From: Siphonodentalium dalli
Taxonomy: Eukaryota > Mollusca > Scaphopoda > Gadilida > Siphonodentaliidae
Direction of reading: 5' to 3'
Assembly (NCBI GenBank): GCA_032622095.1
Contig: CP136061.1
Coordinates: forward strand, 257,394,077-257,458,076
DNA length: 64,000 bases
This document shows positions 1 through 64,000 of this stretch, one piece after another. Below the pieces are notes generated by a model. The model was not told the origin of the DNA, searched no databases, and saw only the letters and a list, made by a program, of their open reading frames with translations. Position numbers and translations under genes: made by a program. Position 1 is the stretch's first letter. Each line of letters begins with the position of its first letter.

Positions 1-80
1 TATGCGAGGCGACCTATGGTCGACTCGCATATATAAGAGAATGCATTGGCACAGGGCCCTTCTGTTGGGTAAAGGGTTAA
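1..80 (-). mobile_element. TTAA-1 miniature element, right part (cut by window edge)
   Basis: Half of the hairpin cassette (GCGAGGCGACCTATGG, then TATATAAGAGAATGCATTGG) followed by CTGTTGGGTAAAGGG and TTAA. In complete copies elsewhere TTAA-1 begins TTAACCCTTTACCCAACA and ends with the inverse. TTAA target duplication plus a CCCTT start is typical of piggyBac-type non-autonomous elements; no transposase is present. Confidence 0.8.
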
Positions 81-375
81 AGGTGGATTATCTCTTTGTA
101 AACATGTATTATATAGTTACCGGGGTATAAAGGTGGATTATCTCTTTGTAAACATGTATTATATAGTTACCGGGGTATAAAGGTGGATTATCTCTTTGTA
201 AACATGTATTATATAGTTACCGGGGTATAAAGGTGGATTATCTCTGTAAACATGTTTTATATAGTTACCGGGGTATAAAGGTGGATTATCTCTTTGTAAA
301 CATGTTTTATATAGTTACCGGGGTATAAAGGTGGATTATCTCTGTAACATGTTTTATATAGTTACCGGGGTATAA
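79..375. repeat. Minisatellite, about 50-bp unit, six copies
   Basis: Tandem units of AAGGTGGATTATCTCTTTG, AACATGTATTATATAGTTA and CCGGGGTAT. Copies 4 and 6 carry small deletions (TCTCTGTAAAC, TCTCTGTAAC). The same motifs recur in the 135-bp satellite at the right end of the window, where the unit is longer, so this is a shortened form of that satellite. It abuts the TTAA of the preceding element. Confidence 0.9.
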
Positions 376-1913
376 AATATTAGATCTGAATCGAGGACTC
401 CTGTCCTGAAATGCTTCTATCGATTAATATTGATTTTGTTTCAAATATTTTCTGGTCTAAAAAGGTGTGTTTGTTTAGCTAACGAACAATAGTGGTTACT
501 GTTAATAGAGACCAGAAATTTTATTGTGTAATTTTTCACAAATAAACGTTAATTATGCTCATCGCTTATGACTGTTCTAAAACAATACACCAAATAAATC
601 TGGGACATTTGATGTTCAGTGCATAGCCATAGGAACAGCCTAATGCTCTCTATCGCTATATGGTATCAACCGAATGGTCTGTTCTAAAAATAGACAAATA
701 AAGTGTCCCAATTAATCGTCTCATATCATAATAAAATATTCAAAATAAATAATATTAAATAATATTAATTGATATAATAAATAATATTAATTGATATAAG
801 CCTTTTCGGACAGTGGTCGATCTTCAGTTCATATTTATTATTATCCATCCCTTAACTAACACTATTTCTGATTCGGCAAAAGCCATCACGTTATAATCTG
901 GGAAAAAGTCATATTGGACTCCCGAAAGTCATATTGGACTCCCAAGTGTGCAAATATGACTTTTTATCGGGACTCCGTGACGTCACAACTTAACTCTATT
1001 GCGAAATGAATCTGTGAAATTGGGTGCGAACGCAAAACTGGTGGATTTAACAGACGTTTCACTTCTGCAATGAGTTTTTTTCAACTTCTGTGTTTACTGT
1101 TCCAAATCATGCTTTATGATGATCAAATAAGGCTTTTATAGAGAATTAAGCGCCGACAAATACCAAAAACAACAGTTTTATTCCCAAAATTTGGATAAAC
1201 ATACAGATGGATAATAAAAATGTCATTATACAATGATGTACAGTATGTGTTTTTCTTGTACTTGTCCTGGTTGTGGTGAAAAGTCATATTGGACTCGACA
1301 CTTTAATATATAGTTGACTATTTTAGTGTCCCTGTGATATACTACACAATGTGTACCCAAGAAAAAGCATTGCTTGTGTGCACACCCGTGGTTTAGGGCT
1401 GCATGCATGACCCTCGCTTCTGCAGCATTCCTAGCAACACTTGAATAATATAACAACATTGAGGATGAACGTGTCACGTTGTACTCATTAGGGCGTATTG
1501 ATTCTCTTCGGTAATGCTGTCTTCCGAGCTCAGATTGTTCCTCATCATCATGAAACAGATACTTTAATTTGCAGGGGGAAGCCTTTTATATCCAGGTCCT
1601 TTAGCGCGTTTATCGCTGTCTGCAACAAGAGCTCATGTATATATAGTAAACAAGAGGTGCTATTTTTATACCGCCTCATTTCAAAGGAAATGGGAGAATA
1701 CTGAATTTAGGGACTATCCTTCGTAGCACTAGCAGGGGCACCAGAGCAGGGGGCATGGGATTCTATGCTCTCATTCAAGGAGGGTACAGGGGAGGGGCAC
1801 TATTGCCCTTTGCCAGTACTCCAACCAGTGTCCCTGTATAAGCTTGTAAATTAATGGCACAATCTTACTTCCTTGTTACTCATTTTAACCCAGATGGTCC
1901 AAGGTGATGTCAT
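376..1913. other. Non-coding, no recognised gene
   Basis: AT-rich sequence. A short duplication of an AATAATATTAATTGATATA motif lies near 745-800. The phrase AAGTCATATTGGACTC occurs at about 906, 926 and 1281, with an inverted copy near 955-975, so a small foldback may be present. No credible reading frame or RNA gene was seen. Confidence 0.5.
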
Positions 1914-2645
1914 TTATAACTTATAAATAAATATCTGGGTGAATTATAATGTAACAATAATTATCTGGTATCAATTATAACTTCTAGATAAACATCATGG
2001 TGAATTATAATGTAACATATCTGGTATCAATTATAACTTCTAGATAAACATCATGGTGAATTATAATGTAACATATCTGGTATCAATTATAACTTCTAGA
2101 TAAACATCATGGTGAATTATAATGTAACATATCTGGTATCAATTATAACTTCTAGATGAACATCATGGTGAATTATAATGTAACATATCTGGTATCAATT
2201 ATAACTTCTAGATAAACATCATGGTGAATTATAATGTAACATATCTGGTATCAATTATAACCTCTAGATAAACATCATGGTGAATTATAATGTAACATAT
2301 CTGGTATCAATTATAACTTCTAGATAAACATCATGGTGAATTATAATGTAACATATCTGGTATCAATTATAACCTCTAGATAAACATCATGGTGAATTAT
2401 AATGTAACATATCTGGTATCAATTATAACCTCTAGATAAACATCATGGTGAATTATAATGTAACATATCTGGTATCAATTATAACCTCTAGATAAACATC
2501 ATGGTGAATTATAATGTAACATATCTGGTATCAATTATAACCTCTAGATAAACATCATGGTGAATTATAATGTAACATATCTGGTATCAATTATAACCTC
2601 TAGATAAACATCATGGTGAATAATGTAACATATCTGGTATCAATT
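1914..2645. repeat. Minisatellite, 56-bp unit, about 12 copies
   Basis: Repeats of TTATAACTTCTAGATAAACA, TCATGGTGAATTATAATG and TAACATATCTGGTATCAA. Starts 2031 and 2087 are 56 bp apart. The first units are divergent and the middle ones nearly identical, differing mainly at CTTC versus CCTC. The last unit lacks a few bases. Tandem-repeat expansion, non-coding. Confidence 0.95.
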
Positions 2646-2858
2646 AGATAGTGTGAATTGTGAATCCCCAAAATATTAATAATAGGTTTTGTGTTATAAT
2701 ATTGCTACACTAACAATGCCATTCTGTGTTGTGTATTGTGCATCATGGGGTCTATATACCAATACTAAATCATTATTGTTATACTTATGAAAAGTATCGG
2801 ATATTGACAGGTGCCCTTAAAATATGGTATGCCCCCCTTGCCCTTTCCATCGTCCCTC

Positions 2859-3291
2859 GGCTCAATGCTAAATGTATTCCTTTTTTTCCTAATTTAGATT
2901 ATGAAATAATACAGGCTCAATGCTAAATGTATCCCTTTTTTTCCTAATTTAGATTATGAAATAATACAGGCTCAATGCTAAATGTATCCCTTTTTTTCCT
3001 AATTTAGATTATTAAATAATACAGGCTCAATGCTAAATGTATTCCTTTTTTTCCTAATTTAGATTATTAAATAATACAGGCTCAATGCTAAATGTATCCC
3101 TTTTTTTCCTAATTTAGATTATTAAATAATACAGGCTCAATGATAAATGTATCCCTTTTTTTCCTAATTTAGATTATGAAATAATACAGGCTCAATGCTA
3201 AATGTATCCCTTTTTTTCCTAATTTAGATTATTAAATAATACAGGCTCAATGCTAAATGTATCCCTTTTTTTCCTAATTTAGATTATGAAA
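2859..3291. repeat. Minisatellite, 55-bp unit, about 8 copies
   Basis: Units of GGCTCAATGCTAAATGTAT, CCCTTTTTTTCCTAATTTAG and ATTATGAAATAATACA. Starts at 2914 and 2969 are 55 bp apart. Variants alternate ATTATGAAA with ATTATTAAA and ATCCC with ATTCC. It lies only about 210 bp after the 56-bp array but is unrelated in sequence. Confidence 0.95.
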
Positions 3292-3561
3292 TTGCCCAAT
3301 TTACCAAGATGATTGACTTCAATATGAGGATCCTCAAAATTTACTATAAATTATATAAATAATCACCAGCACCATCCATTAATGCCTGTCAAAATAAAAA
3401 ATAAATATTTTGAGCCTTTTGCAATTTTTACGCGAGTCCTGACTGAAACAAACGAAACAATATCAAATTTATCGAAAAATATACGTAACAAAACATTTGT
3501 TATTTAATATATGCTTGCCTATAAAATAACTTGAAATTACTGAAACGTAAATCGCCGTATG

Positions 3562-3698
3562 TACAGTAATGCCCTAAATAATCGTCTCCTTAACCACAGC
3601 AGAAGTATGGGTAACAAGCCATATTTCCAACTAAATCCTGAAAAGTTACCCATAATTCTGCTGTGGTTAAGGAGTCGATTATTTAGGGCATTACTGTA
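3562..3698. mobile_element. TA foldback element (FB-TA), internally deleted
   Basis: Begins TACAGTAATGCCCTAAATAA and ends with the inverse ATTTAGGGCATTACTGTA. The arms are inverted repeats, but the middle is shorter than in the full 200-bp copies (for example 32775-32991). TA at both ends plus CAGT termini fit a Tc1/mariner-type miniature element; this is inference because no transposase is present. Confidence 0.85.
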
Positions 3699-4032
3699 AT
3701 TAGTACTCTAGCTTCGCACAGGATCTGTTAGTTTCAAGTCATAACCCAATTTCTTGAAAATTTAAGTTTTGAAAACCTTGTTATGATTTTTGAGAGATCA
3801 AATGAGTCATGTGCACATGACCTTTAATATGCAAGGGAATAACAAATTGGGGCTCATAGGACATCAGTATACTAATGTTAATATAATTTAATACGCCTGC
3901 AGGTTGTGTCTCAGACTCTCATGTAAAGACTTTAGCTCCTTTATAGTGATTATCATTGAGATTGGCTGACTTTTAGATGGGTGTAAGCACTATTAAAGCA
4001 CTGTATTTTAAAAGCATCTTGTCAATACAGAT

Positions 4033-4338
4033 TTAACCTCTTCGCTGCTATGACATCCGTAACTATTATGGATGTAAAAGTGCACGCTGTGTGCTATATG
4101 GTCCGTAGGTATTATACGGACCTACTTCAGAATACAAACAGTAGGCCATTATACATAACTCGAACTTGGTGCATTGGAATAACTGTGTTTCAAACAGTGT
4201 ATGATGTTCCACGATTGTGAACGATAATAGCCTATCAACTGAGTCAGTTTTATGGTTGTGATATTCCCGTTATAATTTCCCACTGAAAATGGCAATAACA
4301 GTCTAGCACATAACGTCATTTAGCAGCAAAGAGGTTAA
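4033..4338. mobile_element. TTAA-4 miniature element
   Basis: TTAA on both sides of inverted ends CCTCTTCGCTGCTA and TAGCAGCAAAGAGG (one mismatch). 306 bp, AT-rich, with an internal short inverted repeat around GGTCCGTAGG/ATACGGACC. It has no hairpin cassette of the TTAA-1/2/3 kind. piggyBac-like by target site and termini. Confidence 0.8.
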
Positions 4339-4496
4339 AAAGGCTGCTTGATGACGGTAATATTGTAGTATAATTTAGAAATAAAAGTTACCAAACTATG
4401 AATTCCCTCAAGAATATACTAATAGTATAGTATAATAATAGTATGAATGTGATATTACCCACAAAACACTTTGTGTGAGCTGATCATTTGTTAATA

Positions 4497-5907
4497 TACA
4501 GTAATGCCCTAAATAATCGACTCCTTAACCACAGGTGAATTATGGGTAATTTTTGTTCCCCGAAAAATTTATTTTCGGGGGACTATAGAAATGGGCTCTG
4601 TCCGTCCGTCCGTCCGTGTTTACTAATGACTACTTATGTGGCTAAGATTGTGTAAAATGGATATTTATGTGCATAACTTCCGTTGCGTGGCTAGCCACGT
4701 AACAGCTTTCAGATGGATGTTCTAAAATGATCTATTTGGCCTAATCAGCTTATTTAATTTTGTAGTCACTCAAAATTTGGAGAACAAAAAGTCCATCGAT
4801 TTAGACATCCATGACCCGTCAATAGGAGATGTCGGACACTGACAAGACATTTATGTGGCTAGCCACCCAATCACGGACCTGTCCGTTTCTCCTATTCCAC
4901 TGTCCCAGTTGCTGTGAGCAAGTTTTTGAGTTTTAATCAGCTTCTTCTGCTATAATTCCAACATGTTATGAATCCATAATCTGGAGTTTTATCACTATCT
5001 ACTACTTGATAGCCACTTAAAATTTTATGGCTACTTGAGAAGCCACATAAAAACTAAAGCCACATTACCATTTCTAGCCACATATCTACCCATTTGTTGG
5101 TACGTCCGTTGGTCCATCCGTCCATCACACTTTTGAGTACCTTCATGGTGTAATCATCTCCTCCTACAGATTTCATCCCAGAGATTTGAAACTTCAGAAT
5201 ATTGCCCATATATTGAAGATGTGCTACATGTATATAGAGGACGAAAAAATATTTTTTGACGGAGCTATTGACCCTTTTTGACTTAGAAAATTTCAACATT
5301 TTTTATAATTTTCAGTATGAGGGTACCTTCATGGTGTAACAACTCCTCCTACAGATTTCAATCTTTAGATTTGAAACTTCAGAATATTGTTGCCCATATA
5401 TTAAAGATGTGCTACATGTATATAGATGACGGAAAAATTATTTTTTGACAGAGTTATTAACCCTTTTCGACTTAGAATATTTCAAAATTTTTTATAATTA
5501 TCTGTATGAGGGTACCTTCATGGTGTAATCAACTCCTCCTACAGTTTTGATCGTAGATAGTTGAAACTTCCGAGTATTGTTACCCACATATTGGAGATGT
5601 GCAGCATGTATATAGATGACGGAAAAATTATTTGTTTATGGAGTTATTAACCCTTTTCAACATTTTAATTTCTTTAACAAAGCGGCATCGACATGCCACG
5701 TTTTCGGGGGACACTGGTCGGCTGACCTTTTATTCAGGATTTAGTCGGAAATATGGCTTGTTGCTATTCATCGGAAAGCTCTGACTTAGAGCTTTACGAT
5801 GAATGGCAACAAGCCATATTTATGGCTAAATCAGCTGATAAATCCTGAAAAATTTCCCATAATTCTGCTGTGGTTTAGAAGTTGATTATGTAGGACATAT
5901 AACTGTA
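4497..5907. mobile_element. FB-TA foldback element interrupted by a CCCCG element
   Basis: The left arm starts TACAGTAATGCCCTAAATAA at 4497 and stops near 4550. The remainder (CAGGATTTAGTCGGAAATAT, then the second arm) resumes at about 5734 and ends AACTGTA at 5907. Joining the parts would give one ordinary FB-TA element, so the roughly 1.2 kb between them is a later insertion. The right arm is the more diverged of the two. Confidence 0.8.
4552..5733 (+). mobile_element. CCCCG foldback element H, copy 1
   Basis: Opens with a palindrome (CCCCGAAAAATTTATTTTCG, GGG), then GACTATAGAAATGGGC and a GTCC run, and closes with TTTTCGGGGGACACTGGTC. The body holds three imperfect units of about 190 bp, each with GTACCTTCATGGTGTAATCA and ACATGTATATAGATGACGG. 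A second segment rich in GTGGCTAGCCAC motifs (about 4620-5100) is absent from copy 2 and looks like an insertion with ATGTGGCTA ends. No coding capacity seen. Confidence 0.7.
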
Positions 5908-6152
5908 ATTCCACCTCTCATCCACCAATTTAAGAAATATGATGGCAATGAGAGTGTTAACATAGCTTATGTTGAGAGCTCCCTCACAGTGTACTAGGGG
6001 CAATACACACTGACATTTCCGAGATCTGCACAGCTCAGGTACTTAACATGGTGCAAAGAACACCTTGCCATCCGACTGGAATCAGATTCTGATTTGTCGA
6101 TAAGATTATAAGAATTGTTAGCCAGGATTCTTATTATTATGGACTCGGTGAT

Positions 6153-6602
6153 CAAGCCTGCAAATAACGTGTCTGTCTGTCATTTGCAGAATGAGGTCCC
6201 CAGAGGGTGAATTTAGTGATGCTATCCCGCATAGCGGGCTAGCATCACCAAATTCACCCTCTGGAGACCTCATTCTGCTTAGGCCTCGTCTTCTGGGAAG
6301 TATCTACTGTATCAAATTAACATTGGTTTTAGTTACTTTTTCCCTTCTGGGAAGTTTTATATCCCCTAATTTGCAGAAGATAAAATACATAATCGAGGTG
6401 CCCAATGGGTGAACATCACCAACTTCAACTGGGAACTTCATTCTTATTCTAGGTCTACCATAGCAGTTGATGGCCTAAGCAGAATGAAGTCCCCAGAGGG
6501 TGAATTTAGTGATGCTAGCCCGCTATATGCGGGATAGCGTCACTAAATTCACCCTCTGGGGACCTCATTCTGCAAACGACAGACACGCTATTTGCAGGCT
6601 TG
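6153..6602. mobile_element. hAT-like miniature element (family D), full length
   Basis: CAAGCC and GGCTTG ends, then a GTGTCTGT stretch. Near each end is a hairpin whose arms read GAGGTCCCCAGAGGGTGAAT and its inverse. The centre has GTTTTAGTTACTTTTTCCC and a second weak inverted repeat. Two other copies (32386 and 43184) have clean 8-bp target duplications, typical of hAT elements. This copy has no clear duplication left. Confidence 0.8.
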
Positions 6603-6686
6603 TTTACATAGAAAGAGCTTTTCATGGCCATCATCGGGAATTATAAGCCATCTGCTAATGGTCAGATTTGTCCACTACATGTATAT

Positions 6687-6983
6687 TTAACCCTTTCAGT
6701 GCCAGGGCCGATCTCATCGGCCCTAGATTACGGTCTGTAAAATCGGCCCTAAAAAAATCAAAAAAATCACCAAGTATTCATAGTAATAAATTTGATGCCC
6801 ATGAAAACTAAGATTCCCTGGCACTAAACCTACAAAATAAGTCTGTTGATGAAAAATTGTTAGGCCAATGCATTCTCTTATATATGCGAGGCGACCTATG
6901 GTCGACTCGCATATATAAGAGAATGCATTGGCACAGGGTATATGGGTTGATACAAAAATTGGACCTGGCACTGAAAGGGTTAA
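6687..6983 (+). mobile_element. TTAA-2 miniature element, short form
   Basis: TTAA, then CCCTTTCAGTGCCAGGGCCG at the left and CCTGGCACTGAAAGGG plus TTAA at the right. One hairpin cassette sits near the right end. Compared with the 473-bp copy at 62460 the TTTTGGGTTGAATT segment is missing. piggyBac-like; no coding sequence. Confidence 0.9.
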
Positions 6984-7244
6984 TTCACCTGTGTGGTTAT
7001 GCACATTATTTCTGAACAGAATTATGAAGTTTAATTCCAGGTCTCATCTTCCCATTTGTGGATGGATGAGAGGAATTATATGAATATTGGAGGGAAGAAA
7101 TATAAGGGAATGACTTCCCACCCTCAGTATTCACTCCCTTGTTCTAGATTGTCAAAATTGCTCTCACTCGGCACGTCACTATACGAACAGATTATGTTAA
7201 AACTCTCATTCTCGAAGATTTCTGAGCGGAATTATGAAGTATAA

Positions 7245-7344
7245 TTAACCCTTAAACCCAACAGAACGGCCCTGTGCCAATGCATTCTCTTATATATGCG
7301 AGTTGACCAAAGGTCGCCTCGCATATATAAGAGAATGCATTGGC
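7245..7344 (-). mobile_element. TTAA-1 element, left fragment
   Basis: TTAACCCTTAAACCCAACAG followed by one full hairpin cassette and GGC. It stops exactly at the TTAA inside the GGCTTAACACATT stretch of the consensus, where the next TTAA-1 copy begins. This looks like insertion of one copy into the internal TTAA of another, with the rest of the older copy lost. Confidence 0.75.
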
Positions 7345-7750
7345 TTAACCCTTTACCCAACAGAACGGCCCTGTGCCAATGCATTCTCTTATATATGCGA
7401 GTCGACCATAGGTCGCCTCGCATATATAAGAGAATGCATTGGCTTAACACATTAAAAATTATAAAATTGTTAAAGAATGTAAGAAAAAATGGTAAAAAGT
7501 GTTAAAAAAAGGATTTTTTTTAGGCCAATGCATTCTCTTATATATGTGAGGCGACCTATGGTCGACTCGCATATATAAGATAATGCATTGGCACAGGGCA
7601 TAACTGTAACCATCACAATGTGGTCAAGGAGCCGGTTCCAATGATATCCATATTTGTATGGTTCTATTGAGACAGACCGAAGATATTTTAGGCTGTTGCA
7701 ATGAAGCTTTATTTGGCCAGTTTTGGCCGGTTTGTTGGGTAAAGGGTTAA
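7345..7750 (-). mobile_element. TTAA-1 miniature element, complete
   Basis: Inverted ends CCCTTTACCCAACA and TGTTGGGTAAAGGG flanked by TTAA. Order: hairpin cassette, AT-rich spacer (AACACATTAAAAATTATAAA), second cassette, then a unique segment with CCATATTTGTATGG and AGGCTGTTG. About 400 bp, the typical length of the family. Confidence 0.9.
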
Positions 7751-7802
7751 TACTTATTGGATTAAAAATGGTGATGTTGGGGTGTAAATTGAACTTGAGC
7801 CA

Positions 7803-8290
7803 TCATAACTTCTCCCTGATGACAGTGCACTTCTCCCTAATAACAGTTCACTTCTCCCTGATGACAGTCCACTTCTCCCTGATGACAGTCCACTTCTCCC
7901 TGATGACAGTCCACTTCTCCCTGATGACAGTCCACTTCTCCCTGATGACAGTCCACTTCTCCCTAATAACAGTCCACTTCTCCCTAATAACAGTCCACTT
8001 CTCCCTGATAACAGTCCACTTCTCCCTGATAACAGTCCACTTCTCCCTGATGACAGTCCACTTCTCCCTAATAACAGTCCACTTCTCTCTGATAACAGTC
8101 CACTTCTCCCTGATGACAGTCCACTTCTCCCTGATTAAAGTCCACTTCTCCCTGATAACAGTCCACTTCTCCCTGATAACAGTCCACTTCTCCCTGATAA
8201 CAGTCCACTTCTCCCTAATAACAGTCCACTTCTCCCTGATAACAGTCCACTTCTCCCTGATAACAGTCCACTTCTCCCTGATAACAGGGA
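7803..8290. repeat. Minisatellite, 21-bp unit, about 23 copies
   Basis: Unit CTTCTCCCTGATGACAGTCCA with variants (AATAACAG, GATAACAG). Because 21 is a multiple of three the array reads open as a heptapeptide repeat FSLMTVH over 194 codons. That frame is a by-product of the repeat period. The flank CTCCTAATTTAAAACCTC.AGGCCGGTTT resembles 16590-16620, so the array grew inside a dispersed repeat. Confidence 0.9.
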
Positions 8291-8439
8291 GAAGCGACTT
8301 CTCCTAATTTAAAACCTCTAGGCCGGTTTGTACCTGAGGCATGTAATAATACATGTATAGGTTTCTCAGGTAGATTAAAAACCAAGTAGCAACAAACATG
8401 CTATATAATTATGTGTTGAGGCATATTGAGGGACAAAGG

Positions 8440-8878
8440 GTCAGGTTACTACGTTTTCAACTTTTCGGTGAACAAAGACGAGGACCAGTTTATCGCACGG
8501 AATTTGACAAGAACTCTCTAAATTTCTGATTCATATGGAAGTAAAATTACATTTTAATGAATGATTTGCATCTCAAAGTTGATATAGCTGCTTTGTGAAT
8601 GAAAACTACTATCTAGCTGGCGTCTGTTATTGTTTTTGCGACTCTCATGTGACGTGTCTGTTTATTTCACCCGTCTGCCATTGTTTTTGCGACTCCTGTG
8701 TCTGTTTATTTCACCCGTCTGCCATTGTTTTTGCGACTCCTGTGTCTGTTTATTTCACTATCTAGCTGGCGTCTGTCTATACTCTCGTGTCTGTTTATTT
8801 CACACACCTAATGTCTCTTGTTGAATAGACTGATTCCTTGTCGAAATCTGCAAAATTCTGAAAAAGGAGTAACCTGAC
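8440..8878. mobile_element. Possible small TIR element
   Basis: An 11-bp perfect inverted repeat, GTCAGGTTACT at 8440-8450 and AGTAACCTGAC at 8868-8878, with further loose similarity just inside and outside. The interior holds about three tandem copies of TTTTTGCGACTCCTGTGTCT plus TTTATTTCACCCGTCTGCC (8630-8800). The target duplication is not clear. Non-coding. Confidence 0.4.
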
Positions 8879-9124
8879 GCCTCCAGCCATATTGAGGCAT
8901 ATTACATTTGTTCACTGGGTGACCAATCATTGGCAATGAACAGTAATTTAATCAGAGTAATTAAGGTAGTGGTCTCAGTGTAGGGTTCATTACTGCATAA
9001 AGGGTGTGAAGATATTCTAAATTCATACCGACAATATGTTTCAATCCATCCAATTTTTGCATGTGTTGACATTCCTACCTCTTGGGCTGCCCGTGTTGAG
9101 GTTCCACCCCTGGGAGTGCCCTGA

Positions 9125-9262
9125 GTTGCACTCTCTCACCTCACTCCCCCACACACATGAGGAATAACTGACATCTCCTCACATCCTCACCTCACTCCCC
9201 CACACACATGAGGAATAACTGACATCTTGTCACTTCCTCATCTCACTGATCCCACACACATG
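9125..9262. repeat. Short tandem repeat, about 50-bp unit, three copies
   Basis: Three consecutive imperfect copies of CCTCACCTCACTCCCCCACA plus CACATGAGGAATAACTGACA. The third is the most diverged. No gene is visible around it. Confidence 0.75.
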
Positions 9263-9517
9263 AGAAAGAACACACATTTCTTCAGCTTGCATGCCACTCT
9301 TCATATGTGACTCTTTAATTATTCAGATGGTATAATTTAATTATTACGTCTGGCAGAAAGTGGTTCCAGCACCCAATCATTGATGATGGAAGTTATCAAC
9401 ATGTTTTTTATTGTTAAATAAACACAGGTTCCAATCTCAAATCATTGATTTTGACTCCTCGATTCGACATTTGTGTGGGCGAGATTGATGGATTTAAAAA
9501 TGTACATACCTTGGGCA

Positions 9518-9720
9518 TCCAATGAATTTATATGTAAATTGGGATCCCACTTTAGCCGATGGGGTTAAATTGTAGACAAGTTCTTGTGAACTAGCCATTT
9601 TGGACTGGTTGGTACTTCCAATGAATTCATATTTAAATTAATTGTGAACCCATTTTAGTTGATAGGGTAAAATTGTATATACTACAAGTTCTTGAGAACT
9701 AGCTATTCAGGACTGATTTT
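9518..9720. repeat. Direct repeat, two copies of about 105 bp
   Basis: TCCAATGAATTTATATGTAA through GAACTAGCCATTTTGGACTG is followed by a second copy with CCAATGAATTCATATTTAAA and GAACTAGCTATTCAGGACTG. Diverged duplication, non-coding. Confidence 0.7.
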
Positions 9721-9929
9721 ACTGGATTCTTATAGCAATTTCCAATTTCTGCTAATCATTTTACAATGAAAAACATGTATTGGTAGGGAATTCTATACAA
9801 AATCTACCTAGTGCTGCAAAATGCTCTACAAAGATCTACAAATTAAAAAAATTAAATCGACCCCTGTAGCCACTTTGGACTGACAGATATAGAGGATTTC
9901 TAATGAGTCGCAACCCTATACAGAATTTA

Positions 9930-10346
9930 TTAACTCTTTCAGTGCCAGGGGCCGATCTCATCGGCCCTAATTTACATTTTTGTTTTTTTTAGATTTGGTT
10001 TGTTTTTTGGGTTGAATTTTTTTTGGGTATGCTTAAAAGCATGCTATAGCGAATTTAAAAACAAACTGGCTTAAACCTTAGGGACATGTATAACTCAAAA
10101 CTATCACCAAGTATTCATAGTAATAATTTTGATGCCCATGAAAAACGTAAGATTCCCTGGCACTAAACCTACAAAATAAGTTTTGTTAACGATTATAAGA
10201 AAAAATTATTAAAATTGTAAAAAATTGTAAAAAATAATAACAAATGAAAAATTGTTAGGCCAATGCATTCTCTTATATATAAGGGAATGCATTGGCACAG
10301 GGTATATGGGTTGATACAAAAATCGGACTTGGCACTGAAAGGTTAA
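9930..10346 (+). mobile_element. TTAA-2 miniature element, loop-deleted
   Basis: TTAACTCTTTCAGTGCCAGG on the left and TTGGCACTGAAAGG plus TTAA on the right. The body is full length, but the hairpin cassette has lost its tip: CATTCTCTTATATATAAGGG joins the two stem bases directly. The right TTAA is shared with the neighbouring TTAA-5 element. Confidence 0.9.
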
Positions 10347-10718
10347 AGACATATTATGTACTTGTTCAGGTGCGTGAAACTGATCAGTAAGAATTCAGTT
10401 GCTATGCCAACTTGAGGAATGTAGCATTCTACCAACATCACCGAAAATCTCAAGCAAATAGACCGTACCACTCCAAAGAAAACATTGTCCGAATTACGCT
10501 AAATTGTAAATATTTACTACTTGAATCGGGACGCATCTATCGGCGATAAACTAACAAAAACATTTCGCGATCGGCAGTCACAAATATTTAATTAATATAT
10601 AAGAACGACGGTGTGTGTTGTCAATTTAGATATAATTATTGTAAAAATAACTACTTTGAACAATATTATTCTCCATTTCTATTTGATAACCATACCGGAG
10701 TGTTTAACATCACTTTAA
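10343..10718 (-). mobile_element. TTAA-5 (family F) miniature element
   Basis: Reverse-oriented copy from TTAAAGACATATTATG to CACTCCGGTATGG-type sequence and CATCACTTTAA. TTAA occurs on both sides, and together with the preceding element the order is TTAA, TTAA-2, TTAA, F, TTAA. Target site TTAA with AG termini suits a Kolobok- or piggyBac-type element; which one is not decided. Confidence 0.85.
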
Positions 10719-10876
10719 CTCAGTGCACTAAATATGATTCAAGCCAAGCTTTAATTAGCAAGGATCGAATCCAAATTTAGTAGACGAGGTTAATAAATTA
10801 TGTATAGAATTGCGACAAATGTGAGATCCATTTTATCACATATGATTCCGAAAAAAACAACTTGAAATGGCTGGAG

Positions 10877-11239
10877 TTAACCCTTTACCCAACAGAACGG
10901 CCCTGTGCCAATGCATTCTCTTATATATGCGAGTCGACCATAGGTCGCCTCGCATATATAAGAGAATGCATTGGCTTAACACATTAAAAATTATAAAATT
11001 GTAAGAATGTAAGAAAAAAATGGTAAAAAGTGTTAAAAACAGATTTTTTTTAGGCCAATGCATTCTCTTATATATGCGAGGCGACCTATGGTCGACTCGC
11101 ATATATAAGAGAATGCATTGGCACAGGTCAATGAGCCGGTTCCAATGATATCCATATTTGTATGGTTTTATTGAGACAAACCCAAGATAATTTAGGCTGT
11201 TGCAGCTTTATTTGGCCGGTTTGTTGGGTAAAGGGTTAA
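10877..11239 (-). mobile_element. TTAA-1 miniature element, complete
   Basis: TTAACCCTTTACCCAACAG at left, TGTTGGGTAAAGGGTTAA at right, two hairpin cassettes. It lacks a small piece after the second cassette (GGCACAGG runs directly into TCAATGAGCCGG). It sits immediately upstream of the retrotransposon ORF1-like fragment. Confidence 0.9.
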
Positions 11240-11244
11240 AGGAA

Positions 11245-11428
11245 ACGGATGAGCACGAAAAGAAGAAGAGAAACTTAATTATCTAATATTCTGGAAGTTC
11301 GAGCAGATGATCGTAAAGAACACGACAAACAAAAATTGGCTGAAGTTATGGAGACAGTTGCGAAAGGATCGATAAACAATATTCAGAGTTACTGTCTTGG
11401 CAGCAGGGCAGAAGGTAAAATTCGGCCC
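11245..11428 (+). pseudogene. Non-LTR retrotransposon ORF1-like fragment
   Basis: Translation gives KKKRNLII, then after a frame change EVRADDRKEHDKQKLAEVM, NNIQSYCLGSRAEG and KIRPL. The layout (basic stretch with N-L-I-I, a charged helical stretch, R/L-G-x-R-x-x-G-K-x-RPL) is what is seen in the nucleic-acid-binding region upstream of the endonuclease in many CR1/Jockey-like elements. At least one frameshift and one stop are present. It is cut at CGGCCCTTAA by a TTAA-2 element. The endonuclease part of probably the same element resumes at 11919. Assignment is by motif only. Confidence 0.6.
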
Positions 11429-11820
11429 TTAACCCTTTCAGTGCCAAGTCCGATTTTTGTATCAACCCATACACCCTGTGCCAATGCATTCTCTTATATA
11501 TGCGAGTCGACCATAGGTCGCCTCGCATATATAAGAGAATGCATTGGCCTAACAATTTTTCATCATTTGTTATTATTTTTTACAATTTTTTACAATTTTA
11601 ATAATTTTTTCTTATATTCATTAACAGACTTATTTTGTAGGTTTAGTGCCAGGGAATCTTACGTTTTTCATGGGCAACAAAATTATTACTATGAATACTT
11701 GGTGATAGTTTTGAGTTATAACATGCCACTAAGGTTTTAACCAGGTTGTTTTTAAATTCGCTATAGCATGCTTAAGCATACCCAAAAAAAATTCAACCCA
11801 AAAAAAAAATCATAAATTAA
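11429..11820 (-). mobile_element. TTAA-2 miniature element, one end missing
   Basis: TTAACCCTTTCAGTGCCAAG, CCCATACACCCTG, a hairpin cassette, then the usual body to GCATACCCAAAAAAAATTC. The far terminus (GGGCCGAT.AGATCGG and CTGGCACTGAAAGGG) is absent, so it was truncated after insertion. It interrupts the retrotransposon between ORF1-like and endonuclease parts. Confidence 0.85.
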
Positions 11821-11918
11821 TAGCAACTCAAATACAACAACGGAAAATATGCGTCATTTATACGGCTACTCGTCAACTTATATACACCAATGTTATATAC
11901 ACCAATGTTATATCCACC

Positions 11919-12506
11919 AATGTTATATTCATCAATGTACACTGCCTAATGAATAAACGCGATGAACTATACTCCTTACCGTTCAGAAAGAAAGGCCAGC
12001 TGTCATGTGCATCAAGTCTTCCCGAAAAACACCAAGAACAATGTGACATGTTTATAAATAAATCGCCTGAGAGGGGAATTATAATATATATGCACTAATC
12101 TCTTAAAGCAACTATGCACTCAGCTAGATGCAGCAAATTTCGTGGAATCAACAGGGTGTATGTGGACAAAAACAAAATGTGAGACCGTACTATATATAAT
12201 TGGAGGCGTTTATAGAAGTCCAACAACAACCGCTGAAAATACTACAAGTTGAACGATTTGATACAAGTCACTAAAACAGTCAAACACGATTTCCTTTTGA
12301 TCATGGGAGACTTAACTTCCCTGACATAAAGTGGGAATCATTCTTTCCACAGACTAGCGAACAAGGTGATAAATTCATTGAATGTCTCAGGAATTGTTTT
12401 TTGTCACAACTTATTTCTGAACCCATGAGACACAGGGAAAACCAGAAATATAATCTACTAGACTTAATAATTTCTAATCGAGATGACTTGATAACTCAAG
12501 TCAATT
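11919..12506 (+). pseudogene. Non-LTR retrotransposon endonuclease domain, N-terminal part
   Basis: A broken apurinic/apyrimidinic-type endonuclease of a CR1/Jockey-like retrotransposon. Readable pieces in order: INVHCLMNKRDELYSL (the usual start of the domain), SPERGIIIYMH (strand after the catalytic glutamate region), VLYIIGGVYRSPTTT, DFLLIMGD followed after a 1-base deletion by NFPDIKWES (the GDFN catalytic motif region), GDKFIECLRNCFLSQ, and NLLDLIISNRDDLITQVNF. At least two frameshifts and several stops, so not functional. In life this domain nicks target DNA for target-primed reverse transcription. A short 15-bp tandem repeat (ATATACACCAATGTT) lies just upstream. It is interrupted in the middle of a conserved stretch by a TTAA-1 element. 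Confidence 0.85.
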
Positions 12507-12892
12507 TTAACCCTTTACCCAACAAAACGGCCAAAACCGGCCAAATAAAGCTTCAACAGCCTAAAATATCTTCGGTGTGTCTCAATAGAACCATACAAAT
12601 ATGGATATCATTGGAACCGGCTCCTTGACCACATTGTGATAGTTACAGTTATGCCCTGTGCCAATGCATTCTCTTATATATGCGAGTCAACCGTAGGTCA
12701 CCTCGCATATATAAGAGAATGCATTGGCCTAAAACAAATCTTTTTTTAACACTTTTTACCATTTTTTCTTACATTCTTTAAAAAATTTATAATTTTTAAT
12801 GTGTTAAGCCAATGCATTCTCTTATATATGCGAGGCGACCTATGGTAAGAGAATGCATTGGCACAGGGCCGTTCTGTTGGGTAAAGGGTTAA
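12507..12892 (+). mobile_element. TTAA-1 miniature element inside the retrotransposon
   Basis: TTAACCCTTTACCCAACAAA to TCTGTTGGGTAAAGGGTTAA, inserted at a TTAA in the endonuclease frame (ITQVNF then TTAA). The first cassette is complete; the second has lost part of its tip (CGACCTATGGTAAGAGAATG). Orientation opposite to most copies in the window. The clean interruption of a recognisable coding frame proves this family inserts at TTAA. Confidence 0.95.
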
Positions 12893-13160
12893 AATTTGGA
12901 AAAAGTGATCATGATGTGATTGTGGCTACGCTGAACAAACACGCGATCTGGAATCTACGGGACCAAGAACACAAAAACTATTACTCCATAAAAGTGGCTA
13001 CAACAGTATTCTAATTGAAATACAGGGAGTTGAGTGGGGCAAGCTAGAAGATATGTCATGTGATAGTGGGCGGATAGTCTTCTATAGTAGTCCTATCGGG
13101 AACTCATTGGCGATCATATTCCAAAATCAAGCTGTTCCAACAAAAACACTAATTGGACCC
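12893..13160 (+). pseudogene. Non-LTR retrotransposon endonuclease, C-terminal part and linker
   Basis: The frame resumes after the inserted element with KFGKSDHDVIVATLN, which contains the SDH motif of the endonuclease active site, then YNSILIEIQGVEWGKLED and, after another frameshift, GDHIPKSSCSNKN, the usual linker before the reverse transcriptase domain. No reverse transcriptase follows: sequence beyond about 13170 is unrelated AT-rich DNA. So the element is truncated on the 3' side of this linker. Confidence 0.8.
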
Positions 13161-13243
13161 TTAACATTTAATTAATGCCCGATGTTTTATTATATGATTT
13201 TGTTGTGTGGTTTGTTATTCTTTACAGTATTTTTCGGTACTTA

Positions 13244-14052
13244 TACAGTAATGACCTAAATAATCGTCTTCTTAACCACAGCAGAATTATGGGTAACTTT
13301 TCAGGATTTAGTCGGAAATATGGCTTGTTGCCATTCATCGGAAGCTCTCGGTGACTAAATCCTGAAAAGTTACCCATAATTCTGCTGTGATTAAGAAGTC
13401 GATTATTTAGAGCAGTAACCCGATAGCTTTCCGATGAATGGCAACAAGCCATATTTCCGACTAAATCCTGAAAAGTTACCCATAATTCTGCTGTGATTAA
13501 GAAGTCGATTATTTAGAGCAGTAACCCAAGAGCTTTCCGATGAATGGCAACAAGCCATATTTCCGACTAAATCCTGAAAAGTTACCCATAATTCTGCTGT
13601 GATTAAGAAGTCGATTATTTAGAGCAGTAACCCAAGAGCTTTCCGATGAATGGCAACAAGCCATATTTCCGACTAAATCCTGAAAAGTTACCCATAATTC
13701 TGCTGTGATTAAGAAGTCGATTATTTAGAGCAGTAACCCAAGAGCTTTCCGATGAATGGCAACAAGCCATATTTCCGACTAAATCCTGAAAAGTTACCCA
13801 TAATTCTGCTGTGATTAAGAAGTCGATTATTTAGAGCAGTAACCCAAGAGCTTTCCGATGAATGGCAACAAGCCATATTTCCGACTAAATCCTGAAAAGT
13901 TACCCATAATGCTGTGATTAAGAAGTCGATTATTTAGAGCAGTAACCCAAGAGCTTTCCGATGAATGGCAACAAGCCATATTTCCGACTAAATCCTGAAA
14001 AGTTACCCATAATGCTGTGATTAAGAAGTCGATTATTTAGAGCATTACTGTA
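13244..14052. mobile_element. FB-TA foldback element with an amplified arm
   Basis: Starts TACAGTAATGACCTAAATAA and ends AGCATTACTGTA, as expected for FB-TA. The right arm is repeated six times in tandem: AGCTTTCCGATGAATGGCAA begins at 13425, 13531, 13637, 13743, 13849 and 13952, a 106-bp period (103 for the last). Units 2 to 6 are almost identical (CAGTAACCCAAG junction), so the amplification is recent. Confidence 0.9.
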
Positions 14053-14134
14053 GTTGAAACGTGCCTTGAAAAGTAGTTCCATAGAAATTTTGTTCTTGCT
14101 GTTGGGATTGTTGCCAGGAAGTGATTAAGCATCG

Positions 14135-14403
14135 TTAACCCTTTCATAACGGGAGCTGCGCTGGTGCAGCATTAAAGATCCTGTGCCAGTGCATTATCGT
14201 ATATATGCAAATATCCCATAGGGAGCCTCACATATATAAGAGAATGCACTGGCTTACAAGGTCAATGTAAATATTGCTAGGCCAATATTTTCTCTTATAT
14301 TATGATATGCGAGGCTCCCTATGGGAGACTCTCATATATAAGATAATGCATTGGTACAGGGTTTTAGCAAAATTTCAGAAAGCTCCAGTCATTGAAGGGT
14401 TAT
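14135..14403 (+). mobile_element. TTAA-3 miniature element
   Basis: TTAACCCTTTCATAACGGGA and GAGCTGCGCTGG at left, AAGCTCCAGTCATTGAAGGG plus TTAT (changed TTAA) at right. Two hairpin cassettes with the same outer stem as TTAA-1/2 but a different tip: CTCCC TAT GGGAG in place of CGACC TAT GGTCG. Confidence 0.85.
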
Positions 14404-14444
14404 GACAGAACAGTCAGTTTTCTTGATGATTTACTCCCAAGTTC

Positions 14445-14658
14445 TACAGTAATGCCCTAAATAATCGGCTCCTTAACCACATCAGAATTATGTGTAATTT
14501 TTCAGGATTTAGTCGGAAATATGGCTTGTTCCCATTCATCGGAAAGCTCTCAGTGAGCTTTCCGATGAATGGCAACAAGCCATATTTCCTACTAAATCCT
14601 GAACAGTTACCCATAATTCTGCTGTGGTAAGGAGTGGATTATTTAGGGCATTACTGTA
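14445..14658. mobile_element. FB-TA foldback element, full length
   Basis: TACAGTAATGCCCTAAATAA to ATTTAGGGCATTACTGTA. Arms of about 100 bp meet at AGCTCTCAGTGAGCTTTCC. It follows the amplified copy by about 400 bp and has single, unamplified arms. Confidence 0.92.
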
Positions 14659-14888
14659 GGTGCAGATCAGTCAGTTTCCTTGTCTGAGTGGACAAATTAA
14701 TCAGTTTATAGTGAGTTTATGTTGTATCTAATGTTTTCTTGATTTAATTTAAATATTTCTGGAGGTCTGCAGATTGAAGATAAGACTAGCAGACACTTGA
14801 TTAAATCAAGTATATACACCATCTAGTGGTGACATAGATTGGGAGGTATCATGCCTGAAGCCTTCCATTTCCATATGTATAGCCCAGG

Positions 14889-15288
14889 ATAACCCTTTAC
14901 CCAACAGAAGGGCCCTGTGCCAATGCATTCTCTTATATATGCGAGTCGACCATAGGTCGCCTCGCATATATAAGAGAATGCATTGGCTTAACACATTAAA
15001 AATTATAAAATTGTTAAAGAATGTAAGAAAAAATGGTAAAAAGTGTTAAAAAAAGATTTTTTTTAGGCCAATGCATTCTCTTATATATGCGAGGCGACCT
15101 ATGGTCGACTCGCATATATAAGAGAATGCATTGGCACAGGGCATAACTGTAACTATCACAATGTGGTCAATGAACCGGTTCCAATGATATCCATATTTGT
15201 ATGGTTTTATTGAGACAGACCCAAGATATTTTAGGCTGTTGAAGCTTTATTTGGCCGGTTTTGGCCGGTTTGTTGGGTAAAGGGTTAA
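14889..15288 (-). mobile_element. TTAA-1 miniature element within a duplicated flank
   Basis: ATAA (changed TTAA) CCCTTTACCCAACAGAAGG at left and GGTTTGTTGGGTAAAGGGTT AA at right; two cassettes. Host sequence on both sides is the same tandem unit (AGTATATACACCATCTAGTG to TTTCCATATGTATAGCCCA), seen at about 14800-14890, 15287-15377 and in part to 15437, so the element landed at a unit boundary. Confidence 0.9.
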
Positions 15289-15477
15289 ATCAAGCATATA
15301 CACCATCTAGTGGTGACATAGATTGCGAGGTATCATGCCTGAAGCCTTCCATTTCCATATGTATAGCCCAAGATAAGTATAGATTGCGAGATATCATGCC
15401 TGAAGCCTTCCATTTCCATATTTATAGCCCAGGATAAGTATGGCTGGCATCTTAAGTATCATTATTACCACCGCTTT

Positions 15478-16050
15478 ACTTCAAATATATCATTCAGTGT
15501 GTATACTTCAAATCCTGGCATTCAGTGTTACTTCAAATATATCATTCAGTGTGTACTTCAAATCCTGGCATTCAGTGTTACTTCAAATATATCATTCAGT
15601 GTGTACTTCAAATCCTGGCATTCAGTGTTACTTCAAATATATCATTCAGTGTGTACTTCAAATCCTGGCATTCAGTGTTACTTCAAATATATTATTCAGT
15701 GTGTACTTCAAATCCTGGCATTCAGTGTTACTTCAAATATATCATTCAGTGTGTACTTCAAATATATCAGTCAGTGGTACTTCAAATATATCAGTCAGTG
15801 GTACTTCAAATATATCAGTCAGTGGTACTTCAAATATATCAGTCAGTGGTACTTCAAATATATCAGTCAGTGGTAATTCAAATATATCTTTCAGTGTGTA
15901 TACTTCAAATCCTGGCATTCAGTGTTACTTCAAATATATCATTCAGTGTGTACTTCAAATATATCAGTCAGTGGTACTTCAAATATATCAGTCAGTGGTA
16001 CTTCAAATATATCTTTCAGTGTGTACTCCAAATATATACTTTATTGTACT
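15478..16050. repeat. Minisatellite with 48-bp and 24-bp unit forms
   Basis: First a 48-bp unit (CTTCAAATATATCATTCAGT then GTGTACTTCAAATCCTGGCA), about five copies, then a 24-bp unit (GGTACTTCAAATATATCAGT CAGT), about five copies, then both mixed. All three plus-strand frames are long and open because both periods are multiples of three. These frames are not genes. Confidence 0.92.
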
Positions 16051-16084
16051 TCAAATCAGAGACCTGGCTAGAGGGTCTCCATTT

Positions 16085-16150
16085 GGGGGGGGGGGGGGGG
16101 GGGGTGGGCGGGGGTGTGGTGGGAGGAGGGCTGTGGGGTGGGAGAGGGCA
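16085..16150 (+). repeat. G-rich run, quadruplex-prone
   Basis: A run of about 19 G, then TGGGCGGGGGTGTGGTGGGA and GGAGGGCTGTGGGG on the plus strand. Several tracts of three or more G in a short span could form a quadruplex. It follows the 24/48-bp array. Confidence 0.7.
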
Positions 16151-16374
16151 GCATTGTACACTTCAAAATTTCTACCTGCACTGCCCCCATTGAACCAGGG
16201 ACTAGCCTAGATTTGTGAGACAGGGATCAGCCTAGAGGGTGACTTGTGAAACAGGGACCAGCCTAGAGGGTGACTTGTGAGATATCTTCTCCCTAAAATG
16301 TGCCACTTAATTCTCCCTATATTTCTAAGGGAAGTGACCATACCAGTTTGTATTTTTCAAAACAGCATATTTGA

Positions 16375-16500
16375 AGTGGATTTACAGACTATAATGGTGT
16401 CCTTACTCATTAACATGGTAATTAATATAAATGGGCTAAGTGGATTTACAGACTATAATGGTGTCCTTACTCATTAACATGGTAATTAATATAAATGGGC
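16375..16500. repeat. Direct repeat, two copies of about 63 bp
   Basis: AAGTGGATTTACAGACTATA through ATTAATATAAATGGGCT occurs twice in succession with essentially no difference, indicating a recent duplication. Confidence 0.85.
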
Positions 16501-16814
16501 TCTTGTATTCATTGTACTTTTTGGATCACCTAAATGAACTTCCACCTTTATGACTTCTCCCTGATAAATCAATTTCTCCCTCATAATCTTCTTCCAATTT
16601 GAATTCTTTAGGCTGGTTTTTGGGTTGGAATTTCCATGCATTATAGAGTGTGAATGCTCGCGAGAAACACACCGAGAAAACAAATTGCCATTAATTCCAT
16701 TTAAAGTTACCATAAATAATGAATGAAGTTTCTGTTGTGATCCAACTGTGAGTTCTGTCCTTAATGCTGTCGTTAATATAGTGTGATGAGGGTTTCAATT
16801 ACCTTACGGGTGTT

Positions 16815-17057
16815 ATGTGGGCTCCTGCAATATTTCCCCTTATGGAACATCGCAGGCAGTTAGCAGCATTCGTCATTATAATCAAGGCAGCGGCTTTCAC
16901 TCCCTTGCATCCTTGTTATTGTGATATCTGTTCATACCAGGAAGAAATTGAACTTTTATTGCAGTCTAATGATTCATTAAGCTTCGATGATTTGAGTTTC
17001 ATGCCGACAATGAAGATGGAAATTATCATTGATTTCTTGCAAATTGAAAATGCATGA
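16815..17057 (+). CDS. Triplicated unknown reading frame, copy 1 (intact)
   Basis: Unrecognised small reading frame in the first unit of a tandem triplication with spacing of about 575-585 bp. The conserved part is 71 codons from MEHRRQLAAFVIII to EIIIDFLQIENA. It has a basic and hydrophobic start, then EEIELLLQSNDSLSFDDLSF, then an amphipathic end. The frame is also open in copy 3, with mostly conservative changes, while copy 2 has a 1-base insertion. The upstream extension (MWAPAIFPL) differs from copies 2 and 3. No family was recognised. It could be a duplicated exon of a host gene or part of a mobile element; real coding status is uncertain. Confidence 0.3.
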   Translation: MWAPAIFPLMEHRRQLAAFVIIIKAAAFTPLHPCYCDICSYQEEIELLLQSNDSLSFDDLSFMPTMKMEIIIDFLQIENA

Positions 17058-17395
17058 CAGTTATACCCGGTATGTTATACCCTAGGTAGGTGACACCATT
17101 GCAACCTAATGGTATTCATTTTATAATGCAAGACTTCTCACCTAACCGTTCTGTAAGGCCGAGGATAATTAATTATTTTGTTGAGGGAACATGCCATAAA
17201 AAAATATAGTTGTCGGTCGGCTGATGTATTTTTTTTTATTATAATTTTTCAATAATATTCCTAACTTTTGGTTGGTTTGGGTGGTTTGTCCCTTTACAAT
17301 GCATATATATGTGAGGAAAGATAATACTACGATACAATACCTGACCTTCTATGCTTCTGTTTATCATCATTATTTAAACTTCAGCGTATCCTGCC

Positions 17396-17640
17396 AATGT
17401 TTCTGGATCCCCTAATGGAACATCGCAGGCAGTTAGCTAGCATTCCTCATAATAATCAAGGCAGCGGCTTTCACTCACGTACCTCCTTGTTATTGTGATA
17501 TCAGTTCATACCAGGAGGAAATTGAACTTCTATTGCAGTCTAATGATTCATTAAGCTTCAATGATTTGAGTTGCATGCGGACATTGAAGATCGAAATTTA
17601 TATTATCAATGATTTCTTGCAAATTGAAAATGCATGACAG
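17396..17640 (+). pseudogene. Triplicated unknown reading frame, copy 2 (frameshifted)
   Basis: Second unit, sequence-aligned with copies 1 and 3. After MEHRRQLA an extra base (GCTAGCATT for GCAGCATT) shifts the frame; the original frame is readable again from EEIELLLQSNDSLSFNDL to IENA, with a 6-base in-frame insertion (EIYIIND). Just before, ATTTAAACTTCAG precedes the conserved stretch as in copy 3, a plausible splice acceptor. Confidence 0.35.
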
Positions 17641-17943
17641 TTATACCCGGTATGTTATACCCTAGGTAGGTGACACCAACTCCATGGTATTCAGTTTATA
17701 ATGTAAGACTTCTTACGTAACCATTCTATAAGGCCGAGAAAATTAATTATTTTGTTGAGGGAACATGCCAGAAAAAAACTATTGTCGGTCGTCGGCAGAT
17801 GTATGTGTTTTTTTTATTTATATATTTTTTTTCAATAATATTCCTAAATTTTGGCCAATTTGGGTGCTATGTCCCTTTATAATGCATATATATGTGAGGA
17901 AAGATAATACTACGATACAATACCTGACCTTCTATGCTTCTGT

Positions 17944-18213
17944 TTGTCATCATTATTTAAACTTCAGCTTATCCTGCCAATGTTTCCGGATCCCCTAATG
18001 GAACATCGCAGGCAGTTAGCAGCATTCCTCATTATAATCAAGGCAGCCGCTTTAACTCCCGTGCCTTCTTGTTATCGTCATATCAGTTCATACCTGGAAG
18101 AAATTGAACTTTTATTGCAGTCTAATGATTCATTAAGCTTCGATGATTTGAGTTTCATGCGGACAATGAAGATGGAAATTGTCATTGATTTCTTGCAAAT
18201 TGAAAATCCATGA
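17944..18213 (+). CDS. Triplicated unknown reading frame, copy 3 (intact)
   Basis: Third unit. From the possible acceptor ATTTAAACTTCAG the frame reads LILPMFPDPLMEHRRQL, then AAALTPVPSCYRHISSYLEE, then IELLLQSNDSLSFDDLSF and ends EIVIDFLQIENP before a stop. The listed start includes nine upstream codons; if it is an exon it would begin at about 17968. 71 codons align with copy 1, with replacements such as V/L, F/L, P/R and I/V. After this unit the TATGTTATACCC motif that follows copies 1 and 2 once is expanded into a minisatellite. Function unknown. Confidence 0.3.
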   Translation: MSSLFKLQLILPMFPDPLMEHRRQLAAFLIIIKAAALTPVPSCYRHISSYLEEIELLLQSNDSLSFDDLSFMRTMKMEIVIDFLQIENP

Positions 18214-18219
18214 CATTTA

Positions 18220-18460
18220 TTTATACTGGGTATGTTATGCCCTGTTCTGGTTATGTCATACCCTGTACCATGTATGTTATGCCATATTCCAGATATGTTA
18301 TACCCTGTTCTGGATATGTTATACCCTATTCCAGTTATGTTAATCCCTGTATCGGATATGTTATACCCTATTCCAGTTATGTTATACCCTGTACCATGTA
18401 TGTTATACCCTGTACCATGTATACGTTATACAATATTCTGGTTGTTATACCCTAGTTTTG
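18220..18460. repeat. Minisatellite, about 21-24-bp unit, grown from a unit end
   Basis: Repeats of ATGTTATACCCTGTTCTGG, ATGTTATACCCTATTCCAG and ATGTTATACCCTGTACC. Copies 1 and 2 of the neighbouring triplicated unit have a single CCCGGTATGTTATACCCTAG at this place, so the array is a local expansion in copy 3. Confidence 0.85.
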
Positions 18461-18660
18461 TGACACCAACTTAAATAGTTTGTTTATGAACCCGTGTACA
18501 ACTTTTTTACCGAAATTGCAATCTTTGTTTTGCAGATGGTGTTCAGTTTATGTACGACTTCTCACCAAACCTTATATCACATAATATCAGTCATAATTTA
18601 ATTCACCCTGAGGATCGTGTCAATATCTGTATGGATTTTCAAAAGTAATTTGTTCCCTCA
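18461..18660 (+). other. Continuation of unit 3 with a splice-acceptor-like insertion
   Basis: Compared with units 1 and 2, about 55 extra bases ending CTTTGTTTTGCAG precede ATGGTGTTCAGTTTATG. The sequence after it is open in one frame (GVQFMYDFSPNLISHN to VNICMDFQK, stop at 18646). This could be a small exon or chance; units 1 and 2 keep the frame only in part. Confidence 0.25.
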
Positions 18661-18685
18661 ATATATTAAATTTTTCCCCAAGACG

Positions 18686-19061
18686 TGATTTAGTGTGTCT
18701 GATGTTTACAGGATGGGGTCCCCAGAGGGTGAATTTAGTGATGCTAACCCGCAGAGCAGGCTAGCATCACCAAATTCACCCTCTCGGGATGTCATTATTT
18801 ATGGGCCTCTTTTTTTTGGGAGGTATTTAGTCTCAAATGAACACTTCTGTTCAGTTTCTATATTCTCTAATTTGTAGAAGATAAAATGCATAAACGAGGG
18901 TGAACATCGCCAGCTTCATCTTGGGAACAGCATTCTGATCCAAGGTCACCATAACAGTTGAGGCATAAGCAGAATTACATTCACGGAGGGTGAATTTTGT
19001 AACTAAATTCACCCTCTTGGGACCTCATTCTGCAAATTTGAGACACACTAAATCCAGGCTG
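18686..19061. mobile_element. hAT-like miniature element (family D), diverged
   Basis: GTGTGTCTGATGTTTACAGG, hairpin arms GGGTCCCCAGAGGGTGAATT and its inverse, the central GGTATTTAGTCTCAAATG to AATTTGTAGAAGATAAAATG segment, and a second hairpin that has lost its tip. The outermost CAAGCC end is eroded. Confidence 0.75.
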
Positions 19062-19124
19062 ATGTTCGTTTTCCAATAAATTTGCTGCAACCTTATATCG
19101 TCTTACTATAGAGATAAACCTCTA

Positions 19125-19210
19125 ACAATAGACGCTGTATATTGGGTGATGTGTAATCTGGTGTATAACAATAGATGCTGTATATAGGGTGATGTGTAAT
19201 CTGGTGTAAT
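19125..19210. repeat. Direct repeat, two copies of about 45 bp
   Basis: AATAGACGCTGTATATTGGG and TGATGTGTAATCTGGTGTAT are repeated once more with few changes. The following 19290-19420 is a run of GTCCGTGTGTCTGTC-like motifs, a simple-sequence tract. Confidence 0.7.
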
Positions 19211-19512
19211 AATAAATTCTAATTAGTAGGTCATGAGCTACCGTACCTAAACTAAGCGGCTAATTATCCCACAGAAATGAAGGGATATAAAATGGATTCC
19301 ATCTGTGTGTCTGTCTTCCCGTCCGTGTGTCTGGGCGTCCATCCGTGTGTCTGTCGAGCCATGTGTCAAGCTGTCCGTGTGTCTGTCCATCCCGTCCGTG
19401 TGTCTGTCTGTGTCTGGTTCATCATCTATAGAACATTATTTTTGTTTTGCTAAAAGTTTCTTTGACCACTTTAATATATCTCTGTTAGAGTTTCCACTTT
19501 ACAATGATGCAC

Positions 19513-20179
19513 AATGTCGGCGCACAATATCCCGATTGTGCCCGGTTAAATCCGGCTGCCGGATAAATCGGGCCCGATAAAATCTGGGGATCAGCGCACA
19601 CAAGTCGGTTTTTCACTCCGGTCATATGCATGCTATGGTCACTAGTATATAGCCAACTTGTGTGGTCAGCTTATCTAGCCAGTTACTGTACCTAGTCATG
19701 GTAATTTATATTAATATGTATTTCTAAAGACTAATATTTATTAATAATAAACTAAATAAATATATTATTATTAATAATATATTGAGGTCACGAGCAATAG
19801 CCGTAAATTGGCGTAATACAGACCTTTCCACAGCTGCCGTCCTCTTGTTGCAGTTATTATACAGGCACTCTTTTTCTGCCCACAGGTCTACCAGCTGTTT
19901 TTCCATGTCGGTCGATCAGAATTCTTGATTTAATTTCGAATAGCGGTCGCCGCTAACTATTCCGACATTTTGAATGAGGTTTTGGTCATGTGACGGTCAT
20001 GTGACAAGCAAAACACGTGCGTTGCCATCGTCACGAGTCGGATTTTCCTGATGAAATCAAACTCAGTTTGATCGGTCCGATTAAATCGGATCCGACAAAA
20101 AACGCTCCAAATTTAGGCGCACATGGTCCCGATTGTCCCCGATTTATCCGGGACAATCGGGATCGTGTGCGCCGACACT
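19513..20179. mobile_element. TIR element M with GTCGGCGCACA ends
   Basis: Left end ATGTCGGCGCACAATATCCC and GATTGTGCCCGG, right end GGGACAATCGGGATCG and TGTGCGCCGACACT: inverted repeats with a 12-bp core (TGTCGGCGCACA) and similar subterminal CCGATTGT/CCGGATAAATC motifs. About 670 bp, no recognised transposase. Target duplication not clear, so superfamily is left open. Confidence 0.65.
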
Positions 20180-20311
20180 TAAATGATTATGCGATCAAGC
20201 TTTTAAAAATACTAGGGATGCAGACTGGACTGTGGACCTGATCGCCATCTAAGACTGGTCCACTCCTCTCCCATACCCTCACCCCACAACTGGTCCAATT
20301 ATAGTCTATTT

Positions 20312-21207
20312 TAGATCATGCCATGAATCTCTACTCCAGCTGACGCCCGTAGAGATCATATTCCACCAGTACAAAACACGGGGAACTTTTTGAAAGTTTT
20401 GACTGGGAACCTTATAAAGTCGAAAAAATGCGGGGAATGTATTTCTTTGTTAATATGTACCTGTTGCTTAATGATTTATTCATCAGTACGTGAAGTTCCC
20501 AGCTCGAGATTACATTATTTATGTGACTTTTGAGACCCGATTCCGCGATAAATATTTATTTTTATTCCCTGTCACGAAAATCATTGTCGTAAGCGACCTA
20601 ACGCAAAAGCAATTCTGGGTCAAGCTCCCCCTGCGTAGCACTCACGATGGATTAATACACAATCCAATGCGACGGTTTTCTCTGTTATCGGGGACACCGC
20701 GGGCCGTAGGATACAAGTTTCTTCACAAAGGAGACAGATACAAACGATTCATGCACGAAACAATATTTTATTCCAAATCAATGTCAATATACAGTAGATA
20801 TATATATTGAGTATTAATCCAGCGTGAGTGTTACACAGGGGGACCTTGACCAGTTTTGAAACCGGTTCGGTTGAGGGAAGTTATACTTTTGGCCATCGAC
20901 CAATCAGAATTGCTTCTGCGTTTGGTTGCTTAAGACAATGAATTTCGTGACAGGGAATAAAATAAATATTTATCGCTGAATCGGATCTCAAAAGTCACGT
21001 AAATAATGTAATCTCGAGCTGGGAACGTCACGTACCGATGAATAAATCATTAAGCAACAGGTATTAACAAAGAAATACATTCCCCACGTTATTTTTTCGA
21101 CTTTATAAGGTTCCCTGTCAAAACTTAAAAAAAAGTTCCCATGTTTTGTACTGGTGGAATATGATCTCTACGGCGTTAGCCAGAGTAGAGATTCATGGTA
21201 TGATCTA
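20312..21207. mobile_element. Long inverted-repeat element L
   Basis: Two arms of about 280 bp in inverse orientation: TAGATCATGCCATGAATCTC to CCCTGTCACGAAA (left) and the inverse ending GATTCATGGTATGATCTA (right), with a 330-bp spacer. Flanks AGTCTATTT and AGTCTATAT match in 8 of 9 bases, a likely 9-bp target duplication, as made by Mutator-like elements. A 106-codon frame across arm and spacer is not protein-like. Confidence 0.7.
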
Positions 21208-21301
21208 AGTCTATATAAATTACATATCAACAGGAATCTTTTGCAGTGTGACAATTATTGTAACGGGACTGTGTGCGCAACATACATTTGATTACGAACC
21301 T

Positions 21302-21788
21302 AATAATTATATTTATGAGTAACTAGACGTCTAGTGGGACACGATAACTTTTAACTATATTTATGAGTAACTACTCGTCCAGTGGGAGACAATGACATTT
21401 AACTATATTTATGAGTAACTACTCATCCAGTTAGAGACGATAACCTTTAACTATATGAGTTACCTACTCGTCCAGTGGGAGATGATAATTTTTAACTATA
21501 TTTATGAGTAACTACTCATCAACTAGGTGACGATAACCTTTAACTATATTTAAGAGTAACTACTCGTCCAGTTGGGAGACGATAACCTTTAACTATATTT
21601 GTGAGTAACTACTCATCAACTGGGTGACAATAACCTTTAACTATATTTAAGAGTAACTACTCGTCAACTGGGTGACGATAACCTTTAACTATATTTGTGA
21701 GTAATTACTCGTCCAGTGGGAGACGACAACCTTTAACTATAGTTATCAGTAACTACTCGTCCAGCAGAAGACGATAACCTGTTAATAT
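21302..21788. repeat. Minisatellite, 48-bp unit, about 10 copies
   Basis: AACTATATTTATGAGTAACT, ACTCGTCCAGTGGGAGAC and GATAACCTTT repeated with scattered changes (CATCAACTGGGTGAC variants alternate with CGTCCAGTGGGAGAC). It ends at the start of the E element copy. Confidence 0.9.
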
Positions 21789-22121
21789 ATAGAGGATCTC
21801 ACATGAGTTTCTATTTTATACGGAATTTATCAACCGAGTTCACTAAATTCGATTTGAGCCGAGGTTTACCGAGGTTCAAATAGAATTTAGAGGACGAGGT
21901 TGATAAATTACGTATAAAATAGGACGAGTGTGAGATACCTTTTATCACATGATCAAATAAACCCGAAGCAACGCGAAATATTAATCGAAAACAACAATCA
22001 TAAACTACAGCGATCGCAAGTTATTTGACGAACGCCGTGACGTCATCGCACGCGCTGATATTAAACGCGTCTATTACCGATAATTATGAAACTGCTTTTA
22101 TGGCCAAATTATGTGATAAAT
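21789..22121 (+). mobile_element. Foldback element E, copy 1
   Basis: The first 155 bp form a foldback: GATCTCACATGAGTTTCTAT and TTTATACGGAATTTATCAAC are matched inversely by GATAAATTACGTATAAAAT and GTGTGAGATACC. A tail follows (AACAACAATCATAAACTACA to GGCCAAATTATGTGATAAAT). It is close to identical over 333 bp to the copy at 44596, so both moved or were copied recently. Confidence 0.8.
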
Positions 22122-22504
22122 ACATGTATATGCCTTATACTGTTATCGCATGTTTAAAAATTTACATAACAGATGAATAACCAGCCGTTCTACTATCCTA
22201 ACTATTTTTGTTGACATCTAGATAGCCGTGGGTTCATTCCTTCCGGTTGTCAGTCGACCTATCACGCTGGCTTTTTATCTGCCTGCTCGATGTGCCGGTG
22301 TGGTGTTTGTGTACCTTGTCCTAAGTTATCAGGTATGACATCACCTTTGCCATATTGGCATAAATCATAAAACAACATACATTTTTTTTTACGAACCTAA
22401 TAGTAATATCAATGCAGTTCAAGTGTTAAGATGATCCATCTGCTAAACTAAGCAAATTATTCATGTAAAGGTGGAATGGAAAATACTCCTAATTATAGAA
22501 TACG

Positions 22505-22650
22505 GTCAAAGACCACCAACTGGCTCATGGGTCACAGGTCATTCATCTTACATATTGATATAGCATCTAACTTCTTAGTACTCTGATTATTTTGGTACAA
22601 TCTTTACTTGATGATGAGCGCCACCTGTTTATCTCTGTTTGAGAATATCA
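22505..22650. repeat. Inverted repeat arm K, left
   Basis: ACCACCAACTGGCTCATGGG to ATCTCTGTTTGAGAATATCA. Its inverse (from GATATTCTCAAACAGAG to ATATCAATATGTAAGAT) lies at about 23450-23567, and a partial direct copy of its start at 23389-23450. The arms surround the left part of the F element and the hAT fragment. Confidence 0.75.
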
Positions 22651-22848
22651 CACCTGTATAACTAACTACCTGTATACCCTAATGTTACAGGTAAATATCA
22701 ATATCAATCACACCTGTATAACTAACTACCTACACCTGTATTACTATACCACTAATATTACAGGTAAATAACAATTTCTGCATAATTTCAGTTATCATGT
22801 AGGTAAAGACCAAATAACCTCTAATAACTCTTAGCATGAGAGTGATAA

Positions 22849-23768
22849 TTAAAGTGATGTGAAGCACTCGGGTAGGTGATAAAACAGAAATTAAGAATAA
22901 TCTTGCTCAAAGTAGTTATTTGTTACGAATATTAATCCAAATTGACAATACACACCGTGATTCTTATATATTAATTAAATGCAATGACTCTCGATGGCGA
23001 AATCATTTATGTTAGATTATCGCCGATAGTTGCATCCCAAATCGAGATGAAAATATTTACAATTGGCATAGTTCAGATGATGTTTTCTATGGTACAATTA
23101 ATATCATTAATTAGAGAACTCACTAATCGGCCATAAATTCATAATGCTGCCCTATTACTCACATGTTGTAACTTGTAAATTTGTAATTTTAGTTTTCCTA
23201 AAAGTTCCGGTAAACTTTCCCTTTTAGTTTGGATAAATGGGGTCAATTGGATCTGCTTAAATTTTGGAGTTGAGCCTTGACCACTTGTCTGAACTTCCGA
23301 ATCTACTGATATTTTGTGTTTTGTCGACAAATGTTTTTTCATTCCCGTTGTACTTCCCTTCGATCTGGCTATTACAGTATTGCGTTAGACCACCAACTGG
23401 CTCATGGGTGGTCATTTATCTTACATATTGATATAGCATCTAACTTCATACATGTTTGATATTCTCAAACAGAGATAAACAGGTGGCGCTCATCATCAAG
23501 TAAAGATTGTACCAAAATAATCAGAGTACTAAGAAGTTAGATGCTATATCAATATGTAAGATAATACTAATCCAATGATTCATGTTAATTCATTAAAGCA
23601 TTCATGTTTACTGCTGGAAATTTTGATACAAACATTTTTGATGGATGATGGATTTCTTTGAAATTTTCGGTTATGTTAGTAGAATGCTGCATTCCCCAGG
23701 TTGACATAGCGCCTTGGTGCTAACTTATCATTTTCTCGCACCCAAACAAGTCCATAATATGTCTTTAA
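22849..23768 (+). mobile_element. TTAA-5 (family F) element with inserted sequence
   Basis: Starts TTAAAGTGATGTGAAGCACT and ends AAGTCCATAATATGTCTTTA A, the full F outline, but the middle (about 23110-23640) holds a hAT fragment and the inverted K arm. F otherwise measures 359 bp (60476-60834). Confidence 0.8.
23112..23380 (-). pseudogene. hAT BED-finger fragment, copy 2
   Basis: Minus-strand reading MKKHLSTKHKISVDSEVQ, TSGQGSTPKFKQIQLTPF, IQTKRESLPELLGKLKLQIY, KLQHVSNRAAL, stop. It matches residues 42-120 of the BED protein at 24917, lacking 12 codons after GKL. The N-terminal cysteines are missing: the match ends near the codons for VIARSKRST. It ends with the same stop after the same C-terminal tail, so both copies derive from one already truncated hAT derivative. 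Confidence 0.75.
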
Positions 23769-23980
23769 GGCCCTGATAACACATTTCTTTGATTCCCCTG
23801 ACCCTAAATACCTCCATATTAACTAATATAATTGTTCTGCATCTCAGAGAAATGTTGTTTTTTAGGATGATAATTAATGTGATTTGAAGAACTGTTACAG
23901 CTCACTATGAACAAACTTGCTTAATGCAGGCATTTCAAAAATGTTTGTATCAAAATTTCCAGCAGTAAACATGAATGCTT
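23600..23980. repeat. Inverted repeat pair, about 40-bp arms
   Basis: TTCATGTTTACTGCTGGAAA and TTTTGATACAAACATTTTTG at 23601-23640 recur inversely at 23937-23978 (CAAAAATGTTTGTATCAAAA, TTTCCAGCAGTAAACATGAA). It lies at the right breakpoint of the insertion in the F element. Confidence 0.75.
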
Positions 23981-24039
23981 TAATGATTTAACATGAAATA
24001 AGAGTCTACAAACATAACATGTATGTGTGCAATTTACAA

Positions 24040-24300
24040 ATAGTTGTCATTACCTGCGTCATAATTATCGTCATTAACATTGTCAATGTGATCATCGTCT
24101 TAATCATCATTGTCATTAACAATGCAGTCATTATATCGTCATCATGATTGTTCTCGTCATCATCAACTTCACCATCATTGTAATCATTATTATTGTCACC
24201 ATAAGCATCACCATCATCATCATGTTGATTATCTTCATCGTCATATCTCTCGTCATACTAATCTTCATTAGCCATATCATCATCATTGTCATATAAATTA
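24040..24300. repeat. CAT/TCA-rich microsatellite
   Basis: Imperfect runs of TCATCATCA, ATTGTCATTA and CACCATCATCATCATG. Low complexity, no gene. Confidence 0.85.
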
Positions 24301-24551
24301 AATGAAGTGACTCGTTTCTTTATTGATGATTTGCTCAGGACGAAGAAAGGACTATTTGTTTACATTTATGCGTAATACAGTCGTCATGTTTAATGAAATG
24401 GCATGGCCACTGTTAATTGTTGAATGTTTTGACAGTAATAGTTTAATTATTTATTCATCAACAAGGCTCAAAATAAAAAAAAATTTACGACCTGTCAAAA
24501 TGACAGGCACCAAATGGATGGTGTTGTTGGTCATTTGAAAATGGTACCTGT

Positions 24552-25726
24552 CAGGGTTGTCAATAGGTACTGGTACCGGTACGGAATCGGCGGTAATCAG
24601 GAATTAAATCGGTACCGGTTCTGACGTCGAGTACCGACTGTTCTTGGTACTGATTGTTGATTTCTATTAATATACCTCTTGACGAATGTAAAGGGTTGAT
24701 TAAGCAGCTCAACATAAGACCCAACCCAACTGCAATGGGTTAACATTATATCGTCAGCACATTCAAACATCAAAGGCACACCGTGGCGCACTATGACAAC
24801 TTGTCACGAAATTGACAGAATGCAACATTTTGTGGGAGCTTGTGATGATTGTATTTCTTTGATGCGGCCTTTGAGAGGAGTCTGTTACTCTGTCAAGTTG
24901 TGATTTACGAATTACGATGGCATCCAGGAAATCTAGTCACGTCTGGTATAATTTTATACCACACGAAAATGACTTGCAGAAAGCCAGATGCGCCGAATGC
25001 AATACTGTAATAGCCAGATCGAAGAGAAGTACAACGGGAATGAAAAAACATTTGTCGACAAAACACAAAATATCAGTGGATTCGGAAGTTCAGACAAGTG
25101 GTCAAGGCTCGACTCCAAAATTTAAGCAGATGCCATTGACCCCATTTATCCAAACTAAAAGGGAAAGTTTACCGGAACTTTTAGGAAAACTGGCCGCTGT
25201 AGACAGAATTTGGGTGACATCATTTATGAAATTACAAATTTACAAGTTACAACATGTGAGTAATAGGGTGGCATTATGAATTTATGGCCGATTAGTGAGT
25301 TCTCTAATTAATTACCACACAAATAATATGGTGTACCGTGAGCCCGTGACACTGTGTGGCCGTCACTACCATGTATCCATACAATATGATACAAGCCTAC
25401 AATGTTAGCCAACCCAGTAGTCAAACATACATGTCTATATTCGTTCCACTCTGTATTCCGTGTTTTTAAAAATCGTCCCTTTGAGACTTGCCAAAAACCA
25501 CCACAGACAACAACTTAATTGTAAATGTCGTTGCGATTTTTATTTTCGTTGTTTGACTAAACCTCGAACTTAACGAATAATTGATGATGGAACCCACGAA
25601 ACCAAAGTTATTTGCAGTATAAAAGACCACTCAATGAGTACCGATACCGACGCGGTTTGCGGTACTGAACATCGGTACGGAACCGGTACCGAAAGTTGTG
25701 GTACCGTCGGTACTTTGACAACCCTG
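24552..25726 (+). mobile_element. Complete hAT element, internally deleted
   Basis: Ends CAGGGTTGTCAATAGGTAC and GTACTTTGACAACCCTG are inverted, and 8-bp duplications GTACCTGT flank both sides (24544-24551 and 25727-25734). Both are hallmarks of hAT transposons. Subterminal regions are rich in GGTACCGG motifs. At 1175 bp it is far below autonomous size; only the BED-finger gene remains and no catalytic DDE/dimerisation region is present. Confidence 0.95.
24917..25279 (+). CDS. BED zinc-finger protein of a hAT element (truncated transposase)
   Basis: A 120-residue protein with a BED-type DNA-binding finger: W10 and F13 aromatic positions, C25-x2-C28, then H45-x4-H50 (motifs ARCAECNTVIARS and KKHLSTKHK). 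It continues with a polar linker (SVDSEVQTSGQGSTPK) and PELLGKLAAVDRIWVTSF, resembling the start of the hAT transposase core, then ends in a short unrelated tail KLQIYKLQHVSNRVAL. In full hAT transposases the finger binds the element's ends and the downstream RNase-H-like domain cuts; that domain is absent. The start ATG is preceded by about 365 bp of element leader. The frame has no stop or frameshift. A DNA-binding-only product could compete with active transposase; that is inference. Confidence 0.7.
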   Translation: MASRKSSHVWYNFIPHENDLQKARCAECNTVIARSKRSTTGMKKHLSTKHKISVDSEVQTSGQGSTPKFKQMPLTPFIQTKRESLPELLGKLAAVDRIWVTSFMKLQIYKLQHVSNRVAL

Positions 25727-25734
25727 GTACCTGT

Positions 25735-25820
25735 CCCTGTGTACTCTCAAACATAGGGTAGAGTCAGGTAAAAACAGGTGTACTCTCAAACATAGGGTAG
25801 AGTCAGGTAAAAACAGGTAT
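25735..25820. repeat. Direct repeat, 37-40-bp unit, two copies
   Basis: GTACTCTCAAACATAGGGTA plus GAGTCAGGTAAAAACAG repeated once, directly after the hAT target duplication. Confidence 0.8.
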
Positions 25821-25942
25821 ATTTTAACTGTGTCCTAATTTAACATGTTACTATATGTCCTTCTATTTGGGGTCAGTGGGGGATGGAAGTAATTCTGGAC
25901 TTGCATCTAATTAGAGTTCATCTATTTGTAGCTTCTAATTAA

Positions 25943-26258
25943 AGTGATCAAATAGAAATGGAGAATAATCTTGTTCAAAGTAGTTATTTTTACAAATATT
26001 ATACCTAAATTGACAACATACACTGTTATTTGTATGTATCAATTAAATGCAGTTTGATGGTGAAATCGTTTGTTAGTTTATTGCAGTATTAAATATTTAC
26101 AATTGAGCGTAGTTCAGAATATGTTTTCTATGGAGTGATACCGTCGATTGCTTCAGATTTTCGGTGGTGTTAGTATAATGTTGCATTCCTCCAATTGGCA
26201 TATAGTGCTGAATGCTAACTTACCAGTTTCACGCACCCGAACAAGGAATGACATTTAG
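25943..26258 (+). mobile_element. TTAA-5 (family F) element, ends lost
   Basis: GTGATCAAATAGAAATGGAG through CACGCACCCGAACAAGG aligns with the F interior. The TTAAAGTGATG start and the ATATGTCTTTAA end are degraded. Confidence 0.75.
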
Positions 26259-26266
26259 GTTTTTTA

Positions 26267-26704
26267 CAAGCCTTGAAATAGTGTGTCTGTCATTTGCAAA
26301 ATGAGGTCCCCAGAGGACGAAATTAGTGATGCTATATTTTATGGTGGACTAGCATCATCAAATTCACCCTCTGGGAACCTGATTCCGCTTAGGCCTCAAC
26401 TAATGCTATGGGAGACATGGGATACGATTATATTAAGTTCCCCAGTTGAAATTGGTAATGTTCACCTCGATTATGCAATTTATCTTCTGCAAAATAGGGG
26501 ACATAGAAACTGAACAGAATGGAAAAAGTAACTAAAAATAATGTTAATTTGAGATTTTAGATACTTCCCAGAAGATGAGGCCTAAGTAGAATCTGGTCCC
26601 CAGAGGGTGAACTTGCTGATGCTAGCCCTCTGTTTTGGGATAGCATCACTAAATTCAACCTCTGGGGACCTCATTCTGTAAATGACATACTATATTTCCA
26701 GGCA
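26267..26704. mobile_element. hAT-like miniature element (family D)
   Basis: CAAGCCTTGAAATAGTGTGT at left, two hairpins with GAGGTCCCCAGAGG arms, and CTATATTTCCAGGC at right. The central segment is inverted relative to the copy at 6153 (AGTTCCCCAGTTGAAATTGG precedes CCTCGATTATGCAATT). No clear target duplication. Confidence 0.8.
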
Positions 26705-27570
26705 TATTTATCAAGCTAATTAGATCCTGGACACTAGGCAGGGACATTGATATAACAAAAGCAACATAATTGGGGTTCAGGCCCCTAAAACCCTGATTTT
26801 AGCACTTAGAACTGTTAAAAATGGAACAATGGCTATCAATATTATTACAATTTAACTTATTGGGAGAAAAAATAACTATTTTTTGGAGTACATGCATTCT
26901 GGGATTCAGGGCTGAATCACAAAAATTGGGGTTCAGGCTGCTAAAACCTTAAATTTGGTTGTTTAACAAAAAAAATTACTTGAAAATGATGAGCATTAAT
27001 ACAATCTTTTAAGTGAATTGAATCGAAATATATTTTTTATTGTGGTGAAATCTAGGGGAAAATGGCTGGTTTAGGCCCATAAATCCCAACTTGGGCACCT
27101 TTTTGCAAAAATCTGCCGGCATCATGAAATTCCTCATCGAAAAGTAGCCTAGAAACCATTCTCAATATGAAGTGATGAACACCATTTCTCTAAATATTGT
27201 ATTTCTGAGACCGACTTTAATAATATGGATATAATGGAAAGCTTCAGACCACCATTAGTGCCTTTAAACATCCAAGCTCATATTGATTTAGGTAATTTCC
27301 TGCCTATAATATCTCGAAACACTACTGGAGCAGGAGATAATAGGTTTGCTGTATCAATATGCTGGTACTTATAATGCTGTCCTCAAAATCTCCTCCCAAT
27401 AGAGGTATTATAATTCCTGTTGACGTTTGCTGCCACATTCTGTGTGCCTTCTAATCACCAGAACATTACAAGCCCTAACATTCATGGGGCTTCTCTGCAA
27501 TTACCTTCTGTTCAGATTTAATTCTAAAACATTTCTATTTTCTTCGTAAAAGGGTTCAATCAGGTACTAA
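26705..27570. other. Non-coding, unrecognised
   Basis: Two diverged copies of a phrase with AATTGGGGTTCAGGC and CTAAAACC (about 26770 and 26930) suggest an old duplication. No reading frame or element end was recognised. Confidence 0.45.
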
Positions 27571-27575
27571 AAGCT

Positions 27576-27680
27576 GCAGTAATGCCCTAAATAATCGACT
27601 CCTTAACCACATCAGAATTATGGGTAACATTTCAGGATTTAGTCGGAAATATGGCTTGTTGCCATTCATCGGAAAGCATT
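27576..27680. mobile_element. FB-TA foldback element, single arm
   Basis: GCAGTAATGCCCTAAATAAT to GCCATTCATCGGAAAGC: one arm only, cut near the centre of the palindrome. The F element begins 16 bp later. Confidence 0.85.
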
Positions 27681-27796
27681 GCCTGCCTGTTTTACTCAAA
27701 GTGATGTGAAACACTTTGGTTAGGGTGATGAAATAGAAATTGAGAATAATCTTGCTCAAACTAGCTATTTTTTACGAACATTAATTCAAATTGACA

Positions 27797-27968
27797 TCAC
27801 CATTCTTATATATTAATTAAATGCATGCAATGACTCACCATTCTTATATATTAATTAAATGCATGCAGTGACTCACCATTCTTATATATTAATTAAATGC
27901 ATGCAGTGACTCGCCATTCTTATATATTAATTAAATGCATGCAATGACTCACCATTCTTATATATTAA
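27797..27968. repeat. Minisatellite, 38-39-bp unit, inside F
   Basis: TCACCATTCTTATATATTAA plus TTAAATGCATGCAATGAC, about five units here. Two more follow at 30625-30691 and part of one at 31292-31322, so the array was split by two later insertions. A single copy of this sequence is a normal part of F. Confidence 0.9.
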
Positions 27969-30624
27969 CTAGCTGGGTTACCCGGCGTTGCACAGGTTAA
28001 TGCGATGTGAAACCATCTGTATGCTGTGGATATTTGTTGGGAATAGAGAACACTCTTGTTCAAAGTGTTCAAAGTGTTATACGTTTTCTCATAAATTGTA
28101 TATTCAAATAGCATCACAAAACATGATTATTACAGTCATGGAATATAAGTAGTGGCCCACCTTGTCAATTGTCATTCTGTTTATCGCGATTAATCCGTTC
28201 CACCAATAATGAAGTATTTATTTATTTACAACTGCGTATACGTCAGACGTTATAATATGATACATGGACATCATAAAGACATTAGTTCGCATAAATAAAA
28301 GATGACAATTGGGTTTTACATATTGAGATGCATCAATCAATCTAGTGGGTTGGACTAAGATCTCGAGGATACCTGGCTATAATATCTCCATGAAGATACA
28401 GATGTTTTAAAGAAATTTCCAGGTGCTCCTCTGTTCATGGTGCTATATATTGGCTAAATATTCTCAGTTTCAACGAAATGTTGCTGCGCGGGCATATCAG
28501 CTACATTTGCCAGACATAGAGTGAGATTTTGAGTTGTTTATGGCAGTCGATGAGTCTGTTCTAAACCCCTTGTCAGATGTCAGTATTGGGAGGATCCTGA
28601 AAAGTCATGTGCTATACTAACTGCATTTTATTGTATATCAGAAGAAACTATATATTACTGCACACTGTGACCACTATTTTTGAACAGGCCTTCCATATAT
28701 CCTGACAAATTGTAACTTTTTGTGTGGAAACTGTATTGAATGGAACAGACTCAATTTTGTTATAATATATATGCAATCCTCTGACGGTTCGAGGTCTCTC
28801 AGTTTATACGTTTAATGCTTCTTCTATGTATCTCTTTTTGCTAGCTCATTGTGTGAATGTCCTGATTGCCATCCCCATATAAATATGACAATTAAGAAGA
28901 TATAATTGTTCAAGTGACTTATAAGTGTGTTACCATTTGTCGAGATTGTGAAATGTGAATGCCCAAATCTCCTTAAAATGATATGGAGATGGCCTGGGTG
29001 ACTATATATAACTTATATGTGGATATCGGCGAATAGCAATCTTATCTATGATAGTGCATATCTGCTCGCCATCCGTGACGCAAACGACACCAAATGTGAT
29101 TTAATTCATGGTATATCATTAGATAAAAACATGTATGAATTTGTTGGAAATTAGTGCCAAATATATTTGTATCAGCTTTTGCCTCTTCGATTGTATCACG
29201 TGAAGTTATATATATAACACACAGACAGAAAGACAGACAGCACAATTTGATTTATTGTATCATTTGAGAAGAACGTGTCTGAATTTGATGGTAATTGGTA
29301 CTAAAACTATTTTGTATCCGTTTTTGGTGACCCTCCCGTCCCTATTTCGGACTCAAGCTGCACACACTAAGTAAGTCTCATTAGAGATTAGAGATGCATA
29401 TATATGAAATTGGTGAAAATTGGCGAGTATACAAATTCGTATCAAATTGAAGTTCCCCATATCTCTCACCCATAGGGCACCAATTTGTTGTGTCTAAACC
29501 ACACGATAAGATTCCTCGTATAACGGAGAAGAATATGTATCAATCTGGTGGAAATCGGCCATAAACATATAAATATAAAGTCCCTCTCATCTCTATACAC
29601 CACTGACTCGAATGGCCCCACTTGTGACATCCTTAAACCACACAATTACACTCCTGATATCATGTTGATGATTGTTTATAAGTTTGGTGATAATCGGCGA
29701 CTAAACAATGTTTTTTTTAATCAAATTTTGTGTCAATCCCTCCCTCCCCATCTCTCACCTAAACAGCACCACTATGGCGTCTTTAAATCACACAATCAGA
29801 TTTCTCGTATCATGGATAAGAACATGTATCAATTTGGTGGAAATTGGCGCCAAAATAATTATGCATCAATTTTGGTGCCCCTGTCCCTTTCAATACACCC
29901 CTGACTCGAATGAGGCCACACTTGACAGATATAAGCCACACCATTAGACTTCTCATACCATGGGGATGCTTTTGTATAAGTGTGGTGGCAATCGGCGACT
30001 AAACCATTTATTATCAAATTTAGTGCCCACCCCCTCCCAATCTCTCATCCAAACGACAACAATTTGGTGTTGTTAAATCGCACAATTAGATTCCTTGTAT
30101 CATGAAGAAGAATACATATAAATTTGGTGGAAATCGGCGCTAAAATTAGTTTTATCAATTTTGGTGCCCCTCTCCCCTTTTGTTCAAATCTGACTCGAAC
30201 GACTCCACTTTTGACATATTTAAACCACACCGTTGGATTCTTCATATCATGGGGATGATTATAGTAAGTTTCGTGGCAATCGGCGACAGAAATAAAATCT
30301 GCCCCTCCCCCTTCTGGGCACCCCTGACGCAAACGGCGTGACTTTTGCCATATTTAAAACACACCATTAGATTCCTCATATTATGGGGATGATTATATAT
30401 AAGTTTCGTGGCAATCGGCGACAATTTTTTTTTCTGCCCCTCCCCCTTTTCTGCCCCTGACAACAACGGCGTCACTTTAGAAAATTTTAACCCCGACCAT
30501 TATCTTTCTCGTAAAAAGTTACTCCTAGTAGACCCCTTTGGCATCATCTAGATGGTCCCCTGTGAATTTCTATAGAACACAGACAGACAGACGTCTGACA
30601 GACATTCGCAAATATAGATATAGA
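27969..30624 (-). mobile_element. Helitron, non-autonomous
   Basis: Read on the minus strand it starts TCTATATCTATATTTGCGAA and ends GGGTAACCCAGCTAG: 5' TC, 3' CTAG (CTRR type) with a GGGT/ACCC hairpin just before the end. It sits between A and T of the host array with no target duplication; removing it restores the array unit exactly. These are defining Helitron features. No Rep/helicase was recognised. 2656 bp. Confidence 0.85.
29050..30480. repeat. Degenerate tandem repeats, about 115-120-bp unit, in the Helitron
   Basis: Around ten to twelve imperfect units share CACACCATTAGATTCCTC, ATCATGGGGATGATT and AAGTTTGGTGGAAATCGGCG followed by a CCCCTCCCC-like stretch. Frames drift between units, so no protein is inferred. 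Confidence 0.75.
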
Positions 30625-30691
30625 TTAAATGCATGCAATGCCTCACCATTCTTATATATTAATTAAATGCATGCAATGACTCACCATTCTT

Positions 30692-31291
30692 ATTATGCCC
30701 CCGATCTCCGATGGAGATTTGGGGGTATATAGTGGAGTCCATCCGTATGTCCTTCCTTCCGTCCGTACGAACGTTTCAACTCATAACTTTGGTTTCGCTA
30801 ACTCAATTCAGTTGATCTTTGGTATGCTAATAGACCAGCCGGGGGGACAAGATGTCCCCATAACTTTCGTCCGCCCATTTTTTCCAGAGTTACGCCCCTT
30901 TTTGGACTTAGAAAATTCAGTTTTCTGTGGCATACGGACGATTCAACTCATAACTTTGGTTTCGCTAATTCAATTCAGTTGATCTTTGGTATGCCAATAG
31001 ACCAGCCGGGGGGGGGACAAGATTTCCCCATAGCCGTAGTTTCATCCGCCCATTTTTTCCAGAGTTACGCCCCTTTTTGGACTTAGAAAATTCAGGTTTT
31101 CATCATTAATATTGCGTGCGTGTGAGGTCTCTGTAAGTGTTGTCATATTTTAACAAGTCATCCTCTATCGTACTAAATACTCATGAATAACATAACTTTA
31201 CAAAGTGCCATTTAATAAGTATTTGCACAAAAATAAGAAAAATCCTCTCTGATTGTACAGTCGGGGGCATTACCTCCGCCCAGCGGTGCAC
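30692..31291 (+). mobile_element. CCCCCG element Q
   Basis: Opens ATGCCCCCGATCTCCGATGG and AGATTTGGGGGTATATAG, closes GTCGGGGGCATTACCTCCG and CCCAGCGGTGCACTTG. Inside is a duplicated segment of about 170 bp (AACTCATAACTTTGGTTTCG to TTTTTGGACTTAGAAAATTC). It is inserted in the 38-bp array. It resembles elements H and Y in build, with an opening palindrome and tandem body units. Confidence 0.75.
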
Positions 31292-31844
31292 TTGTATATT
31301 AATTAAATGCATGCAATGACTCTTGATGGTGAAATAATTAGTGTTAGTTTAACGCTGATTGTTGCATCCCGAATCGAGATGTAAATATTTACAATTGAGC
31401 GTAATTCTGATGGTGTTTTCTATGGAGAAGTACGGTCGATTTGCTTCAAATTTTCGGCGATGTTAGTAGAATGCTACAGTCCTCCAGTTAGCATAGTGCT
31501 TAATTGTGTACTAACTTATCAATTTCACTCACCCGAACAAGTCCATAATATGTCTTTAAAGACCAACAAGTTATATCAAAATGTTCTTGTTACAGTTGAT
31601 TCATATTTTTTGTGTTCATGGAATTTTTTTACAACAAAAACATGTTTACAAAGATATTTGTTGTCTGATCTTGTTCGTTATCACTCTTAGAAATGTGGGG
31701 GGGGGAATTCTCAGAGTTACAGGTTAACTCTTCCATGACTGGAGCTTCCTGAAATATTGCAAACTCCCTTTACCAACATATATATAAGAGAATACATTGG
31801 CCTAATAATATTTACCTTGAGCTTGTAAACCAGTGCATTCTCTT

Positions 31845-32713
31845 TAGGGCCCTGCGAATCAATTTATGCGATTTGGAATCTTTCGTCTGATTTGATTTGA
31901 AATCGGCTGTCCTGATTCAAATTGTATCGAGTCATTGGCAACTGTTGCATTCTCAATGGACACCTTTGCTTTTTCACGAAGATAGATTATGATACCAATG
32001 AAAGATCACATACAGAAACACTTGTAGACTAAGCTACACTATATAGACCACCGAAGCATTGCACAACTGGTGTAACTGATATACAAAATTTCATATATGT
32101 CAAACTTCAGCCGCGTGAATGTGATTGCTTACTGACTTCTTGCTTAAGATACTGTTTCATTATTTTATAGCAGAGATGGACACAACAAATGCGCACTTAA
32201 TTGGTTAAATGTGAATTTGATCTATTTATGGATAATATTTACATTATATACCTACGACTTATCATTGTTACAAAGTGAGCAAATTGATACCGCGGTACGG
32301 CCACTCAGTCAAGTGATATCTATATCCTCACTCTCGATTCCACTGATGCAATGATTCAATTCAAGATTCGAGATTCAATTAGGAACAAGCCTTGAACTAG
32401 TGTGTCTGTCATTTGCAGAATGAGGTCCCCAGAGGGTGAATTTAGTGATGCTACTCCGCATAGCGGGCTAGCATCACCAAATTCATCCTCTGGGAACCTC
32501 ATTCTGATCAGGTATAAGCAGAATGAGGTCCCCAGAGGGTGAATTTGGTGATGCTAGCCCACTATGCGGGGTAGCATCACTAAATTCACCCTCTGGGGAC
32601 CTCATTCTGCAAATGACAGACACTATTTCGAGGCTTGATTAGGAATCAATTGGTTGATTCGATTCGATTCAAGATTCGATTTTAAATGAAAACACCCGAT
32701 TCGCAGGACCCTA
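31845..32713. mobile_element. hAT-like element O
   Basis: Ends TAGGGCCCTGCGAATC and GATTCGCAGGACCCTA are inverted; 8-bp duplications ATTCTCTT flank both sides (31837-31844 and 32714-32721). Subterminal regions carry repeated GATTCGATTC motifs. No transposase seen. It contains a family D element at 32386. Confidence 0.9.
32386..32637. mobile_element. hAT-like miniature element (family D), inside O
   Basis: CAAGCCTTGAACTAGTGTGT to ACACTATTTCGAGGCTTG with both hairpins and a much shortened centre (CTGATCAGGTATAAGC). Perfect 8-bp duplications ATTAGGAA on each side. One of two copies that set the target-site length for family D. Confidence 0.95.
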
Positions 32714-32774
32714 ATTCTCTTATATATGTGAGGCTCCCAATTGATTCGTAGCAACCTGACCAATTTTGCTCTAC

Positions 32775-32991
32775 TACAGTAATGTCCTAAATAATCGACT
32801 CCTTAACCACAGCAGAATTATGGGCAACTTTTCAGGATTTAGTCGGAAATATGGCTTGTTGCCATTCATCGGAAATCTCTCAGTGAGAGCTTTCCGATGA
32901 ATGGCAACAATCCATATTTCCGACTAAATCCTGAAAAATTACCCATAATTCTGATGTGGTTAAGGAGTCGATTACTTAGGGCATTACTGTA
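32775..32991. mobile_element. FB-TA foldback element, full length
   Basis: TACAGTAATGTCCTAAATAA to ACTTAGGGCATTACTGTA, 217 bp, arms of about 105 bp, centre TCTCTCAGTGAGAGCTT. A good reference copy of the family. Confidence 0.93.
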
Positions 32992-33190
32992 TGCATAAAA
33001 TTTCAATTCCCTCTCTCCATGTTTGACCTTTCTGCAGGTCTCAACACCTCATGCTGACAATCAGTCTCATTAACTTCCTGTTTGTTTGCAGACTGATGTC
33101 ATTCTAATGACTGTATTATCCTTGCCTGATAAGGCGTCAATCATAAACTAATTGTTGTCCAATGCAACTCAATCCTCGACAGGTTAGATT

Positions 33191-33650
33191 TAAGCCTGAG
33201 TTTAGTGTGCCTGTCATTTGCAGGATGAGGTCCCCAGAGGGTGAGTTTAGTGATGCTACCCCGCATAGCGGGCTAGCATCACAATATTCACCCTCTGGGG
33301 ACGTCATTCTGCATCACCTCATCTGCTATGGGAGACATAGACTCAGATTGAAGTTCCCAAATGGTGAATATTGTGATGTACACCCATTGGGAACCTCGGT
33401 TATGCAATGTGTCATCTGCCAATTTCACAATATCGAGAAACTAAACTAAAGCAGAAATATAATCTATGAGAAGAAGTTTCTATAGAAATCTGATAATAAA
33501 GAAACTTTCCAGAGAAGATGAAGCCTAAGCAGAATGAGGTCCCCAGAGGGTGAATTTAGTGATGCTGGCCGGCTATGAGAGATAGTGCCACTAAATTCAC
33601 CCTCAGGGGACCTCATTCTGCAAATAACAGGCACACTAAACTCAGACTTG
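33191..33650. mobile_element. hAT-like miniature element (family D)
   Basis: TAAGCCTGAGTTTAGTGTGC to GCACACTAAACTCAGACTTG, both hairpins present, 460 bp. The central part again contains inverted GTTCCCAAATGGTGAATA and CACCCATTGGGAACCTC. The flanking 8 bases match only partly. Confidence 0.8.
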
Positions 33651-33942
33651 ATTTGATTATTATTCGGCACACTGCGTCTGCCTCATCTTAATTAATAATT
33701 TACATCCATTATGCAGCTGTCTCAAGTGATTACATCATGGGGAGAAATCACAACCAAAGCTCAAGCTTGGATATATTGTGTCTTGTCATTAGCAAAACAG
33801 GTCCCCAGAGAGTGACTTTAGTGATGCTACCCAACACAGTGGGATATCATCACCAAATTCACCCTCTGGGGACCACATTCACCCTCTGGGTACCTCATTC
33901 GGCTTAGGTCTCATCTGGTAAGTATTGATCTATCGTCTCAAA

Positions 33943-34332
33943 TTAACCCTTTACCCAACATAATGGCCCTGTGCCAATGCATTCTCTTATATATGCGAGT
34001 CGACCATAGGTCGCCTCGCATATATAAGAGAATGCATTGGCTTAACACATTAAAAATTATAAAATTGTTAAAGAATGTAAGAAAAAATGTTAAAAAAAGT
34101 TTTTTTTTTAGGCCAATGCATTCTCTTATATATGCGAGGCGACCTATGGTCGACTCGCATATATAAGAGAATGCATTGGCACAGGGCTAACTGTAACTAT
34201 CACAATGTGGTCAAGGAACCGGTTCCAATGATATCCATATTTGTATGGTTCTATTGAGACAGACCGAAGATATTTTAGGCTGTTGAAGCTTTATTTGGCC
34301 GGTTCTGGCCGGTTTGTTGGGTAAAGGGTTAA
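33943..34332 (-). mobile_element. TTAA-1 miniature element, inside family D
   Basis: TTAACCCTTTACCCAACATA to GGTTTGTTGGGTAAAGGGTT AA with two cassettes. It is inserted at the TTAA of the D centre (TCTCAAATTAACAT), which is present uninterrupted in other D copies (for example ATCAAATTAACATT at 6309). Confidence 0.93.
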
Positions 34333-35667
34333 CATCATTTTCAGTTCTTTTTCCCTTCTGTTCAGTTTCTATATCCCCTAATCTGAAGACGATAGAATGC
34401 AAAATCAAGGTGACTAATATGTGAACATTACCATTACCAACTTCAGCTGGGACTTCAATCTGATCCTAGGTCTCCCATAGCAGTTGCAGCCTAAAGCAGA
34501 ATGAGGTCCCCAGAGTAGTGTGGTCGTGGTACGCAAAAAAAGGGGTCAACCCAGAAGAAATTGGTATAGAAGCGATCTCGGTGTCATTCAACGCGGGAGA
34601 ATCTCTGCTGCAACATATCCAAAATCCGCTAAAATCCGCTTTGGGCAAAATCCAGGATCCAAGATGGCGTCCAACATGGCCGCCTTTAGTCAAAAGAGAT
34701 TCTGACTGAGATTAATTCGACATAATGAGAACAAATGTTGCCATATTAATACAAATGTATACATTTTTGCGAAGGTAAAGTATTATGCCACATATCTATA
34801 GAAAAAATGGAACCCCTCGCCCCAGATGGCTGCCAAAATGGTGGCCTAAACTCGAAAATTTGAAATTTTTGCCTAATATCTTAAAGATCAATTCCTGTTG
34901 TTTGATAATGGTTCAGACTGGCGACATTGATTAGTCATATTCATGTTAATTCATCATTGGAGCAATGAAAGATATCATAAATGGGGTCCCAGCCTCATAT
35001 ACACCCTCAAAAATTTGATTTTACAGAACGCGGTATAAAATTCCACAAATATCGCCATTGGGATTCCAGTCGTATATCAACAAGAAATGGACAGAACTGT
35101 ACAATGTAAGTTGGGCATACCATTATCTATAATTATTCCAATTCAATGAAACCCAAATTGGCGTTTTGTCTTAAAATGGCTGCCAAAATGGCGGTCAAAA
35201 TATGGAAAATGGCAGATATTTAGAATGGTCGTCAGAGGGTTAGACCCAGAAGGAATTGGTAAAGAAACGGTTTTGTTGTCATTCGACACGGGAGAATCTC
35301 GTGTATAACATATCCAAAATCCGCTAAAATCCGCTTTGGGGAAAATACAGAATTCAAGATGGCGTCCAACATGGTCGCCAATAATAATGAAAATGGCAAA
35401 TATGTAGTTATTCACGAAAACCCATTCGACAAAACGCCAATTCGGCACCAATACACATCATTGATTGAAATCAATGTTTTTTGTGGGTATGAGTAGCCAA
35501 TCACGATTCAAAATGCTAAGATGGCTAACAAAATGGCCACCGAAAATTGTCGAAATTTAAGTTCTGCTCAGAGGAAAGCCGAAACAACACTTCGGTTGTG
35601 AGCTAACGATGACATACCTATTAAACATGTTGCCAATAATCTACTACCACAATCAGTTCAGTCCGAA

Positions 35668-36063
35668 ATGTTCCAACTAAGCAGTATCTACTGCAGGATC
35701 CAACACGATGTCCACTTATTACGAGGGACTATCTGGAAATTAATTAAAAAGAAATTAAATTGCTACGAATCTGGATTATTTGAAAACACAGTGTCAACAT
35801 TTCTACTTATAACGACTATTCGGAACATCAAATATATGGGCATCGGTGGTCTAAGTCCGGAAGCATCAGGCTATAATAGGTTTTCCAGTGCTGGCGAAAG
35901 TGAAAAGGACAGGAGGGAAAAGCGAATAATCTGGGGTTTACTTAATTGGTGGGCAAGTTGGTTATCGGAGCTGGGGAGTTTCAAAGTAAAATTATTTTCT
36001 TCAATATCAAGAGGAAAAATGAAAATTCGCACGTACATTGTATACCCTTCAAACTTTATGTGA
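35668..36063 (+). CDS. Unrecognised frame in the core of element I
   Basis: 131 codons from MFQLSSIYCRIQHDV to IYIVYPSNFM-like end; the C-terminal half has GLSPEASGYNRFSSAG, KDRREKRIIWGLLNWWASWL. A frame of 136 codons overlaps it on the minus strand (35871-36281), so at most one is real. No domain recognised. Listed only because it is one of the longest non-repeat frames inside the element. Confidence 0.12.
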   Translation: MFQLSSIYCRIQHDVHLLRGTIWKLIKKKLNCYESGLFENTVSTFLLITTIRNIKYMGIGGLSPEASGYNRFSSAGESEKDRREKRIIWGLLNWWASWLSELGSFKVKLFSSISRGKMKIRTYIVYPSNFM

Positions 36064-38324
36064 CAATTCCGTGTCATGCGATTGTGGGTATATACATGTG
36101 GATAGAAACATTCTAGTACATATATAGACGCACCTATATCTTCTACACATTTAGTGAATTTCATCAATGATATGTAGACACAATTTGCGTCACGGCTGGA
36201 TCTGACCCGTAGGCGTAAAGGTATCAACCATTTAGCTTGATTAACTGGCATTTCAAGGTTGTCATTGGATAGAAATGCCACATGAACATGGTGATTAACA
36301 ACATGTTTGTCTAAGAAATGTGAACAATGAACATGTTATTTTCCGGATGTTAGACTATCAAACTGCCACATAAGGCGTTCATCCATGCTCATCAGAGCAC
36401 GAAATATGTGCAAATTAATGACACGAAAACTATTTCATGCGGACGACGTACTCTAGACCTACATCCAACGTCATTTCCTATTAACTTTTATTGTTTGTAC
36501 GGACGGTTTCGAGGTTTGAAAATCCCGCTTGTCCAAGAAAACCTCCACATACTTACGAAGTCGATGTGTAAACAATGTATGGGGATAGTTTCTTCATACA
36601 TATATGTATTTGGCACACGTATTTTCTAGAACATAAGAGATCACCATTTACCGGAGAGTTGATATCTGGGAAGAGATCAGAGTAAAACTACTTTTCTTAC
36701 ATGTCGAAATGGGGAATCCATGGGCTACATTTAGTTCCAGCTTGAAACTTGAAAATGATGGCCGAGCCCGAATAGTTCATATTTCGTCGCATCAGTGCTA
36801 TAATGTAACCCACATTTTCAACTTTCCGAGAAAATGAAGGTTGAAGTTTTTAGACAACATTTCTCCTAATGTTGACAAAGCATGACGTATTGTTGTATTT
36901 ATCCCAATGAAAACTGACATTAGCTGTTCATTGAACCACATATTGTTTTCTGTTTATTCCCTCGTTTTCTTTTAAAAAACAATAGCTTTTATGGAGATAT
37001 GACATTTTGCGTATGCCAGCGACGATTTGTTTCCGTGCTATAATGAAGTTGTGCTAATAAATGCAGATTAAGCTAAATATGGTGGCAATCGCATGTGTCT
37101 ATAAACTAAAAAGTGCCTATTCTATTCTATGAAAATTCACCCATGTGCATCATCATACAGAAATGTGTGGTACAATCACAAAATTTAAATCACCAAATGA
37201 TCACGTGACTAACATGGAGATACTGCCATATAGCACACATTTTAGAATTCACAAACACAAAACAGAAGTCACGTGGACAACCTGAAGCGTCCGATTGGCT
37301 GCTGTTGGACATACGACCTCATAGCACGAATAATTGTAAAGATAGCTGGAGATACGACATTTGCTTCACTCGTTTGTGCGAATATTTGTCATCCAATGCA
37401 AGGACAGTTTGGCCCATCGGATTGGATTTTTTCTCACGATTCGAATGGTATCAAATACTCATTTCCCGCCATAATGGATATACGACATTATAGCACTGAT
37501 GAGTCGAGATTTTGTCAACCCGCGGGAAGCCACCAAAAGATTGAAAATAAATAGTTTTGATGTATATGAGCCAACTATCAACTGCATCCACCACTCACAA
37601 CTTCCATTATGTGATAAGCTGGGCAGCGTCTACCATTTTAGTTTTGGAAGCCATATTAGATAAAATTTATTGTTTCTTTTGGTCTATTTGAGATGGAATG
37701 TTCACAAATAAAAGAAACGATCAATTATTTTGTAGACAAGATCTGCTCATCCCTAAATATCAAATGTGACCAGAACCCCAAAGTCGATTTTGGTTAAATT
37801 TCATACCGCATTCGTTATAACTTATTAGTGAAGGACCGGAGTAAACTATGATCTAATCTATTAGAAATGTCATTGCTGTAATGATCATTGAAAGAATATA
37901 CCCATTGTTTCCCAGTTCAGAGAGCAACAAGTGATAAACAGAAGTGATAGAAAATAGTATTTTTCACATCGGGTGGCCATTTTTGGTACTGATTTTTAAG
38001 TTTTTACATAGAGCTAGCATAATGGCATCATAAAGAGGTATACATTCGTATTTATTTAGTCAATTTTATTCATCAACCACTACTTATAATGGATTGAATG
38101 ACACTGTGATCAATATCCGCCATTTTCCATATTTTGACCGCCATTTTGGCAGCCATTTTGAGACAAAGCGCCAATTTGGGTTTCATTGAATTGGAGTATT
38201 TATAGATATTGGTATGCCCAACATACATTGTACAGTTCTGTCCATTTCTTGTTGATATATGACTGTAATCACAATGGAGAGTTTTGTGGAATTTTATACC
38301 GCGTTCTGTAAAATCGAATTTTTT

Positions 38325-39621
38325 AAGGACGACCAGCTGGGCGCAGCCCAGCCGCGCTTTTGTTGCGCAGCAACATATGCGCAGGTCGTCCTTATACTAA
38401 GTTCGCTTTAGAACATGGGCGCCGCCATCTTGAATTAGGGGCGCAGCCATTTTGAATTTGATGGGCCGCCATCTTGAAACGTCATTGCAATTAAATTAAA
38501 ACTACAAAATGTTACTTTTCATATAACCAACATAACATTATTCATTGCGTTATAATTATATAAGGCATTACATGGTTTATTCTTTGAACACTAATCATAA
38601 CTTAAATCATAAATATTGTCGACCGGACTCGGGTTGCTATGCCATTCGGAAAATGTCGGAAATTTACGTAAAACTGCAAATTTTCCTTAGCCACCTCACG
38701 AAAACAACATAGGCCTCATTCATATCGTAAATATCTTGAATGTTCATTCATATAACTAAATAAACTTTTCTTTAGTTTAGTAAATTACAGGGAACAGAAG
38801 AGGGAAGGCCTACTCCAATCAAAACATGTAATCTGTAAATTAGTAGAAGCATGTTCTGTAAACTGTTAGGTTACGTCATATGTTGTATCCAAAGCGACGT
38901 CATATTGGCACGCGCATTTTCCCGCAGTTATTGACGTTTTGACAGCGACGCGACAAAGCAGGCATAATATTGGCATGGTTCACATTAGGTTTGGTTGGGT
39001 TGACGTTGTTTCGTAGTGCATGGCTCGATCCGAGTCCGCGCTGGTATAAATGTAGCTCCATGCAATTGTAATCAAACTGATCAAATCCCAACCTATAAAA
39101 TCACTATAGAATTTATACAGGTACTGAGGTAAGCCTACAAACAAATCATGTTCTTGGAAATTGAATGTTCTTCTTTACTTATATTCTAATGATTTGGGTT
39201 GTAATTTGAAACAAACAAACAAACAACCCAAATTATGAGGGGGTAAACCCAAGTTCTCACTCATAATAACCCCAACTGCACTGAACACACTACAGATACA
39301 GATACATAATTTCCAACCAAGGCCAAGGGTTGTGGAGGCGAGTACGTACCGGTACAACTAATATTTCATCCAAATTGAGAATGGGCATATGTGCCAGTCA
39401 AAAAAATGGCCCCCGGGGAGCCACGATCGAAAGGCTGGAAGATACATGTATGAGTATAATATGATAATTATGAGGTACAGACCCAACCCCCTACCCCAAG
39501 CAACCAACTTCGTGTACGTAATTGGTTATAAGAAATATTTATAGTTAATTAAATCTTGACGTTCATATAAGTCAACACATATAGTCTGAGTAGTGCAGGT
39601 CGTGACTGCACGGTCGTCCTT
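38325..39621. mobile_element. TIR element J inside element I
   Basis: AAGGACGACC at left and GGTCGTCCTT at right are perfect inverses; the left end continues into GCGCAGCCCAGCCGCGC and TTGTTGCGCAGCAACATATG, GC-rich palindromes. Flanks are T-rich (TTTTA on both sides), giving a possible 5-bp duplication. Body has GCCGCCATCTTGAA motifs and no recognised gene. Confidence 0.7.
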
Positions 39622-40453
39622 TTTTACATGGATTTCAATGCCATAATTTCTTGTTGAGGGTGTAGATGAGTCTGGTACCCCATTTATGGTATCTTTCATT
39701 GCTCCAATGATGAATGGGTTCCATTATTGCCATAAACAGGTGGCACAACATTTTACCTTTGCAAAAATGTATACATTTGTATACATATGACAACATTTGT
39801 TCTCACTGTTATCGAATTAATCTCAGTCAGAGTATCTTTTGACTAACGGCAGCCATGTTGGACGCCATCTTGGATCCTGAATTTTGCCCAAAGCGGATTT
39901 TAGCGGATTTTGGATATGTTATACACGAGAGTCTCCCACGTCGAATGACACCAAAACCGCTTCTATACCAATTTCTTCCGGGTCGAACCCTCTTGACGAC
40001 CACACTAAGAGGGTGAATTTGATGAAGCTAGCCCACAGTGCGGGATAGCATCACAAAATTCACCCTCTGGGGACTTCATTCTGCAAATGTCAGACACATT
40101 ATTTCAAGGCTTTCCACTGGTTGGAAATGTTCAGATAATAAGTTCAGCGAACAACCTCATACGGTCGTTTGTTGAAGTCATTATCGTAACATTTGCTGAG
40201 GGAATGAATGAGTGTTTATAAAAGACATGTTCCTTTCTCAATGCTTGCTCAAAGCATCATGTTTGTTTGAAATCACTGCGGAGGATTTTTCAAGCTAAAG
40301 TGATCAAGGGTTCTTTGGTGTCTCGGACTATGATGGATGGTACAGACAAATGTCTGAAAGAAACATTTGACTATTAATGAATGATCGAGTTGTTTAGTTC
40401 ATGGCTTTCCAGTCCAGTGATATCAAATTCAAAAACATTTAAGAGATGAACAA

Positions 40454-40490
40454 CTTAAAGTGATGTGAAACACTCCGTTGAGTTGTTCAG
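40454..40490 (+). mobile_element. TTAA-5 (family F) left-end fragment
   Basis: TTAAAGTGATGTGAAACACT followed by CCGTTGAGTTG; the rest of F is not recognisable. Confidence 0.6.
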
Positions 40491-40844
40491 AATTAAATAT
40501 AAACAAAGAATCATGCCAAATTTCATTATTTTCATAAATTTTATATCAAAATTAATAGGCAGAAAATCATGCACATGTGCAGTTTTTTTCTGAGCAATAT
40601 ATGACAAAAATAAAAATAACATGTTTTAACGTGAATTAAAACTCCAACTCATTGCCCGATCGCCTGTTTAGAGCCACAGAATGCCCGTTGATGTAAGTAA
40701 GAGTGCAAGCGTGAGCGAGTGAATGAGTGTATGCCTGAATGTATGTATCAGATGAATATTAATATCTATATTTTGTATTTTGTACAACCATTCATTATGT
40801 ATGTTAATCATCTGTTTTTTTTTTTTTTAAATAAAAAAAATATG

Positions 40845-40905
40845 ACGCTGGTATATCAATATATGACGCTGGTATATCAATATATGACGCTGGTATATCA
40901 ATATT
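40845..40905. repeat. 21-bp tandem repeat, three copies
   Basis: TATGACGCTGGTATATCAAT A repeated three times after a T-run and an A-run. Confidence 0.9.
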
Positions 40906-40987
40906 TCCTGCATCTGTCAACCTATCTTATATCTCCTTCCAAATTACGTATAGACATGATTTGGAAGCTCGAATGAGCCTGGCCTGT

Positions 40988-42227
40988 TTAAAGGGATACT
41001 GTACCCAAATGTTGTTGTTGGTTTCTTTAGTCTCTGAGTTGTAGAATAAGGTAACCATATTTCCATTATTTGAAAGTATGTTGAGTACGAAGTAATGTTA
41101 TGAATGGCATATTAACCGGAATGCGAAAATACCAATTATTGTCGTTGTTGAGTAATTTTTGGACAGTTCTTAAGCAAATGTATCAAATAAATGTTATATT
41201 ACATGCATACCAATCCCATATACCAATTAAGTCATTGTATAGTCACTAGTCAGTGAGTGTCTTGAGTTTACACCCCTTATCAACATAAATGTTTACACGA
41301 TCATATGTGCCACGCTTTGCCCAATCCACTATCCATGAATTATTGATTATAGAAACGGGCTCTGTCCGGCCGTCCGTCCATCGTGTCGTCCGTCCGTCAC
41401 ACTTTTGAGTACCTTCATGGTGTAATCATCTCCTCCTACAGATTTCATCCCAGAGATTTGAAACTTCAGAATATTGTTGCCCATATATTGAAGTTGTGCA
41501 ACATGTATATAGATGACGGGAATTTTTTTTTTTACGGAGTTATTAACCATTTTCAACATTTTTTATAATTTTCTGTATGAGGGTACCTTCATGGTGTAAT
41601 CAACTCCTCCTACAGTTTTCATCCTAGAGATTTGAAACGTCAGAATATTGTTGCCCATCTAATGAAGATGTGCAACATGTATATAGATGACGGAAAAAAT
41701 ATTTTTTGACAGTTATTAACCCTTATCGACATAAAATTTCAACATTTTTTATAATCTTCTGTATGAGGGTACCTTCGTGGTGTAATCAACTCCTCCTACA
41801 GTTTTGATCGTAGATATTTGAAACTTAAGAGTATTGTTACCCACATATTGGAAATGTGCAACATGTATATATAGATGACGGAAATATTTTTTTTTTCATG
41901 GAGTTATTAACCCTTTTCGACTTTCAACATTTTTTTTAATTTCTTCAACAAAGCGGCATCGACTTGCCACATTTTCGGGGGACACTATGGTCAGCTGACC
42001 TTTTATTTTGATTACGTCTTGTACGGAAATTTATAATTTAATTTATGACTCCAGCCATAAATTAAATTTATATCAAATTATTAACTTCGATTTTAAGATA
42101 ACCTATTAACCTGAACGTTTACAGAATACATCTTCGACTCAAATTACTTAGTTTTCTATATATTATCGATATTAGATCATCATTATAATCAGGAATTTAT
42201 TGAAAATGGTGTATATTACCCCTTTAA
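40988..42227. mobile_element. TTAA-6, Kolobok/T2-like element
   Basis: TTAAAGGGATACTG at left and ATTACCCCTTTAA at right: TTAA on both sides with AGGGA/AGGGG termini, the pattern known for T2/Kolobok-type miniature elements. The inverted match is only about 8 bp. The CCCCG element H copy 2 is nested in it. Confidence 0.55.
41345..42012 (+). mobile_element. CCCCG foldback element H, copy 2
   Basis: ATTATAGAAACGGGCTCTGT and a GTCCGTCC run, three body units each beginning GTACCTTC.TGGTGTAATC, and end TTTTCGGGGGACACTATGG. The opening palindrome is lost. The segment with GTGGCTAGCCAC found in copy 1 is absent. Confidence 0.75.
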
Positions 42228-42544
42228 TTGTGATACAGTATACTCCACATGTCTCCTGGTGCCACAACCCAAGGGACTCAGTTGAATGTATCAGTATAAA
42301 TAATCTGGACAATAAGGTGTAATATAATATGTTGTATTAAGGATATACTCATGTGGGGTTTTCACAGCAGGGGACCTGTGATATAATCAGCATTCTGAAT
42401 GGTAAATTGTACATTATATATATGTAAATGTAGCTCACATGGTTCTGATTGCTACTCGCAGCCAGTGCCAGAGCACTGCAGTTGGGACAATTAGTTTGTA
42501 CTTGGTAGAACTATCAAAGGTCATGTAAGAGCTGATTGATTGCC

Positions 42545-43050
42545 CATGACACCCACTATACTACCATTGTCTGGAATAACAAGGTCACAGCATGACACCC
42601 ACTATACTACCATTGTCTGGAATAACAAGGTCACAGCATGACACCCACTATACTACCATTGTCTGGAATAACAAGGTCACAGCATGACACCCACTATACT
42701 ACCATTGTCTGGAATAACAAGGTCACAGCATGACACCCACTATACTACCATTGTCTGGAATAACAAGGTCACAGCATGACACCCACTATACTACCATTGT
42801 CTGGAATAACAAGGTCACAGCATGACACCCACTATACTACCATTGTCTGGAATAACAAGGTCACAGCATGACACCCACTATACTACCATTGTCTGGAATA
42901 ACAAGGTCACAGCATGACACCCACTATACTACCATTGTCTGGAATAACAAGGTCACAGCATGACACCCACTATACTACCATTGTCTGGAATAACAAGGTC
43001 ACAGCATGACACCCACTATACTACCATTGTCTGGAATAACAAGGTCACAG
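42545..43050. repeat. Minisatellite, 46-bp unit, 11 near-identical copies
   Basis: CATGACACCCACTATACTAC, CATTGTCTGGAATAACAAGG and TCACAG repeated 11 times with no differences that I could see. Such homogeneity means very recent expansion or an assembly-sensitive locus. Confidence 0.95.
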
Positions 43051-43183
43051 TCGCATGCTATCAGATGAGATGCTAAATTCTGTATTCTCGTTAAACCTAA
43101 AATAAAAAACAGGATACATGTTTTTATACAATTTTGGACATATATAATCACAAATACATGTAAGTACATGTATTATATATAGA

Positions 43184-43332
43184 CAAGCCTTGAAATAGGG
43201 TGTCTGTCATTTGCAGAATGAGGTCACCAGAGGGTGAATTTAGTGATGCTACCCCGCATAGCGGGCTAGCATCACCAAATTCACCCTCTGGGGACCTCAT
43301 TCTGCAAATGACACACCCTATTTCAAGGCTTG
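43184..43332. mobile_element. hAT-like family D, single-hairpin form
   Basis: 149 bp, nearly one perfect palindrome: CAAGCCTTGAAATAGGGTGT, CTGTCATTTGCAGAATGAGG and arms to a tip CCCCGCATAGCGGG, then the inverse ending GGCTTG. Flanked by perfect 8-bp duplications TATATAGA. The D centre and one hairpin are missing, yet the ends and target duplication are intact. Confidence 0.95.
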
Positions 43333-43532
43333 TATATAGATTAGCTCAAACAGGCTCCCCATTCAGCCTTTATTCAGCATCGGAGACGTCTGCGGCCCCA
43401 TTGTGCATTATATGGGCCTGTTGTCTGCTAATTTATCCTGAACAGTCCCCTCCAAATAAATAATAGACCATTCCAATATAATCTTTTATAACTGAATGGG
43501 AAAGTCCATTAAGTATAGAAAGGGTTAAATGC

Positions 43533-43708
43533 GGAGTGTCACAAGGTAAATGCTTGTTCCTGTATATTTATTGACACTGAGTGTCACAAGGTAAATGCTT
43601 GTTCCTGTATATTTATTGACACTGAGTGTCACAAGGTAAATGCTTGTTCCTGTATATTTATTGACACTGAGTGTCACAAGGTAAATGCTTGTTCCTGTAT
43701 ATTTATTC
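43533..43708. repeat. Minisatellite, 45-bp unit, four copies
   Basis: GAGTGTCACAAGGTAAATGC and TTGTTCCTGTATATTTATTG repeated four times, identical. The minus-strand frame (YLVTLSVNKYTGTSI repeat) follows from the 45-bp period and is not a gene. Confidence 0.93.
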
Positions 43709-43767
43709 ACAATTATTATTAAGCATCTATTTTACAAATGATCCCAATGGAAAAGGCACGAGAAAGA

Positions 43768-44175
43768 TTGACCATTTCATGGCGAGAGCTGCGCTGGCGC
43801 AACAGTAAAGACCCTGCGCCAATGCATTCTCTTGTATACATGTATGCGAGTCGACCATAAGTCACCTCGCATATATAAGAGAATGATCTGGCCTAACAAT
43901 GTTTTATCACTTTTTATAAACTTTTCTTACATTCTGTAAAAACTTTTATCATTTTTTATAATAAAAAAAAATCTTATATTTTTTAACATTTTTTTTATCA
44001 TTTTATTATCTTTATTTCTTACATTCTTTAACAAATTTTTATCCTTTTTTCATTACATTTTTTAACAATTATAAAAAATAATATAAAATTTGTTAGGCCA
44101 ATGCATTCTCTTATATATGCAAGGTCGACATGGTTTTTGCAAAAATTCATGAAGCTCCCATCATGAAAGGGTTAA
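43768..44175 (+). mobile_element. TTAA-3 miniature element
   Basis: TTGACCATTTCATGGCGAGA (degraded TTAACCCTTTCAT) with GCTGCGCTGGCGC at left, GAAGCTCCCATCATGAAAGG plus GTTAA at right. The first cassette has the TTAA-1 type tip (GCGAGTCGACC); the second is truncated. Centre is a long T-rich stretch. Confidence 0.8.
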
Positions 44176-44464
44176 CAATGATCGCCCTGACAGAGCTAAG
44201 CAATTATTTGTGGTTACTGAGTTCACAGAATGCCATTCATACCTCGTTACAAAGGCCGCTGACAGGTTCACCTGGGTGTACTTAGCTTATTCCGGCTATC
44301 AAAAGAAGCCATCACTCGCACACCATGTCATCAGTCTGTCCAAGGATCCATCAAATCAAATTCCCCCAGCTTATAGTCTGCATTCGCTGGTCATTGTTCC
44401 ATGCCATTTTTAATTCATTACTGGAACCATCTCCAGATTCAACTAGTATCACGGATATAGCCAG

Positions 44465-44995
44465 AATTGACTGAATCGCACAGATATCCTTGCTCTGGTG
44501 TGGAATCTTGTCTTTGTACATAAATGTACCAATTAATTTCTCGACCTGAGTCTCACAGATACGTTAATTTGCTGTGGCACTTTCTTTATACATAAATAGA
44601 GGATCTCACATGAGTTTCTATTTTATACGGAATTTATCAACCGAGTTCACTAAATTCGATTTGAGCCGAGGTTTACCGAGGCTCAAATAGAATTTAGAGG
44701 ACGAGGTTGATAAATTACGTATAAAATAGGACGAGTGTGAGATACCTTTTATCACATGATCAAATAAACCCGAAGCAACGCGAAATATTCATCGAAAACA
44801 ACAATCATAAACTACAGCGATCGCAAGTTATTTGAAGAACGCCGTGACGTCATCGCACGCGCTGATATTAAACGTGTCTATTACCGATAATTATAAAACT
44901 TCTTTTATGGCCAAATTATGTGATAAATGTACTTATTCATTTCTCGATGGATCAACTGAGTCTCAAAGATATCTTTGCTATGGCATGCAAGGCTC
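44465..44995. repeat. Old tandem repeat of about 80 bp split by element E
   Basis: Phrases AATTTCTCGACCTGAGTCTC, ACAGATA and TTGCTGTGGCACTTTCTTTA TACATAAAT recur: about 44475-44535, 44535-44600, and again at 44938-44990 after the E copy. E therefore entered a pre-existing array. Confidence 0.6.
44596..44928 (+). mobile_element. Foldback element E, copy 2
   Basis: Same limits and about the same 333 bp as the copy at 21789 with only a few base differences (CGAGGCTCAAAT for CGAGGTTCAAAT, AACGTGTC for AACGCGTC). Foldback part first, tail second. Confidence 0.85.
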
Positions 44996-45438
44996 ATATT
45001 ATTTTGTTGTTACTGACTGTCAAAATAACAGGCACCAAATGGATGGTGTTGGTCATTTTCACATGTACTGCATGAGACAGTATTTACATTTCCAATTGAC
45101 TTATTATTCGTAAATGATGCACCTGGGAAAAACCCATGTTATTTTTTTTCAAAAGATCAAAAACTTTAGATCGATTAATAAATACACATGCTATTCACAA
45201 ACGACATTTAATTATATTCACTCTGAATTGGTCTTAAATTAAAAAAGACAATTTTTTATTACTTTCAATGTCCTATTTGGCTGGTACCCAAACAGATACA
45301 GATTATTAAAAATTTGCATTGGACAAAAAATGTCTGACAGATACAGAAGTATACACTGGACAAAAGCTATTTTTCTTCGGACAATGACTGTGACCGGCCA
45401 CTTATTTTGAGCCTTGATGATGTGCGTTCTTCTCTTTA

Positions 45439-45572
45439 TACAGTAATGCCCTAAATAATCTCACTGAGAGCTTTCCGATGAATGGCAACAAGCCATATTT
45501 CCGACAAAATCCTGAAAAGTTATCCATAATTCTTCTGTGGTTAAGGAGTCGATTATTTAGGGCATTACTGTA
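45439..45572. mobile_element. FB-TA foldback element, internally deleted
   Basis: TACAGTAATGCCCTAAATAA joins TCTCACTGAGAGCTTTCC directly, so most of the left arm is missing; the right arm is complete to GGGCATTACTGTA. Confidence 0.9.
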
Positions 45573-45966
45573 CTTAAATGTACAAATTATAACCCCACTC
45601 TCTAAGAGGCATTCTAGATTCAATTATTATCCAAAAATTACCAATTCTCAAAATCAATAACGATTATTTTGACTTGTGTACGAGTGTATATGAAATGAAT
45701 GGACCAAAGAGAATATTTATCTAATTAGCAGTCAGTTGTGTTGATTAGATATCACACTACTTATAGCATGAACACACTAATTACAATTATTTAATCATGA
45801 CGATTCTTGGCCAATCATGAATTAATTGATTAATAATGAATTAATTTATGATTGGCCATGACTCGTAAAGTCATAATTGTCTTAAGTGTATGCCATAATT
45901 TTTATTATTGTTTACTCGAAATATGCACTCGCCTCATGGCTCTTGATATTTCTCATATTCTCACTC

Positions 45967-46596
45967 GTATTTAAATTCGCGCAGTACTATTTTTTGCACA
46001 CCCATCGGTGCGCGCATTTAAAACTGAGCAAAAATTAGTACAACTCCTGAGTTTATACCAAACCACGGAAATCAAAGAGTGCAATATTGATCAGTTAATT
46101 ACATGCATTACGGAAGGTTGGGCTGAATAGACAATTAGGTATGTTTGGATATTGCCTATATTTAATTACATAACCCACATACAAATCATGGTAACATGAA
46201 ATAAAAAAGCACGCCCCTATTCTTAACCCTAAGTGTCACCGTGACCAACACAACACAACAAAGTTTTGATTTTTCTGAAGTCAGCTGCCTATAATGCGGG
46301 TGTGGCCTAACTTCTTTCGAGTTCACTTCAATGATGTATATAACTATTTCAATATCAGAATAATTATTTGGATCATATAAACACCAGATTGATGACGCAG
46401 TTTTACATTATGGAGATCCATCAATATGGTGTTTATTATATAAATATATCTTGGGCAATGATTAAGAACTGAAACTGTCTTCTAATCCAAAACTTTTACA
46501 AAGAGATTTTGTCAGTTTTGAATTCATCAGTTAGGTGCGCGAATTCAAAGTGCACGAATTCAAAACTGAGCGAAAAATAGTACTGCGCAAATTTAC
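45967..46596. mobile_element. TIR element U
   Basis: ATTCGCGCAGTACTATTTTT at left and AAAAATAGTACTGCGCAAAT at right are inverted; inside, GCGCGCATTTAAAACTGAGC and GCACGAATTCAAAACTGAGC also pair across ends. About 630 bp, AT-rich, no gene. Confidence 0.65.
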
Positions 46597-46736
46597 CCTA
46601 ATAACAATTCTATAACCTACACAAATCATACAAACAGCATTATGAAAAGCAATGTAAATAATAAAATAATATCCATTCACATTATATAGAAGAAAGTTCC
46701 CATTTAGGAGATGATTATTCAAATTTATTTGCAAAG

Positions 46737-46952
46737 TACAGTAATGCCCTAAGTAATCGACTGCTTAACCACAGCAGAATTATGGGTAACTTTTCAGGAT
46801 TTAGTCCGAAATATGGCTTGTTGCCATTCATCGGAAACCTCTCAGTGAGAGCTTTCCAATGAATGGCAACAAGCCATATTTCTGAATAAATCCGAAAAAT
46901 TATCCATAATTCTGCAATGATTAATGAGTCGATTATTAATGGCATTACTGTA
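46737..46952. mobile_element. FB-TA foldback element, full length
   Basis: TACAGTAATGCCCTAAGTAA to ATTAATGGCATTACTGTA, centre CTCTCAGTGAGAGC. Slightly diverged right arm. Confidence 0.93.
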
Positions 46953-47334
46953 TATACCTCCTGGGGCATGCACTTTTGTTAACAACTATACTTTGATTCA
47001 CTAAGTGCTAGTTTTACATGTAAATCCTTTGTTTTTTATAATAGTGAATGCACATGATGCTATCTCAATAGAGTTCATAATGTTTTGTTTTATTTAAATA
47101 CCTTTTGCTTTCAGGCAAATGTTGCAGGTCCACTGATAACTATCGTCATACACACCATCAGGTGACATATGTCATGACAAAACATCAGTTATTTGATCCA
47201 GTTACCTCTATTTGATCGGCATCCAGTATCCATAGATATTAAAGAAAACGCTAAGGTTTGTATATTATTATGCACCAATCAATGTCATGAAAATTTCTAT
47301 TTCGAACAACCTTTCCAAACTGAGTCCATTCACA

Positions 47335-47512
47335 TGTTTTCATATTGGTGAGTGTAGGCAACTAATACTAATACCGGGCGTGTCATGGACATGTTTTCAT
47401 ATTGGTGAGTGTATAGGTAACTAATACTAATACCGGGTGTGTCATGGACATGTTTTCATATTGGTGAGTGTATAGGTAACTAATACTAATACCGGCGTGT
47501 CATGGACATGTT
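47335..47512. repeat. Tandem repeat, about 58-bp unit, three copies
   Basis: CATGTTTTCATATTGGTGAG, TGTATAGGTAACTAATACTA and ATACCGGGTGTGTCATGGA three times with small indels. Confidence 0.9.
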
Positions 47513-47546
47513 TCAGAAAGGCCAACAATCAACAAAAAGCTACATC

Positions 47547-47664
47547 ATCTGGGAAGTTTCTATAGTCTCAAACTAACATTGTTTTTAGTTATTGTTTCCC
47601 TTCTGTTCAGTTTCTATATCCCCTAATTTGCAGAATATAAAATACATAATCAAGGTGACTAACC
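47547..47664. mobile_element. Family D centre, left piece of a split copy
   Basis: CATCTGGGAAGTTTCTATAG to ATAATCAAGGTGACTAA matches the D centre. The D sequence picks up again at 50272 at the next consensus position. Confidence 0.7.
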
Positions 47665-47918
47665 CTCGTTATCATTTAGTATTTAGTTTAGACGTGGTTA
47701 AGGCTATAGTCTGGTTTAGCGCAAATTAATGTCAGTTGCATGTGCACATACTCTATTACATTTGGAATTACATTATATTTTCCTGCTGATGAAGTAAAGA
47801 ATGATATTCATACATATATTAACCATGTCATAACTAATAACTCATTGACGAATAGTTCCCTTAGTAAGTTTCCAGGGGGGGGGGGGGTAATTATTATTAT
47901 TATTTGAAGTGCTATGTA

Positions 47919-48011
47919 TCAGGTGATATAACTTAGAGAAGCGTGCTTTTTCTTCAGCTCTTCCAGCAGTTGCACCATATCAGAGTCGGCGACATCGAAA
48001 GCTGTCTGACC
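47919..48011 (-). CDS. Exon of a myosin phosphatase targeting subunit (MYPT/PPP1R12-like)
   Basis: After a good acceptor on the minus strand (GTTTTCTAG then GGTCAG) the frame reads GQTAFDVADSDMVQLLEEL, then KKKHASLSYIT and a stop. The stretch GQTAFDVAD.D...LEEL.KK is the characteristic end of the last ankyrin repeat of MYPT1/PPP1R12A-type proteins, which dock protein phosphatase 1 onto myosin. The match to that family is from memory of the conserved pattern. Either this is a true last exon giving a short ankyrin-only form, or the exon leaves through a weak donor (CTAA then GTTATA) before the stop. No neighbouring exon was found in the window, so flanking introns must be large, or this is an isolated captured copy. 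Confidence 0.65.
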   Translation of the reverse strand, partial: GQTAFDVADSDMVQLLEELKKKHASLSYIT

Positions 48012-48649
48012 CTAGAAAACATATGAGACAATGAGATAAGAGTAGACAATTATTTGAATTCGAGTCGACAACAGTGCGACATTTGTTTCAAATAAATGCG
48101 AGTAGACGCACTAAATAAATTTTTATTCCGTTTGAATATACCCGCTACTATGCATGGACGTGTTAAAATTTCACATCAACGAAAGGTTGGAATTGTTCTG
48201 GTAATTTGATTTTCCAACAATGAATTATTGGGGAATTTGTTGTTTTTAGACCAACATATGCATATTTTCTACTTTTGGTCAAAAATTTTGACTGAAATTG
48301 CCATCAGTCGGGAAGCTTGTGTCCCTCATGACCCCTGTGGCCAGCCAAAAAACTGCTAATTATTTTCCTATGCTTTTGTTCAAAATTGTTAACTTAAATG
48401 GTCATCAGTTGGAAATTTTCCAACCTTCATGGGGGTGTCAGGTTGGAAATTTTCAACACTTGGAAAGCTTGAGGCCAGTCTAGATGCTATATAGTTTTTT
48501 GTGATTTTCATGTTCAGATTTCAAAACTTTTCTCCCACTGTGCCCAACTATGATCAGATTTTCAGGTTCAGATCTCTAATGTTTCTACTACTGGCAGATC
48601 AATGGTCCGTCCAGTGCATGATCACAAGTCTACTGATCCAGGCATGTGA

Positions 48650-49020
48650 AGGAACAGCCAAGCGGGGGTGCAAATTGAATTACGCAAATTTATTAGCCCC
48701 TCAAGCTATACGTCCCTGCCCGCCATGTTTATTTTACGCATACTGACGCAATATAGTGTTATCCCGCGTTTACCTCAACTTGCTATATCTATTATTAAAA
48801 AGGCACAACGTTTTCGTATAAAACATAAACTGGACCTGACTTCTTTCAGACAAGTTCAGAGCAAAATACCACCTACCGGTATATAGAATCATGTCCGACC
48901 TAAAATATGTGTCAAATACCTACGAAATAGCGATATTAAAACAATAATTTCCACTCCTCAGAATATTAACATTAATTTCGTCGCTTGGAAGTCAAGACTC
49001 AAAAGCCACATTTACTCACT
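48650..49020 (+). other. Possible decayed coding remnant
   Basis: Plus-strand frame with LPQLAISIIKKAQRFRIKHK, LDLTSFRQVQSKIPPTGI, stop, then RPKICVKYLRNSDIKT and, after breaks, NFVAWKSRLKSHIYSLNF. The last phrase is reminiscent of C-termini of reverse transcriptase proteins, but I could not assign it. Low confidence. Confidence 0.2.
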
Positions 49021-49776
49021 AAATTTTACGTTTTATAATTCATATATAAGTTCATATTTTACGTTTTATAATTCATATATAAGTTCATATTTTACGTTTT
49101 ATAATTCATATATAAGTTCATATTTAAATTTTACGTTTTATAATTCATATATAAGTTCATATTTTAGCCGTTTTATAATTCATATATAAGTTCATATTTT
49201 AATTTTACGTTTTATAATTCATATATGAGTTCATATATTAGCCGTTTTATAATTCATATATAAGTTCATATTTTAATTTTACGTTTTATAATTCATATAT
49301 AAGTTCATATTTTATGTTTTATAATTCATATATAAGTTCATATTTTACGTTTTATAATTCATATATAAGTTCATATTTAAATTTTACGTTTTATAATTCA
49401 AATATAAGTTCATATTTTAGCCGTTTTATAATTCATATATAAGTTCATATTTTAATTTTACGTTTTATAATTCATATATAAGTTCATATATTAGCCGTTT
49501 TATAATTCATATATAAGTTCATATTTTAATTTTACGTTTTATAATTCATATATAAGTTCATATATTACGTTTTATAATTCATATATAAGTTCATATTTTA
49601 CGTTTTATAATTCATATATAAGTTCATATTTTAGCCGTTTTATAATTCATATATAAGTTCATATTTTACGTTTTATAATTCATATATAAGTTCTTATTTT
49701 AGCCGTTTTATAATTCATATATAAGTTCATATTTTACGTTTTATAATTCATATATAAGTTCATATTTTAGCCGTTT
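49016..49776. repeat. AT-rich minisatellite, about 31-37-bp units, over 20 copies
   Basis: Core TTTTATAATTCATATATAAG TTCATAT joined by alternative linkers: TTTACG, TTTAATTTTACG, TTTAGCCG or ATTAGCCG. The linkers alternate in a higher-order pattern. Non-coding. Confidence 0.95.
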
Positions 49777-49837
49777 TGACCAAAAACTCCATGATCGCTT
49801 TGTGCCATTTTAAGAAATAATTTAGATTCGTCTTGAA

Positions 49838-50174
49838 TTAACCCTTTACCCAACAACGGCCCTGTGCCAATGCATTCTCTTATATATGCGAGTCGACCAT
49901 AGGTCGCCTCGCATATATAAGAGAATGCATTGGCTTAACATATTAAAAATGATAAAAATGTAAGAAAAAATTATTGTAAGAAAAAATGGTCGACTCGCAT
50001 ATATAAGAGAATGCATTGCCACAGGGCATAACTGTAACTATCACAATGTGGTCAAGGAGCCGGTTCCAATGATATCCATATTTGTATGGTTCTATTGAGA
50101 CAGACCGAAGATATTTTAGGCTGTTGAAGCTTTATTTGGGGCGTTCTTGGCCGGTTTGTTGGGTAAAGGGTTAA
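49838..50174 (-). mobile_element. TTAA-1 miniature element, partly deleted
   Basis: TTAACCCTTTACCCAACAAC to GGTTTGTTGGGTAAAGGGTT AA. First cassette complete; the spacer and the left half of the second cassette are deleted (TGTAAGAAAAAATGGTCGAC). Confidence 0.93.
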
Positions 50175-50271
50175 ATGCGAAGTTTGTTTCAACAGACGAA
50201 TTTAGAATTAAACTCGAGTCTAATTCCAATTGAAATTGAGTCGTCGGTAGTGTGACATTTGTTCCAAGGGT

Positions 50272-50464
50272 TATGGGTGAACATCACCAACTTCAACTGG
50301 GGAACTTGAATCTGATCCTAGGTCTCCCAAAGCAGTTGAGGCTGAAGCAGAATTAGGTTCCCAGAGGGTGAATTTGATGACGATAGTCTTCCATGCGCGA
50401 TAGCGTTGCTAAATTCACCCTCTCGGGACCTCATTCTGCAAATGTCAGATACTATATATCCAGG
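50272..50464. mobile_element. Family D, right piece of a split copy
   Basis: GGGTGAACATCACCAACTTC through the second hairpin (TTCCCAGAGGGTGAATTTGA and inverse) to GTCAGATACTATATATCCAG G. It continues the consensus where the fragment at 47547-47664 stops. The break has CTAACCC on one side and AAGGGTTAT on the other. Confidence 0.75.
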
Positions 50465-51343
50465 AGTGTGCTTCTGTTCTGAGGGTTAGGCATATCAGGA
50501 GATATCGCTAATACGTTTGATAAACGGACATGGCTCATTCGAACCCTAAAATTTATGTATACGTAATTCGAGAAGGGGGTCTCAAAACATGCATATACAA
50601 ACTATTCCCGAGCTAATTCGTCGATATATTATTGCGTAAATTTGATATTGTTTCGCTGTTCCATTTCTAATCCGCCGATCTTCCGTGTGTTTTCGGAAAT
50701 AAGTGCATTCTCGATACCGCCATGTTTGTGACATAAAGTTTCCCCAGCGTCTCTATCATTTTCGATACGCGATAATGTGTTTCCGTCGGATCTTATTTGT
50801 CCATGCGAGAATAATAACCTCTGTTGACAAGGATGTAACGATACAATGGTTTTCGAGTTTGATACACAATGTCAACATGAATTTTAGTCATTTACATTGA
50901 TCCTTGCAACACATTGATTTTTCTCAAATATACTCTAATCGCAATTTTGTAGGCAATAATTTTCAGTTGAGTGTGTCGATGAACTACAGTTAGTTAAATT
51001 CCGTAGTTCTTTTTAAAGGTACTCAATCTGATCAGACGGTCCCCATACCATCAAGATACAACAGCAACAACATTTCTTCAAAATACGATTTAGTTATCAG
51101 AATCGATGTATTGCAACAACATAGTGATAATCACTGTCAACTATAGTATCAAATTTCCCAAAACTTGTTGTTTATCAACATTTTGTTCAACATATTATGA
51201 AAATTGGGAAAATATGTTTCTACCTCTAATAAAAAGGAATGATATTGAAAACTGTCACTTCCCGGTGATATACTGGCATCCGTGTGGAGTTTAAGAGTAT
51301 ATATATATAGACACAACCAGTACATATACAGCTATGCTCTCAG
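50465..51343. other. Unique-looking sequence, no gene recognised
   Basis: Mixed composition with CpG-containing stretches and no obvious repeat. Frames are at most about 65 codons and none is convincing. Confidence 0.4.
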
Positions 51344-53908
51344 TAAGCGACCTGTTTAACGAGGTTATGGGCCGGTACTTACCGCGGTGTTACCACCAAA
51401 ATACCGCGGTTATCATTCTGTACCGCGACGGAGGGCGGTTGACCCGCGGTACTGGTACGGTATTTTTACCGTTGGTTACCGCGTTATTGGTGTTCGTTAC
51501 CGCCGTACACCGCGGTATTTTTTTCGTAACCGCGTTCAAATTACCGCTAACGGCCCTCCACCGCGGAGAGAACACGACTGAAACAAGGCGTCACACGGTA
51601 GGTAAATAATTATGAATAACTTTTGTATTGAATGAATACCACGTAATTATGTATTTGTAATGAATATAAATGAATAATAATGCAATCGGATTACATATGA
51701 ACATGTCTGGTTTACATGTAACATATTACAAATGTACACGTACATCACGTTTAATCACGTCGGCGGTTTTTGAACTCAGCTATAATTGCTTACGGCGACT
51801 GGATTACGCAAAACACCGTGGAGTAATAGTTTTGTTGTTAGCATCTATCTTACATATCGTCAAATGATTTACGCACCCGATTCCTATATCGGTTTCCACT
51901 CATGCGGATTTTTTTTTTTTTTTTTTTTTTTTGTGTTTCCGAAATCTAAATTTCTTATAAAAATGGGAAAAGTAGATCCTCCATTTATCTGAATTTGGTC
52001 GAAACCAGCGGGGACGGTGCATTAGTAACACTGAGTCCGAGTTTAGTCTTGGAGGCCAGGGCGGCGATCGTTGCAGAAATATTCATATTCGTTCAAATCT
52101 ATAGTTGTGTTCATATGCCAAACATAATCGGCGCGTAAATACTATATTGTCGCCAAGACGTACGATTGTACGCATGCGTGAAATAGTAAAGCAATTTACA
52201 AACATTTGCGCCTGAAGATTTATTGTCGGTGGGAATAAAATGTATAACTAAGAAAGCGTGGCACATGCCATGCAGCAAAGTAAAGTTGTCATCATCACCA
52301 ATGTGCGCGACAAAAGACGCACGCAAAACACCAAACATTGAAAGACACAACATTGTCAAATCAGTCTTTGATTTTGTTACGTGAACATTCATTGTACGAG
52401 TGCGTGTCGGGTGGCATCGTTTGATGTGAAATTGCAACTTTTGGCGAGGGCGTGCACTAATGTAGTTCTCGGTGGGTCGCAGTATAAATTATATCACATA
52501 CCGGTATTCCTATCTAATCGTTATTCGGAAAAAAACATGCATGGTGTTGGAAAGATAAAATATGTTTGTTTGGTTATATACAGAGGTTAACATTGTAACA
52601 TAATTATTTCAAGTGATCGAATTCGGTGTGTTTTAGTCCTTGTTAGTTTATTCCCGATACGGTAGCAATAAAGAGCGTTTGTCTCACTTTTTTTGTGCGA
52701 CAAATATTTATAAATAGCTATTACGTGCACAACATTTTAAAGATCGAATGAGACTTGTCTGTTTAAAGCCACGTAGCGGTTCGCACATAATATTATTCGC
52801 AATACCAAAAATAGATCGATAAATATCTGAACTACCTTCTGCGAGCATTATGTAAGCCAAACGGACGCATTGAAGTAATGGAAATACAAGTGTCCAAAAC
52901 ACAAAACAGCCATTCGCGCGTGCGTCACGTGTGTAGTTTTACTATATAATAGCACCATCAACAAAACACAAATATTTATTTCACCCATTGAGGCCAGTTA
53001 TAAAAAGACATGACGACATCTTAATTTAAGGGCCCCGTGACCTATATTAACAAAGTCTGCCAGCTGCAGTATGACGTAATCAGTGACACGTGCTTTTACC
53101 AGAATGTGGTTTTTTTCCTGGATATACGGGAGTTCCACGTTGTGTCTTTTATTGCTAAGACAATAATTCCCGTTATACGAACAAATGGTGTTTGTGATTT
53201 GCAGTTAATGAATGTCAATAAAGTTAATAACGATATTTATTCTGGGGACTATTTAAATAGTGGTCGTTAACATTCAATTTAGGGATCACGTACATCTGAA
53301 CATTGATATAAACTGTATAGATACGGGATTTATCGAGCTGTCTAAAATGGCCGAAATCATTTGTTCCCTTCCCGATAACCAACACTGATTACAAATAGTG
53401 TCATTTATGGGAATTTTAGGCAATAAAACGAGACTAGAAATGTTATTGTAATATTTTAATATTCACATTAATTGAAAAATGACTTTCTCAAAGTAACTTA
53501 TACTTACCTTTACTTAATCTGGAAGCCCGTTATAATGGGCATATTTCCCGATACTCGGCTTTCATCTATTTCAATATTTTAATAATACACTTCACGGTAC
53601 ACAAACATGGACGGAGATCGTGAGAACGGCCGTCCTATTTTGGAAGATTGACGGTCAGCCATCGAATCCCGTCATTAACCTCGTTACAAAAATGCTACCG
53701 CGTAGTGGTAATGTCACCGCGTTTGTGCGGTGCATTACCGCGTGCCACCGCGCTACCAACATTCGTTACCGCTGGTAGTGCGGTGGTACCGTGAACGTCG
53801 CGGTGGTACCGCGGTACGCATGTGGTAGTGCAACCGCAAATCGGCGGTATGTCGCGGTATTGCACCGCGGTATTAACGCATGTACACCTCGTTAAAACAG
53901 GTCGCTTA
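51344..53908. mobile_element. TIR element S with CCGCGG-rich ends (2.6 kb)
   Basis: TAAGCGACCTGTTTAACGAG G at left and CCTCGTTAAAACAGGTCGCT TA at right are inverted (about 22 bp, one indel). Inside each end lies a zone of about 200 bp dense in ACCGCGGTA motifs (51370-51580; 53690-53880), much more GC-rich than the rest. The 2.1 kb centre has a T-run of about 25 at 51907 and no recognised transposase; the longest frame is 108 codons, minus strand, 52111-52437. Target duplication not clear. Confidence 0.75.
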
Positions 53909-54167
53909 ATTTGAGCAGTGCTGTAGGTTGCTTGGAACACTCAAAATTCATTTATTTTATTTCACCATCAGTTTAATTAAAATCACCTGCCTCTGAGTCA
54001 CAAGACAAATGTGGGAAAAGGGCAAAGATGTAATTAAAAAAAAGACCTCCAGGTCCGGGGTAAATGCTGAAAAGACAAAATATAGTCTCGTCGATAAAAG
54101 TTTTGACCTAGAAAATATTTGGACTAAGTTGATTTTTATTCCATTTTGAAGAGGAATAATAATCATA

Positions 54168-54260
54168 TCCTCTATAACATATCCAAAATCCGATAAATCC
54201 GCTTAGAGCAAAATGTTCTATTCAAAATGGCATCCATGATGATAATAATTGGAATTGAAA
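54168..54260. mobile_element. Fragment related to element I
   Basis: TATAACATATCCAAAATCCG, ATAAATCCGCTTAGAGC and TCAAAATGGCATCCATGATG match the arm of element I (compare 34613-34680). Confidence 0.7.
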
Positions 54261-54807
54261 AATGCTGATTTTATGTGATAGGTGGCTTTAGTTAGCAATA
54301 CAATGAAATATACACAAACAATGCTTAGTTGTAAACCATATAATTATGTAGAATGTCTGTCCCAACATGGCCATATCACACCTGTTACCCCATTTGATAT
54401 TGGAATAGTTAGAAAATAGACATGAAAAATAACACCAAAAACAGCGTCTTCACCATCGGTTTCAGTAGTAGAATAGGATTAAATTTGTTTTAAATTATAT
54501 TTCCTCAAAATGTGTCTACATTGTATACACGCCGTTCCCACGACACAACTTTCAAATTATACAGCAGTGCGGAACACAAAGCTCACATCTTCTACTTTCA
54601 TATGATATATAATTTTTCCGTGTGTTAAAAAAATATATTCAAAACAGTTAATCCAAGTAGATAATTAACACAGTTCCAATGCTACGTGCGTGTGTACACA
54701 CTCTCCCCGCCTGTCTATCTTAAATTGTCTACAGTTGATTTCAACATATAAACATGCAATGGACGGATCTACGTAAAATATGAAAAACTATATGCATATA
54801 CTTAGCT

Positions 54808-55251
54808 AGATCATATCATGAATCTCTAGAGATAATTCTACACCAGTTCAAGTAATGTGAAATTTATCATGTTCAGATAGGGAAGTTTATAAATATTTCA
54901 AAAAAACCAGTGCAGCTAATATATTCTTAGTTAATATCATTCCTCAGTAAATAGTGTATTCCACTGTGTACGTAGTTCACGAAGATCCCAACTCGATGTT
55001 GCATGAAATATGTCACTTTGTTGAGTCGATGTCGACTCACAAAAGTCACAGACAAATCATGCAATCTGGAGTGTAACACCCCCTATTGTGAAATATATTA
55101 TGAAGGAACAAGTAATAAATAAATATATATAGTCACTGAGTTGTTTTTTCAATGCTATAAAGTTCTCCGTCAAAACATTAAAACGTTCCCATATTTTTAA
55201 CTGGTTGAATATGATCTCTACGGTAGCCAGAGTATAAATTCATAACATGAT
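54808..55251. mobile_element. Element L, diverged copy
   Basis: TAGATCATATCATGAATCTC at left and AATTCATAACATGATCTA at right, with GAATATGATCTCTACGGTAG CCAGAGTA in the right arm. Matches the limits of the copy at 20312 but both arms have decayed and shortened. Confidence 0.7.
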
Positions 55252-55479
55252 CTAATACTAGTACTTGGCGACCCATTCCTATATTCTATAAAAAATATAT
55301 TCAGCAAATCATGCAATTTACTACGTTAATGATGTTGGATTGAAATTTAAATACAGATGCATCTCAACATTATTACTTATTATACATGTATAAGTAATAT
55401 TATGTTCCTTTCTGAACACCCAATCGCACCATCGCCACATCTCGGATAAATTCAGGATAACCATCCTATCATTAAATTC

Positions 55480-55740
55480 TTGTCAACAGAGACCATTTTT
55501 CTCACAGGGACACATACGATCAAATTGAAACACCTTTATCGCGTACCGGAAATTATAAGACGCTGGGGAAGCTTATTTATTAATACACCCGGAAATCCTC
55601 GGCTGTTGTCGGTGGTTGATTGCATCATCCAAAATGGCACGTTGGAAACAAATTTCGGGTCCGGAACATTGCAATTTTGTTGTAATTTTCATGAATTCAA
55701 TGGAATCAATGCGTCTTTTTGGGACATATATTTGTCGTAG
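55480..55740 (+). other. Unrecognised reading frame, no ATG
   Basis: 86 codons open from a TTG, including RVPEIIRRWGSLFINTPGNP and GTLETNFGSGTLQFCCNFHE. Sequence around it is not a known repeat. Composition is protein-like but no family was recognised and no splice signals were convincing. Confidence 0.12.
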
Positions 55741-55862
55741 AAAGGTAGTTTAGGCATTTATCTTCCTATTTTTATACCGGGAAAATTTCAAAAGCGAATA
55801 TTATTTTGTGTATTTTGGAGCGCAAACCGACATGTGGCTTTAAAAGAATAGCTGACGGGGTC

Positions 55863-56063
55863 TCACTCCATTCCATTTATTGATAAAATAAAGGTAGTAG
55901 ACCTATGCGGATATATATTAACACTTATATTATCCTCAGGGTCTCTGTAGTAGAGTATATGGCCCTGAAAATCAGTACTTTTCCACAGATTCGTAATCTG
56001 ATATCGATTCGGGAGAATGATGTCGATATTGAATCGAATCGTCAAGCTGCCATCATATAGCAT
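55863..56063 (-). CDS. Unrecognised short frame, possible exon
   Basis: 66 codons: MLYDGSLTIRFNIDIILPN, RYQITNLWKSTDFQGHILYY, RDPEDNISVNIYPHRSTTF, then ILSINGME and stop. The alternating polar and hydrophobic pattern with W, Y, RDPEDN is more protein-like than its neighbours. The frame is closed by a stop just before the ATG and no splice acceptor was found there. Unknown family; could be chance. Confidence 0.2.
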   Translation of the reverse strand: MLYDGSLTIRFNIDIILPNRYQITNLWKSTDFQGHILYYRDPEDNISVNIYPHRSTTFILSINGME

Positions 56064-56453
56064 AGCTCCTCAAATGCGGTCACGAATTTGTTTCTTTGAT
56101 GTGTTGAGGAATTTCAGCGTAGTAATTTTGAAAGAAAAGCATGCATGTGCGATTCTCAGGTTGTATCATTATCAAAATCATTTCATTAGATATATGCATA
56201 TGACATGTTTGCATCATCCTACAAATAGAACAATGAAGAGCATGTAACAATAATTTAAGAATATGTAATATATAAATCAGTTGACTGTCAATTCCGATTA
56301 TGTTTTATTAATTATTTCAGATTATACACCCACAATTTAATAAGCAGATTGTGAAATTATTGTCTAGAACCATCCTGATAACACAATTAGAAATCAGTTA
56401 CCAAATAATAAATTGTTAAAATAAAAACAGAAATTGTAGATAGTGTCATCTCT

Positions 56454-56531
56454 GTTTATGTCCACACGGGGGATTTGCTCATCTATTGTGCCAAGTCCAA
56501 TAGATGCCAAATCCCCCGAGCGGACATAAAC
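56454..56531. repeat. Isolated 78-nt imperfect hairpin
   Basis: Arms GTTTATGTCC/GGACATAAAC, CGGGGGATTTG/CAAATCCCCCG and ATCTATTG/CAATAGAT, separated by small asymmetric bulges and a 9-nt loop. Size and shape are like a microRNA precursor, but a small foldback element is equally possible. Confidence 0.6.
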
Positions 56532-56607
56532 ATTTTATGTGACAACATTAGCTACATATATTATTTATCTATCGGACAACACTTGCCTTTTGTGAGGTAA
56601 ATCTGTC

Positions 56608-57100
56608 ATTGTCCCCCGAAAATTAATTTGGGGGGACTATAGAAATCATCGCCGTCCGTCATGTGTGTGTCCGTCCCAATCGGCCGTAAGCGCAATAACT
56701 CGAACAAATATTAAGTTCGAAAACCATTTTCGTTCGATTTTTCTTACCTGAGTTATGCCCCTTAGTTTGATGATTTCTCGCCATTTTTTTGTCTTAAGCC
56801 ACAATAGCTCGAACAAATATATCAATATTTTGTTGTTTATGAGTTGGTTGCCACAATATATTGGACAAGTTCGCAAACCAATTTTGCCCGATTTTTCTTA
56901 CCTGAGTTATGCCCCCTATTTTTACAATTTCTCACCATTTTTTTGTCTTAAGCACTTCAAATATTAACTGATTTCAATCAACTTTTTGTTCATGAGTTGG
57001 TTGCCACAATATCTTGGATGAGTTCAAAAAACAGATTTGTCGGATTTTTCTTACCTGGGTTTATAAAACCCGTTTCGTTTGATTATTTTTCAACATTTTT
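56608..57100 (+). mobile_element. CCCCCG element Y
   Basis: TGTCCCCCGAAAATTAATTT and GGGGGGACTATAGAAATC opening palindrome, a GTCCGTC stretch, then about three body units with CGATTTTTCTTACCTGAGTT and ATGAGTTGGTTGCCACAATA. Same plan as H and Q, different body. The closing CGGGGG end was not found. Confidence 0.65.
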
Positions 57101-57455
57101 AAAATTTTTGAGGTACACAATTCTTGGTTTCTGCATTATAACTTTTAGTTATGTTTCTTATGTGAAATTTGTGATGTGGATAAATTGCTTTTAATCCTAA
57201 TACTGCCAATCTCGGAGTTAGCCACCTTGGAGTTAGCCATCTTGTTTTCCTCAGTTTTAAACATTCATTACTTTGATGACGCCCTTCCAATTATTGTGTC
57301 AAGCAAACTAATTAACATTAATGACAGGGAAAAACCAGATTGCAGCTTAGAGCGGAACAGTTTGTTTGATTGTGATAGAACAAGGCCAGCTTAGAATAAC
57401 TAACGGTTTATAGATGTTTTAGAGACTATTAGAGCGAAAAGACATATCGATTTAC

Positions 57456-57924
57456 AGCCCTGGGAATTAGCCTAGGCAATAGGCAATGCCTAGGTAAAAG
57501 CAGAGGCGAAATCGGTTTGCCTAGGAAATTATATTTTCTAGGTAAAAGAAGTTCATTGGGTTACTAAAATAGATTTGTGTAATAGAAATAGAACCTCTTT
57601 AGCCAAAATTACTTCCTTAAACCACTCTTTACATATATTGTCCTACAATTGTTTCCATGGCTATACATGTTTCCATGGCTATACATGTTTATAGCTATAC
57701 ATGTTATAATGACACTTATTTTGGAGATGATTTGTGGAATTGTACATATATGTTGAGTAATGGCCTGGATATAATGTTCCCCAAAATAACTAAGCATTTC
57801 ACGTTATTATTGAATCATATTGATTTGAGATGGCAACTTTTGTTGCAAAATTGCCTAGGTAAAATCTGTTTCTTTCACCTAGGCAGATATATTGCCTAGG
57901 CAAATTCTCCTTATCCCCAGGGCT
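57456..57924. mobile_element. hAT-like element V
   Basis: AGCCCTGGGAATTAGCC at left and TTATCCCCAGGGCT at right are inverted; flanks CGATTTAC and GGATTTAC agree in 7 of 8 bases. GCCTAGGCAA/TTGCCTAGG motifs recur near both ends. Interior contains CCATGGCTATACATGTT repeats. No transposase. Confidence 0.7.
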
Positions 57925-58268
57925 GGATTTACAAATTTTGTATCAATTGTGGTGAATTATGGATGATAAAAATGTCCCAAAATCACAATGATGTCATTTA
58001 GGTTGGTTGACATCCCTAGTTACCTGCACAATTTGCATAAACAATTACGTCATGAAAGTAGTACTAACCTAATAAAGCTACGTTGACCTAATAAAGCTAC
58101 ATTGACGTAACATTTATTAGACAGGCTTTATGAGGTAGTGAGCATTGGATAAATATATATATATATATATACAGACTTGCATGGTTTGTTTCCACGAAGC
58201 TACCCGGTTGTTTGACTTAAATTATCAGCAAACATTGGCATTCCCATGGATATACATGTAACGTAAGG

Positions 58269-58474
58269 TACAGTAATTCTCTAATTAATCAACTTCAGAA
58301 TTATGGGTAACTTTTCAGGATTTAGTCGGAAATATGGCTTGTTGCCATTCATCGGAAAGCTCTCCCTGAGAGCTTTCCGATGAATGGCAACAAGCCATAT
58401 TTCCGACTAAATCCTGAAAAGTTACCCATAATTCTGCTGTGGTTAAGAAGTCGATTAATTAGAGCATTACTGTA
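58269..58474. mobile_element. FB-TA foldback element, full length
   Basis: TACAGTAATTCTCTAATTAA to AATTAGAGCATTACTGTA, with long near-identical arms meeting at GCTCTCCCTGAGAGC. The left arm lacks the CTCCTTAACCACAG segment. Confidence 0.92.
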
Positions 58475-58784
58475 CTCTCACATTAAGTATATTTCTATAG
58501 CAACTCAATTTTGAATTTTGCGTTTTTACAATCTAAATTTTCTCATTAATTTACACCTGCCTGTGATTCTCTGACAAACAAACAGCACATTTAACCTTTT
58601 AATGATTGGCTATTAATTCAGCCATCCAGCACTTGAAGAAATTCTTACATCTATAAATCTCTTATCAGGCGAGTTCCAGAAGTAGGAGACATCTACTTTA
58701 AATGCTTTCTATACTAAATACTCATTGATGAGCAGTTCTCGTGGGAAATGTTCATCAAACGACCAATGAATTATTCTGTAATTG

Positions 58785-59866
58785 CAGGGATTTTTCTGCC
58801 TATTTTGGGAATGGGTCCGGGTCCGTTCGAATTGGGAAAAATGTGTCTTTACAGACCAAAATTGGGAATTTTCCATGTTTTAGAAAAATTCAATTAATCA
58901 CTGTAAATAGTACTAATACCGTAATTTTCGGTGTATAACGCTACTTAAACACAGGTAACTCAAAGATGGAGTAAAATCCCAGCCCATTGAGGTCCATTTC
59001 TCAGCCTCAGGTAAGTTCAAAATTCACAGATAACGGAAGGATTCAAGCCATCCACCAAACTTCGATAATGAACAGTAAAACGGTAATGAAACACACAAGG
59101 ATGGATAGGTATCTAGTTGTAATTCAAATTATTCAATAAATAAAATAAAATAATTAATACCAAATCAATGTGTCCGTGTTATTCCCATATTGAGGTACCC
59201 AGTACGGTACTACTCTCGGGCCCCAAATAAACATGCAGACCCAAATAATAGTGCAGGGGGGGATTTCCAGCAAATGTTTATAAAATTAACAGTGAGGACG
59301 TGAAATTTTTATATTTTATACATAACTCGGCAAGCTTATTCTTCTCCGCAAGATTATATTTTTGTTTAAATGGAGCCCCATGCTGCCACAGTAAAAAATC
59401 TGTATTCCGGTAACCACGTGGTGCATCTCCCCTAATAATGAGATAATCCTGCTGCAAACGTCATGGATACACGGCTTAATCGTAAACCGATGAGTCCACT
59501 TTTAAAGGCATGCGGGGAGGGGAAATGTGTATTCTGGAAGAACTTGGTGCATCCCCCTGATAATGAGATAATCCTAGCAATCACGTGCGCGAAAGTAATG
59601 GATACTGGCTTACAAGTCGGATGCGGCCACTTTCAAATGAATGCGGGGAGGTAATCACCTGGCTCGCCCTGCTATTTTTATTTGTGGGAATTCCTCTCAA
59701 GCGAGTGAGGTATTTAATATAATAACTGTCAAACTTTGATAATTATTCAATAAACCCGATGGTATTATATACCTGCCTGCAATTGGGAATTTGGTGGTTG
59801 AAAATTGGGAATAAAGGTGCCTTTTTCCCATTGGGAATGGGGCCGTTTACCTAAAAAAAATCCCTG
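58785..59866. mobile_element. TIR element W with CAGGGATTTTT ends
   Basis: CAGGGATTTTTCTGCC at left and TAAAAAAAATCCCTG at right, with GGGAATGGGTCCGGG and GGGAATGGGGCCG also pairing inversely. AATTG directly flanks both sides (possible 5-bp duplication). Inside is a diverged direct duplication of about 130 bp (CACGTGGTGCATCTCCCC.TAATAATGAG to ATGCGGGGAGG). CAG termini fit a hAT relative; not proven. Confidence 0.7.
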
Positions 59867-59899
59867 AATTGTATTATCATTTCATCTGCTCATATATCC

Positions 59900-59971
59900 T
59901 TAACCCTTTACCCAACAAACTGCCACCTGTATGGGGCTCCCTAAAGGAAGCTCCAGTCATGGAAGGGTTAA
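59900..59971. mobile_element. 72-bp hybrid TTAA element
   Basis: The left end TTAACCCTTTACCCAACAAA belongs to TTAA-1, the right end AAGCTCCAGTCATGGAAGGG TTAA to TTAA-3, with only about 35 bp between and no cassette. Either a recombinant of two families or an extreme deletion form. Confidence 0.7.
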
Positions 59972-60018
59972 AATACTTACCAGGGGCTGTAACATCCACA
60001 CAACTTCATTGTTACATC

Positions 60019-60418
60019 TTAACCCTTTTCCCAACAAACCGGTCAAAACCAGCCAAATAAAGCTTCAACAGCCTAAAATATCTTCGGTCTGTCTCAATAG
60101 AACCATACAAATATGGATATCATTGGAACCGGCTCCTTGACCACATTGTGATAGTTACAGTTATGCCCTGTGCCAATGCATTCTCTTATATATGCGAGTC
60201 GACCATAGGTCGCCTCGCATATATAAGAGAATGTATTGGCCTAAAAAAAATCTTTTTTTAACACTTTTTACCATTTTTTCTTACATTCTTTAACAATTTT
60301 ATAATTTTTAATGTGTTAAGCCAATGCATTCTCTTATATATGCGAGGCGACCTATGGTCGACTCGCATATATGAGAGAATGCATTGGCACAGGGCCCTTC
60401 TGTTGGGTAAAGGGTTAA
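60019..60418 (+). mobile_element. TTAA-1 miniature element, complete
   Basis: TTAACCCTTTTCCCAACAAA to TCTGTTGGGTAAAGGGTTAA, 400 bp, two cassettes, same orientation as the copy in the retrotransposon at 12507. Confidence 0.95.
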
Positions 60419-60475
60419 TATAATAACAACCCTCCAAATAAATAAACAAATTCCTTAGGAAATGTTTAGATAACA

Positions 60476-60834
60476 TTAAAGTGATGTGAAACACTCGGGT
60501 CGTGCGATCAGATAAGAAATGGACAATAATCTTACGAATAGTAACAAAAATTTACAGCACACACATCGTCATTCTTATATATTAGTTAAATGCAATGACT
60601 CTCGATGGCGAAACCATTTGCGTTAGTTTATCGCCGATTGTTGCGTCCCGAATCGAGATGTAAATATTTACAATTATGCGTAGTTCGGACGATGATATCT
60701 ATGGAGTGGTATGGTGACTTTCTTTGAGATTTTCTGTGATGTTAGTAGAGTGGTACATTCCCACAGTTGGCATAGCACCTGAGTACTAACTTATCAGTTT
60801 CACGCACCCGAACAAGTCCATAATATGTCTTTAA
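60476..60834 (+). mobile_element. TTAA-5 (family F) element, complete reference copy
   Basis: TTAAAGTGATGTGAAACACT CGGGT to ACCCGAACAAGTCCATAATA TGTCTTTAA, 359 bp with TTAA on both sides. Ends share AG and an inner CGGGT/ACCCG. No tandem array: TCATTCTTATATATTAGTTA AATGCAATGACT occurs once, the ancestral state of the array in the copy at 27696. Confidence 0.9.
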
Positions 60835-61355
60835 TGAACTTATTGTCTGAACATTTCCCTCCAATAAATAGGACTCCTTCCAGCTCATTCTGCACATCCC
60901 ATATTTTCCCTTCAGATGAAAGATAGGCCATTCCCTTGAAGAATCTATTTAGTAAAGAATGGATTATTTAATGGTGCATGATTGCTGTTATTATGGGACT
61001 CTTTCCTGTGTCTGTCCTGACAATCCCTCTATGTTCTGTTGTCACGCTCATTGATCATTTGTTAACTTAAACAGTATTTTTGAATAATACAACAAAAGAA
61101 ATTATACCAGAATTATATAGTATATACATTTATTTATGGACCGGATTCGACATCAAGCATATGGGCTTATGTTAGTCGCTTCTGGGAATCAGTTTTTATC
61201 CATTACACTCGACACTTATAGGTAGTGATTTTCCCGATAAACCGACTAGCAGATTTCGGGATCGACTTATTTAATAATCACATCGATTAGCCGGATAATC
61301 GTTTCAACACTATTCTTCTCAAGATTTACCTCATATAGTCCAACAACTATTAAAG
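60835..61355. other. Non-coding, partial repeat
   Basis: Mostly unassigned. GATTTTCCCGATAAACCGAC and TAGCCGGATAATCGTTTCAA (about 61220-61310) look like the subterminal part of a decayed hAT-type element, but no matching second end was found. Confidence 0.3.
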
Positions 61356-61584
61356 TTAACCCTTTGAGTGCCAGGTCCGATTTTTGTATCGACCCATATA
61401 CCCTGTGCCAATGCATTCTCTTATATATGCGAGTCGACCATAGGTCGCCTCGCATATATAAGAGAATGCATTGGCCTAACCCAAAAATTAAAAATAAATT
61501 TTTTATTTTTTTTATTTTTTTAGGGCACTCTACAGACCATAACTTAGGGCCAATGAGATCGGCCCCTGGCACTAAAAGGGTTAA
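61356..61584 (-). mobile_element. TTAA-2 miniature element, short form
   Basis: TTAACCCTTTGAGTGCCAGG to CCCCTGGCACTAAAAGGG plus TTAA, one cassette, T/A-rich remnant of the body. GCCAATGAGATCGGCCCC matches the TTAA-2 left end. Confidence 0.92.
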
Positions 61585-62459
61585 GGCCCACTGCTATATA
61601 TAAACAGAGTTTTAGCCCCCATGTTATGAAATATAATTGAGTTTTGGTGCGAAATGTGAACATGCGCGTCGTTATTTAAGCGTTTGTGCTTGGGGGCCCC
61701 ACGCGGGATAACGAAACTATTATTGACCGTACTTTGACTTTATCTTCATATCGGGCAGCTGTATTGGGGGATATGATTTTGCACGGGATCTCCAAGCATG
61801 AGTAGTTTCATACACAGAAATCCTGTGCACAAAATATCCATATCGGCAGTCTGGCATTATTTGATGTTTCCACAAAATTTTCATATGTTTATTATGCTAT
61901 ATATGCTATATACAACGTCACTATTTGACTGCACACCAAACATTGCGCATTGTAGTTTTGGCGCTTTTATTTCCAAGGGTTACACTGTACTGGTAACATA
62001 CGATTCTCAATTGACCGGTTTTTCACCAGTATTCTGTAAACTCTCTAATTCCCGTTTCAGTCAGATTTTTTTTCACGATAGATTGCTATTGACTTTAGGT
62101 ACATGTACGTCTCAAACAGATCATCAGCGATGGGAATGAGGGGGAAACCCTGCTATAAGAGAGGTTAAAAATGACCGAGGGAGTTTGTTGTCTGTGAGAC
62201 GGTCCCACGAGAGAGTTGTCCACCTTATGTTCTCTGGAACCATTAATCAGTGTGACACATATCATGTGATTATTAGATTGTCCTATCACTCCATGTTTAA
62301 TTATACGCCCATCATCAGATCGAAGGTGTACTGGATTACATGCCTGACCCGTTCTCCGTCCGGAAGAGCCGTCCAAGCAGGTATCTTATAACACATGTTG
62401 TCGGATCTGAATGTAATTTGGTATGGATGTTCACCATTAATAGGACATTGAGAGGAGTG
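61585..62459. other. Unique-looking sequence, no gene recognised
   Basis: Contains frames of 113 codons (plus, 61798-62139) and 93 codons (minus, 62095-62376), both without recognisable domains. GGGGGCCCCACGCGGG near 61690 is locally GC-rich. No known repeat. Confidence 0.35.
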
Positions 62460-62932
62460 TTAACCCTTTCAGTGCCAGGGGCCGATTTCATCAGCCCTAA
62501 TTTACGTCTGTAAAATCAGCCCTAAAAAAAATAAAAAAATACATATTTTTTTAAAAGATTTTTTTGGGTTGAATTTGTTTTGGGTATGCTTAAGCATGCT
62601 ATAGCAAATTTAAAAACAAACTGGATAAAACCTTAGGGGCATGTTATAACTATCACCAAGTATTCATAGTAATAATTTTGATGCCCATGAAAAATGTAAG
62701 ATTCCCTGGCACTAAACCTACAAAATAAGTCTGTTAAAGAATATAATAAAAAATTATTAAAATTGTAAAAAATTGTAAAAAAATATAATAACAAATGATG
62801 AAAAATTGTTAGGCCAATGCATTCTCTTATATATGCGAGGTGACCTATGGTCGACTCGCATATATAAGAGAATGCATTGGCACAGGGTATATGGGTTGAT
62901 ACAAAAATCGCACCTGGCACTGAAAGGGTTAA
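62460..62932 (+). mobile_element. TTAA-2 miniature element, full-length reference
   Basis: TTAACCCTTTCAGTGCCAGG to CACCTGGCACTGAAAGGGTT AA, 473 bp. Order: end, GGCCGAT inverted motif, TTTTGGGTTGAATTTG and GCTTAAGCATGC, AAGTATTCATAGTAATAAT, A-rich stretch, one cassette, right end. Confidence 0.93.
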
Positions 62933-62954
62933 AGCTGTTCATCCAGAAGTTGAA

Positions 62955-63602
62955 GACCTTAAAGATGGTAAACATGTGTTATAACCCCATAGAGAGCCCC
63001 ACACAGATACAAGGATCTATTACTGACTGTCGTCTGCTCATGTCTGAGGGGCACCATAAGGGTGTATATAGTTACCGGGGTATAAAGATGGTCTATCTCT
63101 TTGTAAACATGTGTTATAACCCCATAGAGAGCCCCACACAGATACAAGGATCTATTACTGACTGTCGTCTGCTCGTGTCTGTGAGGGGCACCATAAGGGT
63201 GTATATAGTTACTGGGGTATAAAGATGGTCTATCTCTTTGTAAACATGTGTTATAACCCCATAGAGAGCCCCAAACAGATACAAGGATCTATTACTGACT
63301 GTCGTCTGCTCGTGTCTGTGAGGGGCACCATAAGGGTGTATATAGTTACCGGGGTATAACGATGGTCTATCTCTTTGTAAACATGTGTTATAACCCCATA
63401 GAGAGCCCCACACAAAGGATCTATTACTGACTGTCGTCTACTCGTGTCTGAGGGGCACCATAAGGGTGTATATAGTTACCGGGGTATAAAGATGGTCTAT
63501 CTCTTTGTAAACATGTGTTATAACCCCATAGAGAGCCCCAAACAGATACAAGGATCTATTACTGACTGTCGTCTGCTCGTGTCTGTGAGGGGCACCATAA
63601 GC
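62955..63602. repeat. Satellite, about 135-bp unit, five copies
   Basis: ATAACCCCATAGAGAGCCCC begins at 62981, 63116, 63253, 63390 and 63520 (spacing 135, 137, 137, 130). Each unit has TACTGACTGTCGTCTGCTCG, GAGGGGCACCATAAGGGTG and TATAGTTACCGGGGTATAAA. Frames in both strands are open over parts of it but reflect the repeat. The sub-block GTTACCGGGGTATAAAG to TCTTTGTAAACATGT equals the 50-bp unit at the window start. Confidence 0.95.
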
Positions 63603-64000
63603 AGGGTTTCCGCCAGGCTGACTGGGGGTCCGTCGCCCGGACCCATTACCCCTGCCGACCTTTGCCATGAAATCCCGCTCATACACAAATAAATGACGTT
63701 ATTAAAAACTTAATCAGTCTTGTCTGTCTCGGCTGGCTATATATGATATCTAGCCTTATTTTCATTAATAATGACCAAATGGAATTGACACAGTCCATCT
63801 TCAGAAAAAAAAATAACAGCATGAACAGACCATAAATAGTGACACCCTACAAATAGTTCCACGGGATTCCCCCACGTGATTGGTGGGGAATACCCCTATC
63901 AAAGGAAATATCATTGGTTCAATTTACTTCAGAGTATGGGAATGTGTATCATAAAAACTGCCTCATTTATTATCTTGACGTAAATATTGACGAGGCGTTT
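63603..64000. other. Non-coding window end
   Basis: GCAGGGTTTCCGCCAGGCTG directly after the satellite could be a hAT-type terminus (CAGGGTTTCC) but its partner is not in the window. The remainder has no recognised feature. Confidence 0.3.

Follow-up and report, generated by a model that had tools for sequence, protein, structure and literature searches.

MITEs are usually sorted into families, and matched to transposases, by their terminal repeats. The window analysed here, a stretch of 64,000 nucleotides from the scaphopod Siphonodentalium dalli, raises the question of why three families of TTAA-flanked elements with different terminal repeats (T1, T2 and T3) have a long hairpin in common, and whether this hairpin (the cassette) or the ends is the part that matters.

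The hairpin cassette and the units that carry it

Scanning of the window with the hairpin arm GCCAATGCATTCTCTTATAT yielded 48 matches at no more than three mismatches (shuffles: mean 0.02, maximum 1). The arms define 27 hairpin cassettes spread over 17 units (Table 1). T1 accounts for eight elements and a partial unit arranged in tandem, T2 for five elements and T3 for three. The whole cassette measures 69 bp and folds into a stem of 27 bp and, past a single T.C mismatch, a further stem of 5 bp closed by an ATA loop, with a folding energy of -35.4 kcal/mol (DNA; z -15.6) that makes it very stable for its composition. The core consists of CCCTGT, the near-perfect 69-bp palindrome and YTAA, in most cases followed by an AT-rich spacer; T1 and T3 contain a second palindrome inverted relative to the first. 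One cassette of each of E6, E9, E11 and E12 carries a deletion. The first-pass annotation had counted the stem about two dozen times, always within TTAA elements, with two cassettes in T1, one in T2 and two in T3. The numbers per family are correct, and all 27 cassettes lie in units with at least one recognisable TTAA tip; the opposite situation, cassettes mostly outside TTAA elements, is absent from the window. The exact 20-base arm has no match in IMG/VR contigs or in GTDB genome contigs, as expected for a eukaryotic repeat, and the literature searched gave no match to the cassette and tip strings.

Table 1. Units carrying the cassette in the 64,000-nucleotide window, and one hybrid element without it
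Unit	Family	Positions	Strand	Cassettes (n)	Cassette positions	Remarks
E0	T1	1-80	-	1	1-50 (partial)	cut by window edge
E1	T2	6687-6983	+	1	6864-6932	TTAA at both ends
Tandem unit	T1 (partial)	7245-7348	+	1	7276-7344	tip, short arm and cassette; in tandem with E2, stops at the same TTAA where E2 begins
E2	T1	7345-7750	+	2	7375-7443, 7524-7592	
E3	T2	9930-10346	+	1	10259-10296	cassette reduced to 38-bp palindrome
E4	T1	10877-11239	+	2	10907-10975, 11054-11122	
E5	T2	11429-11830 (end approximate)	-	1	11480-11548	second end unrecognisable
E6	T1	12507-12892	-	2	12660-12728, 12808-12862	14-bp deletion in second cassette
E7	T3	14135-14403	+	2	14185-14253, 14281-14355	right duplication TTAT; inner stem of CTCCC/GGGAG type, ATCCC in left copy
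E8	T1	14889-15288	+	2	14919-14987, 15067-15135	left duplication ATAA
E9	T3	31724-32736 (end approximate)	-	2	about 31776-31801 (first)	first part-deleted; second split by hAT-like element 31845-32713 (duplication ATTCTCTT)
E10	T1	33943-34332	+	2	33973-34041, 34112-34180	
E11	T3	43768-44175	+	2	43818-43892, 44097-44134 (half)	left tip degenerate (TTGACC); core of T1 type, long AT-rich spacer
E12	T1	49838-50174	+	2	49866-49934, 49986-50020 (half)	
Hybrid	T1/T3	59900-59971	.	0		72 bp; left T1 tip, right T3 tip; TTAA at both ends
E14	T1	60019-60418	-	2	60172-60240, 60320-60388	
E15	T2 (short)	61356-61584	-	1	61407-61475	shared spacer undetectable
E16	T2 (longest)	62460-62932	+	1	62813-62881	

The exact tip TTAACCCTTT/AAAGGGTTAA occurs 28 times in the window versus 0.3 times in random sequence. 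TTAA is intact at both ends in 11 of the 17 units; one copy of it is mutated in each of E7, E8 and E11, and one end is absent from each of E0, E5 and E9. The terminal motif CC[C/T]T is found in inverted orientation, as in piggyBac-type MITEs, and the elements with both ends are 229–473 bp long, too short by length for a transposase. Judged by these features of the sequence, T1, T2 and T3 are non-autonomous piggyBac-type (TTAA) MITE families, TTAA-CCC tips being of the piggyBac type. Kolobok DNA transposons likewise have TTAA target-site duplications but, in the available part of the source (PMC9587614), their termini are 5'-RR and YY-3', whereas those observed here are 5'-CC and GG-3'; identity with Kolobok was therefore rejected.

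The partial T1 unit, 99 bp in length, is the sole case of tandem arrangement, without any full-length array. It is possibly a product of one-ended transposition; a tandem duplication explains it as well, and so does a T1 that inserted at the internal TTAA of a second T1, with later collapse of the pair. Ten pieces of the window were compared with Pfam, among them the flanks of E6, to see whether this element interrupts a continuous domain: the left piece gives an endonuclease-reverse transcriptase match below the curated cut-off (E 5e-5), and the right piece, of 22 residues, gives no match.

Common core and dissimilar arms

The borders of the cassette, CCCTGT on the outside and YTAA on the inside, are common to the families and identical in five contexts (T1 left, T1 right, T2, T3 left and T3 right). 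The AT-rich spacer is also common to them, so that cassette and spacer descend together; the exception is the T2 element E15, for which the spacer match is no better than chance (326 of 500 shuffles reach its score). T1 and T2 have the same cassette consensus, and three T2 copies (E1, E5 and E15) have cassettes identical to that of T1 (69 of 69 bases). On the other hand, the arms, which lie between tip and cassette, could not be aligned from one family to another in any of 20 cross-family comparisons. The closest pairs, T1 short versus T3 left (15 and 16 of 300 shuffles as good) and T2 right versus the right arm of E11 (22 of 300), are unremarkable among that number of comparisons. Arms do align within families, as seen for T2 left and right and for the like arms of E7 and E11. 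The earlier statement that almost nothing is common outside the cassette and the CCCTT start is thus right for the arms but not for the borders and the spacer. Comparison of the families thus shows better conservation inside the elements than in their terminal repeats, the property that characterises the CMITE group discussed below.

Changes private to single copies are also scarcer in the cassette. In T1 and T2 pooled, they affect 10 of 1148 cassette sites against 71 of 2763 in the rest of the copies (P=0.0005), i.e. about one third of the rate, a contrast that alignment noise in the AT-rich spacer may inflate by raising the non-cassette count. In T1 alone the deficit is not significant (P=0.15, and P=0.69 after clusters next to indels were removed by hand). 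Paired substitutions that preserve the stem are confined to one element, the T3 copy E7, and 35 of 500 shuffles yield as many pairs.

The proposal that the cassette is an exchangeable module is borne out as far as the identical borders, the fewer changes and the non-alignable arms around it are concerned, but not for exchange itself, the alternative to which is inheritance from a common ancestor with replaced ends. The 72-bp hybrid with its T1 and T3 tips hints that one transposase serves both tip types, although the same structure would result if a deletion had joined two neighbouring elements. The idea of the core as an independent element inserted into three hosts was set aside, as a reading of the copies by eye showed neither TTAA nor any other duplication beside the core.

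A putative transposase site and the alternatives

The reading that we favour, with a confidence close to even, is that these piggyBac-type MITE families have replaceable ends but retain a shared palindromic core, which most likely is a subterminal palindrome bound by the transposase. A piggyBac-type transposase would bind the palindrome as its subterminal site, and active copies would retain it; the tip would require little beyond TTAA-CCCTT, and the arms would therefore be replaceable, for example through template switching during gap repair after excision. Several tip types could in this way share one transposase or a few related ones. The piggyBac transposon itself, according to the part of PMC11707139 at hand, has identical 19-bp palindromes at both ends, located at asymmetric distances from the tips, and the dimer binds the palindrome through its two cysteine-rich domains. 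Like piggyBac and piggyBat ends, the elements described here combine TTAA, CCC tips and subterminal palindromes: in the six elements measured, the cassette lies 26–47 bp from at least one tip in every family, and the two cassettes of T1 are placed asymmetrically, 26 and 113–149 bp from the tips. Unlike piggyBac, E7 shows symmetric spacing (46 and 44 bp) and T2 has a cassette at one end only, distant from its other tip, which speaks against a binding site. Two further observations point the same way: the palindrome of 69 bp is much longer than the 19-bp site of piggyBac, and the hybrid element has no cassette.

It is to be noted that long hairpins also occur in unrelated MITEs of the window, hAT-like and mariner-like ones, and such hairpins are thus not special to TTAA elements. 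At least two hairpin MITE families other than T1–T3, with different target-site duplications, are present, one of them in single and twin-inverted forms, and an otherwise unrelated hAT-like family agrees with T1–T3 in the geometry of the apex, the twin-inverted layout and the polarity, suggesting that the cause may be more general. The presence of these families favours an explanation in which the hairpin is a by-product: fold-back template switching and gap repair would create long palindromes in the MITEs of this genome and spread them, and copies of different families would pair at the hairpin and swap ends, so that its conserved look would come from recopying and not from the need of a transposase. 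The loss of inner parts from several cassettes and the 99-bp tandem unit agree with it as well. However, the ten cassette changes seen in T1 and T2 copies all lack a counterpart on the opposite arm, and thus recopying from arm to arm is not seen in resident copies; moreover, identical borders in five contexts are unexpected from random exchange tracts, and we regard this explanation as rather unlikely. A bolder proposal is that the internal palindrome, not the terminal repeat, defines the families, a shared factor reading the fixed apex of the hairpin (the ATA loop, the 5-bp stem and one Y.C mismatch just outside) while the tips are interchangeable. Given the recurrence of apex, layout and polarity in the hAT-like family, such a factor could span superfamilies and could act, for instance while DNA is replicated, on the extruded hairpin; we consider this proposal improbable. 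Homology between the hairpin of T1–T3 and that of another family (family A) was rejected, since the likeness is in layout only: the score is reached by 388 of 3000 shuffles for the 20 bases beside the loop, by 754 of 3000 for the whole arm and by 140 of 3000 for the T3-type arm.

The three families might also go back to a single old one that possessed both core and ends; its arms and tips would have diverged, or have been replaced successively, in separate master lineages, without exchange and with a hairpin that is just slow to change. The common descent of cassette and spacer, the start CCCTTTCA shared by T2 and T3 tips and the closest of the cross-family arms lend it some weight. But those arm values are unremarkable, as stated above, and a single divergence rate does not fit, because the T1 and T2 cassettes are the same in consensus, their spacers partly alignable and their arms not at all. 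The gradual divergence of ends within one family that had been named as the competing outcome is absent from the arms in the window, and we hold this account to be unlikely. Finally, the cassette could act as RNA, the hairpin of a read-through transcript being cut into small RNAs or otherwise regulating the elements. Its near-perfect stem of 27 + 5 bp, highly stable by DNA energies, and the paired substitutions of E7 would suit this role; on the other hand, Rfam gives no match at the gathering score, and the paired changes, all in one element, are no less expected if a dimer reads the palindrome as DNA. An RNA role is thus very improbable; neither it nor a role in foldback replication, both suggested at first, has positive evidence in the window.

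Relation to the coral CMITEs

A close precedent for T1–T3 is provided by the CMITEs of the corals Acropora millepora and A. palmata. In the part of the report available (PMC2872659), these elements have TTAA duplications, CC[C/T]T tips and tandem arrays, and they form several families whose terminal repeats differ while the region inside is better conserved than the ends. T1–T3 resemble them in the duplications, in the tips and in the conserved inside with variable ends; the tip of CMITE family VI (CCCTTTCACTGCCA) shares 13 of 14 bases with the T2 tip. What differs here is the core, a hairpin that is often present as an inverted pair. CMITEs have a length of about 100 bp, as against 229–473 bp here, and where they form tandem arrays, the window has one partial unit in tandem and no full-length array. 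Their published 60-base core shows no match to the cassette (a score of 13, with shuffles reaching 21), its best score in the window is unconvincing (27, versus 22–25 in five random windows), and it folds no better than chance (z -0.65), whereas the cassette is a hairpin.

The same part of the coral study left unexplained why the internal region outlasts the ends in conservation. The scaphopod elements constitute a second case of a conserved inside, with a core unrelated in sequence, and here what is conserved is plainly a palindrome close to the tips. This suggests a reason that can be tested, namely that a transposase putatively binds the palindrome and that the tips need a short motif only; the interior of such elements may accordingly be more important than their ends. 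If this is true, families with different tips could be mobilised together, and a classification based on ends would overlook such sharing.

The hairpin cassette and its carriers

Local alignment with the 69-bp cassette, inspection of the sequence and tip scans together identified 27 cassettes in 17 units of the window, belonging to three non-coding MITE families (T1, T2 and T3, see table). The stem GCCAATGCATTCTCTTATAT has 48 matches with at most three mismatches in the window, against 0.02 expected. The first-pass annotation had placed this stem always inside TTAA-flanked elements, and in the window its observation is real: each of the 27 cassettes belongs to a unit in which one TTAA tip or both can be recognised. 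Exact TTAA is present at both ends of 11 of the 17 units; three (E7, E8, E11) have one mutated copy, and three others lack one end, namely E0, which the window edge cuts off, and E5 and E9. Read inwards from the tip, the order is CCCTGT, the cassette, YTAA. The cassette folds into a hairpin with an ATA loop, in which a T.C mismatch separates an outer stem of 27 bp from an inner one of 5 bp; the energy is -35.4 kcal/mol as DNA (z -15.6; none of 200 shuffles was as stable). T1 and T3 carry their second cassette inverted relative to the first. In the six elements measured, the distance from tip to cassette is 26 bp at one end of T1 and 113, 148 or 149 bp at the opposite end, 47 bp and 173 or 349 bp in T2, and 46 and 44 bp in the T3 copy E7.

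Analysis of seven T1 copies reveals 8 changes in 909 cassette sites versus 35 in 1575 for the rest; the figures for four T2 copies are 2 in 239 versus 48 in 1188. Pooled private changes, gap-adjacent sites being excluded, amount to 10 in 1148 versus 71 in 2763 (odds ratio 0.33, P=0.0005). For T1 only, the deficit of private changes in cassettes is not significant (P=0.15, and P=0.69 after manual removal of indel-adjacent clusters). The T2 copy E15, which diverges by 10-17% from the other T2 copies at aligned sites, agrees with the cassette consensus at all 69 bases. None of the ten cassette changes has a counterpart on the opposite arm. Pairing was counted in 22 of the 27 cassettes (12 distinct rows), excluding that of E3, the two of E9 and the E11 and E12 halves; three stem pairs are changed on both sides, a number reached by 35 of 500 shuffles, and the five two-sided-change cells and the covariation score were each reached by none of 500. 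Since all two-sided changes are found in E7, they reflect the history of a single lineage.

Common core and differing ends

The AT-rich spacer adjoining the cassette aligns across families with conserved orientation. No dinucleotide shuffle out of 500 reached the scores of T1-E14 against T2-E16, T2-E5 and T3-E11, or that of T2-E16 against T3-E11. In each of nine tests with Markov models of order 1 to 3, fitted to the individual spacers, at most 1 of 500 simulations reached the score; two antisense controls were unremarkable (423/500 and 81/500). No match was detectable for the spacer of E15 (326 of 500 shuffles reached its score), and E7 and E9 have a 27-bp spacer, scored within this pair only. 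Because the spacers align between families in the same orientation, hairpin and spacer are taken to have been inherited as one piece, of which the hairpin is the portion retained in each family. The earlier statement that the families share almost nothing beyond the cassette and the CCCTT start stands for the arms (the sequence between tip and cassette), which cannot be aligned across families, but has to be amended for the spacer.

Comparing the arms after removal of TTAACCCT and CCCTGT, we obtained no convincing cross-family alignment among 20 pairs; the nearest were T1 short versus T3 left, with scores reached in 15 and 16 of 300 randomisations, and T2 right versus T3-E11 right, reached in 22 of 300. 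The within-family scores of T2 left versus right, E7 left versus E11 left and E7 right versus E11 right were each reached by 0 of 300, and the latter two results indicate that E7 and E11 have common ends. The E7 core has a CTCCC/GGGAG-type inner stem and the 27-bp spacer, that of E9 being concordant as far as readable, and the E11 core has a T1-type stem and a long spacer. Besides one core with several ends there is, in T3, one end set with two core versions, part of whose difference could come from spacer decay or deletion.

Elements and hairpin features of the window
Feature	Copies or positions	Remarks
T1	E0, E2, E4, E6, E8, E10, E12, E14	eight elements
T1, partial unit		one, in tandem with E2
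T2	E1, E3, E5, E15, E16	five elements
T3	E7, E9, E11	three elements
Family A elements	6153-6602, 26267-26706, 32386-32637, 43184-43332	
Family A, further hairpins or halves	near 18722, 33225, 33543, 33805, 40046	
Family B	3563-3697, 14446-14657, 32776-32990, 46738-46951, 58270-58473	single tips elsewhere
hAT-like element	31845-32713	splits second E9 cassette; tips TAGGGCCCTGCGAATC, 8-bp duplication ATTCTCTT

Possible transposase binding and other palindromes

The TTAA and CCCTT tips are piggyBac-type tips. The piggyBat paper (PMC11707139) describes piggyBac ends as carrying identical 19-bp palindromes at asymmetric distances from the tips, and states that the dimer binds the palindrome through its two cysteine-rich domains; the likeness to that account is a tip-proximal palindrome, here 26-47 bp from a tip in all three families. 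By this analogy, its retention despite variable arms fits a putative binding site, at which a piggyBac-type transposase would bind the cassette. The earlier interpretation, a functional module exchanged between families that probably use one transposase, is partly supported.

At 59900-59971 lies a 72-bp hybrid of one T1 and one T3 tip, with TTAA at both ends and the cassette absent. It is compatible with one transposase pairing T1 and T3 tips and equally compatible with a deletion between neighbouring elements; if ever mobile, it moved without the cassette.

At least two further hairpin MITE families occur in the window. Copies of family A (22 arm matches, tips CAAGCCTTGAAATAG) are either single or twin-inverted, and the single copy at 43184 is one end-to-end hairpin of -79.7 kcal/mol; 8-bp duplications, TATATAGA and ATTAGGAA, flank two of the family's four two-ended elements (43184-43332 and 32386-32637). 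Four of its eight listed hairpins have an ATA loop; in three of these a single mismatch follows a 5-bp stem, exactly the T-cassette pattern, and in the fourth (32420) the fifth and sixth pairs are mismatched. The family A stems resemble the T cassette no more than expected by chance. Family B has long palindromes, the tip CAGTAATGCCCTAAATAATCG and TA flanks. An 8-bp duplication is characteristic of hAT elements and TA of mariner-type elements. The presence of families A and B weakens a piggyBac-specific reading: either palindromes of this sort are favoured by several transposases, or the genome produces and retains them for another reason.

The hAT-like element contains the family A copy at 32386-32637. 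A 106-bp tandem repeat at 13353-14044 (6.6 copies, 99% match), built from the family B interior, is a satellite growing out of a MITE. Two mutually similar BED zinc-finger ORF remnants (24875-25276, Pfam zf-BED E 4.9e-9; 23142-23384, E 0.0031, below cut-off) are possibly pieces of a hAT transposase, and adjoining the E6 insertion, 12275-12506 holds an ORF remnant of endonuclease-reverse transcriptase type (Pfam Exo_endo_phos_2, E 5e-5, below the curated cut-off).

Relation to coral MITEs

The report on the CMITEs of the coral Acropora (PMC2872659) describes TTAA-flanked MITE families that differ in their terminal repeats and have an internal region better conserved than the ends. Some of them form tandem arrays, and the authors suggest that the tip motif and the internal region may suffice for transposition. 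The T-family pattern is the same phenomenon, and the tip of CMITE family VI is identical to the T2 tip at 13 of 14 bases. The CMITE core given there is unrelated in sequence to the T cassette and folds no better than chance (z -0.65 versus -15.6); its best score in the window, 27 against 22 to 25 in five random windows, was not taken as a match. Literature searches limited to open-licence PMC papers brought up no report of this cassette. TTAA MITEs with a conserved interior have thus already been described, and the hairpin cassette is a variant with a testable mechanistic proposal.
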